From Hemileia vastatrix (lineage: Eukaryota; Basidiomycota; Pucciniomycetes; Pucciniales; Zaghouaniaceae), in the NCBI GenBank assembly GCA_030280995.1, contig JASXTE010000004.1:19173185-19237184 (forward strand): a stretch of DNA of 64,000 nucleotides, read 5' to 3'. The notes below the pieces were generated by a model that saw only the letters and a program-made list of their open reading frames with translations, was not told where the DNA came from and searched no databases. The position numbers were made by a program, and so were the translations under genes. Of this stretch, positions 1-64,000 are shown piece by piece. Every line of letters begins with the position of its first letter. Position 1 is the stretch's first letter.

Positions 1-576
1 TGTGATGATGTGTCCACAGGTAGATATAGTTGATAGCTAAGTACATAACAATGCTAGGTCATAACAATTTCAACTGACTTGGGTTACATCAAAAAACTGT
101 AGCATGGTGTCAGCCTGTAGAACTCCAGAAAGAACCGAAGAACAGGGGACGCCGCAACTACAGACTATATACACTCACATACATAAATAAGTACATAGTC
201 CTAGTGAATTAACAAAAACATGACACTCCCAGCAGGAGCATCACCATGGTGTTTTCACTTTTATACATAAAAACTTGTTATCTCCACAACAAACGACAGG
301 GCTTTTAAAATCAAGAGAAAGATCAAACATTCAAATAAAATAGAAAAATGAGGAATAACTCAAGGATTGAAGGAAGATGAAGAATTATATTGATGGAATG
401 TGGGTGACTCAAGTTGAAAATGATGTGTGGCGTTTGCTCTGATGTTCCAGAAATCGGTGGTGTTTGAAATTGCATGTTGCGTTTGTCGTGGCGTTTGCAA
501 GTTTGAATGGAACGAAAAGCAAACACCATGGTGACATTCCCATTGGGAACATCAGAAAAATGTTGGTAGTGTGATG
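1..576. other. Flanking DNA, no gene recognised
   Basis: AT-rich sequence left of a Tc1-type transposon. Short open frames exist here, but none shows a recognisable motif, signal or splice pattern. It ends at the TA target duplication at 577-578. Confidence 0.5.
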
Positions 577-710
577 TACAGTGGGGTGACAAAAGTATCC
601 ACATGCTGCATGCATAATCTTCACAATCACCTTTTTCATTTTCTTCCTCATACCACCAGGGGAATACTGGTTGTTTTCCTTACCTCCTATTCTACCCAAT
701 TTCTTCACCT

Positions 711-1005
711 ATGCCTCAAACTCCAGCTCAGACAAAGTATTTGATGACCGAGGAGAAGGCCAAAATTGTTGACATGTCAATGTGGGGTGCCAATCCCTAC
801 AAATCTCACAACATTATGGCTTTCCTCGGGCCACTGTGCATGATATCATCAAAAAACATGATGTCACTGGCACAGTGGAGACTGCCCCTCGCTGTGGCTG
901 ACCTTGCAAAACAACTGAGCGTGACATGCGTGAAATAGCACGAAGCCTAAAAAAAATAGAAAATCAACAAAAGCAGAAATTGCCGACATCCTTACTTCCA
1001 ATATA
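711..1005 (+). pseudogene. Tc1-type transposase, N-terminal DNA-binding half
   Basis: The start MPQTPAQTKYLMTEEKAKIV leads into a helix-turn-helix (paired-like) region. After about 25 residues the frame slips by one base; the other frame continues with an ISQHYGFPRATVHDIIKKH-type recognition helix. A TGA then interrupts a CGRP-like linker, best explained as CGA to TGA. The coding sequence is cut at the TA where the nested element begins and resumes at 6177. In this family the N-terminal half binds the terminal repeats. This copy cannot make a working protein. Confidence 0.85.
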
Positions 1006-1709
1006 CAGCTACATCGAAAAAGGTTGGTGCAGAAATCAAAAATTCACCCCAACTTACCCAGCATTTTTTTAGTTTTTTTTGTCCCAACTGCTTGTCATTC
1101 GTCTGTCGCCAGCTTGTCGCAAGTGTCACTAGATGAGGATCTAGTTGACACTTGGTTTGCTTGCGTATATTCTATTACTTGATCGATCAGCCCCTGAGCT
1201 GGGTCGGTGGGGTAGGGGGGGGGGCTCTCAGGAAATTTCCCCGCCCATTTTGCACTTTCTCGCCCATATTTACATCCATTTTGTCTTCCCCCCTCCCTCC
1301 TCAAAAGTAAGTCTTCTCCCGGTTTTAGTTTTTATATTTCATTAATTTTTTCTTTTCTTTTTTCTTTATTTATTTTCTCTTCTCTTTATTTTATTTATGG
1401 TTTTAGTCTTCTCCCGGTTTTAGTTTTTATATTTCATTAATTCTTTCTTTTCTTTTTTCTTTATTTATTTTCTCTTCTCTTTATTTTATTTATGGTTTTT
1501 TTTTCTCAATTGCTATATTAAAGTAATGTAAGTTGTTTTTATTTCTCTTTTAATTTTATTTTTTTATTTTGATTCATTTTTTATTTTTTTCTCCTCAGAT
1601 GCCTAATCTTGATCTGATTCTCAATCTGATTCTCAATCCGCCCCTTTCTCCACCACCTTTCTACAATGACAACAACAGATATGATGAAGTCATTATTAGT
1701 CAGATCCCC
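1006..1709 (+). repeat. Left long terminal inverted repeat of the IS630-like element
   Basis: It matches the reverse complement of 5577-6176. It includes a 5' leader, a GTAAGT splice donor after CTCAAAA, a pyrimidine-rich intron and a CTCAG acceptor before ATGCCTAATC. A stretch with the donor and intron (about 1310-1400) is repeated immediately downstream (about 1404-1500). A further partial copy of the same module follows at 1710-1920. Confidence 0.88.
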
Positions 1710-1920
1710 CCCACCCATTTTGCACTTTCTTGCCCCTATTTACATCCATTTTGTCTTCCCCCTCCCTCCTCAAAAGTAAGTCTTCTCCCGGTTTTCTTTT
1801 TTCTTTTCTTTTCTCTTTATTTTGTTTATGGTTTTTTGACTCAATTGTTTTTAATTTTTTTTAATTTTTTTTCCTCCTCAGATGCCTAATCTCGATCAGA
1901 TTCTCTATCTGCCCCTTTCT
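1710..1920 (+). repeat. Extra partial copy of the terminal-repeat leader module
   Basis: It repeats the segment found at about 1240-1620, including the CTCAAAAGTAAGT donor and the CTCAGATGCCTAATC acceptor/start region. It lies just inside the left terminal repeat and is not mirrored on the right, so it is a local duplication in this copy or subfamily. Confidence 0.75.
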
Positions 1921-2246
1921 CAAGGATGGTGAAATTATTGAGAATTTTACTAGAAATGTTTTTACTAGCTCTCTTACTCAGAATTTGTTTTGAGCAAGTG
2001 GTTATAATGTATGAAAAGTGGTTTATTTTAATTATAAATTGTGTGATTCCCCAAATACATATTTTTCATGTCAAAGCTTAAAATATTACAAAATTATTTG
2101 TGATCTGAATTTTGGTTTTGACAGTTCGTTTTTTTTCTTTGCACATTAATATTACTTTTATTTACTGTTTGAAACCTTCTCATTATTCTCCTCTTCTCCT
2201 CTTGACTCTTAACATCCTCTTTACTTCTCTTCTCTGTTGTTTCGAA

Positions 2247-4252
2247 ATGGTTTATTTGAAATATGACCCTCATTTTAAAGTTGATGTTGTAATGAGTGCA
2301 TTATATGGTAATTCCTTGGATGATATAAATGAAAAATATGGCTCACAAATTCATAGGAATTCTTTATCTCGCTGGATGGCTTTATATCAAGAGACAAAGT
2401 CTGTAATTACAAATCCTGATACCTATATGAGACAAGGACGCCCCTTTACTTTGGATGAGGAACAACGCGAATTTATTCTGGAGATGATAAATAAGAATCC
2501 TACTGTGTACCAAATGGAACTGCAAAACGCTTTGTTCGAAAATTACAATATTAGAGTGTCTCAGTCCACAATTCACCAAGAGTTAATATCACCACGCAAT
2601 ATGGGGGGCGGACTTGCTAGCAAGTCCGCAACCTTGAACCCTAATTCATATCTTTTTGAGCACACATTGAGGAAGTGATGAAACCATCATGAAGAAGTAT
2701 TGAATTTACTTTGAACACACCTTGAAGCTCATGTGAACACAAATGGGGCTACAAGGGCTGGAAAGGCTGGAGAGAGGGGTGAGGAAGGGTGTATGGGGTA
2801 GCAAAAAGGTTGGGAAAGAGTTGGAAGGGAAGATTAAGGGTTCCGAGGCATTTTAAATGAAGAAAAGGGTCTGGGAGAGGTTGAGAGGGGTGAAATGGGG
2901 ATCAAAAGAGGATGGCATACAATGGGGCTGGGAGGATAGCGAAAGGCATGGGAAGGGAAGACAAGCATGTGTTGATAGAATTGAAAGGGATGGAGATTAG
3001 TGCAAACAGAGTGTAAAAATAGGAGGATGAACTCTGTTCTTTGGGCGAAGAACAGAGTTCACTTCCATAAAATATTAGCTGAAACATAGTTTTCAATTCT
3101 GTAAAAACAGTTGTAAGTAATAGAAAAAGTCACTGATTTTTTTTATATGTAATCTGAAATTTTTTAATAAAATTATTGTATTTAAGAATTGCAATATTGT
3201 CAATCAATTTTTATTGATCAAATTAATTTAATAAAGTATTATTTTAATAAGCTGTTTCAAAAAATACTTTGCATTGAGTAGACTCATGGAATGATTTTTT
3301 CTGGCTTCCATTCAGTTATCCTCACACTTTCACTATGTTTTCAATATAGATCCATTGTTATTTGTGTGATACTTCAAGTGAAAGTTCAGTATTACTTCAG
3401 TCTGAGTTCCATCTGATTTCCATCTGACTTCAAGTTGCGGACTTGCTAGCAAGTCCTCCCCCTATATTGCGTGGTGTATTATGCTTGAAAATGTCTAAAA
3501 AAACATGTAGAAAGGTCCACCCCAATCAAAATAAACATTCCCGAATCACATACATCACTTTGGTGGCTGATTTTGACCCAAAATTTTTGGTCTTTACTGG
3601 TGAGAAAATTATTAAGTATATTTTTTGGTAGATTTAAAGTGTTTTTTTCCATTCAAGATGAGTGTGGAGTCTGCTCAGAAGGTGTTGCTCTCACAACAGC
3701 ATGGGCACCTGTAGGTCAACGTACTCCACGAATCCCACAGGCGCGAGCTACACACCACTTCAATATTATACCAGCTGTTTCATTGTCTGGTTTAGTGGCA
3801 ACAGCTATCCTAGAGCCAATGGTTTGTCGCACTCATTTTGAGTATTATTTGCAAAACATTTTGGTAAGTTGTTAAAAAATATTATTAATATTTGGTAATA
3901 TACTAAAAATTAGCTTTTATTTCATTCACACAAGCTTCCAATGATGAACCCTTATCCTGGGCCTAACAGTGTCTTGATAATGGATAATGCTGCATTCCAC
4001 CATGGTGGATGTATTGCAGAAATTGTTGAAGAAAGGGGATGTAAGCTGGTGTATCTACCTGCCTACTCTCCTGACTTTAATCCTATTGAAAAGGGATTTA
4101 GTGTTTTAAAAAGTGCTTTACGCCGTGATGGAAAATTGACTGGTGGAAAAGAGGACATGGCAATTATTGATCAATTTGTTCATTTGGTATTCACACCTTC
4201 TTTGATGAAGAAGCTGTTTAGGGCTAGTGGCTACATAAATCAGACATACTAG
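2247..4252 (+). CDS. DD34E transposase (IS630/Tc1-like, DDE_3 type), four exons, split by a miniature element
   Basis: It cuts and joins the ends of its own element. Exons: 2247-2589, then after the CACTA insertion (2590-3476 plus its duplicated TAT) 3480-3599, 3658-3863 and 3935-4252. The introns 3600-3657 and 3864-3934 are GT-AG. The N-terminal helix-turn-helix starts MVYLKYDPHFKVDVVM. The first catalytic Asp is built across the 3600-3657 splice (FT-D-E). The second is in LIMDNAAFHH and the Glu in SPDFNPIEKGF, with 34 residues between them. Removing the insert and one TAT restores the frame, and no other break was seen. The start at 2247 begins the conserved homology; an upstream in-frame ATG exists. 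Confidence 0.85.
2590..3476 (+). mobile_element. Miniature CACTA-type element, long (887 base) version
   Basis: It is bounded by CACCACGCAATATGGGGGG on the left and the inverse (ending ATTGCGTGGTG) on the right, with a TAT duplication at 2587-2589 and 3477-3479. Next to each end lies the palindrome GGACTTGCTAGCAAGTCC or a near copy. Near the right end are repeats of the type AGTTC(A/C)(A/G)TCTGA. The interior is long and partly G-rich and differs from the ~250-261 base copies elsewhere in the window. No coding capacity was seen. Confidence 0.9.
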
Positions 4253-4363
4253 TAAATTATATTTCACTCATGTTTATGGAAATATAGATATTTGATTTTA
4301 TAACATCTTTAAATGCTATTCAGTAGAAGTTACACATTATAAACCCTTTAAGTCCCCCCTCCA

Positions 4364-5678
4364 TTAAGATGTCTTATTCTGCTTCCTTTGCAAATATAAA
4401 GGATATGTTTTGACTGCCCTGACACATGCCAAAGCATATGCTTCAGGAATACCTACCTGCATAAGACGTTCTGAAGTGAAGTCTTGAAATAAAGACCAGT
4501 GAGTAATTCGAAGTTCAGACAACCCTTCCTGCAAATCAGAATCTGATACTTTGACTCGTGAATGACGTAGAAACTCCTCCAAGGTTGATTCATCTTCAAA
4601 GGCATCATATTCAGGTGAGGATCTGATTGAAGGTGGAAGAGTGGAGGCTGCTGCTTCAGAAGTATTGACTTGGGCACGAGATTTTATTGGATGCCACTGA
4701 AAAAGGGGTGTCTTTGGCGGCACAAGGTATGTCACCTCTTTAGGATTTGTAACCTGAAAAAGAAAAGGAAAAAGATTAATATATTAAGCATTTTGAGAAG
4801 CAAAAAAAAAAACAGACCATTGCATGTGCCCAATTTTGTGCCATTGAAAAGGTTAGCTCAAAATACTCTTGAGGATTTGCTGGATTGATGCAACAGTGGG
4901 CTTCTTGCTGATGCGTGATTTCTGGACGCGGATAGTGACAATCAAGCAGCAGACGGACCTTCTCTATGTGGGCAGCTTGTCCATGCAAACACTCAGCTGG
5001 ATCGGCTTCTACTTCTTCTTCAGATGAAGAGTTTTCAAGGTCCTGGTAGGCAGACTCTCTCTGCAGAAAAACAAAATAAGATATTAATAAAATAAAGAGA
5101 GAAAAAAATACTCACCTGCTGAGCTGGTCGGGGGTCAATTTGCTCCATGCGTAAATAAATTTTGCGATCATGAATGTTCACTTCAGCCAATTCCAAGAAT
5201 TGGACAAAAACATCATTTGAATCGAGCATCTTCTTTTGATTTGCCGAAAAACCTGAGACATGTGGTATAATAGCATACCACAAAACAGTACCTTTTTTAA
5301 CTTCCTTCTCAACATAAATTCCCATTTTTTCCGTTTCACATTCAAAATTACTTTGACAGCCTGCTTCTTGAAGTCTTCTAGATTATGATTTGAAGGATCC
5401 CAAGAAAATCGTAGCTTATCTGGCTGAGACACAACCCTACTGACTTTGATAGATACCTCGTAATTTTTCTTCCTCTTCCGCATGTTTTCCTTCTCTTTAT
5501 TCTTCTTTTTTTTATCATTTTTATTTTCTTTTTTGGGTAAAAAAAAGACAAAATCAAGATTTATTGCAATTGAGGATTGAGGGATCTGACTAATAATGAC
5601 TTCATCATATCTGTTGTTGTCATTGTAGAAAGGTGGTGGAGAAAGGGGCGGATTGAGAATCAGATCGAGATTAGGCAT
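4364..5678 (-). CDS. Second gene of the IS630-like element, SAM-like C-terminus, function unknown
   Basis: The start MPNLDLILNPPLSPPPF at 5678 lies in the right terminal repeat, directly after a CTCAG acceptor, so the leader exon and promoter are within the repeat. A lysine-rich linker follows (about residues 45-75). The frame then changes near 5330, by a small intron or a one-base lesion, into a segment with VLWYAIIPHVSGFSANQKKM. Clean GT-AG introns are 5061-5115 and 4754-4817. The last exon (4364-4753) ends with a SAM-like helical domain around LEEFLRHSRVKVSDSDLQ. Its placement opposite the transposase suggests an accessory transposition or targeting protein; that role is inference. Confidence 0.6.
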
Positions 5679-6176
5679 CTGAGGAGAAAAAAATAAAAAA
5701 TGAATCAAAATAAAAAAATAAAATAAAAAGAGAAATAAAAACAACTTACATTACTTTAATATAGCAATTGAGAAAAAAAAACCATAAATAAAATAAAGAG
5801 AAGAGAAAATAAATAAAGAAAAAAGAAAAGAAAAAATTAATGAAATATAAAAACTAAAACCGGGAGAAGACTTACTTTTGAGGAGGGAGGGGGGAAGACA
5901 AAATGGATGTAAATATGGGCGAGAAAGTGCAAAATGGGTGGGGCAATTTCCTGAGAGCCCCCCCCCCTACCCCACCGACCCAGCTCAGGGGCTGATCGAT
6001 CAAGTAATAGAATATACGCGAGCAAACCAAGTGTCAACTAGATCCTCATCTAGTGACACTTGCGACAAGCTGGCGACAGACGAATGACAAGCAGTTGGGA
6101 CGAAAAAAACTAAAAAAATGCTGGGCAAGTTGGGGTGAATTTTTGATTTCTGCACCAACCTTTTTCGATGTAGCTG
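5577..6176 (-). repeat. Right long terminal inverted repeat of the IS630-like element
   Basis: Reverse complement of 1006-1709 without the internal duplication. The outer ~170 bases are nearly identical to the left copy, and it carries the same leader exon, GTAAGT donor, intron and CTCAG acceptor, here used by the minus-strand gene starting at 5678. Confidence 0.88.
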
Positions 6177-6919
6177 TATCTGCTCAAACCCTGTCCCAAC
6201 GTGCAAACAAACTTAATTTCCATAGTTGAGTTGCTGTTAAAAAGCCATTTATCAATACCACGCATGAAAGTTGACGCCTCAAATTTGCTCGTGAGCACTT
6301 GAACTGGACAGTTAGTGATTGGAATTCGGTCCTGTGGTCGGATGAGTCAAGTTTTGAGATTGGCAAGCAGTCAAGACAAGTATTAGTGTGGCGTCAAGCT
6401 AAATAAAAGTTTGATAAGGATTGTCTCACACCCACTTTCAAGAGTGGGCGTTCTTCTGTAATGGTATGGGGCTCTTTTCATGGTAATGTGAAGGGTCCAC
6501 TTGTTTTTCTTCCTCCCAAGCAGCAAACAACAAAGCACTTCATTGAGAATGTCTACCTTTCAAATTTACTCCCCTGGCTTGCAAAACATGATGAGGACAA
6601 CCAACTTACACTCATGGAAGATAATGCCCCGATACATACCTCTCAACTTGCCAATGACTTCCGAAGTGCTGTCAGCTTACGAAAGATGCTAAACTGGCCA
6701 GCCCAGTCTCCTGACCTCAATCCAATTGAGAACATTTGGAAGGACCTCAAAGATGTGATTTCCATGCATTATCAGCCAAAGACGATACCTGAAATGCGTG
6801 AGGCAATTCAACAGGCTTGGGATGACCTTCCAAGCCAAAAGTTAGATAATTTGATTGCATCTATGCCTGCCAGGATGCAGGCTGTGGTTGATGCCAATGG
6901 TGGCTCAACCCGTTGGTGA
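6177..6919 (+). pseudogene. Tc1-type transposase, C-terminal DDE catalytic half
   Basis: Continues the transposase interrupted at 1005. The first catalytic Asp is in the VLWSDESSFEIG segment (about 6330-6360), the second in LMEDNAPIHTSQL, and the Glu in SPDLNPIENIW, giving a Tc1-type D-D-E layout. At least three stop codons lie between 6190 and 6410, while 6461-6919 is open and ends GGSTRW-stop. The right inverted repeat of the Tc1 element follows at about 7086-7107. Together with 711-1005 this is one inactivated gene. Confidence 0.88.
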
Positions 6920-7109
6920 GATGAGGGTTGTCATTTGTTATAATTTCATTCTTTTTATAAAAACATTGGCAAATCAAAAATTTATTGCAATGATTGTTTT
7001 CTACATGGTTGTCTGAGTCGTGAGGTACCATGTTGCATATGTGTAGAGTGAGTATTTATTGAGATACAACGAAATGAAAACAGGTGGATACTTTTGTCAC
7101 CCCACTGTA

Positions 7110-7228
7110 CAGCCATATCAACAACGGTGTGAATGGAAGCTAAACTTCCTGTCAAATGTCAATTTATCTGTCTAAAGGTTTTGGAACTTTTTTGCAAAAC
7201 TGCACCAACCGTTTCCGATGTAGCTGTA
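7110..7228 (+). mobile_element. 119 base TA-flanked miniature element related to the IS630-like element
   Basis: The left end CAGCCATATCAACAACGG and the inverted right end (CGTTTCCGATGTAGCTG) are imperfect inverted repeats. They resemble the ends of the element at 1006-6176 (CAGCTACATCG...). TA flanks both sides, and the left TA is the same one that borders the Tc1 element. It looks like a non-autonomous derivative. Confidence 0.55.
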
Positions 7229-9085
7229 TGTACTTTTTAATACCTCCGCTCTTCTTTCTCCCTCGCCTCTTCTCCCCCTATAGCAGCTTTACTTTTTAAA
7301 CCTAATGGATTTCCCAAAAGTCTTCCTCTCACCTCTTAGTCCCCCCATAGGTTTCACCATTATGGCACGATATCATATCACTGGTTATACCCGTTAATCC
7401 TGTAATTTAACACTTAGCTGTCCCATTCATGCTCCTAGTTGGGTAAAATTTTATGATGTAAAAAAAAAACTGAAATGAGGACCTACTCAGTCGAGAGATG
7501 GTTCTAAATAGAGGCGTAGGTCAAAACTGCTTTCATATCGGAAATGGTCTCCCATCTCGACTTCAAATGTTACTTGGAGAAAACTCATTGTTTCTTTATT
7601 GAATCATTCAATTGATTTTTCATATTTTAATCGGGCGGATTACTTTACTGTTTCATCGGGCAGATTTTCATATTCATTTAGTAAAAACGCTTGCTTTCTT
7701 TTCCCAACCTTCTGCAATTTCAATCACACTAGAATTACCTATAGCTGCAAAGGTATGGAGAAGATAATTCTTTGTACCAGACTCGAAGTCGCTAACGGAG
7801 GATACATTCTAGCTCCTCGAACCACTGAGATAAAGAGACCAATACGAAATAATTGCCAGAATCGCAACCTCTAATCAGTGGTTTTGTAGCTTTGCTTCCT
7901 TGTGTTTTTCTTCTTTTCTTCTTTTGTTTTCTTAGTTTTTTTTGTGTTGGCTACATTGAAGAAGGAGCAGATCTTTAGCAGTCTTGTATATACAGCGCCA
8001 AAAAAAAGCTTGGCTCCTATCAAGTATCACTCTTATCTTGATTTTATTATGCCAAGCCTATGACGTGCAGCACTCTCTGACTCCGCTCTACTTATTCACT
8101 TTGCTAGACTCTCATCATGAAATTAGAGCATGTACAATTGTTTGTCTAGTTATAGAATTTTATTTCAGTCCAATCTCACTTCGCAAAAATAAACTAAAAT
8201 CCGCTAATTCAACGGACGATTTTACATTCTCTTAGATTAACTAGCCTTTGGTCCCCTCGGAATACTTTCCTTGGCTCTGAAAAGACATCATACTCACCTT
8301 TTTTTTAATTTCTTACAATCTCATCCAACTTGGGGCATGAAAAATTGAGGGAAAATAAGTTGTTATTACATGATGATCGGAACATTAGGAGGGGACAGAG
8401 GGGCAATAAGAAAGGGGGACAATATCATGAAATTTTAATGGGTGAAGGGAACATTGTTTGGGAATCTATCAGATTGAACAAGAAAAGCAGCGACTGATGG
8501 GGCAATGGGAGAGGGAGAGAGAGGACTAGATGTGGTATTATACTCACACTTATCTGTAACTTCTTCATTTTTAATCAGTCATTTTTCATTGTATTGAGGA
8601 TTGAGAATCAACTACAATAAACAGAATATATTCGACCTATTTTTGTTAGATACTTAAGGGCCTATGTACTATGTCATCATTGTATATATCCTGTTGTGAT
8701 AAAGGTTCCCTAATTCTTTCCACACTCCTGAGTGCTGATACCGTGCAACAAGTAATCCAAGTTATGGTTCTTTCCGAAGTCCTGAGTGCTAATACCGCGC
8801 AACTGATTTTGGAAAAGGTTTGAAATAGTCACTTCATTACGTAAGTTAAATTGAATTTTAATTTCATTTTTTTGTGTTAGGTAAAGTACCAAACAGCTCA
8901 TCAAGCTATTTTCAATTGCAGGAGAGTAATACGAACTCTCAGTACTTTTGAGTGAAGCTATCTCTGGAACCTGTTTAGACATATAAACTGACTCAAGTGC
9001 AATGAAAATTCATACATATCTTTCCCTTGTACTTCCACATCACAGATCCTTTCCAAGTCAATAAAAATATATTTCCTATTGAGTG
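7229..9085. other. Intergenic DNA, no gene recognised
   Basis: A few open frames of 80-90 codons occur (for example 7984-8235 with a hydrophobic start, and 8710-8982 on the minus strand). They lack good ATG context or recognisable motifs. A short tandem repeat of the type CCTGAGTGCTRATACCGYGC occurs twice at about 8727 and 8781. Confidence 0.4.
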
Positions 9086-9718
9086 ATGCGTGCCTTTTTC
9101 AACTTCACCTTGATTATTTTTACACTTGAATCAATAATGTACATTGAAATCACCGAATCTAGCCAGCTCCAAGAAACCTTTAAGCCATCTGTAGAACATG
9201 ATGTGGAGAATTATATACACCACTCAGAAAATGTCGAAAATTCTTTGATAGAAAATGTTGCTCTTCAAGACTTAGAAAATAAAGAAATAATTTCTTCAGG
9301 CAGAGATATTCCCAATGAAGATATGAAGATTGTACCTTACGTTGGGACGAGTCCTCAACATAAGAAAAAAAGTTCAAAACTAAAACGTATTAAAAAAGTC
9401 ACGTCTGACTTGGATAAAAAGGTAGAGGATTGAAATTAGCATTAACATTTCTCAAACTAAAATCAACTACTCTTTCAATTTACTATGGTTATCTATTGAC
9501 GTGATGTAAGCAAATATTAGTATCATTAAAAAAATTCATGGTTGAATCTTATCCTTGAAACTTATATAATAAAAAAAATTCTTCCGAAAGAATATTTCCC
9601 TTTTCTTTTTTTGAAGGTTGAATTCTACGTCGAGACAACTTCTTTGTTAGAGGAAGAGAAGCCAAAATTAAAATATGTTGATACAGTCGTGTCTGGCTTG
9701 GACTTAATGGCATTATAG
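9086..9718 (+). CDS. Possible small secreted protein, unrecognised
   Basis: The ATG at 9086 gives MRAFFNFTLIIFTLESIMYI, a short basic start followed by a hydrophobic run that could be a signal peptide. An acidic Glu/Asn/Ser-rich middle and a lysine-rich end (KKKSSKLKRIKKV) follow. Read straight through, it stops at 9433 (116 codons from 9083, 115 from the ATG). Alternatively a GTAGAG donor at 9422 and a TTTGAAG acceptor at 9616 give a two-exon protein of 145 residues with a related second Lys/Val/Leu-Asp tail. It matches no family I know. Small secreted proteins are common in plant-pathogenic rusts, but a role as an effector would be guesswork. Confidence 0.3.
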
Positions 9719-11266
9719 CGGTATTATGATCCAAGTTTCAAAATCTAAACTCAAAAGATATCTTCGTATGTTCAGAAATTTTTTACTTTCATGCATGAAA
9801 ACAGTGGTATCATTTAAAAAAAGTTCTTTAATGAGTCTTCTTCCTCTCAGTGATATAATAAACGTTCCCATACTTCTTTCAGCCTCACTTTGGTAATTTT
9901 CTCTTGATCAAACCCGACTCGAAAAATATTGAAGTGCTTGCATGTTTATTTAGATTATATGTAGTGGTTAAATGTGTAATGCTGAGTTGTTTTATTGTTT
10001 CCTGAGCTATAATTTTGAAGTTAGATAACACAAAATTAGGAAAAGAATGATATCTTCGGAAACTCGGTATAAAGCTTTATTCTTTCATTAAAATTTTAGC
10101 TCGAAAAAAATTAAATGAATGGCATGAAGAATCCTCCCTTTTTTACTTAATTAAAGTAAAAAGTATGTCTTTGTTTAAGTTTATAAAATTATTAAAATAT
10201 ACCCCCAACCTAAAAAAAAGGAAACATCTAAAAAATTAAGAAAAAAAAGTGAAAAATAAAAAGGTCAAAAAATCACTTGAAAAAAACAAGAATAATACCG
10301 GATGATGTAGAATAGATTTTTATGCTGCCTGTTTAGGTGGTCTTTTTTTATATCTCCCCAAGGGAAGTTTCTTCTTCCTAATGAGGATCTTTGTATAAAG
10401 ACTAAATTGTACTAAGTTCATAAAAAAAGAATCAAATATATGAAGACTACTGGATATGTACAAATGATAGAGAAAAATAGAATGTGTAGCTCAAAAACAA
10501 TTTCTAAAAGATTAAACAAAAGAGATTTTAAAATGAGTTGAACATGCTTTAGAATAATTTAGATTCTCCTTGCTTAGATATTATCAACAGTATCCTGTAT
10601 GCAATATTAATATTATAAATTAGTTACTTAATATCTGTCATGTGACATTTGAATTTTAGTTAGTTCAAATTGCAGAAAATACTTTGACACATATTCCTTC
10701 ATATTTGCAATAACAGCCTAACCACTTTTTTATAAACTGTTAGGTTAGTAATTATATATATATATGTATTTCCTGTACAAGCTTCTCAAAACCTCAGTCA
10801 TATCCTTGTCCTTGTTCTTTTTTGAGTAAAACCCAGTCTACCCTCAACCAGATTCTATATTTCAAGCTATACTTACTCAGTTCATTCTTTCTCTATAATG
10901 TGAACCCATTTTGTGTTATTTTTCCTTTTTTCACTATTCTTATTATTTTCTACTATAAAATTTACACCTAGGAAAACCTAACATGAAAAAAGGCGTTGGC
11001 AGAAAATGAATTTTCACTCTTCTGACTCTATGTTTCCCAATCAGTGCTTTACTTTAGTCAGGTGGTTTCATCATCATTTTTCTCATCTGAGATATAAGTG
11101 CTAATATCCATAACAAGTCTTACACTTCAATAAAAAATGTGGTATTTTTTTCCTTTGTGTCCCAAAAAGCAAATATGTTATTCCTTTGTTATTCTTGTTT
11201 CCCTTGAAATAAAAAAGATTATTCCCTACTTAATCAAATTCTCAATTTTACTGACTCAACAGGGGG
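9719..11266. other. AT-rich intergenic DNA, no gene recognised
   Basis: Homopolymer-rich sequence with frequent stops in all frames. Nothing here supports a gene or a repeat boundary until the copia long terminal repeat at 11267. Confidence 0.4.
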
Positions 11267-11555
11267 TGTCAGTTCTGGCAAATCTGCACTTAATTTAAAT
11301 GTGGATCTCAAACCAAATCAGCACTTAAATTTTGCAAAAAAGTCACATATTTCAAAACTGGGTGTCAGCTATGACTTCAAATCAGCACTTTTTCCTGATT
11401 TTTTTTCACAACCACATGTTGGCCACATAATTTCTATTGGGTAGGCAAGGTGGTTGTTTGTGGTTAATTTCACTTAATCATTTCATGTGTGACTATTATT
11501 CTTTATATAAATAGTGCTGCAGCACAGTAGAGTATTCAACACCTGCCCCTTGACA
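11267..11555 (-). repeat. Probable 3' long terminal repeat of the copia element
   Basis: On the minus strand it begins TGTCAAGGGGCAGGTG and ends CCAGAACTGACA, giving TGTCA/TGACA ends. A TATATAAAG box lies on the same strand. It sits about 210 bases beyond the end of the RNase H frame. The copy expected at the right end was not found, so limits rest on one copy. Confidence 0.5.
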
Positions 11556-11765
11556 AGACATAGGATGAGATTTAAGATTAATAATTATTTTTTTTAAAAT
11601 TTTAATCTATATTTATATATTTGTTTATGTATATTCAGAACAGAATTTTTTTTTGATATTTTGTGTTTATATCTGTTTTATCTTGTAGTAGTGGTTAGGT
11701 AAGATGTAAGGAAGAGAAAAAAGAAAAGAAGAAAGAAAAGAGGAATGAAAGAGAGAGAAAAAAAT

Positions 11766-13500
11766 CTATGGTGGCATTGAGACTTTAGGCTTAGATATGG
11801 ATGACTGATGTAGAGTAGGTGTTAAAGGTTTAGTGAGAATGTTGGCTAATTGGTCATTGGATTTTACCCATGTTACAGTATCAAGGCCTCAGTATAGTTG
11901 TTCATTTACATAGTAGAATTCACTTTCCATATGTCAGGTACACTTGTTTGATGATTTATCTGTAGAAATATTTATGGTTGATTCATTGTCACAATGGAGT
12001 TCTAGTTTTCCTTTGAAGTTGATAATGTCTTAGAGTAAGTCTTTAATCCATATTCCTTTTTTAGTTGTGCAACTTAGAGCTATTAGTTCCATGTGACTTG
12101 TTGAGCCTGCTACACGTGATAATCTATTTGACAACCATTAAATTGAGCAGCCTTGTACCATGATGAGTGATCTGCCTGTTGATTTAGAGTATTGACCTTC
12201 CCAAATTGCATCACTGTACCCTACTAGATTTGTTTTACATGTTTTATTTAATATATTGGGGTGGAGAGTCAGGCAATAGTTGTTGGTGTGTTGCAGATAG
12301 GTGACTAAATGTATTAAGGCTAACTAGTGCTCATTTGTTGTGAACTTGGAGAATTGTGCTAAGTAGCTCACATTGAAGGAGAGATCAGGTCATGATCCAC
12401 TAGCAACATAGCTTAACAATCTGTTAATTGAGAGATATTTTGTTGGTTTGATGGGATGACTGTCTTGTGGAGCAGTTTTTAAATTGGTTGAGTGGGGTAG
12501 GAGAGTATTTTTTGTTGATTAGTTTTGTTTATGAGAGGATGAAGCCCTTTGAATCTCTATTCACTTAGATTCCAACAATTGAATGCATACCTTGCTCCCA
12601 TTTAATTGTTAGTTCCTGACTGAGTAGTTGTTGGAGAGATGCAAGGGTTTCTGTTTTGTTGGCTGTAACCAAGCTATCATCCACATGAATCCAAAATATT
12701 GTGGATTCATTGTTTGTGTGTAGTACATAAAGGCTTGCATCATAGGGTGATAGAGTATATCCATTATTTTGAGTTTTCCCTAAGATATTTAGCCACCAGC
12801 ATCTCTCTTCCTAGAAAGTGCCATATAATGCTTTTTTAAGCTTGAGGGAATTTCTGTCACACTTTTCAACACTTGAAGAATCTTTAACCCATATCTCTTC
12901 ATCAATTTTTCTGTGGAAGTATGCTGCAGTGACATCAAATGAGTGAACAGGCCAGTTGTTGATTTCAGAAATGGTTAGTATTAATCATTTAGCAGTGAAT
13001 GTGGCTATTGGTGGTAAGGTTTTGTTGTAATAAATTCCCGCTACTTGCTTGAAACCTTTGGCTACATATCATGCTTTTCTCCTAATAATGTTTTCCTGCT
13101 TGTCTGTTTTTTTGGTGAAAACCCATTTGGTATCAGTTATTTGAGTCTCAGCGAGTGGTTCTAAATGTTCCAAGACATCCATATTGGACATATTTCAAGT
13201 TCATCAAGGCACACTTGTCTCCATTGTTTGACATTAGCTGATCTGGATAATTTCTCAAAAGTTTTTGGGGAAGTCAAAGCCAGGTATGCCAATGCCTTTT
13301 TAATGTCATTGATTAGCTCCTCTTGTTCATCAAACAGCTTTTCAGCTGTAAAATTGCCAAGTATTTGGGAATCTCTTGTAGGATCAGGAGTTGCTTGATT
13401 TATGATATGGGGAATTGAAATTTTTGTATTCTGTGAAGGGGAAGGGGGGAAAGAAGCCCCTTCCAATATGATGATTTTTTTTAAATCTGGTTAAAAGAAC
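11766..13500 (-). pseudogene. Copia reverse transcriptase and RNase H
   Basis: Reads leftward. The segment at 13161-13466 precedes the polymerase (LARLALTSPKTF-like spacer region, seen as KALAYLALTSPKTFEKLS). It is followed by WVFTKKTDK-like and SFDVTAAYFH-like polymerase stretches in shifted frames near 12900-13130. The RNase H end (about 12450-11766) has a VKSNDQLANILTKPL motif, the usual copia RNase H tail, and stops at 11766. Several stop codons and frame changes show it is inactive. The pol frame of copia elements makes the cDNA from the element's RNA. Confidence 0.75.
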
Positions 13501-14433
13501 ATTCAACCTTTATATACTTGAGAGAAGCCAATCAGTGTGCATTTAATTGCTCTGTTATCTAGTTTCTGTCTATATTCTCATGGAATATGAACTAAAGAAG
13601 TGCTACCAAAAGGTCATATTAGATAAACAGATAGAAAAGTGCCAAGCAATGCTTTATGGGGTGTTGTATTTGGGAATGTCTTGTTAAGAAGGCAGTTGAT
13701 AATATATGCTGCCCACTTTCACTACGCAATATAGGGGGTGGACTTGCCAGCAAGTCCTCAACCTGAACTCAGATGGAACTCAGACTGAACTCATACTGAA
13801 CCCATACTAATCTCTACTTGAACATCCACCAAAAACTGTTCTGCTGAGTGGTGTTCATCCCTGATTGTATTGTTCCTTTATCAATAGCTCAATGTGTGTT
13901 TAATCTGTGGTGAGTTTAGGTCCAAGGTTGCAGACTTGCTAGCAAGTCTGCCCCCCATATTGTGTGGTGTTATATGCAAAGCCCCAGAAGAATTTTGGTA
14001 AGCTACTGTCAAGTAATATTGTCCTTCCCATGTCATATACTGAGCTATTCTATTATTTAATTTTCCGATTTTTACCATGATAGTATGGTAGAGATAGTTC
14101 ATGAATTACACCTTTATATGTCAAGAAGTTGTTGAGTTGCTTTTTAACAAACTCTCCTCAATTTTCTGAGAAAAATATTTTGATTCATGTGGAACATTGG
14201 GTTTCCAGCCTGTTCATTACTTCAATTAGTTTAGCAGATGTCTCTGACTTCTGTTTTAGAATGTGACATTCAGTGTATGAATTGGTGAAATCTTTAATAG
14301 TTAATTCATACAAACCATTGTTAAACATTTCCTCCTCTAGGGATCCAATCAGGTCAGCAGTTATTAACTCAAGTCTTTGGAATTTAAAGTGTAGAAAGAA
14401 TATTACAGTCTCCTTGATGTAAGAAGAATCCAA
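13501..14433 (-). pseudogene. Copia integrase core, split by a miniature element
   Basis: The core begins near FKFQRLELITADLIGSLEEE, with the first catalytic Asp in ITADL. It continues through LYELTIKDFTNSYTECHI. A stop interrupts the second Asp/Glu region near 14150. The LPKFFWGFAY helix ends at the miniature CACTA element (13720-13969) and the frame resumes beyond it with AAYIINCLLNKTFPNTTPH. This matches the copia integrase layout. It would insert the cDNA if intact. Confidence 0.78.
13720..13969 (+). mobile_element. Miniature CACTA-type element, 250 bases
   Basis: Ends CACTACGCAATATAGGGGG and the inverse (TATTGTGTGGTG), each next to a GGACTTGC(T/C)AGCAAGTCC-like palindrome. The interior has AGTTCAGTATG/AGTTCCATCTG-type repeats. 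Flanks are TTT and TTA, an imperfect 3-base duplication. It interrupts the copia integrase. Confidence 0.88.
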
Positions 14434-15749
14434 GGGAGTTGGATAAACAGAAGTAAACCCTGTCCCTTTAAATTAAATAAGAGTTAAAAATTAACTAAGC
14501 TAAATTGTCTACTTGATATAAAATGACTAGTTGAACAATTGTTTTCAACAGTTTTGAGATTTTGAATCAGTGTTGTTTTAGTTAAGGAAAAGAAATACAA
14601 CAGTAAAGTTGTACTGAGAAATGTTATTTAAATGATTGAATTTATATATTTTTATAAAGTTTTTATTTTAATGAACAGATGTTAATATTGAGTCTCTAAA
14701 GTTGAGACCTTTACAATGGTACCCTATATAACTACACAATATAGGGGGTGGACTTTCTAGCAAGTCCTCAACCTGAAGTCAGATGGAACTCAGACTGAAC
14801 TCATACTGAACCCATACTGAACTCTACTTGAACACCCACATAAAACTGTTCTGCGGAGCGGTTTTTGTCCCTGACTGTATGGTTCCTTTATCAATAGCTC
14901 AATGTGTGTTCAATATGTGGTGAGTTTGGGTCCAAGGTTGTGGACTCACTAGCAAGTCGGCCCCCCATATTGTGTGGTGTATGTATATATTTATGATTTG
15001 TTATATAAAACTTATGAAGTGTTATGTAAGAGTGTTATTCTAATAAGGGTATTACAAATTATAAAATTTTATGTAAATAAAGATTGTTGTTGTTGTATAT
15101 GTGTTGTTATGATAGCTGATAAGTTGTATTATTGTCTCAAATTTTTTTTCTACAGCCTGTATATGCATAGCTAAGTCATGTGCCCTAATTTTACTCCTGG
15201 AGCATCCCAGAGCTCATCCAGAGAATACCAGAGGTTGTACAGAGCTCACCCAGAGTATTCTGAAGCTTTTACAGACTTCTGGACTCAATTAGAACCTTAA
15301 AATCTTAATAAAAAGCCTACAGAAATTAAAGAGGATAGGTTTACATCTGGGGAACCTCCAATTAAATTTTGGTACCCTGGGAATCCCTATTCACTGAACT
15401 AATAATAATCAAAGTTATTAAACTATCAAAAATACTTTATAAAATTATTAAAAATATAAGAAAAATAGTAAAAATTCCCAGTAAATTTCAAAAGGCTCTT
15501 GAGACTCATATATTTCATTTCCATGAACTTTTAAACCTACAATTGCACTTCTTGATGGTTAGATAATTGATCTATCTTGACTTATATAATTAGCCTATTT
15601 ACACAATAAAACCATTTGTTCTTTTAATAAAAAAATATAAAGTTATATTTGCTTTTACAATCTCTAAAATAACCATCCTGAATGCTTCTAATATTCCTGA
15701 GTGTTGTACTAAACTTTAGGCTTCCACAACGGTTTGTGGAAATCAGATT
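14434..15749. other. Unresolved insertion inside the copia element
   Basis: Copia coding sequence stops at about 15750 (end of the zinc-binding domain) and resumes at about 14433 (integrase core). The ~1.3 kb between them shows no copia similarity. It contains a miniature CACTA element (14730-14979) and a CAGAGCTCA(T/C)CCAGAG-type repeat near 15205-15260. Clear inverted ends or a target duplication for the block were not found. Confidence 0.5.
14730..14979 (+). mobile_element. Miniature CACTA-type element, 250 bases
   Basis: Nearly the same as the copy at 13720. The left end has drifted to AACTACACAATATAGGGGG and the right end is ATTGTGTGGTG. TAT duplications at 14727-14729 and 14980-14982 confirm the limits. 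Confidence 0.9.
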
Positions 15750-16019
15750 TCATGATTGAGTACTTTTTGAGATCTTGCATATTTCACAAGATATGTTGCC
15801 ATTGTGTATGGAAGATGAAAGAACTATTTCCAGGCCACAGTCAATTAATTTCTTTATTTGTCTCATACTAGTATGGCCAAATAAACAATGATAATAATAT
15901 AGTTGGCTGTTTTCTTCATCTGATAATTTTTTGTTGTTTGATTTAGGTGGAAGCTTATTAACAGACAATAAGATGGATGGATCAAAAAGGGATATCAAAT
16001 TAAGGATAACTTCAGGCAA
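15750..16019 (-). pseudogene. Copia GAG-pre-integrase zinc-binding domain
   Basis: It contains YYYHCLFGHTSMRQIKKLID followed by CEICKISKSTQ, the His-His-Cys-Cys pattern of the copia pre-integrase domain. In intact elements this zinc finger sits at the integrase N-terminus. The frame stops soon after, at the edge of the unresolved insertion. Confidence 0.8.
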
Positions 16020-16129
16020 GTTGTAAGGGATAGATAATAATTTTTTTTAGGTTTTCAGTTTTTGGATATTGAAGAAGCCAAAAACAGTTGATTAAAGTGG
16101 CTTTCAGAATTTACTCATTTTGGAATATG

Positions 16130-16430
16130 ATATATACATTGTTCTGGTTGTTTAATGACATTTTAGCACCTGCTCATATTAATGAGGCTGGAGAGATCAA
16201 CATAAAAGTGGATTTTTTACAGAAGTATACATTTTTAATGAGAACTTTATTCCCACCCAGATCAATAAAATGCATGGTTCCCTTCCCTGTATTGAAGTTA
16301 GGGCCATTTTCAGTAGCTAATTTGAGGTTGATAGGGTTAACAAGGGTGATGAAGTCAGCTATCTTGGAACTGTCACCTGTTAGGTGGTGTGTGGCTCCAG
16401 TGTTGTCAACTGCAGGTTATTGTGATTTTA
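16130..16430 (-). pseudogene. Copia aspartic protease
   Basis: The minus strand reads VDNTGATHHLTGDSSK, matching the copia protease active site (usually DSGATxH), with the catalytic Asp present. An ILISPASLI-like segment follows, with a stop codon after it. This enzyme cuts the Gag-Pol polyprotein in intact elements. It is partly covered by an unrelated plus-strand open frame that I judge a shadow. Confidence 0.72.
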
Positions 16431-16449
16431 TTGGATTGGAGCGTGATTG

Positions 16450-17151
16450 TTAGTTTTTCAAAATCAGCTACAGCTTCCTCATGGGAGTCAACCAAATCTA
16501 TTATTTTTTCTGATCTGGTTCAGTTATTTTTGGTTTGGGGGGATCACAAGAATGAAATCTGCTAAGGTATGTGGGGAAAAATGAGTCCATTTTCTGTTGA
16601 GGTCTTGGTTTTTCAACAAGTCTGAAAGTAGGTCTAGCAGTGAATTGGGCGGGTTGATGTGGTATATTTTGAAATGAAATCTGGAAGTTTGTCAAAGTTG
16701 GATATTTCTCCATATAGGAGGTGTGCCTTAAACTTAGATTGAATGTATGGTTTTAGTGTGGAAGAAAAGGTGGTTGATGTCCAGAGGGTGGTTAGGGACA
16801 ATATTTGTGCAAATGTTGAGAAGAATTGAATTTCAAAATTTTTTTTCAAGCTGTAAGTGTAAGCTTCTGGTAAAAAATTGGTTGTGGAAACTGATGGTTT
16901 TTCTAAGTTGTGTTCCAGTTCACTCTTCTTCACAAGAGAAGGGACTGTTGGATAGCTTATTGGGTAAGCTCTATGGATGCAAATTCTTTCCAAAGTTGTC
17001 TCTATGATGTGATTCATTGTGATACTGGATAGTTAGTTAACATCAATGGACATATCAATTTCAGCTTCTCAAAGTACCTTGCTTTTTATGCTTGTTAACT
17101 CATCAACAGCACTGTGGAGAATGATGGAGAAGAAGTCATCTTAAATGAAAC
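16450..17151 (-). pseudogene. Copia gag, downstream half
   Basis: Reads leftward from the gypsy A insertion point through DDFFSIILHSAVDELTSIKS and MNHIIETTLERICIHR to a basic region near 16500. It contains stop codons. The frame is continuous with 25627-25960 once the gypsy element and one GAAAC duplication are removed. In intact elements it encodes the capsid protein. Confidence 0.6.
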
Positions 17152-17945
17152 TGTCACCTAACAACCTACGCACAAGGTCAAGGGTGTTCCTAGAAAGTGA
17201 GATGGAGGGAGGAGTTTAGAGACTTCTTCAAAGTACAGAGGTAATATTTGAGGAAGTGATTCAAAGATGAGTCGAAGGAAGAGCTTCTTCTTTGAGATAT
17301 TTTTGATTAGAATATCAATATTATATAAAGGTGATATTGATATTCTTAGGATCTCACAACAGGTTGTAAACTCAATAATCAAATATTTAAGTTTTTAGAA
17401 ATGATTACTGAGAAAATAAGGAAATTTACAATAATAATGATTTAACCTGAAGCTTTACCACTATTAAATATATATACATTTTATAATTTAATTCTAAATA
17501 ATGTCAAACCAAAATCCAATCCCTTTTATATCCACTAGTCCTCCTTGCATTGACCTCATGCCCATCCATCATTCCGCACACCACAGACCTCCGAAAAAAC
17601 ACCCGTTACACCTGCACCCTCCTCACTAACATCTGTTAACCCTTTTAACCTCCACTAACCTTCCCGTCCATGCTCACCACCCCTGTTAATAACCCACAGA
17701 AACATAATAAACCTTTAGCGGAATATTTTATTGGCCGTTGCGCTGTGCATCACCTATCAAAGAAAAGACTGAACACACTATTAAGAGATTAACTAATTTA
17801 GATTAGCGCAGTTGAATAGTGAGTACACAAAGGAAAGTTGCAGTTGCTATGTAGAATCACTTCTGTGCTTTTAATATGGATTTAGACCTCTTTATTATTT
17901 ATTTAATGAGCTGCTTTTGCCTTGAGTGTCACGTGGCACGTGACA
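17152..17945 (-). repeat. 3' long terminal repeat of gypsy A
   Basis: 794 bases, starting TGTCACCTAACAACCTACGC and ending CACGTGGCACGTGACA on the plus strand. It closely matches 24820-25626 and the solo copy at 42950-43753. It contains GGATATAAAAGGG on the minus strand, a TATA box matching the direction of gag-pol. Confidence 0.92.
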
Positions 17946-18043
17946 GATTCCTGGGTATAAGACGCAAGCTCCGTTTAGCGTGAGACACATTCTTCCCACA
18001 CTATTAATTTTTTTCTTTTACTCCTTCTTTTAAAATTTTTATT

Positions 18044-19024
18044 ATGTCTAACTTCCCCACTCCCATTCCAATGCCTCCACACTCCAAAGCTGATGGCAGT
18101 ACTGTTACTTGCCAATATTCTCACGCTTGCATGGCTTGTGCATCAATGGAGTATTTCTGCGTTGAAAGCATGGCCACACGAGGACCTCTCTGGAAATGCA
18201 AATTTTGTTTCTGGAGACGGGTGACTTGTGATGCCCTTACGAAAAATGGGGATATCAAGAGAAAGTTTACGGGGACTAAGTACTGGGTGATCCCTAAGAC
18301 CAAAAAGGTGATTGAAGATATTTGGGATGTATTGGTCAGTGATGATTGATTGGTGGAAGAAGAGGAGAACGAGGTCAAAGATACCGTGGTGACTTGGGTA
18401 GCCCAGGCCACAGGTTGAAAACAAGGGGTGTAAGAAGAGGTGGATGAATTAGTTGAAGAGGATAAGGATGAGGTTCCCATTGCAAACTGTACTCCGAAAA
18501 AACAATGGATGATCATTGAGGATGATGATGAAGAGGAGAAGGGAGTGACAATAGAGGTCACTCCAAGGCTGTTTTTAGAACCCGATCCTGTTTTTGGAAA
18601 GTTTTACCTTTTTCTTGTTTCAAGTTTTTTTTTTTTTGAGTTTACACTGATGACTATACGTTATAATTTTTAGAATTCAGATTTCATTAAAGAAGATCCA
18701 ATTGTGGAAGCTATTCCATTGCTTCCAGTTGAGGCCAGTAAACTGGCGGTTGATTCAAAGGAGGAGGATGAGGAAACCCTTGACCAGGTGTGGTCAAAGA
18801 AGCCTTGGCAGGGTCAACGAGTTTGATTTGTTGAAAGCTTAAGGGACAAGATCAACAAGATTTTTGATTCCTCCTCCTTCAATGTGGCAGAAGAGTTACT
18901 TGAAATTGAAGAGGTGGTACCAGTAGGAGAGGAGGAGGAATTTGAAAAATGCAGAAAGGAAATAAGGGTGTTGTTGGAGAAAATGAAGAAATTGGTTTGG
19001 GAGAAAATGCAGGAGAAGATTTGA
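18044..19024 (+). CDS. Antisense gene of gypsy A: Zn2Cys6-like cysteine cluster with acidic tail
   Basis: The ATG at 18044 follows a pyrimidine-rich leader and a GTATAAGAC box just inside the terminal repeat. The N-terminus contains CMACASMEYFC then CKFCFWRRVTC, that is C-x2-C-x6-C, 12 residues, C-x2-C-x6-C, which fits fungal Zn2Cys6 DNA-binding clusters. The rest is very acidic (EDDDEEEKG, EEEEFEKC) and lysine-rich at the end. The first exon ends at 18349 in a stop. Later open blocks (about 18440-18600, 18674-18825, 18830-19024) need splicing or read-through, and one GT-AG intron fits 18600-18673. It may regulate the element or bind DNA; function is inference. Confidence 0.55.
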
Positions 19025-19059
19025 AATGGGTAGAGAAAAATAGAAAAGAGGGAAGGGAA

Positions 19060-19970
19060 AAAAAAAGTGGAAAGCAAATGTAATTTGTGTATTTATCTAT
19101 TCTATTGATTTTGTTGTTTTAATTGAAATTTTATTATATGTTTTATAAGATTTTGAAAGGGAAAGAAAAATAAAGAAAGAAGAAAAATATTTGAATAAAA
19201 TTTTGTTTTAAATTTTGAATGAAGAAAATAATGGATATTTAACTGAGGAAATTTTAGTTTAAGTTTTGAAAAGAAAAAAAAATTTTAAGTAAGAAAAAAT
19301 AGTTGATTGAAAATTTAGGTTTTTTATGCTTTTAATGAAAATTTAATGAGAAAAAAGAAAAATTGTTATTTGTGAAAATTTATTCAAGGTTATTTTTGAA
19401 GTTTTTGAGGAATTTCGGTTATTTGAAGGGAAAGGAAAAAAAAATAGTTTTGAAAAAAAAGAATTTGAAAGAAAAGAGTAATTTGTTCAAAGAATTTTAA
19501 AAGAGAGATTTAAAGGTTGAAGTGAAGTTTGAGAAAAATTTTTGTATTGAGTTCGTGAAAAATTTTGATAGTTCAAAGAAAAAGAAATAAGGAAATGAAA
19601 ATTGTATTTTGAAAAAAAGAAAAAAGTTTGAAAGGAGAAAAGAAAGAAAATTAAAGGAATTATTGATTTTTAAGATTTTATTTTGATGAATTTTTTAAGA
19701 CTATGTTTTTGTTTTTTCTAATTTTAATTTATTTTTGATTTAATTTAATTTAATTTATTTATTTTTTTAAAGAAGGTTGAAAAAACTTTTTGAAAAAGAT
19801 TAAGAAAAAAGAAAACACAGTAAGGATTTTTTAGAAGAGAAGAAGTTTTAGAATTTTAAGAAAAGAAAAGAAAAGAAAAGAAAAAAAGAAAAATTAAAGA
19901 GATTTTTAAGGTTTTGGTTTTAAAGGATATTTAAGATGAAAAGATTTTAGGAGTTCAGGGGCGTTAGAAA
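19060..19970. repeat. A/G-rich low-complexity spacer of gypsy A
   Basis: About 900 bases dominated by GAAAA/TTTGA-type words and long purine tracts on the plus strand, between the antisense gene and the pol terminus. No open frame or inverted ends were found. It contains short AAAAG tandem runs near 19858-19890. Confidence 0.6.
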
Positions 19971-20268
19971 CATTGATGGCTGGTTCCCAGGATGTTTTGT
20001 CTGAGTCATTGAGGAAGCCTTCTCATTCCACGAGGTATTGAAGTTTCCCCTTGTGCATTCTTGAATCAAGGATACGGCTTACTTCCCACTCTAGATGGTC
20101 ATCTACTTTGACCGGCTCCGGAGGAGGTTGGTTCCTGCCCAAGTATGTTTCTCGAGCCAGTTCCAGGAGAGATACATGGAAAACAGGGTGAATAGCCTGC
20201 CATTTAGGAGGTAGCTTGAGTCGAAATGCAGTTTTTGAGACTTCAGAGTCATTTTCAAATGGTCCCAA
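19950..20268 (-). pseudogene. Gypsy A integrase C-terminus and chromodomain
   Basis: Contains LPPKWQAIHPVFHVSLLE, the usual integrase-tail motif, then EWEVSRILDSRMHKGKLQYL, a chromodomain start. A TGA stands where the conserved Trp of the YLVxW motif is expected, followed in the same frame by a DKTSWEPA match. In the chromovirus lineage this domain steers insertion to methylated-histone chromatin. The stop removes the end of the domain here. Confidence 0.8.
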
Positions 20269-20724
20269 GTGCTTTTCGGCCAGTTTCTTAGATGGTGGAG
20301 TCGTTTGAATGTTTTGTGCGTTGAGCCATACTTTGTTGCCTGGTTTAAAGGAAGGAGCAGATTGTCAATGTTTGTCGGCCTGTTCCTTGTACCTTCAAAT
20401 TTCTAATTCCAAGTTTGATTTAAGTTCTTCTTGGAGTTGTGATATGGTTCAAAGATAATGTTCCGCAGGATGACTAGTTCCTACATGGATTGAGTTGATT
20501 TGAGGATGTCTTTGATAAAAATTTTCAAAAGGATATTGTTGTGTTGAAGAATGAGTTGAGTTATTATAAGCAAATTCAGCCAATGGTAACCATGTAGTCC
20601 AATTGTCTTGTTGATAACTGACATACATTCAGAGGTATTGCTCTAGGATTTGATTGACCCTTTCTATTTGCCCATCAGTTTCAGGATGATAGGCCATGGA
20701 GAGATTCCTTGTGATTTTGAGTTG

Positions 20725-21250
20725 TCAACACAATTGAGTCCAGAATGTGGATACAAAAAATGAGCCTCTATCTGAAATAATATCATTAGGTAAGCCATGT
20801 TTGGAAAATACGTATTCTAGAAACAATTTTGACAAATAATCTGCTGTAGCAGTAATAGTAGTTTTTATGAAAATAGACATTTTTGAAAATCTATCTACTA
20901 TTACTAATATAGCATCAAAATTATTAGAAAGAGGAAGTTGAGAAATAAAATCCATTGATAAAGATTTCCAAGGTTTAAAGGGAATAGGAAGTGGTTGAAG
21001 CAACCCATGCTTCCGGTGAAGGGGAGCCTCATTCCTATTACATTCGTAACAAGGTATTATATAGGCCTTGATTTTTCTGGTAATTCCTGGCCAGAAGAAA
21101 TCCCTCGCTATTAAATGGTAGGTTTTATCAACACCCAAAATGACCAGCTAATGGAGAATCAGGTCAACTATTGAAAATCCATAATTTTATTTCATTGTTG
21201 TCAGGTATGACTACTCTACCTTTGAAAACTAATAGAACTGATTCAATACC
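20725..21250 (-). pseudogene. Gypsy A integrase core
   Basis: Reads GVDKTYHLIARDFFWPG, then a single-Cys zinc region (CYECNRN), then SMDFISQLPLS and LVIVDRFSKM with the first catalytic Asp in MDF. The second Asp is in IISDRGSFFVS. The frame breaks at 20725 before the Glu. Inserts element cDNA in intact copies. Confidence 0.85.
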
Positions 21251-21414
21251 AAATTTTTAGGCCCATTTCTTTGAGAGTATTTTGTCTTTTAACCCTAAAC
21301 AATAATTGTCCTTTGACTGAGCTTCGAGGATGTTGGATAGTGGATTTTGAAAAGATTAAATTCTCATTGACTTAAGTTGATGAGTCGTTAACATTGATTT
21401 GTTGAAGATTGATT

Positions 21415-21900
21415 TCACATTTGCTGGGTTCTTGTCAGAAAATGCGTCCCCCCGCTGTGGGTGAAAATTTTCCCAACGTGACAGGATATCTGGGACAATA
21501 AAGTTCTTACCTGGCAATAGGAAATAGAAAAAGGAAATTCAGACAGAAGTTCAGCCCACCTGGCCTGACGCCCGGTTAACACTTTGGAAGACATAAAGTA
21601 TTTCAAAGCATTATGGTCAGTCAGGATCTGAAAAGGACTATCTAGGCTGAGAAGAAAAGAGCTCCATTTTTTAAGACAATGAATGATAGCTAAAAACTCT
21701 TTGTCATTAATTTCATAATTTAATTCTGCCACAATGAGTTTGCGTGACTTAAAAGAAACAGGATGAAACAATTTTTTTTCAGGATTGAATTGAGAGATGA
21801 CCCCTGCAATAGCATAATCACTAGCGTCTTTCTCGACTATTTTTGAAGCAGAAGGGTCAAAGTGACAAAGAATTGGATCTGTGGTGAAGACAGTCTTCAA
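21415..21900 (-). pseudogene. Gypsy A RNase H domain
   Basis: KDASDYAIAGVISQF contains the first catalytic Asp of the retroelement RNase H fold. ELNYEINDKEFLAIIHCL gives the Glu helix and ILTDHNALKYFMSSK the following Asp. The frame shifts at about 21440. This domain removes the RNA template during cDNA synthesis in working elements. Confidence 0.87.
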
Positions 21901-22215
21901 TGCTTTGAATTCCTTTTGTGCTGTAGAAGTAAAAACAAAAGGAATATCTTTTCTAAGAAGGGAAGTAAGATTGGAAATAGTTTTAGAGTAATCTTTAATA
22001 AATCTTCAATAGAAATCGGCAAAACCAAAAAATCCTTTGAGGGATTTAACGGTTTTGGGCTCAGGCCATTCCAGGACTATTTGGACCTTTTTGTCGTCCA
22101 TGACTAAACCATCAGTGGAAAATTTAAACTTCAAAAAATCAATAGATTTAAGATGGAATTTGCATTTATTGTCCTTGGCATAGAGACCCTGATCCTGAAG
22201 GCAATTTAGAACCTG

Positions 22216-22860
22216 TCAAACATGATGAATATTTTCATCAAGTGTCTTAGAGAAAATTAAAATATTGTCTAAATAGACAACAACAAATGGTTCAACAACA
22301 TCTTGAAAGATGTCATTAACAAAAGTTTGAAAAGTAGATGGTGCGTTACACAATCCAAAAGGCATTACTAAATATTCAAAACTACCAAATCCAGTGCGCA
22401 TTGCAGTCAGTGGTTCATGACCTTCCGCAATGCAAATAAGATTATAAGCGCCTCTAAGATCAATTTTAGAAAATAAATTAGCACCATTAAAAAGGGTAAG
22501 AAGCAATGACATAGGGGGAACAGGATATGAATTCTTCTTAGTGACTGTGTTGAGCTTTCTATAGTCAACACACAACCTAAGGCTACCATCCTTTTTCTTT
22601 ACAAAAAGAAAAGGGGAGCCGGTTGGAGATTTACTGGCTCTGATGAAATATTTGGCTACATTCGCTGAAATGTAGTCTCAAAGAACTTGAGATTTGTCCT
22701 TCAAAAAAGAATAGACAGGACCTGCTGGAGGTACTGAAACTATTAACTCTATTTGATGGTCGTAGTGTCGATGAGGTGGTAACTTATTGGCCTTGCGGAT
22801 TGAGAAAACATCGAGGAAATCATGATAGATTTCCAATAGAGTTAATTTAATGGCTTAAAC
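22216..22860 (-). pseudogene. Gypsy A reverse transcriptase
   Basis: Reads VKKKDGSLRLCVDYRKLN, then FSKIDLRGAYN with a catalytic Asp, MPFGLCNAPSTFQ, and YLDNILIFSKT. The catalytic pair is normally Asp-Asp; here the second is Asn, a G to A change that should abolish activity. A TGA near 22679 interrupts the upstream part where CGA is expected. Confidence 0.9.
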
Positions 22861-23538
22861 GTTGATTTGGTTGGCCTCATCTTCTTTGAGAGAATCTGTT
22901 GAGGGAAGACCAGAATTGAGAGAGCATAATTTGACTACTTCAAGGCAATTTAAATCCTCTTCGAGTGAAGTGATCGAGCTAGAAGGGTTAGCCAATTTCT
23001 CATTTAGAGAAAGATCAGATTCTTGCAAGTCATCTGGCAGAGATTTTCCCTCTAGCAGGACATTGTCAGGCGGGTTGTTTAACTCCCTATTGACCTGCAT
23101 TGAAGAATCAGAAATATACTTAGCACGTGGGGTGATCAATCCCCATGACCAATCAATTTCAGGATTCCAATGCATTAAAAATTCATGGCCAAGAATGGTA
23201 TCTTCCATTCTTGGCGTGTCCAAGACTGATAATTCCCACTCAAAGGGGGGAAAATTCGGAAAGTTGAAAACCCATAAAACGTTCTTACTTACCCAATATT
23301 TGGGTTCCTCTGATTTGACCAAATAAATTAGAGTTTGGTCAATATCTGTGAATGTCAGCTTTAACTTCTTGGAAAAAGATAAACTGACAAAAGAAATTGA
23401 AGCTCCTGAGTCTATGAGACAACCAAAGGGGGTATCCTCCTTAAAAAGAATGAATCTCAAGCGGTTTAAGGCAACTCCAGTACTTAAGACATGGAGTTTA
23501 TGTGCACTGGGAGAGATAAGGTGGTTTGCTTTGCACAC
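22855..23538 (-). CDS. Gypsy A aspartic protease region
   Basis: An open block of 227 codons. The active site is CLIDSGASISFVSLS, with the Asp-Ser-Gly-Ala motif of retroelement proteases. MEDTILGHEFLMHWNPEIDW is the second conserved block (ILG). The remainder is acidic and links to reverse transcriptase. It would process Gag-Pol. A plus-strand frame of similar length lies over it and is a shadow. This is the longest intact block of gypsy A. Confidence 0.8.
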   Translation of the reverse strand: MCKANHLISPSAHKLHVLSTGVALNRLRFILFKEDTPFGCLIDSGASISFVSLSFSKKLKLTFTDIDQTLIYLVKSEEPKYWVSKNVLWVFNFPNFPPFEWELSVLDTPRMEDTILGHEFLMHWNPEIDWSWGLITPRAKYISDSSMQVNRELNNPPDNVLLEGKSLPDDLQESDLSLNEKLANPSSSITSLEEDLNCLEVVKLCSLNSGLPSTDSLKEDEANQINV

Positions 23539-24742
23539 AGGTAAACTATCTTATAGTTTTTTGACCTTGAACTAGTACCTTCTCTTTCCTTCAACTTCAC
23601 ACAATCTTCTAGCTTGTGCTTACCCCCACAATACATACATAGCCCATTATCTGCTTGTCTCTTCCTCTCAGCTTCTTTAAGTTCCTCTTTTGGGTCCAAT
23701 ACCTTACTGATATTGCCTGGGGTCAAGCATTTTGGTTGAGGTTTGTCCTTTCCCTTATTGGGTTTGGATTGAGTCAAGGAGGATTGAGTTGGCCGTGGGT
23801 GTGAAGAAGGTCCCGATTAAAAATTTAGGCCTTGAGATTTGTTGGCGTATTGACAATGTTGTAGTCGTCCTTGGTAAACACCGTCAAGTTTGAGGGTTTG
23901 ATCCATTAAATCCATTGAGGTAGTCATCTTCTGACCATGAAGATTTAATTGATCCAGAATCCTTAAAAGAAGTCCCTTTTTGAAATGATATTTGAGGGCA
24001 GCATCATTCCAACCTACTCAAGTTTTAAGTGCTATGAAATTTGAGATATATTCAGAGGCTTTACCTTTATCACTCATGCGGAGGAAATCAAGTTCAATTT
24101 CCGCATTGTCAGTTTCATTAGGGTCACCAAAAACTATAAAAAGTTGGTCTTCGAGCTTTTCCCATTTATTGATAAGTAAGTGGGTTTCTGTTGAAGAGAG
24201 CATGAGAAGATAAGGTTCGAACCATCTGGCTGCTTTTCCGGCTAGGAATGAAGAAGCGTAAACAACCTTTGATTGGTCGTTATTGAAGATTCTAGGGTCA
24301 TTATTGAACAGGAGCTTGCAGGTATGCAAGAAGGGGTGCAATCTGTCTGGGTGTTCTCCATAAAATTTGTCAGGAGATTTCATGGAAGGAGTTTTGAATT
24401 TTGATCCCTCCAAAGACGTTGGATTTGAAAGTTTTTTCATGAAAATTCTCATGAAGTCTTCTAGAGAATTAGATGGTCCAGGTTCCGAAGGTTGACCAGA
24501 AGGGTGAGTAGCAGGGGCAGATGGTTCCTCAAGCATCATATCCTCTCCTTCTGCTTCATCGCTAGAGTCATCAAAATCCTGGTGGATGTCTTCCACAGAT
24601 TGGACTGACTGTTCCCATTCCCTAATTTCAAGAGTTTCATGAGAGAGTGAGTGCAGGAAACAGGCCGTGTGGTTGTTAACCTGCCTCTGGCACGAGCCCT
24701 AGTATTAGCGCCCGTAGGAGGAGTGTGATGAACAGGTGCCAT
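23484..24742 (-). pseudogene. Gypsy A gag with zinc knuckle
   Basis: The ATG at 24742 (MAPVHHTPPTGANTRARARG) is 78 bases inside the 5' repeat. After a frame change near 24600 the capsid part reads DKFYGEHPDRLHPFLHTC, KAARWFEPYLLML and AEIELDFLRMSDKGKASEYI, typical Ty3/gypsy gag. A later block ends with the knuckle CMYCGGKHKLEDC (a CCHC box). Three frame blocks are needed, so the gene is broken. Gag packages the RNA. Confidence 0.85.
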
Positions 24743-24819
24743 TTTTAAAGAATTTAAAAACACCTGAAAAAGGATGTAGTAGTGCAAAAGAATGAGAACT
24801 ATGGAGAATTAAATTATAA

Positions 24820-25626
24820 TGTCACCGGAGGACCTACGCACAAGGTCGAGGGTGTTCCTAGAAAGTGAGATGGAGGGAGGAGTTTAGAGACTTCTTCAAA
24901 GTACAGAGGAAATATTTGAGGAAGTGATTCAAATATGAGTTGATGGTAGAGCTTCTTCTTTGAGATATGTTTGATAAGAATCTAAATATAATTTAAAGGT
25001 AATATTGAAATTCTTAGGATCTCACAACAGGTTGTAAACTCAATAATCAAAGACTTAAGTTTTTACAAATTATTACTGAGAAAATAAGGAAATGTGCAAT
25101 AATAATGATTTAACCTGAAGCTTTACCACTATTAACTATATATACATTTTATAATTTAATTCTAAAGAATGTCAAACCAAAATCAAATCCCTTTTATATC
25201 CATTACTCCTCCTCGCATTGACCTCATGCCCATCTGTCATTTGGCACACCACAGACCTCCAAAAAAACACCTGTTACACCTGGACCCTCCTCACTAACAT
25301 CCATTAACCCTTTGAACCTCCACTAACCATCCCGTCCATTCTAACTACCCCTGTTAATAACCCACAGAAACATAATAAACCTTTAGCGGAATATTGCATT
25401 GGCTGTTGCGTTGTTCATCGCCTATCAAAGAAAAGACTGAACACACTATTGAGAGATTAACTAATTTAGATTTAAAGTTTAGATTAGCGCGGTTCAATAG
25501 TGAGTACACAAAGGAAAGTTGCAGTTGCTATGTAGAATTGCTTCTGCACTTCAAATATGGATTTAGACCTCTTTATTATTGATTTAATGAGCTGCTTTTG
25601 CCTCGAGTGTCACGTGGTGCATGACA
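24820..25626 (-). repeat. 5' long terminal repeat of gypsy A
   Basis: 807 bases, beginning TGTCACCGGAGGACCTACGC and ending CACGTGGTGCATGACA on the plus strand. The minus-strand TATA sequence GGATATAAAAGGG at about 25188-25200 would drive gag-pol transcription leftward. Confidence 0.92.
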
Positions 25627-25960
25627 GAAACAGTATCTTTGGTCTTTTAATTCATCTAGCATAAAGCAAAGTTTGGCATGAAGCAGAGCTTAATTTCAGT
25701 TGCCAGATTTTGTTTATAAAATTGATTTGCACTGCTCTTGATCCAGCGCTGAAAAGGCCTTTGAGATGGACAAAACCCACCGGAGTTGGTTGTTTTTCAA
25801 GAATTTGTTTCCAGAGATCCAAGCTAACAGAGTTCAGGAGAATGGTACAGCCTATTTTTTCTCAGTTTGACAACTTGGAGGGTTTTCTGAGTTCAAAAAA
25901 GGATTCTTCATTGATATAGTCAATGAGAAGCAGTTAAATTTCTTGAAAGCAAGATCAAGA
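25627..25960 (-). pseudogene. Copia gag, upstream half
   Basis: Reads LDLWKQILEKQPTP and later a KLCFMLDELKDQRYCFI stretch that runs straight into 17151 when gypsy A is removed. Frame slips occur. The N-terminus and leader are not resolved. Confidence 0.5.
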
Positions 25961-27320
25961 ATTTAAGATATTTATTTAAGTGTATGAATCCAGTCTTTTA
26001 GCTCTTCTATGACATTGTAGAAAGAAATTTCTATAATACTAAGCTATAGACACAATTCCAAGATGGGCTGGTTCTCCTTTCTAAATATAATTATAAAAAG
26101 ATGCACCTGCCACTCTAATATTTAAAGACAATGAAAACATGTATTATAAGTCTGGCTTATATTTTTTTTGGTGTGGAGGCTAAAGTAGAATAATTTATAG
26201 AAGTCTTTTTAAAGAAAAAAAAGAAATATATTTTATTATAAGCCATAAAACTGCCAGCTAGATATATTCCCAGTAAGTGCTAGCATTCTCAGTCACTCCC
26301 TCTTGTAGTGCTCTATCTAATACTATCCTTACTGTGGCAATAAAATAACTCTGCAGCACCACTTCTGGTATGCACACCCAATATGTACAAAATAAAATAT
26401 ATATATTGTTTCTACCTTAAAAAATAGCTATTGTTATTTTTTACTAACTTTCACACACACACACACTATTTACAAGTGAGTGCTTATATACATTTGTATG
26501 ATAAGCACCCCTTTCGTATGTTTCCTTGCCCTATGGGTTTTCCTACTCAAGTTCAGCGCTATCATAAGCATATCAAACGGTATCTAAGTATCTCAAAGAT
26601 CTATGTACATCTATTAGCATAGGTTTTGGTTCCAATAGCACCTGAAAATTTTGAGGAAGTACAGCTAGTAGCACTAAAACACACTACTTTTTTTTGTACA
26701 TACCCTGCACTTCCTGAGATCCTTAACTAAATAATAGGTACTTACACTGCTTTTCATACCCATTGCAATGACCCACTCTGGCAACATGAGTATCCACTAA
26801 TTGTGAAACCCTTCCCACTTCAGTGAATAACTTTCTTATCTCAATTCCTATCATTCTTATCTTTTTCTTGAGTGCTACTTGCAACCCTTTTTGTCTTCAT
26901 AGCATTACCTTCTTTCTCTGTCGTTTTTTTGTCTTCATGGGCAGGCATAGCTTCACCTAAAAGCATTTCTACTATCTAAGTGTAAATTTTCATGCCACCT
27001 CTGTTTCTGCCTTGTAAGTCCATATCATGCATCTAGCACTGCCCATGAATTTTTGCAAGTACATGCCATATTTTACTTGTCCTTTAGGCCATTATGTACT
27101 TACTCTGACCTTTTTCTCGCCGCGGCTCATAAATCCATAATACACAAAAAACTGTGTGTGGAGAGTCTACCTTTTCTGTGCTATCAAAAACCCTTTGTTG
27201 CACTTCTGTAGCCATCCTGCTTGAAAAACCCTTTGTTGTACTTTTCTGCGAGCTAAGACATTTCTTCCTTACTGCAAGATGTGTACCACAGTCTCCCTCT
27301 ACCCACAACTGTCCCCAGGC
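25961..27320. other. Intergenic DNA, no gene recognised
   Basis: AT-rich; a short (CA)n run at 26453-26466. No convincing open frame. The missing right long terminal repeat of the copia element was sought here and not seen. Confidence 0.4.
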
Positions 27321-27426
27321 ACTATAAAACCCAATGCATATCTCACAATTTTTCCTCATTCCTTCTTCTTCTCTTCCCTCGACTTCTAGTGTCTCTTTCT
27401 CTTTCTTCCTCTTCTTTCTACTTATT

Positions 27427-28411
27427 ATGGACACTAAGAAGAAAATATCCAACTCCATCTGTCAATTTGTTGATTCAAAGAAAGCTTCCATTGCTACTTC
27501 TCCTGCCGTTAAAGCTGTCCTCACCGGAGCCAAGAATTGCCAACACTGTACTGAGAAAGGCATTAATCCATGTCTTTCTTGAAAGCCTGTCATGGTAACG
27601 GATTTTTCACGGTAAGTTCTTTTCCTCTTCTTCATTTTAAAAATTTTGGCTCTGATTTCTTCTTTTTCTCTTTTTCCTCTAGTCATGCAACTTCTGCAAA
27701 AGTTTCAAGAAGAAATGCAGCCTAAATGGTCCCCCTGCAATTTCTGCAAACAACCCTGCTCCTAAGAGAGCTAAACCTCATCATTGCTTGCCTATGCCAA
27801 GCACTGAAACCAATACAACACATCATTCACTCTTCTCTGAAGAATTTATTCATACAGTAAGTCCTTCTTTTTCTCCAAATTTTTCTTTTTATTTCTGAAA
27901 AATCTTCCACCTTTTTTTTATTTTATATTTTTTGTAGGAGACTCCTAATACTCCTTATGCCACTACTCCTCCAACTCCTTGATTTGAAGTTCTTATTCTG
28001 GATCTTGAAGAAGACCCCTTCTGGGCTATAGCGCCTGGCACTAGCTTCTCCAAGGCCACAGCAGACATGACTACCTGGCTTGTGCAAGAGGCTACTCCAC
28101 TACCTTTCACCCCTGATGATTGGTTCTCAGCTCCTCCAACGTCAGATAATACTTTTGAGGAATATGCTCCTCAAATCTACCTACCTTTCCCTCAATATTG
28201 ACAAGTCCTAAATTGAGTGGTTTCAGCTCCTTATTACCGCACTGTTGATCATGTCAATACTGGTTTTGATGCAGTATTTACTTACCTCAAAAAAAGTCCA
28301 GCCTTTGACAAGAAGGATGTTCAAAATTGCTTCTCCCTAGTCAAAAATCTAAATTTGACTTATAATAATATCTATAATGACTGGGAGTACACCTTTCTTG
28401 ATAGACGTTAA
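27427..28411 (+). pseudogene. Cysteine-cluster gene, relative of the gypsy A antisense gene (copy 2)
   Basis: A CTATAAAACC box at about 27321 and a pyrimidine-rich leader precede the ATG at 27427 (MDTKKKISNSICQFVDSKK). CQHCTEKGINPC is followed by a TGA, then across an intron with GTAAGT donor and CTCTAG acceptor (about 27612-27689) by CNFCKSFKKKC. This is the same C-x2-C-x6/7-C pair as at 18044. A second GTAAGT...TTGTAG intron (about 27858-27938) leads to an acidic exon with DLEEDPFWAI and an end at 28411 (WEYTFLDRR). At least three in-frame stops make it a pseudogene. Confidence 0.55.
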
Positions 28412-28985
28412 AGTAAGTTTTAGTATTTTTTCTTATTCACTATTTTAATGCTAATTTTCCTTTCTTTCTTCAGAAAAATTTTTCTTTCAAATTCTAAATT
28501 ATTCCTTGTTGTATAAATAAGTAACTAGTTTATTTTATTATTCTTTCCTTGTAATAATAAAAATTATTTTTTTACCTAAAAATGTTGCCAAATATTGCCC
28601 ATGATTATTCTGTGAGAGTGAGAAAATCTTATAAATTCTTAAAAATAATAAGATTTATTATGCAAATCTTCTTTCTTGACTCCTTTTGAAATAAACTTGA
28701 GACAATAATCAAAATTATTCCCACATATCTTAATTTGTTAGCACCATATCCTCTTCAACCCAATATTCTTGAAGCAAACTCAGATCTACCCAAGATCCTG
28801 CGCTCATTAGTGCTAACTTTTCCCCAATCACCCTTGTTACACTTTTATTCTTTGGCTGAGTAGTGTCCCTACTTGGATAACATCCAGCACTTCATTTAAT
28901 TGTATCTTTATAGTGTCTATAAATAGGCATTTTATTCCCTGCTTATTCCTTACCCAAACCCAACACCTTCAAAAATCTAACTAGA
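28412..28985. other. AT-rich spacer with a TATA-like box
   Basis: Between two related broken genes. CTATAAATAGG at about 28918 resembles the TATA boxes in front of the neighbouring cysteine-cluster genes. No open frame of interest. Confidence 0.4.
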
Positions 28986-29742
28986 CACAACAAAATACCA
29001 TACCTTACTTAGAGATCAAGCTTGAAGCTTTGGCTGCCACCATAGTTTTAACTGTACTTTCTCTAAGCCTTGTGGTTATGCCACCTTCAGACCTGCCTGT
29101 GATAGCTGTTTCAGATACCATAAAACTTGTACCTTTTTTTATACTTATCCTTCATTTCCTAATGAATTTTAAAATTTTCCTCCAGGAGATACATCCAGTG
29201 CTCCTACTGTACTAGCTAGACCTACTAGTGCTACTTTACTGTATAATGAAACTTTACCCATTGATAGCACATCTCTTCCTGTGAACTCTTGACAAGAAAT
29301 CTCCAATCAACCCAAGGCAGGATCACCTTCTTCTTCTGAAAAAAAATTTGCCATGCAATCTTCCTCTGCATTTGTTCCCAACACTGTAGAGTGCTTTTGC
29401 CTTATGCGCTGCCTTCAAATTTACTGGCAAGTAAGTTCATAATCATATATTTCTCAGTTAACTATACCTGATGTTACTCTATCCTGAGGTTTTAACAAAT
29501 CCATTTCCTTAGGATGGGTTCCTCAATCCCTTCCCTTTATCCATTCCATGCAAATATTCTTGTGCCTTTGTCTCATTTACAACTCTATGTCATCCTCCTA
29601 TAATTGTGCTCCTGAATTCTCGGATAATAAATTGAACTCCCACTATAATCATATAGAAATGATCAGTCAGTTGATGAATGAAATTAGTTCCACTTCTATT
29701 CCTGGATTTACTGCAGATCCCAACAATTTTAATATTCCATAA
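28986..29742 (+). pseudogene. Cysteine-cluster gene relative (copy 3), heavily decayed
   Basis: Near 29085-29130 one frame reads CDSCFRYHKTC, the C-x2-C-x6-C half cluster also found at 18044 and 27427, preceded by a Cys-rich stretch (NCTFSKPC). A GTAAGT donor at about 29430 follows a Ser/Pro-rich exon. A later open block ends at 29742. Layout (TATA box, cysteines, introns) copies the neighbours, but frames are broken. Confidence 0.4.
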
Positions 29743-29826
29743 GAGTGGAAATTATTACTGAGTAGTTTTGAAGCAGACTCCAATTAGTCCTAACTTTTCT
29801 TCTTCACTCTCCTTTCTGATTAGCTC

Positions 29827-30159
29827 CATCCCTCAATCATTTCATTATGGAATGTTATATCCATTAACTTCTGAAATACTTATGGAGAATTTTTTGGTCC
29901 AAATGGCACTCTGATATATTTATATATTCCCATATGTGTTGTGATCAACAAACAGTTCTGTGAATTTTTTTCTACAGGAATTTGATGGTACCCTTTATTT
30001 CCATCTAAGCAACTTATATACTTAGCACCTTTAAGGGTAGCATGTATAGAGGTAATCTTTTGCAAGGAATAAATATCATCTACTGTAAATGTATCTAATG
30101 CTCTATAATCACTGCAAAGTCTTGCTTTATCTTGTTCATAAGAAATTAGCACTGGTGAT
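29827..30159 (-). pseudogene. Gypsy B reverse transcriptase, downstream fragment
   Basis: Reads LCSDYRALDTFTVDDIYSLQ, then YISCLDGNKGYHQIPVE with the first catalytic Asp, then VPFGPKNSP and a stop; similarity to gypsy C ends at 29827. The right edge is the GAT duplication of the 24.7 kb transposon. The upstream part of the same gene begins at 54840. The catalytic Asp-Asp motif and everything after it are missing. Confidence 0.88.
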
Positions 30160-30203
30160 CACCATGGGAAATCTAGGGGTGAATCGCTAGCAATCCCCTC
30201 TCC
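30160..30203 (+). repeat. Left terminal inverted repeat of the giant transposon
   Basis: Begins CACCATGGGAAATCTAGGGG, then TGAATCGCTAGCAATCC, a near-palindrome centred on GCTAGC. Pairs with 54796-54839. Confidence 0.88.
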
Positions 30204-31077
30204 TGAAATTTAGAGTGTCCCTTAATTATGCCAGGTTTATGAATACTTTATAAACATAAGTAAATTAGAGTTAGATTTACATTTATTCTCAGATTGGTCC
30301 AAAAATGAACCTCAACTGATCTCAAGTTATGCATAAGTTGATCAACTATAACAATGATTCTATCCTTCATTGAGCACACATTGATCCAACATAAGCTTTT
30401 GAATATACAATATTTTTATCAATTTAGAGGAAGAAAATTATTCTTTAACATACCTAATCATTACTTTGCATTCAAAAGATAAACCATAAAATTATGAAAG
30501 TAAATTTAATTTACAATAATAATATCTTTTACTACATAATTGTAACAATAAATAAATTTAGCAAATTTTTTGATCACAAATATTAATAACTATAGGAATT
30601 GAAATAACTAATGCCATTCCTATTTTCAAATTTTAAAAAGATTATAGTCACTTCTCACTTCTAATCTGTTAAGTCTTTGCAAAACTAAATTTTGTATACT
30701 TTTTTAAATTTTACCAAAAATATAAGACCTACAGGCTATTGAAAATAAAATCTTCAGTTACTCAACTAAAAGAAATATTTATATTTAAATAAAAATAAAA
30801 ATAGTCCTTAAAGTGTATAACATGAAAGGTTTTTATGGAAATTAATATGCAAGTTTTCCTTTTTAAATATTTAATGCTTATATAAATCACTTTCCCAAGT
30901 TTTGGTATGAGTACATGTGAAATAGTAACTGCATTTAAAAGTGGAAACCAATATAATGACAAAAATATTTACAAAATTTATTTCAATTTAATATTTATCT
31001 GTAAAAAATTTTGAAAGTATTATTTTATTCATCTTCTTAAGGATCTCTTCCTCCTCCTCTACCCATCTACTTTTTAA
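30204..31077. other. Subterminal region of the giant transposon
   Basis: AT-rich, no gene. CTCAA/TGATC-containing words recur near 30310-30390 (CTCAACTGATCTCAAGTT, TTGATCAACT, ATTGATCCAAC), reminiscent of the subterminal repeats on the right side. Confidence 0.45.
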
Positions 31078-31079
31078 TA

Positions 31080-34000
31080 GGGGGTCTCAAACTTGAACAA
31101 ATATGCCTGGTGGATTTCATTTGAAAACCACCACATAAACACACCATGAAACATGGCTGATTTGTTACATGTGATTATAAACATGGGGTCAAATATGTCC
31201 TACTTTAGTGAAAATTTTCCAACCACAGCACAGATCCTCCCAATTCACCACACATCACATCTTTCCCAACCCACTTTTTTGACACAAATTTTTACACATG
31301 GTGCCCCAGTAAATTTTGACCTTTTCATTACTTTCTTTATCAACAATTCCTGAACAAATTTATATCCTCAAAACTCAGTCATCATGCCAAGAACACTACA
31401 AAATTGTCAACACAACCCTTTTAAATCCTTTTTTCATGCTTTAAAAATGATCAAGTTGCATGTACTTTCCACTTTGTTTTGTTGTATTTTTGCATATTAA
31501 CTTTTATTTTGAATTTTCACTGAAAGCATAATTTTTCCCTTCTTGATTCATTTTGGTTAATCATCTCAACATGATGTTGGATATTTCAGAAATTGCATAA
31601 TTTTTCATTCTTTCTGTTTTTCAATGATCTCTCATATCCTTTTATTCATCTTCTCTCACTTCCTTAACTCTTCTTCTATTTTTTTTATCCATCACTTCCT
31701 GAACTTCTATCTGGTCCTTTTGCATCTTTGAAGACATCTCATCAGGTAAGTCATCCTCCCACCATCTTTTCTTCAATTTTAACTGAAGTTCTTTTTCTGA
31801 ATTTTTTTTTCTATTTCTTTTTTTGTTTTCTCAAATCACATTTCCACTTTTAAGAAGGTTCTACAGAAGCCAAGCTCTCATATCCACCAAGCAACATCTG
31901 ATTTGGCTCACTGGTTAATGAGATATTTATTATTTACTTGGCTCAAACTTCCATCAACTTTATTTTAATCTTCTCAAGTAGGTCTTACTCTGGAACAAAT
32001 ATAATACTTATAAATAAAATAGGTAGATAAAATAGATCTTTTTAGACCATTGATAATACCTGACTTTAATTTTTATAACCCTTTTTTTGATTTTCTTTCA
32101 AGTCAAAAATAAACGGTCAGAAATAGGATTGGGGTTTTTTTAAATGAAATATACTTTTTTAGGAAGAATCTCAACAATCATTTATTTTATTTTCAGCAAA
32201 TGGTGTTGAATTTGGTCTAGTGGTTGCTGAGATAACTTCTTCCAAAGTTGAATCTTGTTTCATAGACTAATTTACATTTTTTAAATTCAATGTTGCACAA
32301 TATGCATATAAGGCTTATGCAATCTATTTCAAATAATACTTCAGGATTTTGGCTCTGATTTGATCAGCTAAATATAAGTTTTGGATGAGTCCTTCCTATT
32401 TTTTAATTTTTTTATGAGGATGAATATTAACATTTGATGAATTTTAGCTCATTCAAATCTCACATTATTTTGATTACAGGCTCTCTATAGGCATGAATTT
32501 CATTTTCAGAAAGCATAATCAATTTCGGCTCAGAAATTTCTATGATATCTACTTTTAAAGTTGAGTCTTTTTATGTAAACTAATTTAAATTTTTGAATTT
32601 TGATATTCTGTATTATGCATGTTTTTTCTGATACTTTTCATTGTACCACTCCAAAGGTATGTCTATTCCTCAACTGTTTTTTATCATTTGTTTCCTCAAT
32701 TTTTCTTCTTTATAAATCATTTTTTTCCCTGATTTGTTGATGTTTTGGATTTTTTTCAGGAGATGGTATCATCAAATTTATTTGGAACTCTTCTCAGCAT
32801 AATCATCAATCAAAAATGCAAGAGATAAACATCAAACTACCAAGGAAATTCCTGGTTTGATATCTTGTAAAAATTTTTCTCATTTTTTCGGAATCTTGTG
32901 AAGCACTTACTCATTTTTGTTTTTCATTCCAGATCAACCAAAGTCTGATAAACCAAGTAAGTAAAGCAAGGGGGAAGGGCCCTATTTATAGTAAATCTTT
33001 AGGGAGGGGTTCCAAATAGGGTAATTAGAAGATTTTCCATTTTTTTCTTTTATTTCATAAATTTTTAAATTATCAATTAATAAATATAATCAATCAAATA
33101 AAACGTTTGTGCAATTGAGCCTTGTTGCTGTCTAAATTTGTTCATTTAATTATTTATTTGTATTGAATGGATGAATTGTCAATAAATTGCTTGTCATATG
33201 ATTTATTTGGCTTTGGTCACATCTGAAAACATTAGCAGGTGGAATTGTGAATCCCATTACTTTTACTTGGCTGATTATATTTTTTTAATGATTTACATAA
33301 GAATTTATGAAATTAAAAATGAAAATTTGGTAATCTTTACCCCCTCCCACAGTAAGTTGCAGGGGGAGGTATTGTAAATTTTTTTTTCTTACATAAATAT
33401 TTTTTTTGACATGAAAAAAAATGGCAATCTCCACCCCCTCCCACAGTAAAATTCAGGATGAGGTATTGCCATTTTTTTTTTCAGACATAAAAAATTTTTG
33501 ACATGAAAAAAATGGCGATCACCACCCCCTAATATAGTGAAATGCAGGGGAGGGTATTGCCAAATTTCTAGATTTAGAAAAATAAAATTTGTTAATTTAT
33601 GTATCTTGTGCATAAGGGTTGGTTAATGAAGCTGTTGAAAAACCATATTTAACCAAATTATTAATAGAAATCCAGAATGAATTTTAGTCAAGTAGATATG
33701 GAGAAAAACATTACTTATAATTTTAATACAAAACATTTAATTAACTGGAATCCTAAAAAATAGCAAGAGTAGAAGCATGCAATGTATATAAGAGAGATTC
33801 AAAGCATTTTTTTACAATCAAAATATTTATTTCCATCTCTGATCTGGAAGAGATTTTCAAGATGGGTAAATGTGCCACCATTTCAATTTGAACTAAAATG
33901 ACAAAGTGCAACACAGATTTGAATAGGAGGATCTCTATATGAACAACAAGAATCATTTCTGAAAATTGAGTGATATTTTATCAGTTCAAGTAACTGAGAA

Positions 34001-34583
34001 ATCCAGGCAAGGTTGTGCAAAATATCTGTTTAAAGCTAATTTAAGGAATGCTTAAAATAACCTCAAGGTTAAATTGTGGTTGGTGTTGTATGGAAAGTGT
34101 TCTGGAATATAAGTAGTGATTCTTCAGCATGTCACACATGTAAGCCTAGTGAATTTCAGCATTGGAGTTGGTATCTGAGTTAACCAATAGATCCAGGGCT
34201 AGAGTGGTAGCAGTTATTTCTAGTTTACAATGGACTGAAAGAGGAATTTTGTGAATGGTGATGAAGACTAAGGGTGAGTGTATGATGAAGTGGCTGCTTA
34301 AGTGGTGGGAAGTCATGTTCTTCACATGTTGAATAATAAGCCCTTAAGAATTAGGCGGAAAAGAATCTAAAGAGATGGCTTGTCTGTACCTATTGCTGAA
34401 TAATCAAGATGAAAGTGAAAAGTGTTTTGATGGCTTTTTTTACCAAAAGAAGGTGTGTTTGAGGTGAAACACACCATCAAAATACACCTGTCCAGGGCAG
34501 GTGTATTTCAGTTTCTGATGGTATGTTTGTTACTTTTTTTGTGGTGTGTTTATGTGGCGTATTTGATCAAGTTTGAGATGCCC
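31080..34583. mobile_element. Non-autonomous 3.5 kb DNA element nested in the giant transposon
   Basis: Imperfect inverted ends of about 28 bases (24 matching): left GGGGGTCTCAAACTTG, right inverse GGGCATCTCAAACTTG. TA flanks both ends (31078-31079, 34584-34585). Hairpin sequences lie just inside each end (TGGTGG...CCACCA at about 31110-31132; AATACACCTG...CAGGTGTATT at about 34484-34512). No coding sequence was recognised inside. Confidence 0.6.
33329..33567. repeat. Three tandem hairpin repeats
   Basis: Three copies of an ~80-90 base unit, each an inverted repeat of the form GGCAATC-CACCCCCTCCC...GGGGAGGTATTGCC with a short loop (AGTAAAATTCA type). They are separated by A/T-rich CATGAAAAAAATGG sequence. 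Located inside the 3.5 kb element. Confidence 0.7.
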
Positions 34584-34794
34584 TAATGTACTACATCCCA
34601 TCTCATTTTCATAGATAATCTCTATTGTTCTAGAACTCTCCTTATCAGCAATGGCCAATTTTATTTTTGAGCCATTAATCCCTTCATCAATCCTTTACCA
34701 CTCATAATTCTTAATATATCAAAGAATATGCTTTTTTATTTCATATAATGTTTTTTTCAAGCTTTCAAATGTCAGATAACACTATCAGAAAGAT

Positions 34795-36230
34795 GGAGCC
34801 TAGCTTGTAGTAATTTGAAAATGCATAAAAAAATAAACCGAGCCACAGGAAGTGACTTAGGTTTGAAAGTAAAATAGAATATTTTGCTACCAGCTTTGTA
34901 AGCTGGCAGCGCTTATTGTAACATAAAAAAAAATTGACCAAAGCCACTAAAAGTGGCTTTGGTCAATTTAATAATACATCTTGAAGGCAGTTTAAAACTG
35001 CCTGCAAGATGTTGTGTTTAAAAGTGAGCGTAGTTGCATGTAGCAACTTCGCTCACCTTTTTTTTTACATTATTGACTTGCAGCCAGGAATAAACTGGCT
35101 GCAAGTGAATTAATAAAGTAACCAAAGTCGCTTGTAGCGACTTTGGTTGCAAGCTCATTTTTGCACCCCCCAGCAAGATAACACTGGCTGGGAGGTTGTA
35201 GGTAAGGTTTAAGCAGCCAATTTGCTTAAGGAAAATTGGCTGCTTAAAACATAAACTACCAGCCAGGCTCCCCCTGGCTGGTAGTAATTTATAATTACAT
35301 AAAAAAAAAGAACCTGAGCCACAGGAAGTGGCTTGGGATTGAAAAAAAAAAAATTTTCTGCCAGCTATAAGCTGGCAGCGTTTAATTAAAAATAAAAAAA
35401 AAATTGGCCAAAGCCACTAAAAGTGGCTTTGGCCAATTTTATAATACATCTTGCAGGCAGTTTAAAACTGCCTGCAAGATTTTGTGTTTAAAAGCAAGCA
35501 AAGTTGCATGCAGCAACTTTACTTGCTTTTTTTTTATATTAATGACTTGCAGCCAGTGTAAACCTGGCTGCAAGTCTTTTTTTAAAGCAAGCAAAGTCGC
35601 TACAAGCAACTTTGGCTGCAATAACTTTTTTTTCATCTCCCAGCCAGATACCACTGGCTGGGAGGTTTTAAGGAGATTGAGCAGTTAATGTTGCTTTAAG
35701 CAACATTGGCTGCTTAAAACATAAACTACCAGTCAGGGGGAGCCTGGCTGGTAGTAATTTATAATTACATAAAAAAAAAGAACCCAAGCCACAGGAAGTG
35801 GCTTGGGATTGAAATAAAGAAAAAAAATTGTTTCCAGCTTTAAGCTGGCAGCGTTTAATAAAAAAAAAATTGGCCGAAGCCACTAAAAGTGGCTTTGGCC
35901 AATTTTATAATACATCTTTCAGGCATTTTAAAACTGCCTGTAAGATTTTGTGTTTAAAAGTGAGCGAAGTTGCATGCAGCAACTTCGCTCACTTTTTTTT
36001 TTATATTATTGACTTGCAGCCAGTTATAAACTGGCTGCAAGTCATTTAATAAAGCAACCAAAGCTGCTTGCAGCGACTTTGGTTGCAAACTGTTTTTGCA
36101 TCTCTCAGCCAGATAACACTGGCTGGGAGGTTTGATGGTGAGATTTGAGCAGCCAATGTTGCTTATAGGAACATTGGCTACTATAAAAATAAACTACCAG
36201 TCAGGGCGAGCCTGGCTGGTTTGAATTAAT
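34795..36230. repeat. Hairpin array: three ~470 base units with about ten stem-loops each
   Basis: Units start at about 34836, 35311 and 35781, each led by GAGCCACAGGAAGTGGCT or a variant; a partial unit precedes. In order the stems are CCAGCT..AGCTGG, TTGGCCAAAGCCACT, CTTGCAGGCAGTTT, GTGAGCGAAGTTGC, GACTTGCAGCCAG, GCAACCAAAGTCGC, CTCCCAGCCAG, AGCAGCCAAT and TACCAGCCAGG, each followed by its inverse after a 1-8 base loop. Stems differ between units by paired changes, for example TTGACC/GGTCAA in the first against TTGGCC/GGCCAA in the others. T or A tracts separate the hairpins. No protein coding. Confidence 0.85.
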
Positions 36231-38050
36231 AAGAAATAAGATGAAAGTTGATATACATTTAAATTTGCGCTACTCTTTTACATGCCATTTGCCATTAGTT
36301 TTTTGACAGTGTGAAACGTATATGTGCATAATAAAAAATCAAAGCCAAAAAAAGAGGTATTGGATATTTTTAAATGCCAAAACTTATACGCCCAGTTTTA
36401 AAATGTTTGAAATATCAGAATACTGATTTTGTGTGTAGATTGTTTTTCAGAAATGCATACTTGGTTGTTAACTCTTTTGTAGCCAAATGTCAACTTAGTA
36501 GCAAAAAAAATAATAAGTGATAAAAAATGGGTCCATAACATCTGAAGGTTAGTTTTCCAACCTTATGTGAACAAATAATATGGATAAGTGGATTGATTTC
36601 GTAAAATAAGTGAATGTAAATATTAATTGCATCCGTGTTAAACTATCCGAGGCTTTGGCTCCTCAAATTATACTTTGTGAAACCCTATAAAAATAAGCTG
36701 TAAAAACAATATGTAAGTTTTAATTAAAAGCATGTGAAAGTGTTTAGTCATCATTTGTACAATATATTGCTGTGTAAAAACCTTTTGCATATACGCCTTA
36801 TGCAAGTCACTGCATGCCATGCAACCGGCTTCAGTAACTTGCATGTTTCTATACGCATAACTGTATGCAAATTTTCATCCGAGTGGCAAATTTTCTACTT
36901 CTCTCCTTCAACTTAAAAGAGACAGGTTATTATAATAATTAGCTTTCCATCTGTTTCACTTAAGAGTTTTTTATTTTGGTTTGTCCCTTATACTTGTTTC
37001 TTAAGTAAAAATATTAATTTCACTTTAAATATAAGTTCAACTTTTAGGGAATCCATTTTTCTCCATCATTAGGTTTGCCACCAAAGTAACTTGTTTACAG
37101 ATTACTAACTTGGATTTTTGGTATTTTACTCTCCTTTTTAATCTCTTTAAAAAATAAAAAAAATATAACTGATGATTGTTTTTAACTCTTGGCAGCTTGA
37201 TCTCTAACTTGTCATAGTATCATCAAAAAGCTAATTTTTGGTTAGCATCCAAATTTTATTTTGGTTTGTCTTTCTCTTTTTATTTTTTTCATTCAATAAA
37301 AATGATACTTATTTTTCTACAATAATCTATTCATAAAATTTATAATTAACAGATTATTTGTCCATTTATCGATCAATCAACTCCTACCAAATGTTTTTTT
37401 TTCAATTTCAAGTAGGAATATCTTTTTTTCACTATTTCATTTTTAAAGTTTTTATTATTCTCAATCATTATATATTAAATAATTAAATAAAATAAAATAT
37501 CATAGTATCCACATGTGTATGTGATCAATTTTTTTCTACATATCAATAATTTATTGTATTGGCCTCCTGTAATTCTATTAATGGTAGAGGTATAGTTGAT
37601 TCTTGTTTATGGAAACTATACCTTTTAACATTATAAATTATGGATATCTGGAGGTTTGATATATTATTGATATATGGAGAAAAATTAAATAAAGCATCAA
37701 CAGATACTTATGTATTATTGCTGTATTTATCATAATAATTGGGCATTGGATTTAAGCTTCACATTTAATTGTTTATGTTTAGGGTATAGTTGAATCTTGT
37801 GTGCCAAATGCATATGGCAGAATACTATACTTGTAAGAAATAAAATGCAGCTTTAATTCCAAATACTTGATTAATATTTTATATGCATCTAATACTCATG
37901 TTTTCTTCATGCATGTTGGATATGATTTTTTATTTAATATTAAGAATATAATGATTATTTTTAGAGGCCTTATTTTTAACCATTGCATTATTTTGCACTT
38001 TTTTTATTTATTTTTAAATTAAATTAATTTCTTATTTATGACACTACAAG
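36231..38050. other. AT-rich spacer in the giant transposon
   Basis: About 1.8 kb with many stops in all frames; no gene, inverted ends or repeat recognised. Confidence 0.4.
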
Positions 38051-39366
38051 ATGCAGGCTTCACAAAGTTTGTTTATAAAGAAAAATCACCACCGAGGAAA
38101 AAAATCAAACAGCAAGCATGTGAAAAACATTGAGAATGCATTCATTATGGTTGAGAATTATGGTGTTGAGACAGATGGAAAGAGGGCAAAATATTTTTCT
38201 AGGAGTTTTGTAAAAAATTTAGTTAATCCAGAACGGTATTTGATTTCAAATTCTAGCTGTTATATTTGCCATCCAATCCGCTCCTCAATTCCAAGTATTA
38301 TAGTGAAAACATTTTCTACTGAAGATCTCATTTGATTAAACATGCTTGAAGCAACAATTCAGTGCATCAAAGACTTTTCGTATTGTGAACATTGAGTTTT
38401 GCAAAATAAAGCTCATAAAAATGGTGGTGGATTTGGTAATATGTTTGTTGGTGGTAGGTGTTTAGATAGGAAAAAGTCTATTAATTTGTAAGTATTATAT
38501 AGTTTTATTTATGAATAGTTTTAATCTATTATTATTTTAATTACTTTTATAGGTAAATATGCTTCTAAGACCTAAGATTTGGCAGAGTATGATCATTGCA
38601 TGAAGCGAATAGAGTTATTCTTTAAATTTTTTTATCAAAATATATCTAATGTTAAGTATCAAGAAGCAGTAAAACTCTGTCAAAAGCTTGGGATTCCTGG
38701 GTTTGAAGAAAATTTTAACAATGAAGAAATTGAACCATTTTCTGGCAATGTTACTTGGACAACAGGCTCAAATGGAAACGGGTTTTCAAATAGTTCTCAC
38801 TGTGACTCAGACAGTAGCAAGTATACATTTGGACTTTTCATACCTAAAGACACTGAGAAAAATTCTCTTCATCAATCTTATGACTCAAATCAACAACGTC
38901 AAAAAGGCGGAGAGCTTCATTTTCCTGAAATAGCTTGCAAAGTAGACATGGAGGCCACAAATGGCATCTCAGCAATCCTATGGCCAGCAAACCTTCTTAA
39001 ACATTTCACTTCACAATGTTATGAAATTGGTGGATTCACTCTCCTTGGCTCTTCTATTCAAGTTAGTACAAGACTTTTAAATACATTTAAAAAACTCCAA
39101 GAGTTTGAAATACATATTTCTGAGTACTTAAATATAAATGAAGAGTTAGAAAGATGTAATTTTCTTATGATGAAACTTTCTAAGTACAATGAAAAGACTG
39201 ATTTGACAAAAAAAAAGAAAGTTAGTGAATCACTATATATTTAATGTTACCAAAGATATTGAAAAATTAAATGCAGAAAATGATTCTGATATACATGTTA
39301 ATAAAAAAAGTAAAAGACCATTAAGTAGTGATAGGTTAAAATGTGATTTTATTGTACAGGTATAGT
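38051..39366 (+). pseudogene. Tet/JBP-like 2OG-Fe(II) dioxygenase
   Basis: Proteins of this family oxidise methylated bases using iron and 2-oxoglutarate; in basidiomycetes they are expanded and often carried by transposons. The start MQASQSLFIKKNHHRGKKSN is basic. The core block 38579-39244 contains SSHCDSDSSKYTFGLFIP, with a His-x-Asp iron motif, and GGELHFPEIACKVDMEATNG. WPANLLKHFTS has the distal His and GSSIQVSTRLL an Arg suited to 2-oxoglutarate. An intron lies at about 38490-38550 (GTAAGT...TATAG). Two TGA codons (38333, about 38392) and a TAA just before the core break the frame, two of them explicable as CGA or CAA changes. The family match rests on these motifs. Confidence 0.72.
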
Positions 39367-40370
39367 TTTAGTTTAGTGGTAGAATGATATATTTACACAC
39401 ATGTCTATAAAAACTTTTTATGAGGCTGATGATTATGTATAATCTGGTGAAAAACCTAAAACAATAAAAGTATCAAAAAAAATGGATGTAAAAATTGAAA
39501 AACCATATTACAATAAAAAATTATCATTGCTACAAGTAAAATAAAATATAATAAAATAAAATATAAGAAACAAAATATAGCTTTGTAACTTGCTTAATTA
39601 TTGCAAACGGAAACTAAAAATAAACAATATCTTACAAATCCTTCCTAAAAGATCATATGCATCAACATAAATAGATCTGTACTATTAATATTATTTTTAA
39701 AAATATTAAAAATTTGCTAATTTTTGCAATGAGTTTTTTCTTATTAATAAATAAAGTAAAACCATGTATTATTTTATTTTTATTTAAGTAAAAATAAAAA
39801 TAAAAAATAAATTAAAGGAAAATTAAATATTAATTTTTTTCTTTGAGTCATTCATTATTTACTTTCATATCTAACTTGAATTGATTTAGTGGCATTACTC
39901 AATCTCAAATACACTGAAATTTGTACACTAGTGTGACTTGTGATTTTATTTTTTGATAAATTGAATATTTTTCATCACAAAATTATATTTTTTTGAAGCA
40001 TATAACTGCAAAAGTAGAATTGAAATAATCAATAAAAGGAAATGAGATATATTGAGAATAATGAATCTATCAATAAATTTAGATCTCCAATAAAAATTAA
40101 TTCTAATTTTAAAATTTACCTTGTAGAAGAGGAATATTTAATTAATATGAATTTAAATTTCCTTGTAGATCTTCACTTAGCCTTTATCATCTATCTTTAA
40201 TTAAGGTGCAGAGTTCCAAAAGCAGAATTATATGATGATATTTCTATATATCTAATTGAATTTTTTTTTAAAATTCATAAAACCAGGTATGTAAAAAAGA
40301 AACTACTACTTCATTTTTAAGTAAATTCTATTATATTATAATAAAATATTAATAATTATGAAAGGGCTTG
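39367..40370. other. AT-rich spacer in the giant transposon
   Basis: A short Lys-rich open stretch at about 39400-39545 could be a remnant of the oxygenase tail; otherwise nothing is recognised. Confidence 0.4.
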
Positions 40371-42059
40371 TTTGGCCAAACTTGTGCTGGACACTTTGGT
40401 CATGGACAGTAACTTATTATTTCAAGGAAATTAAAAAAAATTAGGATATAACATGAACATATTTTATGGCATCTATTTTTTTTTTTTGGTAAAAGTGTCC
40501 AGCACAAGTTTGGCCGAACTTGTGCTGGACACTTTTATGAGGAACACCTCACTTCTCTTAAAATAACATACACCTCACCAACTTCAAATTATAAAAGTGT
40601 CCAGCATAAGTTCGGCCGAACTTGTGCTGGACACTTTGGCCAAGAACAGTGACTAAAAACTGCAAGGAAAACCAATAAAAATAGCCCATATAATGAAGAT
40701 AATTGATGCTATCTAATGTCTTTGGTAAAAGTGTCCAGCACAAGTTCGGCCAAACTTGTGCTGGACACTTTTATAAGGAAAACCTCACTACTCTTAAAAA
40801 ATCATGCACCTTACCAACTTCAAATTATAAAAGTGTCCAGCATAAGTTTGGCCAAACTTGTGCTGGACACTTTGGTCATGGACAGTAACTTATTAATTCA
40901 AGGAAATTTAAAAAAATTAGGCTTTAAAATGAACATATTTGATAGCATCATTTTTTTTTTTTGGTAAAAGTGTCCATCACAAGATCGCCCAAACTTGTGC
41001 TGGACACTGTTATGAGGAACACCTCACTTCTCTTAAAAAAACATACACCTCACCAACTTCAAATTGGAAAAGTGTCCAGCATAAGTTTGGCGGAACTTGT
41101 GCTGGACACTTTTACCAAAAAAAATATTAATGCCATCAATTAACTTCCTTTTATAGCCTATTGATTTTTGGTTTTCCTTGCAATTTTTGTCACTGGTCTT
41201 GGCCAAAGTGTCCAGCATAAGTTCGGCCAAACTTGTGCTGGACACTTTCTTCATGGACAGTAACTTATTACTTCAAGGAAAATAAAAAAAATTAGGCTAT
41301 AAAATGAACATATTTGATAGCATCATTTTTTTTTTTTTGGTAAAAGTGTCCATCACAAGATCGCCCAAACTTGTGCTGGACACTGTTATGAGGAACACCT
41401 CACTTCTCTTAAAAAAACATACACCTCACCAACTTCAAATTGGAAAAGTGTCCAGCATAAGTTTGGCCGAACTTGTGCTGGACACTTTTACCAAAAAAAA
41501 AATTGATGCCATCAATTAACTTCCTTTTATAGCCTATTGATTTTTGGTTTTCCTTGCAATTTTTGTCACTGGTCTTGGCCAAAGTGTCCAGCATAAGTTC
41601 TGCCAAACTTGTGCTGGACACTTTTCCAATTTGAATTTGGTAAGGTGCATGTTTTTTTAAGAGAAGTGAGGTGTTCCTCATAAAAGTGTCCGAACTTGTG
41701 CTGGACACTTTGGTCATGGACAGTAACTTATTACTTCAAGGAAATTAAAAAAAATTAGGCTATAACATGAACATATTTGATGGCATCTATTTTTTTTTTT
41801 GGTAAAAGTGTCCATCACAAGTTCGGCCGAACTTGTGCTGGACACTTTTATGAGGAACACCTCACTTCTCTTAAAAAAACATACACCTTACCAACTTCAG
41901 ATTGGAAAAGTGTCCAGCATAAGTTCGGCCGAGCTTGTTCTGGACACTTTTACCAAAAAACAATTTGATGCCATTAATTAACTTCCTTTTATAGCCTATT
42001 GATTTTTGGTTTTCCTTGCAATTTTTAGTCACTGGTCTTGGCCAAAGTGTCCAGCACAA
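40371..42059. repeat. Array of 13 long palindromes with alternating spacers
   Basis: The palindrome arm is AAAAGTGTCCAGCACAAGTT, the centre CGGCCG or TGGCCA, then the inverse arm, about 46 bases with no loop. Copies lie at about 40491, 40593, 40727, 40829, 40966, 41068, 41205, 41342, 41444, 41581, 41682 (centre deleted), 41804 and 41906. Half-copies close the array at 40371-40399 and 42044-42059. Spacers alternate between a short type (~56 bases, CACCTCACTTCTCTTAAAA) and a long type (~90 bases, GGACAGTAACTTATTA or its relative). Some spacers are inverted. It is equivalent to abutting miniature elements joined end to end. Confidence 0.88.
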
Positions 42060-42804
42060 TACTTAAATTCTACTGAAGTATGTTTATCAATTACATGTTA
42101 TTAAAGCCTCTTTTACTTTTTTAAGGCATGAAAACCAAATATAAATTGATGATTTTTTGGTTTTTAATTATTAATAATTTTCAATTATTGTTGCAAAAAG
42201 TGAAGTTTAAAAAAAAAAATTCTTAAGATCCTTGTGTAAACAAATTCCCATTGTTTGAATGCTTTAATTGTTTGTATATATTTTGTTTATTAACTATGGT
42301 AATGGATTTTTGAGTGCCTTTAATGATCTTTCTATTTTGGTGAGGGATGGTGTTCACTTTCATTTTTTTTTCACATGTGAATTTTTATACTAATCATTGG
42401 TGGGGTTTAGCCAATAAAAAAGCAATTATAATTATTGAAAAACAGGTATTTTTAATTGAAATTTAGAGTCTAATTCTATTCTTGTTTTAGGCTTTAATTT
42501 GATCTTGTCGTAAGTATCTGAGAAGAGATTCAATTTAATTTATTTTAAGTTCATTTTTTGTGCATAAAAAAATTTCACATTTATTTAATCAAAAAGTTTA
42601 TCATGTCATAAATTTTTACAAAAATATATATCTGTTTTTCTATCCTCAATAATTTTAAAATCGTTAATTCTTTTGCTCTCATTTATCTTATACATCAATT
42701 GGAATTTTTTACAAGAAAGAATAATAATTTTATATTTAAAAAATAATTACTATCACTCTATATACATGGTTACCGGTGGGGTAAAAAATTTAAGGTGCTG
42801 CTGC
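42060..42804. other. AT-rich spacer in the giant transposon
   Basis: No gene or repeat recognised between the palindrome array and the end of the next minus-strand gene. Confidence 0.4.
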
Positions 42805-45284
42805 TCAATCCAGTGCTTCATTAACTTTGGCGAAATCTATATCTTCTTGAACGTCAAGTAACTCCCTCTCATTAACCGACAAATTTGCTAAATATCCAGG
42901 TGAATAGCAGTTTTTTGGAAGAAATTTGGGCACGTTCAAGAAACCATCTTGTCACGCGCCATGTGACACTCGAGGCAAAAGTATCTCATTAAATCAATAC
43001 TAAAGGGCTCAAATCCATACTCGAAGCGCAGAAAAGCAACTCTCCATAGCAACTGCGACTTTCCTTTGTGTACTCGCTATTCAATTGCGCTAGCCTAAAA
43101 CTCTAAATCTAAATTAGTCAATCTCTCAATATTGTGTCTTAATCTTTTTCCCAATAAGCAAGGCACAGCGCAATAGTTAATATAATAGTACATTAAAAGG
43201 TTTATGAAATGTCTGTGGGTTATTAAATGGTAGTGAGCATGGACGGAATGGTTAGTGAAGGATTAAGCGGTTTACGGATGTTAGTAAGGAGGGTCCAGGT
43301 GTAACGGATATATTTTAAATGGTTTGTGGTGTGCGGAATAGTGGATGAGTATGAGGTCAATGCGAGGAGGAGTAAAGGATATAAAAGGGGCTGGGTTTTT
43401 GGTTCAACATTCCTTAGAATTAAATTATAAAACGTATTTATAGTTGATTGTGATAAAACTCTATGTGAAAATCATTATTATTGTATCTTTCTTTATTTTC
43501 TCAATAATCATATATAAATCATAAATATTTGATTGTTGAGTTTCCAACCCTTTGTGAGATCTTAAGAATTTCAATATTACCGTTCAATTATATTAGAATC
43601 CTTCTCGAACATAACTCAAAGCAGTAGTTCTTCCTTCAAGTCATCTTTGAATCACTTCCTCAAACTATCCCTCTGTGCTTCGAAGAAGTATCTGAACCTT
43701 TTATCTCACTTTCAGGAATATCCTCGACCGTGTGCGTAGGTCGTCCGGTGACACATCTGTTGAAGCTGTCTTTTTAGTTGAGCGACCATAAAGTTTCTTC
43801 ATTGAAGCCTTTTCAACATTTGAATGGGCCACCTTTTTTGTAAAGTTGTCCATTTTATCTAAAATTTCATTGAGTTTTGGATTTCTCCATCCAGGAACTA
43901 CTCTTTTAGGACGATTCTCTTCTGGATTTGGTGGGGCTTCTTCTAAATCAGACATGAGACTTGTATCATGTAAAAGTGCTACAAAGCCTGGCTGATCAAA
44001 GCACTTTTTTCTTGCATTTTTGTAGCGGTTTTTTGAAATCTAAAATCAAATCAAATTAGTAATAGACTTTCTTTAGTTATTATGCTTTGAATAAGTACCT
44101 TTTTTTGATAACACTTTATCTGTGCTCTTGATCTCTTTTCCTTTCTACTTGCCTCAATCACCTCACAGTTTTGACCAGCCACCTTTCAAATCTCCTTTCC
44201 CTTGTTGACCACCCATTGCTTGACAATGATTGATGTAAACCTGAGTTTTTCTGAATCAATATTTTTCAATGTTGAGAGCCACTTAGTACAATGGTCTGAT
44301 ACTACACTCCCCATTACTCATAGTGACTCAGAAAAATTTTAATAGTTCCAATCAAAAGCAAGTTGATGAAATCCTTTCTCTTAAAGCTCTCACTCCAAAT
44401 GCTGTTTTACAGAGATCGGTACAGCAGCTCCTGCCTTTAGTCCTCGGGGCTCAGGTGTTGAAATAAAAGTTGGTAGATGAATTTTGGAACGTAGGAATAT
44501 AGCAGTATTTGTTAAAATAAATTGACAATCAGCAGCTGAAGTTGCCTGCGGTGCGTTTTGAACCTGTTTTAATGCTGTTTCAATCGTCAATAGATTGTAC
44601 TCATGCCAATTTTTCCAATCTGTAAGTTCTTCATCTGTTGGGCCTACAGGAAACTCAGATACATTAATGGGTCCATCAAGACAGAACTTCAAAAAGTGAT
44701 AGATATTTCGGTTAACAGAATCTGAGCTCCTTGGTACATCACACCTCGTAACTATGCTTCTAACCATTTGCAAGCTTTGGTCATTTTGAAGTGACTCAGC
44801 ATCAAGTATTCTGCACTGATCAGTAGCTTGAATTATAAGAGAGGGATTAACTGCAAATTTTTGAAAATAAAAATTGGTAAACCTATTTTAAAACATAAAA
44901 GCATGTTGAAAAAGTTTACTCACCAGGTCCACTGGTACTGGCGGCTGGGTTAGTAGAAGTGGATCCCCCACCGCTTCCAAGAAACTGATTCAACAAAATA
45001 CTAGCCCAATCATTACCTACACTTTCTGCTTCCTGCTGAAAATTACCAGGTGCGGATTGACCATCTGTATTTGTGATATTAGAAGAGCAATCAGTTGATC
45101 AAATTTGGGGATCTGATGAAGACTGAGGAGGAGGTTAGGGTTTACCTGGATTTTCACTAGGTCTTTCAGGGGGAGCAGGACCCAATGGAGGCATTCTAGG
45201 ATTTTGAGGGGGAGGATTATTTTGCACTCCCACATTACTTTCTAATGGAGGATCAACCTGCATGGCATCACCAGTATTAGACAT
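42805..45284 (-). pseudogene. TnpA-position gene of the giant transposon, unrecognised
   Basis: The ATG at 45284 (MSNTGDAMQVDPPLESNVGV) opens a Pro/Gly/Ser-rich domain (PPPQNPRMPPLGPAPP). After an intron near 44840-44935 a helical block includes MVRSIVTRCDVPRSSDSVN and PTDEELTDWKNWHEYN. A KR-rich block precedes another intron near 44041-44100. The C-terminus has KRVVPGWRNPKLNEILDK. A solo long terminal repeat (42950-43753) interrupts it, and beyond the repeat the frame continues to a TGA at 42805. Some stops occur (for example near 45133 and 44395). CACTA elements commonly encode a second DNA-binding protein beside the transposase; this gene has that position. No domain is recognised. Confidence 0.55.
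42950..43753 (+). mobile_element. Solo long terminal repeat of the gypsy A family
   Basis: 804 bases, TGTCACGCGCCATGTG to GTCGTCCGGTGACA, opposite in orientation to the gypsy A repeats. A perfect CATCT duplication flanks it (42945-42949, 43754-43758). It contains GGATATAAAAGGGG at about 43378. Removing it and one CATCT restores the frame of the surrounding gene. Confidence 0.93.
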
Positions 45285-45761
45285 TCTGTGCTTTATAAAA
45301 AAATTATTAACTTTCAGAATATAGACAAGATAATATTAAAGAGAAATTAGTTATACATTTTAATTGTGAGTTTAATGAATAAAATATTCAAGCGAAAAAA
45401 TTAGTGGAAAACTCAGTTTTATTGGCTTGAAAAATATGATCCTTAGATTTTTCAACCCTGGTTCTGAACTATTTATAATATTTTTCAAGTATAGGTATAC
45501 TTTGTATAGTACATTGAATTCCTTTTAGTTGGAATTACATTTACAATAAAATGTCACTCATTAATAGCAGGGTTTATAAACCGTAATGAATGCCCTTGTT
45601 ATTGTTCTCTTAAACATTTAGGCAACATCTCAAAAAGTTTTATTTATTAATCTTGCATCTAGCTGTTCCAAAGATCTTTTACAAACTTTACAAATCCTCC
45701 ATATTCTTACCAATCCTAAATAATTTCAACCATATTAAAGAAAATAAAATGTCCATGTTGT

Positions 45762-48700
45762 TTAATTTTTACTTACTAGTGTCTGAAGTCCATCAGCAGT
45801 GATAACATTGTACTTTATTCCAAACATTGCCCTTTGGTGCTGTAAAGTGGCGGCATGTCCAATAATTGAATCTTGATTTATCAAAATTTGTGTTGCTTTT
45901 TCTACTCTTACTAAAAGGCAATGCACTTGTGGAAATGCCTCATAGGGATCCTTTTTTGTATCTTCTGGTATAAGCTCTTTAAATGGACTAACAATTAGAT
46001 AGACTTTTTCATTATCCTCCTTTCAACTAAAAAGCTGATCAATATGCCCAAACTGACTATCTTTTCCAAAGTAGAATTCAATGGTAGAATTCCCAGGATT
46101 CTGGTCATGAGTTGTATGACGCTTTCCATGGACCACTATGCTTTCTATATTTTCAACTACCCTGTCTCCTACCTTCTCTGATGGCAACAAAGCCCGTTTA
46201 GATGTCTCTTTTCTTAAGCGTGCCCTTACCCATTTTGTAAATAGTGCCTCAGTTAAATGGAAATGTCTTTTTTTGTATTGTACTCAATTTTTTTTAATAT
46301 TAGATCCATACTGAGCATCATCTTCAGCTTCACCTAGTTCCAATACCCTAGACTTCCGATGCCAGTGCTTGAGCATGGTCCGTGGTACTTCTTCTATGTT
46401 CAATAAAAATAAATTAGCTCATTTGCATTTTTAAGCAACCAATTACCAAACTAAATACCTGGATGATGATTGTTTGGAATTTCCGATAATATACCATTAA
46501 CTCTTTCAGCAGCCCAAGTAGCCATACCTACTGGTGGACCAAAACGTTTAATGATTTCTGGAAAATGTTGAGTGAAATGAAGTTTTGGCTTAAAGCTGAT
46601 AATTTTCCAACCTTCTTCCAAGCAGTTACGATACTCCAATAGCAGTTGTTTTAATTCATCAACTTCATCCGAAGACACATTTTTTAAAGTCAAAAAGTTG
46701 GTAATTAAACTTAAAGTGGTGAGTGATTTGAGAAGATAATATTCTCTAGGTTTGTGGTCTGATGTCAGAAATGTCTTGGCTTGATTAAATTTTTCTACCC
46801 AAAGGGGGATAAGTGAAAAAGGAAAGTAAACAGTATAAAGTACATGCCACTACGCAGCTTTGAGGGAACCTGACTTTTTAGATCCTACTTTTTTTGGCAC
46901 TCGTGAAATCCAGGAAGGTTTTTTTGTTTGCTCTATTACATTCCACACTGCCTCTAGCTCAGTGGCTGACAATCATGGATTCCTAGTTCTTTCACTTTCT
47001 TTCTCTTTGCCCTTCTTTTTATCTTCCTTACTTCTAATATTCTCAACAGATGAATTATATCTATCACTTTCGGATATACTGATACTTTTTTGCCTTAAGT
47101 TATAGGTTGAATTTCAACTTCCACTTTGAGAAGCATGTTTGGAGCCAAACTCTAAGGTTTGAAAGTGATGTTCAGAATTTGATGACTTTGTCCAGCTGTT
47201 TGATCCTTCCGATTCAGCTCCTCCACTATCCATTCTAAGATATTTTTGTGACCGTCTCATTGTACTTGTATATCGTAGTCTTTTTTGCCATCCCACTGGT
47301 TCAATATTATCGACATCAGTGCTGATTAAGCTGCTTCTACGTCTTTTACATTTCTTATTTGGAAATTTATCAGAACGTGCATCATCATCTTCTCTTCTTA
47401 CATGCCAATTTGTTTCCTTTGTCAGCTTTTATTCTATGTCGATTGCGGCATTTTGTATTAGATAAAAAGTTAGACTGTGATCTTTAAGATTTCCAAGCAT
47501 GTGTGAATGCATAAAGTCAATTGAGCAATATTACGTAGGTTGCCAATATACAAGGTTATTTAGCTCGCTCCATTGAGCCCCATGACTCCTAAAAATAGAT
47601 ACCCGCTCCCAATGTGACTGGCACTTTTTCCACTTCTCTGCCCAGTGCATATGATTCTCATGATTACATAAGGAAAACTTTTCAACTTGATGCTCACCGA
47701 TTTTATCTTTTGAAATATGACAGACAGAGCAGAACTTAGTGGCTGAGTGACTTGCAAAACCAGCAATCTTTTGCATCGCTAGAATGTCTCCTATTAAAGA
47801 GTATAATGCAGCCCTTATTTTTTGGCCCTGTGGATAGTGAGGTGTTTTTTAAATAAATATGCCATCCCATAGAGTCTTTAGTTCATCAACAAGAGGCTTC
47901 AGAAGATGATTTATTTGTTCACTTGTTGGCTCAGTTGGACCAGGAATAATAGCATACAAAAATAGATTTTTGGTTTTGTATCAATCTTCTGTAGGCAAGT
48001 TCATACACACCAACAAGATATTACCCACAGATTTCTGATGACCTACAATACAATTGCCACCCGGCCTAAACCAGTCAACATATAAACTAAAAATTAAATT
48101 ACCTAGTGTTTTTGTATATCCATTGACACTTCTATTTTGAGTCGTAGAAATATCTAGAAAATTTTTCCATACAAAACCATCATATACATCTTTCATGACA
48201 TCCCTTTCCATGTTTTCTAGAAAATCATTTTTTTTCTCAATCAGCTTCTTGAATTTGATTAGTTTAAACTTTCCTGAAAGCCATTCAACCAAACTGTTGT
48301 GATGAAATGTTTTACAAGGATGGTAGATTGCTTCTTCTTGTTTGTACTTAGCCAAATACAAATTTTCATCACAATTGACAGTTTCTTCTCTCTGTTCTAA
48401 ATCTTTCAAATAGCGCTTTGAGGATGAATAAAAAGGTTGAGTACAAGATAAGATCAAAGGTTGGTGTTTGGGGATATACTCATAAAGAGCAAAGCACTTA
48501 GCACAGCATGTCTTGGTGACAAATAATGGATTGAGTTGCAATTGACTAAAAACTGTCTCTATAGAAAGGGGAATCAGGCTGATGATTCTGCTAGCATCTA
48601 GTTTGCCTATGTCACTAAGAAGTTTGAGTTTGTTGACTTCATCATGCAAAAATTTAGCACAACCTTCTTTACTTAAATGATGGATAAGAGAAAGTTTTGC

Positions 48701-49071
48701 TGCTTGCCACATTATCTTTTGGCTATAAGGCTCTTCCAAATTCAAATTGTTTGACCGTGGTAGAGATTGAATTGTTTCCAAAACAGGCTGCCCCTAAGCA
48801 AAGAAAAAAATAGAGATTAATTGAAACATAATTTCTCTTTATTTACCAAATATTAATGTCTTACAATATCTGGGATGTTGGATCCTAAGTTAGGTGAAGG
48901 GCTGGATGTACCAACCATCTGTGCTTTGCGATTTCTTTCCTCTTTATGTTTGGAGTATGACTGAGATGTTTTGAAAGCTACACCAACTTCAAAGCTTCCC
49001 AATGAGTTCTGATGCTTTCTTGATGAACATCCAAGCTCTTCACATTTAAAAATGCAAAAAAATGGTGGCAT
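45762..49071 (-). pseudogene. Tnp2-type (CACTA/EnSpm) transposase
   Basis: The start MPPFFCIFKCEELGCSSRKH at 49071 is followed by a GTAAGA...GCTTAG intron (about 48809-48867). Block 47981-48805 contains CCAKCFALYEYIP, then GNLIFSLYVDWFRPGG with a likely catalytic Asp, and VGHQKSVGNI. Block 47531-47776 has GFASHSATKFCSVCHISKDK with paired cysteines, then a HWxxKW helix. A DFMHSHMLGNLKDH motif follows near 47500. Later come FKPKLHFTQHFPEIIKRFGP and WAAERVNGILSE (46451-46693), a GT-AG intron at about 46393-46458 and a C-terminal block to about 45762. This is the layout of basidiomycete Tnp2 proteins. Several stops (47978, about 47528, about 46860) suggest an inactive copy. Confidence 0.82.
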
Positions 49072-50145
49072 TTTAAGACTTCTGGATATAAGAAATATGT
49101 TACTGGATGGTAGCAATTGAACAAACTATTTAATTATTGTGAAGCACTTACTAAAATAAGCTAATTTTTACGTCTCAAGAAGTTTATCAAAAAGTTGGTT
49201 ACCATGGATTTCTTTGAATGTTTGTTTCATGCAGATCAACCATGCATTAAGTAGGTATCCATACTGTGCATCAGCAAAATGTTTCAGACTTGCTAAATTT
49301 TACAATGTTGCATACATGTTTATCAAACAGCTTATTTTTCACAAAGCATAATACTATAAGAGAATACTAATTGATCGAATTTTTAAATATAGGAGAAACT
49401 ATGATATAACTTAAATCAAAATAATACCATTTAATTTATAATAATAAAGTTATTTAAGTGTTGCCATTTTTTTTTCTGCAATCACCTGCATTAATAAAAT
49501 TCTGCCAAGTAACAGAAAGGTTTTCACTAATAATCACTACAAGATATATCAAAATTTATAATATTTATTTTTCACAATATATAATTACAATCTGAAAAAT
49601 AAATATTTTTTCAACAAAATATATTATTTTAAAATTTTCAAATCTAAGAGGTCATCAAAGTAAAGCTTCCAGAATCCATAAAACAGAATTTTTACATTAA
49701 TTTGCTTATTCCAAACTCTGAAAAATTGGTATGGTTTCCAAGTAATCTTGGTAAATAAAATATATACATACTAATAAGGTGTTAATATAAATTTTTAAAA
49801 TATGTTTGTCAGCACAATCAAAAAGCTCAAATAAGGTCATTATTTGCATTAAAATATTATCAAAATTATTTGGAAAATCTAAATGATTCTGCATTATCTT
49901 TTTACCCGTTTATCATGCAATAATTTTCTATTACAGCTGAGTTATTTCCTTTTGAATTAATTATGAACATACATAGATATCCATATTTTATAGAGAAAGA
50001 TATTCATGAGAAAGCTCATCTGTCCATCCACTCAACTCTTCATTATTAACTATTTTCAAAATAAAAAATTTATTATAGTAGTGTTTTTGTTGCCATATCC
50101 TTTCAAAATTTTATATTTTTGTTCATTTTGCTTTTCATAACGTAT
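49072..50145. other. Divergent intergenic region between transposase and unknown gene
   Basis: About 1.1 kb, AT-rich, separating the transposase start (leftward) from the unknown gene (rightward). It would hold both promoters. No specific element identified. Confidence 0.4.
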
Positions 50146-51529
50146 ATGATGAGCTCTAGTTGTTCTTATCCTCCTCAGGGAAAAATACCTACTAATACCC
50201 GTGTACTAAATAAAAGATTCAATGAGATAATCCCTTGATTAACTTCTCATTTTTGCAGGTCTATTTACAATTTCTGTTGTGTGCTTTTGAATATTTCACC
50301 ACAGTCTAATGAATGGAAGCTGAACCCCACCGAAGAAAAACTACATAGGTTTTCATTGTTCAATATAAGCTCTCTCAACATTGATATTAATTTTCCATAT
50401 CCTGAACAAAATTACCGTGTTTCTGAACAAATCCCTGCTATATTCCACAATGATTTTATCCACTTTCTTCTTCAATGCAACTTTCTTGGAAAAACGTTTG
50501 CTTGGAATCTTGATTGGTTTCACAAGTGGAATCAAGTTTTGTCAAAAATTATCATTAAGCACTGGGATACGGCTTTGGAAAATAATTATTTGGTTTCTTA
50601 TTCATTGGACTCTACTCATATTTCTTACCTAAATCAAATGGGTGTTCTTCACCGCTGGTTTATAGGTTATGCTGATAAATTACGACTCGGAAAAGATTCT
50701 GATAGTTTCCGTGAAATAGTTAAAATAAGAAAGTATAAATATAAAATAAAAAAGAAATTAAGAACTAATATTTTTATCTTTTTTTTTACACAAGCTTATA
50801 TAAATTTGACAATCTTTTTCAGAATTCTTTTAACTGAACTCACCGCGCAATACGGGGGGCGGACTTGTTAGCAAGTCCGCAACCTTGGACTCAAATTCAC
50901 CACAGATTGAACACACATTGAGCTATTGACAAAGGAACCATACAATCAGGGATGAACACCACTCAGCAGAACAGTTTTTGTGGGTCTTCAAGTAGAGTTC
51001 AGTATGAGTTCAGTATGAGTTCAGTCTGAGTTCCATCTGAGTTCTGTCTGAGTTCAGGTTGGTGACTTGCTAGCAAGTCCACCCCCTATATTGCGTAGTG
51101 ACTCACCTTTTTAAACACCTTACAAGTGGTGAAACCTATGAGAATCTTTTCAAAAACGTCAAATGTTGCTCAGACACTGAAATCGATGATGAAGGTTCTT
51201 TTAAGCAGATTTTATTGCCATGGAGATCTGAAGAATTCTCAAGACTTGCACGAAATCTTGACCAGAAACACATTCAAATCCGAGAATCTTCCTCTTATTC
51301 AGGAGAAATACTCAAGAACTTGGCATTATATGATAGATTAAATTTGGTATCCTCAATCGAGACTCACTTTAATTCTTTTCCAGTCCCCAGGGGTTTGCCA
51401 AGTGACTGCTATTCTTCATTATATCTCGCTTCTCTTAATCCTAAACAATTAAGACTTCTTAATTGTCAAGCCCCGATGAACATTTCCTACATACTTGAAC
51501 AAATTTCAAATTCTAATGTGAGTTATTGA
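50146..51529 (+). CDS. Unrecognised cargo gene, interrupted by a miniature CACTA element
   Basis: A likely first exon starts MMSSSCSYPPQGKIPTNT at 50146. A long exon follows (about 50308-50720) with SNEWKLNPTEEKLHRF, FHNDFIHFLLQCNFLGKTFA and HRWFIGYADKLRL. The last block (51104-51529) has HLFKHLTSGETYENLFKNV and YSSLYLASLNPKQLRLL. Introns near 50200-50307 and 50720-50822 (TTTTTCAG acceptor) are inferred. The miniature element (50841-51100) sits just after the second acceptor; a TGA before it (CGA expected) may be a further lesion. No family recognised. It is convergent with the SNF2 gene, their frames overlapping by about 17 bases. Confidence 0.5.
50841..51100 (+). mobile_element. Miniature CACTA-type element, 260 bases
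   Basis: Ends CACCGCGCAATACGGGGGG and the inverse of CACTACGCAATATAGGGGG. ACT duplications at 50838-50840 and 51101-51103. Embedded GGACTTG(T/C)TAGCAAGTCC palindromes and GAGTTCAGTATGAGTTCAGT subterminal repeats. Inserted in the unrecognised cargo gene. Confidence 0.93.
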
Positions 51530-53940
51530 TGAATTCCCTAATCAATAATCTAGCAGACTCATATTCCTCGTTTCCAATGTTTGGGACACTTAAACTTAAA
51601 AAATTAGAACAGATAAATATTTTTAGCAATGATGCAACTTTATATAAAGAAAATTTCGCATACATTGATAGCTCAATTATTTTTCTTTGTATCTTATAAA
51701 TGCTGAATTCAATACTTCTGCTTACAAAATACTTGAGTACATGAACTTCATTTTGTTGGCCCATTCTATACTGATGATAAACTGCTTGCTGTTCAACTGC
51801 TGGATTCCAATTAGGCTCCTGTTTCAATATTTTAAACAAATTATCTTTTCAACCTTTTCTATTTCAATATAAGACTCTTTGACTTACCATTATATATACA
51901 TTTCGTGCACACCTCAAGTCTATTCCAACTCCTGCAGCCTTTATTTTACCAAGCAAAACTTGACATCATTCATCATTTTTGAATTTGTCCAGATTTTCAT
52001 CCCTTTTTTTCATGCTCAACTTTCCTACAAGCTCTGTGTAGCTAATTCCATGGTCATCTAAAGCCTTTTTTATACTGTTTCAATGGATAGAATATTGAAA
52101 TTTTGTTTAAGCTAAAAATAAGTTATTGAGATAATTAATAGAATTCCTTACATTTCCAAAAAGTCCGCATATTCTGAAAATATAACAGCCTTGGGACAAA
52201 TTATCCCCCGTTCTCCCCTTTAGAAAATTTCTAAATGACTGATTAGATGTATAATCTTTGCTGAATGTTTCCATGTGAAAGGAAATGTTGGGGTTGATAT
52301 GGGTTTTCATAGGCAGGGTGGTTACAAAATTGCTGTAAAATTGACAGTTCTCGGAGAAACTCAGCTGAGTCCAAAGGGAGGTTGGTGTTTTGAGAAGGCC
52401 TATAATACTCAGAAAAATGTTCTTGAAGCTTTGTAAGTTTTGAGTGCCAAGGTTTTGATAATTCTACAGATATTCCTTACTCAATTTTTTGAGGAAGTGA
52501 TAAGATTGCTTCTTTTGTCCTCCACAGGCATATGACATTCATGGGAGTATTTATCAATTTTATTGAGCTATAGCTTCCTCTGTTTAAGCCATTCATAAGA
52601 AAATTAATCCACAACCAGTTTTCTTGCCATCTTTCAATTCTGAGGAATGATATAAGGCTTTGAAGATCAGTTGTCCGGTTCTGAAGTGGTGTCCCTGTCA
52701 AGCATAGTCAATACTCAACCTCCAAGGCCAATATATTCTTATTCTTCTGTGACTTGGGATTCTTGATTAATCTTTTAAATTATTTTAAAAATTTCATCAG
52801 CTTTTATAATATTATGTTCAAAATTATTAGTAATTCAAATGAATGCTTACTGAGCCTCAACTAAAGCTATTCTGTACCAAATGAGTTTATGAGTTACTGG
52901 CGGAATAGGTTGAGGAGTTTTCTTTGAAGAAGATGGACTTGCTGTCTCATAGGTAGTCAAAACAACTAGTTGGTTCTGAAGCTCCTCAAAATTAATTTTC
53001 TTTGAATCCTTCCCATAAAGAACCTTGAAAGGTAGTGCATTGTCTTCAAAGTGAATTCTTATTTCATTGACCCAGTTTGATAATGTTGCAAGTGGGCAAA
53101 TAATGAGAGTTGCTGATGTCCTATATTTCTCTTGTCCACCACCCAAGAGTTGGAATCGTCTGGCTTCACTTTGAGTTGCAGTAATTAGGCCAAGAGTTGA
53201 GAGGGTCTTTCCCAAGCCCATATCATCAGCTAGAATTGAACCAATTCCTGCAGAGGATAACTTTTCTTCAAGAAATTGTTCATAATAATTATTAAAACCC
53301 ACTCTCATCCAGCTGTTGTCTGCATGCCTCCACAGGTTTTCTAACTTTTGGATAAGTTATTTTCATTGTCTATCATAAAATTGATAGCTTGAATCTGATG
53401 CGTTTTCAGAGTTGTTTTCATACCACATATAGATAGATTTGCCATTTGATTATCCCTTGTCCCAGAAATTTCAGAAGTTGTGTGAATACAAGAATGAGAA
53501 ATATTGAAGAAGACAGTTTGATTGTAGTGTGGAATCGGTGTCAAATCAATTTGAGCATTTAGAAATACTTTATTAGCCCGACTAATAAAATCAGTCAAAC
53601 AAAAAAGGAGGCCACAAATTCTATACTGCCTGTTTAATAGTAGAACCAAGTAAGAGCAAAAATAATAAGGTATTTGGGGATTTAAAGCCCTTTCCTCAGT
53701 TAAAATTTGAGATCCAGATCCAATTTCTCCAAGTAGTTGTCTAATTTGGCTTCTCTGTTTGTTAGAAAGATCACCAATAGGTTTTGCTTCTCCTTCTTTG
53801 AATAATCCAAAAACATGAACTAAAGATCTTCCTTGTTGCATAATAACTGGAGTGGATACTTCATCAAATACAGATCTTTCTTTTAGAAAAATAGGTTTAA
53901 AATTTAAAGAGAATTGTCCAATGCATCTTAAATTTGACAT
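51513..53940 (-). pseudogene. SNF2-family DNA helicase/translocase
   Basis: Remodels chromatin or moves along DNA using ATP. The start MSNLRCIGQFSLNFKPIFLK at 53940 opens an N-terminal region. Motif I is ILADDMGLGKTLSTLGLI, Ia LIICPLATLSNWVNEI. Motif II reads LVEA(H) across an intron, where DEAH is usual (Asp to Val). Motif III is CLTGTPLQNRTTDLQSL. In the C-terminal lobe GKIKAAGVGIDLRCARNVY (about 51900-51970) and PAVEQQAVYHQYRMGQ are motifs V and VI, with His replacing the usual Arg. Frame breaks lie near 53340, 52725 (TGA), 52480 and 51955. The layout resembles RAD5/RAD16-like SNF2 proteins. Exons are split over five blocks; the copy is almost certainly dead. Confidence 0.82.
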
Positions 53941-54780
53941 TTTAATTAAATGAAATTTATGGTGATGGTGGTAGTTTAAAGAAAGAGAGGGTGAGAGCAA
54001 AGTTTTGAAAGAGAATAAAGTAGAGAATATATATAATATTGGATGAATATTCAAAATTGAATTTTTCATGTATGTTAATAATTAATGTTGACTCACATTT
54101 TAATAATAACTAAATACAGATAAATAATTAAAAAAAGTGCATTATTTTAGAGCCTAAGTTTTGTGCCAATATATTAGAATTAGTTTCTTTAATAGTGTAA
54201 ATTTTTTAAAAAATAAATTACTATTTTTTCCCCTTATAAAAAATTTATATATTTTTTCTCCTACATCAAATTTTTTGAACATTGTCTTATACTTTTTTAT
54301 TCCAAGGAACAATGGGAAATTTCTATTGATAAGGGCTCAATATCAACTTTTGTCTAGAAAATTTAAAATTATGTGCAAATATTTTTACAGAGTTATATTT
54401 TTATTAATAAAATTTTTAAAAAGGACTTAAATAGTATTCTTTTTTATATATTTGCCAAAATAAAATTGATAATTGAAATAATATTCCAGACCTAGTATAC
54501 TATGTGCCATTTAAGATATTTCTACTAATATCAAACCTGACCTCCCAACATTAAATGGATCTATATATAAAATTGAATATTATAGTATGTTAAGTGTTGT
54601 GTCTCAACCATTGCTCAAATTTGTTCCAACTGATGCTCAACTTAAATCCAAAGCTCTGCTCAAGAAGGGATAAATCGAGGCTCAATTTAGGGCCAACTTT
54701 TTTTTCAAAATTTTTTCATATAATTTAAAAACAGTTTCCTAATTCTTTCAAAACATTTCCCCAAAAATTTCCCAACCTCT
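53941..54780. other. Right subterminal region of the giant transposon
   Basis: AT-rich and non-coding. At 54606-54690 the word TGCTCAA or GGCTCAA recurs about five times at 15-30 base spacing, like the subterminal binding sites of CACTA elements. Confidence 0.55.
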
Positions 54781-54795
54781 TCCTGAAAGTTTCAA

Positions 54796-54839
54796 AAAGA
54801 GCGAACTGCTAGCAGTTCACCCCCTGATTTCCCGTGGTG
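54796..54839 (-). repeat. Right terminal inverted repeat of the giant transposon
   Basis: Inverse of CACCACGGGAAATCAGGGGG then TGAACTGCTAGCAGTTC, whose GAACTGCTAGCAGTTC is a perfect palindrome. Pairs with 30160-30203. Confidence 0.88.
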
Positions 54840-55084
54840 GATATTACACAATATTTTGGAGTAGTTTCAAACTTTTCAAGAATGTTCATTTTTAATAACA
54901 TCTTAATATTTTCCTCAATGTCTTTCCTCTTCATTGGTGAAGCAGGGTATGGTTTCTTTTTAAGACTAGCAGGAATATTATCCATATCACAGGTTAAACT
55001 AATTTTCATCTCATAATCTTTTACAAGGCCAAGTTCATTTGTACCATGTGCAAAAGCCATTGGAAATGCATTAATTAAGTCCAA
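54840..55084 (-). pseudogene. Gypsy B reverse transcriptase, upstream fragment
   Basis: Contains LVKDYEMKISLTCDMDNIPA, KKPYPASPMKRKDIEENIKM and LEKFETTPKYCVIS, the linker that leads into the polymerase fingers. It is cut at the GAT duplication of the giant transposon and continues at 30159. Confidence 0.85.
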
Positions 55085-55177
55085 AATATTTGTTTTCTCA
55101 GCTTCACTTATCTGAGTGCCAAATGATGCTTTTGAAATTTATGTTTCAAGAAGTTCCATCTCATTGGATTCACTTCC

Positions 55178-55738
55178 TTAACAGGGAATATTTATCACTG
55201 ACTCAATGTGTAAGAGTATTTTAAAAGAATTTATTTTAAATTTTCTTTTACCATTCATGCCAATTGTAAAATTGTTATTAGCAGGGTCTAATTTCACACC
55301 AAACTTAGTCATAATATCATTTCCAATGATAAAACAGTTACTACAGTTAGTATTATCCATTACTAAAAAGTCACAAGTTACTCTTACATAGCCATGTTGA
55401 TGTTTAAAGAAAACAGCAGCTTTGTATCTACCAATGGGGTGTAATACTGATCCAAAACCTCTCCAATTTTTACTTTGAAGGGGTTCAAGCTTTGACTTAT
55501 ATTCAATATCAATTTTCTGTAATGTATTTGTAGAAACAACAGAACCAGCAGTTCCTGTGTCCAATAATATATTAACATTTTCACCAGAAATGACAGCTGG
55601 AACCGTGATAGGTGTCATCCTTAAGTTGTCAGCTTGTATATCTTTGATGATTTCAGCATCCTCCAAATTCATTAAAGATTCATTTGAGTCCATATTTAAT
55701 ATTGGGTTTTCAAAGATGGAAAAATCATCTTCCAACAT
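55178..55738 (-). CDS. Gypsy B aspartic protease
   Basis: An open block of 187 codons with VNILLDTGTAGSVVSTNTL (Asp-Thr-Gly active site) and CFIIGNDIMTKFGVKLD (IIG block), the standard retroelement protease pair. N-terminal residues are acidic (MLEDDFSIFENPIL). It would release the Gag and Pol proteins. It stops just before the reverse transcriptase linker. Confidence 0.85.
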   Translation of the reverse strand: MLEDDFSIFENPILNMDSNESLMNLEDAEIIKDIQADNLRMTPITVPAVISGENVNILLDTGTAGSVVSTNTLQKIDIEYKSKLEPLQSKNWRGFGSVLHPIGRYKAAVFFKHQHGYVRVTCDFLVMDNTNCSNCFIIGNDIMTKFGVKLDPANNNFTIGMNGKRKFKINSFKILLHIESVINIPC

Positions 55739-55849
55739 ACAGATTTCATTTTCATCACTATATGAGATATTACTGTCATAATCACTTGAATATTTACTTT
55801 TTTCTGTTTCAATTTCAGATTCATGTTGATTTTCAACAATATTTATGTT

Positions 55850-57934
55850 TTTCTCACATTTGCAACCTTTAAACCAAGGCTTATTTCACTTATAACAAGT
55901 ATTAGTTTCATACTTTTTAGGTACTACAGATGCAGTAGGTTTTTTCTGCTTCTCCTGAAGTGTTTTTCAATTCTTATTTTTAACAGGTTCAATATTTTGT
56001 TTATAAGTGGAATACCTTGCTTCATACTTATGGTTTAACAATATTTCATTACAAATATTAATAAAGTCAGAATATTCAGTAACATTAATTGTTCTAGCTA
56101 CAACAATGTCTCTGACAGATATAGGTAATTTATATATCATCTTATATTTCCATAAGTTAAAATCCATGTTTGGCTCAATGGATTTTAATATTTTATTCAA
56201 ATTCATTAAAAATACCATAGGTTTGTCACCATTCAACGGATTTTACCTAGTTTTCTCATATAGTCTTTGCTGAGTGAGTCTGAATTCAGAACCTCCAAAT
56301 TGTTTTTCAATTAGTTGTTTCCATTCAGCCCAAGAGTAATCTTTACCCTTACTTAATACTGCTTCAAACCATAATAAAGCAAAATTCTTAAATAAAGAAA
56401 TTAATTTTGATGTTATTTCTTCATCTGGTAACTTATATGAGAATTTCAAGTTGTCAATTTTTTAATAAAATGTTCCCAATCAGAGCTGGACTCCCCATCA
56501 TAAGTTGGGTACTGATCTATCTTAGGCCAGTTCTTCTGATTGGATTTAGTTTCACTAATTTTAGGTAAATTCAATAACTCATTTACTGTTGATAAATGGT
56601 CTTGTATCTTCTCCTGCACCGATTTGTGACTTAAATTTGTTTTCTCAGATTTGAAACTACCAACAGATGGTTTTAATTGTGGTGGTATGGGGAATGATTG
56701 AGATTCATTTTTGCCAATGAAAGGATTATTATTATACTGAGTATACTTATGATTATCCTGATTCATTATTAGATTGGAAGTTTCAATCTTAACTTTAGTC
56801 AATCTTTGTAACAGATCAGAGACACTCTGATTTTTCTGTGCAAAAGATAACTTTGTTCTTGATTCAGTTTTCAATAAATTTTCTTCATACAACTTTTCTA
56901 ACTCACAGAATTTGTTTGAAAGCTCACTATATTTATTACTCAATGAATCATACTTAAGAGTTAGAGACAGATGTTCATTCTCTAATTCTTTATTTCTTGT
57001 TGTCAGTTGAGTAATATTCAATGTTAAGGACGAAATTGTATCACTTGTGAGCTTAACTGTCTGCTCCTCACAATCAGTCATTCTATTCCAAAATGCTGAA
57101 ACAATTTAATGGACAGTTGGGTTATTTTTAAAATACTCCATGTCTTCCTTCTCAGTTCTCTCACTATCTTGTGAACTTCTCATCTCACTAGTAAGTGGTG
57201 GAAACTGAGGGTTAACTGTATTACTTTTATAAATAGTACTGTTGTTATTGACAAAAGATAAGTCAGTTGTATCTACATCAAAGCCTAATTTTGTCAAGGC
57301 CTCCTCAATTCTCTGTACAGATTTAACATCAATAATATTACCTATATTGTAATCATCAGTATTGTGTTTAATATGAGAGGGTAAGCTACCTACCATGGGA
57401 TAGGTGCCAGTCCTGATTTTTGGCGTTTTTGCTTTCCTTTGTAGGGGTGAGCGTTGGAAGTCTGATGAGGAAGAGGATCCCTGTTGCAGTTGTGACTGGA
57501 CCATTGTTGGTGGAACCAATCCCACTTCTTTTTCTCTATCAGGATTTTTTCCTAGGAGTGATGTGACCCTCCTTAGGTAGGGGGTTGTTGGCTTGGCTGG
57601 CCTACCTTTACCTCTGCCAAGGTTTGATTCATCTGTTGGAAACCCGCCTTGCAGTTCTTTTGCAACTGCTCTACTTCATTTAGCATGAGAGACTTTGATT
57701 CCTCCAACTTCAGGACCTGTTTTTCAAGATGGGAAAGTTGATCCTGCAGAGGAGGAGAAGTCTTTTTTTATTGTAATCTTTTTTAATAGGGCCTCCTTTT
57801 CCTCTATGCTCCTTTGCTCTGGTTGTGGGTATGATTGACCCTACATGGTTATGTCCTGGAGCAATGTTTTTATTAGATTTAGACCTGGTATTATAAGCAG
57901 GCTTCTCACTTACATTGTCCTGTTGAGCACTCAT
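55850..57934 (-). pseudogene. Gypsy B gag with coiled coil and degenerate zinc knuckle
   Basis: The ATG at 57934 (MSAQQDNVSEKPAYNTRSKS) opens a basic N-terminus. Blocks at 57525-57106 and 57081-56446 hold a long Leu/Glu/Ser heptad-like region (LSLTLKYDSLSNKYSELSNK), a probable coiled coil. The capsid part reads LLWFEAVLSKGKDYSWAEW and GGSEFRLTQQRLYEKTR, then DFINICNEILLNHKYEARYS. A knuckle near 55870-55900 (CYK-stop-NKPWFKGCKC) is damaged. Four or more blocks in shifted frames show decay. Forms the particle in intact elements. Confidence 0.75.
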
Positions 57935-60900
57935 ATTGACTAAAATAACAATATTTTATGTCTAAAAAAAAGGAAAACCTATATGGTAATTAGTAGACAA
58001 AAATTATTAGCAATACAATAACTAATAAAAGCACTGGAGCTTACCCTGAATTTATATCTTTATTTATTTAAATAAAATATAAGAAAAATTCAAAAAAATC
58101 TGTTAAAATTAATATAATAGGTTTAACTAGACCTTTAAAAGGGTGAATAAATAGCTTACCAAGCTTTAACCAAATAGCAATTTAATTGGGTGTTATATTG
58201 GTGACCAAATACCAAGTGAAATTGGGTTTATATTGGGTACAGTTACTACTGTAAATACCAAATTTTTATTATAAAAAATTAGTAAAATTATTATAAGGGT
58301 TCTTTTTGGCAATCACTGAGTTATGATGACCCACTAATGTGCAGCAGACCCAAATATTTGGTTTTTTTGAGCTATACTAGAGTAAAAATCACATCCTAAG
58401 GCTTATACTAAATAATCAATAATAATCAAGGAAAGACCCCCAATTGACAGTGTATGCTAGTATATAAGTATGATTTAAGAGTAAATATTAATGGTCCTAC
58501 TACTTATTGACAAATTAATTATTAATTAAACCTCAGGGGAATAATAATAAAATAGTTATTCTCAAATAAAACTCACAATACTTGGATTTATATGCATGCT
58601 AGTGGTGGAAAATAGATAAATATAATATAGTTAAAGCTTATATAAAGATAATATCAATTTATAAATCCTTTATAATATATTTCTATGTGATAATAATTTT
58701 GTTTTAGTGTTTAATTGATTTGTAGTAAGTAAGTGATGTCTAATAACCCATCAAATCCCTCCTTACTTATACCAAAATCCACTGGAGTGCACAGACCTTC
58801 AATCCAGATGATGCCACTGCTATCCCTGAAAATTACAGCACTTTGAGGGCCCACCACCTCCCCATGGTGTCCAATTCAAGCAGATTCAACACCCAGACTT
58901 CCAGTAAGGACCCTCCATCACAATTAATGATGCCACAGACCCATACCATAAATAGAATAAACAGATAAAAGCGGATACCATAAAGAAACAGGTAAAATAA
59001 CTCATCCAAAGAGAATCTAATGAGACCCAAAGCATATAAAGGAACCAAATTAAATTTACAAGCCCCCAATAACATCCTCAAGCATCCATATTAACCCAGT
59101 AATGATCTCCCAACCCATAAATCCGTGAAAATCCATCCAAGGAAGCAGATTAAGTTGTCCAAACTGAGTACATGTGCCTGAAATAGGTGTATATGCTTTA
59201 GTAGGCGTTGTGAGTCCACTGAATACGTCCATATGAGCTAAAATAAGCAGAAAAACAAAGTTTATAGGCTATTAAGAGGTTAAAACCCGCTTATAGACCT
59301 AAATAAACATAATAGACTACATATTTCACTGAATATGAGGTTTATGTATACATATAGGATTATGTCTGTCTATAATTACTTAAAATAACATAAGATAAGT
59401 ATCTTATGACTCCATTAAAACCTTAATAAGTATTATTAGGCTATAGATAAGCTATTTAAACTACTATACTTCATATAATGGTGTAATAATTATATATAGA
59501 TGTATTATAACCACATATATAAGTGTTTTAACCTTATCTTTAAGTTATAAGCTTAATGTATTTAAGGTTATCTTATTTTAAGCATAAGAAATACTCACTA
59601 CTGGGGATACCTAGGCTGAAACCCCTCCTCTTGCAGCCTTTTGCTTTCTGGGAAGTTTCCAGAAAAGTTGCTCTGTCTTTTCAGCACATGACCTAGTGAA
59701 ATCCTCCTTTTCACCCATAGGTAAAATGAATCAAATTTTTCTATGACCTTTGATCCATTTTACCCAAAACCTCATGCTGAAAAGATGCTGCATCTTTTTA
59801 GCAGGTGACACCAAGAGTGGGTATCGGCCGGTCGTCTAGAAGAAGGAGGAGGAGAAGTGGAAAAGGGACAATAGAGAGGGAAGAAAAGATATTACAAAGG
59901 TGGAGAGTAATAAAATAATATATGTATTTGAAAAGAGAGGACAACAAGAGAACTTTGAGATTTGACACAACTTTAAGGTTTTATTAAAATTATAATATAT
60001 TTTACTAGTAATTACATTCAAAGCGCGGCAATCAGTTATAATTATTATTAGACTTAAAGAAACCATTAATTATTTATATAATATTTTAATTAGAGTTGTA
60101 ATACTAATAGAAATAATAAATAAATGTATTATATTTAAGATATATTCAAGTTGAGTGTGTAATATGTAATGAACTACCAGAGAGGTTTCCAAATCCCTTT
60201 TATAGGCAAGAGGACCTTCTGGAGCATTCCAATAGTATTTACAAAAGAGTAAAATAATGTGAAACAAATAATTAAAAGAATTTAATTAAAAACATAAATA
60301 ATAAACCAATGAGTAAGCAACTACTTTTCCCATCAGAAATTTCAAAAGAAGAATAGAAATAATATAACAAATAACTATGTGAGTATGAAAAATGAGAACT
60401 GTGAGAAAGAAATCTAAAAGAAGGAATACAAATAGCTAAAAAGTTTTAATTAAATCAAAAGGAATTATTTTAAAGCTTTTAATAAATCTTAATTCAGTAT
60501 AAGAAAAGTTAATTTAATCATTTTAACTATTTCAAGTAATTTAATTATTAAATTAATTGAAACAACTAATTAATTTAATAAAATAACTTATTTAGAATGA
60601 GAAATTAAATTTATCATATTAAATATATATTTTAATTAATTTAGTAATTTTAGTGACACAATTAAGGGTCAAGGAAGCGCCCAATATTTATGGATAGTAT
60701 TATGTGATAAGTTGTATTTAGTTTATATAAATTTTATTATTGAAATTGTAATTACAGTGTAAGTTAAATTTACACTTATAATATAATTTTAAATAATTAA
60801 TTTATACATACAAAGTGCGCCATGATATTATAGAATATAATATTTGTTTATGTAATAAAACTTATTTAATAATAAAATTAAGTATAGTAATTATTTTATT

Positions 60901-61022
60901 TATTCATAAAATATTTATAATTTTATTTTAATAATTTATTGTAATTACATAATGTTATTCCTTTATATGATTGCAGTAATTTATTATTTAAATTACTGGG
61001 CTCCTGAAATAGCCTGGCTGAC
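57935..61022. other. Non-coding interval between gypsy B and gypsy C, expected to hold their long terminal repeat(s)
   Basis: Gypsy B starts leftward at 57934 and gypsy C ends leftward at 61057, so the 5' repeat of B and the 3' repeat of C must lie here. One boundary is visible at 61023. The other end and a primer-binding site were not found. The middle (58740-59280, 59580-59830) is less AT-rich; no gene recognised. Confidence 0.45.
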
Positions 61023-61035
61023 ACTCCCTCACTCT
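61023..61035 (-). promoter_or_regulatory. Polypurine tract and 3' long terminal repeat start of gypsy C
   Basis: The minus strand reads AGAGTGAGGGAG directly followed by TGTCAGCCAGGC, that is a purine tract then a TG start, 22 bases after the integrase stop. This is where plus-strand cDNA synthesis is primed in such elements. Confidence 0.6.
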
Positions 61036-61056
61036 AAAAAAAACAATAAAAAAATG

Positions 61057-62472
61057 CTAAGATTTTTTCTTTTTATACTTTTTTAACAGAGTAGGGAGAT
61101 TTGAAATTTCTTTTTCAGGTATCCATGCATCATTTTCAGATGACTTGTTCTTATATCTCAATAAATATCCAATACCTCTTTCAGAAGTGATAATTCTATC
61201 ATTGAGAATTTTTTCAATTTCTGCAGTTTCTGTGACTTCCTGAGGGTTTTTCTCAGATCTTCCCCTTCTTTTGGGAGATAAGTCACTGTTGGAAGTATAA
61301 GGTTTAAGCAAAGAAATGGGAAAAACAGGATGTTTTCTATTATATGGAGAATACAATACAACTTCTACTGCATTATCACCAACCATTCTTTTAACAACAA
61401 ATGGTCCTACAAAAGGATCTTTTAATTTGTTGTTACCTTGTAAATTGAAATGGACAGCAGATATCAACACTTCATCACCCTTGTTAAATGTGTGTTCTTT
61501 ATGGGATTTATCCCATCTTTTCTTTTCATATTCAAATGATTTATCAATACAGCTTTGAGAATGTTTTCTGCATAGCTGTTGCATTTGCATAAAAGATTTT
61601 ACACCAGGATGTAGTTCCAACTTAGGTAATTTATTATTGAGAATCTGAGCAGGAGTGTTTGGGACATAACCTAACCAAAGCTCAAAAGGCTTTTTCTCAG
61701 TGACAGAATGAACAGTGCTATTATATGCGAATTCTAGACCAGGCAATAGAGTGCCCCAGTCATGAGTATATCTTTCATTGTCTTTATATTCTAAACCAAA
61801 GGCACAATACCTTCTAATCATATCTTCCGGAGTTTGAATCATTCTTTCAGCTAGACCATCAGTCTGAGGATGATGAGCTGTAGATAGCTTTAACTCCCAG
61901 CCACAAATATCCATCAAAGAGGTCCAAAACTCAGAATTAAATTTTGGATCCCTATCAGAGATAATGGCTTTTGGAAAACCAATAATATTAAACATGTAAG
62001 ACCACCATAAGAAAGCTAATTCTTTTGTGGATACATCTTTGTGGGTAGGAATAAATTTGTACATTTTTGTGAATCTATCTACTATTACCCAACAAGAGTT
62101 ATAACTGTCTTTACCTGCTACAGGAAGACCAGTGACAAAATCCATGTTAATTATTTTCCAAGGAGAATTAGGTACATCAATATGTTGTAGTAAACCTGCT
62201 CTTTTACCTTTCAACATTTTAGATTTCTGGAAGGAATCACAAGTTTCAACATATAATTTTGTATCTTCAGACATATTAGCCCACCAAGCAGAGTTTTCGA
62301 TTCTAATCAATGTTTTTTCTAGATCAAAATGACCAGCTAACATTTCATCATGACAAAGTTTGAGGATAGTTTCTTTCATAGAAGGGGAAATTACAATTAC
62401 ATTTGTCAGCTTTCTTCTATAATAAATATAACCATCTTCCATAGAAAACTTTCCTTTCATCAAACACCACAC
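61057..62472 (-). CDS. Gypsy C integrase with chromodomain
   Basis: 471 open codons; the natural pol frame enters from the right, since the first residues read into the inserted element. The His-His-Cys-Cys finger is LCHDEMLAGHFDLEKT then ETCDSFQKSK, where the last Cys is Phe. The core has NMDFVTGLPVAGKD, AIISDRDPKFNSEFW and TDGLAERMIQTPED (Asp, Asp, Glu). HPVFPISLLKPYTS ends the integrase. AEIEKILNDRIITSERG with YLLRYKNKSSENDAWIPE is a chromodomain-like tail. It inserts cDNA and may target it to silent chromatin. Confidence 0.9.
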   Translation of the reverse strand: MWCLMKGKFSMEDGYIYYRRKLTNVIVISPSMKETILKLCHDEMLAGHFDLEKTLIRIENSAWWANMSEDTKLYVETCDSFQKSKMLKGKRAGLLQHIDVPNSPWKIINMDFVTGLPVAGKDSYNSCWVIVDRFTKMYKFIPTHKDVSTKELAFLWWSYMFNIIGFPKAIISDRDPKFNSEFWTSLMDICGWELKLSTAHHPQTDGLAERMIQTPEDMIRRYCAFGLEYKDNERYTHDWGTLLPGLEFAYNSTVHSVTEKKPFELWLGYVPNTPAQILNNKLPKLELHPGVKSFMQMQQLCRKHSQSCIDKSFEYEKKRWDKSHKEHTFNKGDEVLISAVHFNLQGNNKLKDPFVGPFVVKRMVGDNAVEVVLYSPYNRKHPVFPISLLKPYTSNSDLSPKRRGRSEKNPQEVTETAEIEKILNDRIITSERGIGYLLRYKNKSSENDAWIPEKEISNLPTLLKKYKKKKS

Positions 62473-62725
62473 AATATGGGGGGCGGACTTGCTAGCAAGT
62501 CCGCAACCTTGTACCCAAACTCACCATAGATTGAACACACATTGAGCTATTGATAAAGGAACCATACAATCAGGGATGAACACCACTCAGCAGAACAGTT
62601 TTAGGTGGGTGTTCAAGTAGAGTTCAGTATGGGTTCAGTCTGAGTTCAGTCTGAGTTCCATCTGAGTTCCATCTGAGTTCAGGTTGAGGACTTGCTAGCA
62701 AGTCCACCCCCTATATTGCGTAGTG
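62465..62725 (+). mobile_element. Miniature CACTA-type element, 261 bases
   Basis: Ends CACCACACAATATGGGGGG and the inverse of CACTACGCAATATAGGGGG; AAA duplications at 62462-62464 and 62726-62728. It is very similar to the copy at 50841. Removing it restores the gypsy C pol frame between RNase H and integrase. Confidence 0.94.
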
Positions 62726-62727
62726 AA

Positions 62728-64000
62728 AGCACTTTGATATTTTGCAGGAAGAGTTTTAATCAATTCTTAAATTGAAGCATTCTTAGGATCATTTAAGATA
62801 GTAACTAATTTATTAAAATCAAAATACTTATCATATGAATCCAGTATTAATTGTAATAACTCCTCTTCCATATCAACTATAAATATACCATGGATATGAA
62901 CAGTATCATCTTCAGGTACATAAGCAGGATTGGAGTCATTATTTGGCAGAGGCAGCATGGACAGCATATCAACATTGGAGTGAAAATTTCCAGCCCTATG
63001 GATAATTGTCATCCGTCCATTGTACTCTTGAACAGCAAGTTGCCACCTGAACATATGTCTATCAGGTGTTTTCAGGTTTAAGAGGAACTTCACAGCACTA
63101 CAGTCAGTTACTAACTCAAACTTTTGGTCATCTTGATAGTAATGAAGTTTCTCAAGAGCCCAAACAACTGCTAAGCACTCTAATTGAGTGGCACCATATT
63201 TCAATTCATTATTTCTCAAGGTTCTTGAATTATAACAAATTACAACCTCTGAGGATTTATCATTAATAATTTGTTTCTGGTGTAGGGAAGTACCCAGACC
63301 AACAAATCTAGCATCTGTATACAGGACAAATGGTTTGTTAAAATCTGGAAGAGCTAAGATAGGGGCTTTCATTAAGCAAAATTCTAAAGCATCAAAAGCT
63401 TTTTGACAGTCACTATTCCAGATGAATGCAACATCTTTCCTAGTTAGTTTGGTAAGAGGTAAGGATATGACCTGATAATTTTTAATATATTGTCTATAAT
63501 AGTGGGACATACCCCAAAAACTTTGGATTTCTCTTACAGATGTTGGTGCCTTCACATTTTGAATTGCAGCAACTTTGTTTTGGTCTACACAAATTTGTAG
63601 GCCTGACACAACATGGCCAAGGACTTTCAAAGATTGAAAACCAAATTTAAACTTTTTCAAAGACAAGGTCATATTGATTTCATCCATTTTTTGAAAAACT
63701 CTATTCAAGTGAACCATATGTTCATCAAAAGATTTAGAAAAAACTATGATATCATCAATATACACCATGAGCCATCCTTCAATGATTTCCTGAAGGAAAG
63801 TGTTATCCATGACTTTCTGAAAAACTGAAGGGGAATTTTTAGGGCCAAATGGCATTCTAACATACTTATATATTCCCATATGAGTAGCAATAAGCAAAAA
63901 ATTCTGAGAATTTTTCTCAACTGGAGCTTGATGATACCCTTTGTTACCATCCAGACAACTAATAAATTTTGCACCTTACAAGGTAGCATGTATTGAATTA
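62728..64000 (-). CDS. Gypsy C reverse transcriptase and RNase H (partial at window edge)
   Basis: Reads from the edge through a CLDGNKGYHQAPVEK match (first catalytic Asp), MPFGPKNSPSVFQKVMDN and YIDDIIVFSKS with both catalytic Asp residues intact. The connection VSGLQICVDQNKVAAIQNVK leads to RNase H with LYTDARFVGLGTSLHQKQ, YGATQLECLAVVWALEKL and LVTDCSAVKF. A TAA at about 62773 (CAA expected) interrupts the linker just before the miniature element. Otherwise open, so this is the youngest-looking element in the window. Confidence 0.9.

What the first reader, a model, noticed from the sequence alone, without database searches (positions are those of the whole stretch)
30160..54839. A ~24.7 kb Tnp2/CACTA-type transposon carrying a Tet/JBP oxygenase and an SNF2 helicase
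Seen directly: matching inverted ends (CACCATGGGAAATCTAGGGG / CACCACGGGAAATCAGGGGG), a perfect GAT duplication, and exact restoration of a gypsy reverse transcriptase frame on removal. Inside are a Tnp2 transposase, a TnpA-position gene, a Tet-like dioxygenase, an SNF2 translocase and one unknown gene. Established knowledge: Tet/JBP genes in basidiomycetes are known to travel with KDZ-type transposons. A CACTA/Tnp2 element that also carries SNF2 would be a different carrier. Inference: the cargo lets the transposon oxidise methylcytosine and open chromatin at its own ends.
Basis: partly seen in the sequence, partly recalled or inferred. Interest (0 to 1): 0.93.

Follow-up and report, generated by a model that had tools for sequence, protein, structure and literature searches.

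The report
Giant rust-type transposon carrying chromatin enzymes
This is a decayed copy of a very large cut-and-paste jumping gene that carries, besides its own transposase, a Tet-like DNA-oxidising enzyme and a chromatin motor; other copies and a sister family keep the same gene set, which suggests that the element brings its own tools against being silenced.

Summary
Confirmed: 30160-54839 is one EnSpm/CACTA-type transposon inserted in a gypsy retrotransposon, with CACCA ends and a GAT duplication. In the host genome (748 Mb, unnamed, rust-like), 38 of 39 other scored left-end hits start within 4 bases of the left border and 39 of 39 right-end hits stop within 11 bases of the right border; 10 of 11 end pairs have identical 3-bp duplications. 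Four other complete copies hold the same five genes in order (TET-like oxygenase, TnpA-position gene, Tnp2, TnpA-like gene, SNF2) plus a sixth gene that the window copy lacks. A second family, nested with its own ends inside another copy, carries all six. Between families dN/dS is 0.19-0.35 for every gene; within the first family no such constraint is seen (five genes tested). The cargo is therefore the element's own, not younger insertions. The window copy is decayed. Not new: TET-carrying EnSpm elements of rusts (Kojima 2025). Apparently new: the SNF2 gene and the six-gene cassette. CpG sites decay much faster than others, as if methylated. Most likely function: anti-silencing by oxygenase plus chromatin motor; inferred, not shown.

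The parts
30157..30159 (.). target-site duplication GAT, left copy
30160..30203 (+). left terminal inverted repeat (CACCATGGGAAATCTAGGGG..., with a hairpin core around GCTAGC)
   Evidence: 38 of 39 other scored genome hits start within 4 bases of 30160, one 15 bases earlier
34795..36220 (.). tandem array, 470-bp unit x3, differing between copies
38042..39241 (+). Tet-like 2OG-Fe(II) oxygenase gene (homologous stretches 38096-38488 and 38585-39241); HxD, distal H and R motifs present; 2 stops in the alignment of the first stretch
   Evidence: PF20515 E 1e-21
40369..40370 (.). point where four of four other complete copies hold about 4.9 kb more, with a sixth gene
40370..42104 (.). palindromic tandem array, differing between copies
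42799..45035 (-). TnpA-position gene, split by the solo LTR, with in-frame stops
42950..43753 (.). solo gypsy-type LTR with CATCT duplication, absent from 4 of 4 other complete copies
45768..48793 (-). Tnp2 / EnSpm transposase (D, D, E, CxxC and HxxxH patterns recognisable), interrupted by in-frame stops
   Evidence: family-2 homologue PF02992 E 5.8e-14
50308..51427 (+). 'unknown' gene: distant paralogue of the TnpA-position gene, split by a MITE
50841..51100 (.). CACTA-type MITE with ACT duplication, absent at this place from 4 of 4 other complete copies
51516..53982 (-). SNF2 ATPase gene, Rad5/HLTF-related; in-frame stops; residues of motifs II and VI lost that at least one other copy keeps
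   Evidence: PF00176 E 6.8e-22
54796..54839 (-). right terminal inverted repeat
   Evidence: 39 of 39 other scored genome hits stop within 11 bases of 54839
54840..54842 (.). target-site duplication GAT, right copy

Best explanation
A decayed copy of a large autonomous-type EnSpm/CACTA transposon family (roughly 29 kb without nested inserts, estimated from copy C128). Shown by sequence: its ends, 3-bp duplications, and a six-gene cassette (TET-like oxygenase, acidic sixth gene, TnpA-position gene, Tnp2, TnpA-like gene, Rad5/HLTF-related SNF2) that is collinear in two families and kept under purifying selection. Inferred: Tnp2 cuts and joins at the CACCA ends. One or both TnpA-like proteins hold the ends. 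The oxygenase and the SNF2 motor form an anti-silencing pair: SNF2 exposes methylated, packed transposon DNA and the oxygenase converts 5-methylcytosine, so that new copies stay expressed long enough to move.
For: Sharp borders: 38 of 39 and 39 of 39 other scored hits. Perfect 3-bp duplications in 10 of 11 end pairs. Same five genes and order in 5 of 5 complete copies, window included. SNF2 beside the right end in 8 of 8 right-end loci, own included. Of 40 scored SNF2 places, 20 lie next to a listed end (counted by hand). A second family with its own ends (38 of 40 bases alike) and AAT duplication holds all six genes. NG86 dN/dS: SNF2 0.23-0.26, TET 0.19-0.23, TnpA-like 0.21-0.23, gene six 0.26-0.29, TnpA-position 0.26-0.35, Tnp2 0.29-0.30. 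Codon-position order 2<1<3 in plain nucleotide alignments, not seen within the family for the five genes tested. CpG transitions in 0.59-0.62 of CpG sites, against a non-CpG transition rate of 0.012-0.015 per site.
Against: No activity, expression or methylation data. The substrate of the oxygenase is unknown, and CpG decay shows that whatever protection there is was not lasting. dS is 0.78-2.2, so dN/dS values are rough; the YN00 method failed in 20 of 29 comparisons. The nearest solved relatives of the SNF2 lineage are Rad5 and a Sulfolobus Rad54-family helicase, not silencing remodellers. The C194 end pair has unequal flanks. 20 of 40 SNF2 places lie near no listed end, though only 40 of about 1750 candidates were scored per end. 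Subterminal repeats of the kind that TnpA binds were not enriched.
Confidence: 0.55

Rival explanations
1. The SNF2 motor serves transposition itself, for instance clearing the transposase from joined ends or helping repair of the excision gap; only the oxygenase is anti-silencing.
For: Rad5 is the best solved relative of a profile of eight Puccinia relatives (E 3.9e-75 against 8.5e-61 for the next); with the element's own first exon Rad5 is second (2.2e-6) after a Sulfolobus Rad54-family helicase (8.9e-7). The gene lies next to the right end in all copies looked at.
Against: The main text on rust TET+ EnSpm families mentions no SNF2 (supplement not seen), so SNF2 may be dispensable for movement; RING and HIRAN, typical of Rad5/HLTF, were not found in the exons scanned.
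Confidence: 0.2
2. The oxygenase writes a new mark (a hypermodified base) rather than erasing methylation, with SNF2 giving it access, as JBP2 does for base J.
For: JBP2 of trypanosomes joins a TET/JBP domain and a SNF2 domain in one protein (PMC10057400, passages); for rust-type TETs other activities are not excluded (PMC12730594).
Against: No Pfam match to a glycosyltransferase or other follow-on enzyme in the pieces scanned.
Confidence: 0.15
3. Oxygenase and SNF2 are passengers: host genes captured by chance and without function for the element.
For: The window copy is broken in most of its genes.
Against: All six genes are constrained between two families, with no such pattern within the first family as control (five genes).
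Confidence: 0.04
4. Oxygenase and helicase sit in separate younger insertions with their own ends.
For: Two nested insertions do exist in the window copy.
Against: The nested ones are a solo LTR and a MITE; both enzyme genes are at the same place in 5 of 5 complete copies and in the second family.
Confidence: 0.01

Closest known systems
TET+ EnSpm families of rust fungi (Kojima 2025, PMC12730594; parts 1-5 of 7 of the text read)
   Same: CAC..GTG ends, 3-bp duplications, EnSpm-type transposase, TET/JBP gene, rust hosts
   Different: Main text mentions no SNF2; the six-gene cassette and the size of about 29 kb were not seen there; its supplement could not be read, so identity with a listed family is not excluded
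KDZ elements (Kyakuja, Dileera, Zisupton)
   Same: DNA transposons of fungi with a TET/JBP gene
   Different: 7-8 bp duplications and another transposase group (PMC12730594); here 3 bp and Tnp2
Plavaka (PlavakaB)
   Same: CMCT-type transposase, 2-3 bp duplications, TET in some (PMC12730594)
   Different: ends CATCA..TGATG there, CACCA..TGGTG here; no transposase tree was made here
Maize Spm/En
   Same: CACTA logic with TnpA and a Tnp2-type transposase (recalled); Spm TnpA activates Spm, which correlates with demethylation (PMC10398659, passage)
   Different: Spm has no oxygenase or SNF2 gene (recalled)
Kinetoplastid JBP2
   Same: TET/JBP oxygenase together with a SNF2 ATPase (PMC10057400, passages)
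   Different: one fused protein there, two separate transposon genes here
Repeated RAD54-like ORF of Puccinia (Fellers 2013, PMC3579696, passages)
   Same: a multi-copy SNF2/RAD54-like ORF in rusts
   Different: listed there under non-transposable repeated sequences; kinship with this SNF2 was not tested

Membership tests
EnSpm/CACTA (CMCT clade) | CAC..GTG inverted ends | tested here: met
   CACCA..TGGTG in the window and four other complete copies; the literal CACTA pentamer is not present
EnSpm/CACTA (CMCT clade) | 3-bp target-site duplication | tested here: met
   10 of 11 end pairs
EnSpm/CACTA (CMCT clade) | Tnp2-type DDE transposase with C(2)C and H(3-4)H | tested here: met
   PF02992 above cut-off in family 2, below it in a window piece; patterns found in the window; single patterns missing in two other copies; catalytic roles assigned by motif only
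EnSpm/CACTA (CMCT clade) | subterminal repeats for TnpA binding | tested here: inconclusive
   k-mers in the terminal 300 bp not above control
EnSpm against Plavaka | place in the transposase tree | not tested
   no reference transposases at hand; the protein search gave 6 hits without a species name
TET/JBP oxygenase | 2OG-Fe(II) domain with HxD..H and R | tested here: met
   PF20515 above cut-off in both families; motif patterns (R pattern not matched in family 2 because it is written differently there, see ORF)
TET/JBP oxygenase | oxidises 5-methylcytosine | not testable with these tools
   needs an enzyme assay
SNF2 ATPase | both lobes, PF00176 and PF00271 | tested here: met
   window piece PF00176; family-2 exons PF00176 and PF00271
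Rad5/HLTF proper | RING (and HIRAN) domain | tested here: not met
   not found in the family-2 exons scanned (the last short exon was not scanned) nor listed for the closest Puccinia proteins
KDZ | 7-8 bp duplication | tested here: not met
   3 bp

The most novel reading that the evidence does not exclude
Rust CACTA elements carry a two-enzyme anti-silencing machine, a transposon-borne split counterpart of JBP2: a SNF2 motor that opens silenced chromatin for a TET-type oxygenase, kept as a unit by selection on the transposon since before the two families diverged and possibly since the common ancestor with Puccinia.
Probability: 0.4. Interest if true: 0.85.

Novelty: new variant of a known kind. 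Interest (0 to 1): 0.7.

Why it matters
TET genes on fungal transposons are known, but Kojima 2025 states that their function is not experimentally validated. A chromatin motor kept beside the oxygenase, under constraint of the same order as the transposase, is an independent hint that the job is to work on packed, methylated DNA. With 40 scored hits of 96-98% identity at each end in one genome (more were not scored), and copies that differ in which frames are broken, existing methylation and RNA reads could test the anti-silencing idea copy by copy.

Tried and rejected
Rejected: cargo in younger nested insertions; chance pairing of ends; KDZ membership (3-bp duplication). The oxygenase piece found no homologue in the protein database (105 candidates, none at E<=0.001); its family-2 homologue had only two PDB rows, at E 0.99 and 2.7. 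The Tnp2 protein search gave 6 hits without species and no Puccinia name, so linkage of Puccinia SNF2 and Tnp2 by locus tag could not be tested. A derivation from DNMT5's ATPase was considered (PMC13297926, passages): DNMT5 is not named among the 60 PDB rows shown of 88, and Rad5 is first (profile of eight Puccinia proteins); this is no proper test. Genome-wide searches with TET and Tnp2 did not complete because the machine was busy. Structure prediction was not used: its stated rule does not list loci from the fetch from genomes. On checking, one statement was widened: the MITE at 50841 is absent from all four other complete copies, while copy C26 (70.9 Mb) has an 887-bp MITE of the same kind at another point nearby.

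Not resolved: species name; copy number (first-look candidates 1799, 1751 and 1333, only 40 scored each); functions of gene six and the TnpA-like gene.
Full report
Observation. The window holds CACCATGGGAAATCTAGGGG at 30160 and its inverted counterpart ending at 54839, with GAT on both sides. The ends agree in 34 of 44 bases and 17 of the first 20. Of 3589 CAC..GTG pairs 0.5-40 kb apart with a 3-bp duplication in the window, only two pairs do better, and both use ends of a related MITE; the next has 14 of 20. Joining the flanks with one GAT gives a gypsy frame open across the junction, reading KYCVISPVLISYE, with stops further off. A gypsy relative elsewhere in the genome reads the same at that point.

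Genome context. The window lies at C121:19173185-19237184 of a 747.6-Mb assembly in 791 contigs without a name. The closest SNF2 proteins are from Puccinia, so I call it rust-like; this is an inference. With the left end as query, 40 hits were scored of 1799 first-look candidates; besides the window itself, 38 of 39 start within 4 bases of 30160 and one starts 15 bases earlier. With the right end, 40 were scored of 1751; besides the window itself, 39 of 39 stop within 11 bases of 54839.

Other copies. Six further copies were fetched: six of the seven other loci returned for the left end, taken without regard to content (extended). Four are complete: C128, C26 (70.9 Mb), C260 and C26 (30.5 Mb), 30.4-37.8 kb long. 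Their long alignments to the window are 90-97% identical, lowest at the tandem arrays, and their duplications are AAT, TTT, ATG and AGG. The fifth, C631, was fetched only in part; its oxygenase region is there, its SNF2 and right end were found by search, with AAT on both sides. The sixth, C531, is interrupted by another element (below) and has TAT on both sides. Pairing the two hit lists by hand gave four more end pairs: C2 (TAT), C579 (TAT) and C338 (AAT, left end mutated and read by eye) agree; C194 does not. In all, 10 of 11 pairs, window included, have an identical 3-bp duplication. The chance that two random 3-mers of this window agree is 0.023.

What belongs to the element. Two insertions are absent from the four other complete copies: a solo LTR with CATCT duplication in the TnpA-position gene, and a CACTA-type MITE with ACT duplication in the TnpA-like gene. 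Four of four other complete copies hold about 4.9 kb more at window 40369, alike at 96.7-97.6%, with a multi-exon, acidic sixth gene on the minus strand; the window copy lacks it. Eight right-end loci, the window's own among them, were returned and all eight hold SNF2. Among 40 scored SNF2 places (1333 candidates), 11 lie within 50 kb inside a listed left end and 12 lie at the window's own spacing from a listed right end, 20 in union (counted by hand). The other 20 lie near no listed end; since only 40 ends were scored on each side, this does not show that they are solitary. TET and Tnp2 could not be searched for genome-wide.

A second family. Inside the C531 copy sits a complete element of another family: ends alike in 38 of 40 bases, AAT on both sides, the first family resuming after it. 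It carries all six genes in the same order and relative orientation. DNA identity to the window is 65-72% for the five genes that the window has; for the sixth, against other copies, about 63% (from the counts). Its Tnp2 has an open frame of 781 aa with PF02992 at E 5.8e-14; its oxygenase has PF20515 at E 2.6e-21; its SNF2 exons have PF00176 and PF00271. Only one copy of this family was looked at.

Selection. NG86 dN/dS between the families was computed against each first-family copy: SNF2 0.234-0.261 (5 copies), TET 0.189-0.230 (5), TnpA-like 0.205-0.231 (5), sixth gene 0.255-0.286 (4), TnpA-position 0.257-0.348 (5), Tnp2 0.285-0.303 (5). dS is 0.78-2.2, so the values are rough, and YN00 failed in 20 of 29 comparisons. 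The copies are close kin, so these are not independent tests. A control that needs no translated alignment gives mismatches in the order codon position 2<1<3 for all genes that the copies used have (window, C128, C26 at 30.5 Mb). Between the window and four other first-family copies, non-CpG mismatches show no excess at third positions over first positions in the five genes tested (gene six was not tested); in SNF2, Tnp2 and TnpA third positions even differ least, while in the TnpA-like gene second positions differ least, on small numbers (20, 32 and 33 mismatches). The constraint therefore belongs to the lineages that moved, and the single copies drift.

State of the window copy. Alignments to family 2 show 9 stops in Tnp2, 8 in the TnpA-position gene, 6 in SNF2, 2 in TET and none in the TnpA-like gene; stops in unrecognised introns would be counted too. 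SNF2 motifs II and VI have lost residues that at least one other copy keeps; the TET motifs are kept. The other copies also carry stops (0-8 per gene). The window copy is hardly autonomous.

Methylation footprint. Between the window and each of four copies, 59-62% of the CpG sites compared are TpG or CpA in the other copy, against a non-CpG transition rate of 0.012-0.015 per site. This is what deamination of methylated CpG would give. It suggests that the copies were methylated, and also that the TET gene did not prevent decay. The whole window is CpG-poor (observed/expected 0.28), so this is not special to the element.

SNF2 lineage. A tree of 27 proteins, rooted at the midpoint, puts the two element SNF2s beside six Puccinia triticina and P. 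graminis proteins (100/100), inside a larger group made only of rust proteins among those sampled (15 rows, 100/99). The N-terminal region is shared with the Puccinia proteins. P. triticina has many such proteins in the list, as expected of a repeated gene; whether they sit in transposons was not testable. Rad5 is the nearest solved structure for a profile of eight Puccinia relatives; for the element's own first exon it is second. No RING or HIRAN was found in the exons scanned.

Known work. Kojima 2025 (PMC12730594; parts 1-5 of 7 read; passages) describes TET+ EnSpm families in Puccinia striiformis with CAC..GTG ends and 3-bp duplications, and related EnSpm families in other rusts. SNF2 is not mentioned in its main text. 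Full-text searches for a SNF2-carrying transposon of this kind showed none in the titles and abstract starts listed; not all papers found were listed, and only the passages named in this report were read. The library holds open-access papers only.

Mechanism. Shown: insertion and spread by sequence evidence, gene set, constraint, a CpG decay that fits methylation. Inferred: Tnp2 cleaves the ends; TnpA-like proteins bind them; oxygenase and SNF2 counter silencing. Two precedents support the inference without proving it: Spm TnpA, whose activation of Spm correlates with demethylation (PMC10398659, passage), and JBP2, where a TET/JBP domain and a SNF2 domain are joined (PMC10057400, passages).

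Noticed in passing
2590-3476, 13719-13969, 14731-14980, 50841-51100, 62465-62726: A CACTA-type MITE family with ends like CACCACGCAATATGGGGG and a TTGCTAGCAA hairpin; the same hairpin core occurs in the ends of both large families. An 887-bp member 99% like 2590-3476 sits in copy C26 at 70.9 Mb.
   Followed up: partly
17141-25628: Gypsy element with LTRs 90% alike; the solo LTR at 42950-43753 is 78-80% alike to them.
   Followed up: partly
40370-42104: Palindromic tandem array around TGTCCAGCACAAGTT..AACTTGTGCTGGACA, differing between copies; role unknown.
   Followed up: no
3914-4249 and 6407-6916: ORFs that look like Tc1/mariner DDE transposases (by eye).
   Followed up: no
12568-16500: Copia-like pol fragments on the minus strand (by eye).
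   Followed up: no
P0001-P0020: Many P. triticina and P. graminis SNF2 proteins of the same lineage, annotated as hypothetical proteins; possibly transposon cargo there too.
   Followed up: partly
L026 and L029 (C531 stitched 29193-35389): A gypsy retrotransposon with long open frames inside the stretch of the family-2 element.
   Followed up: no
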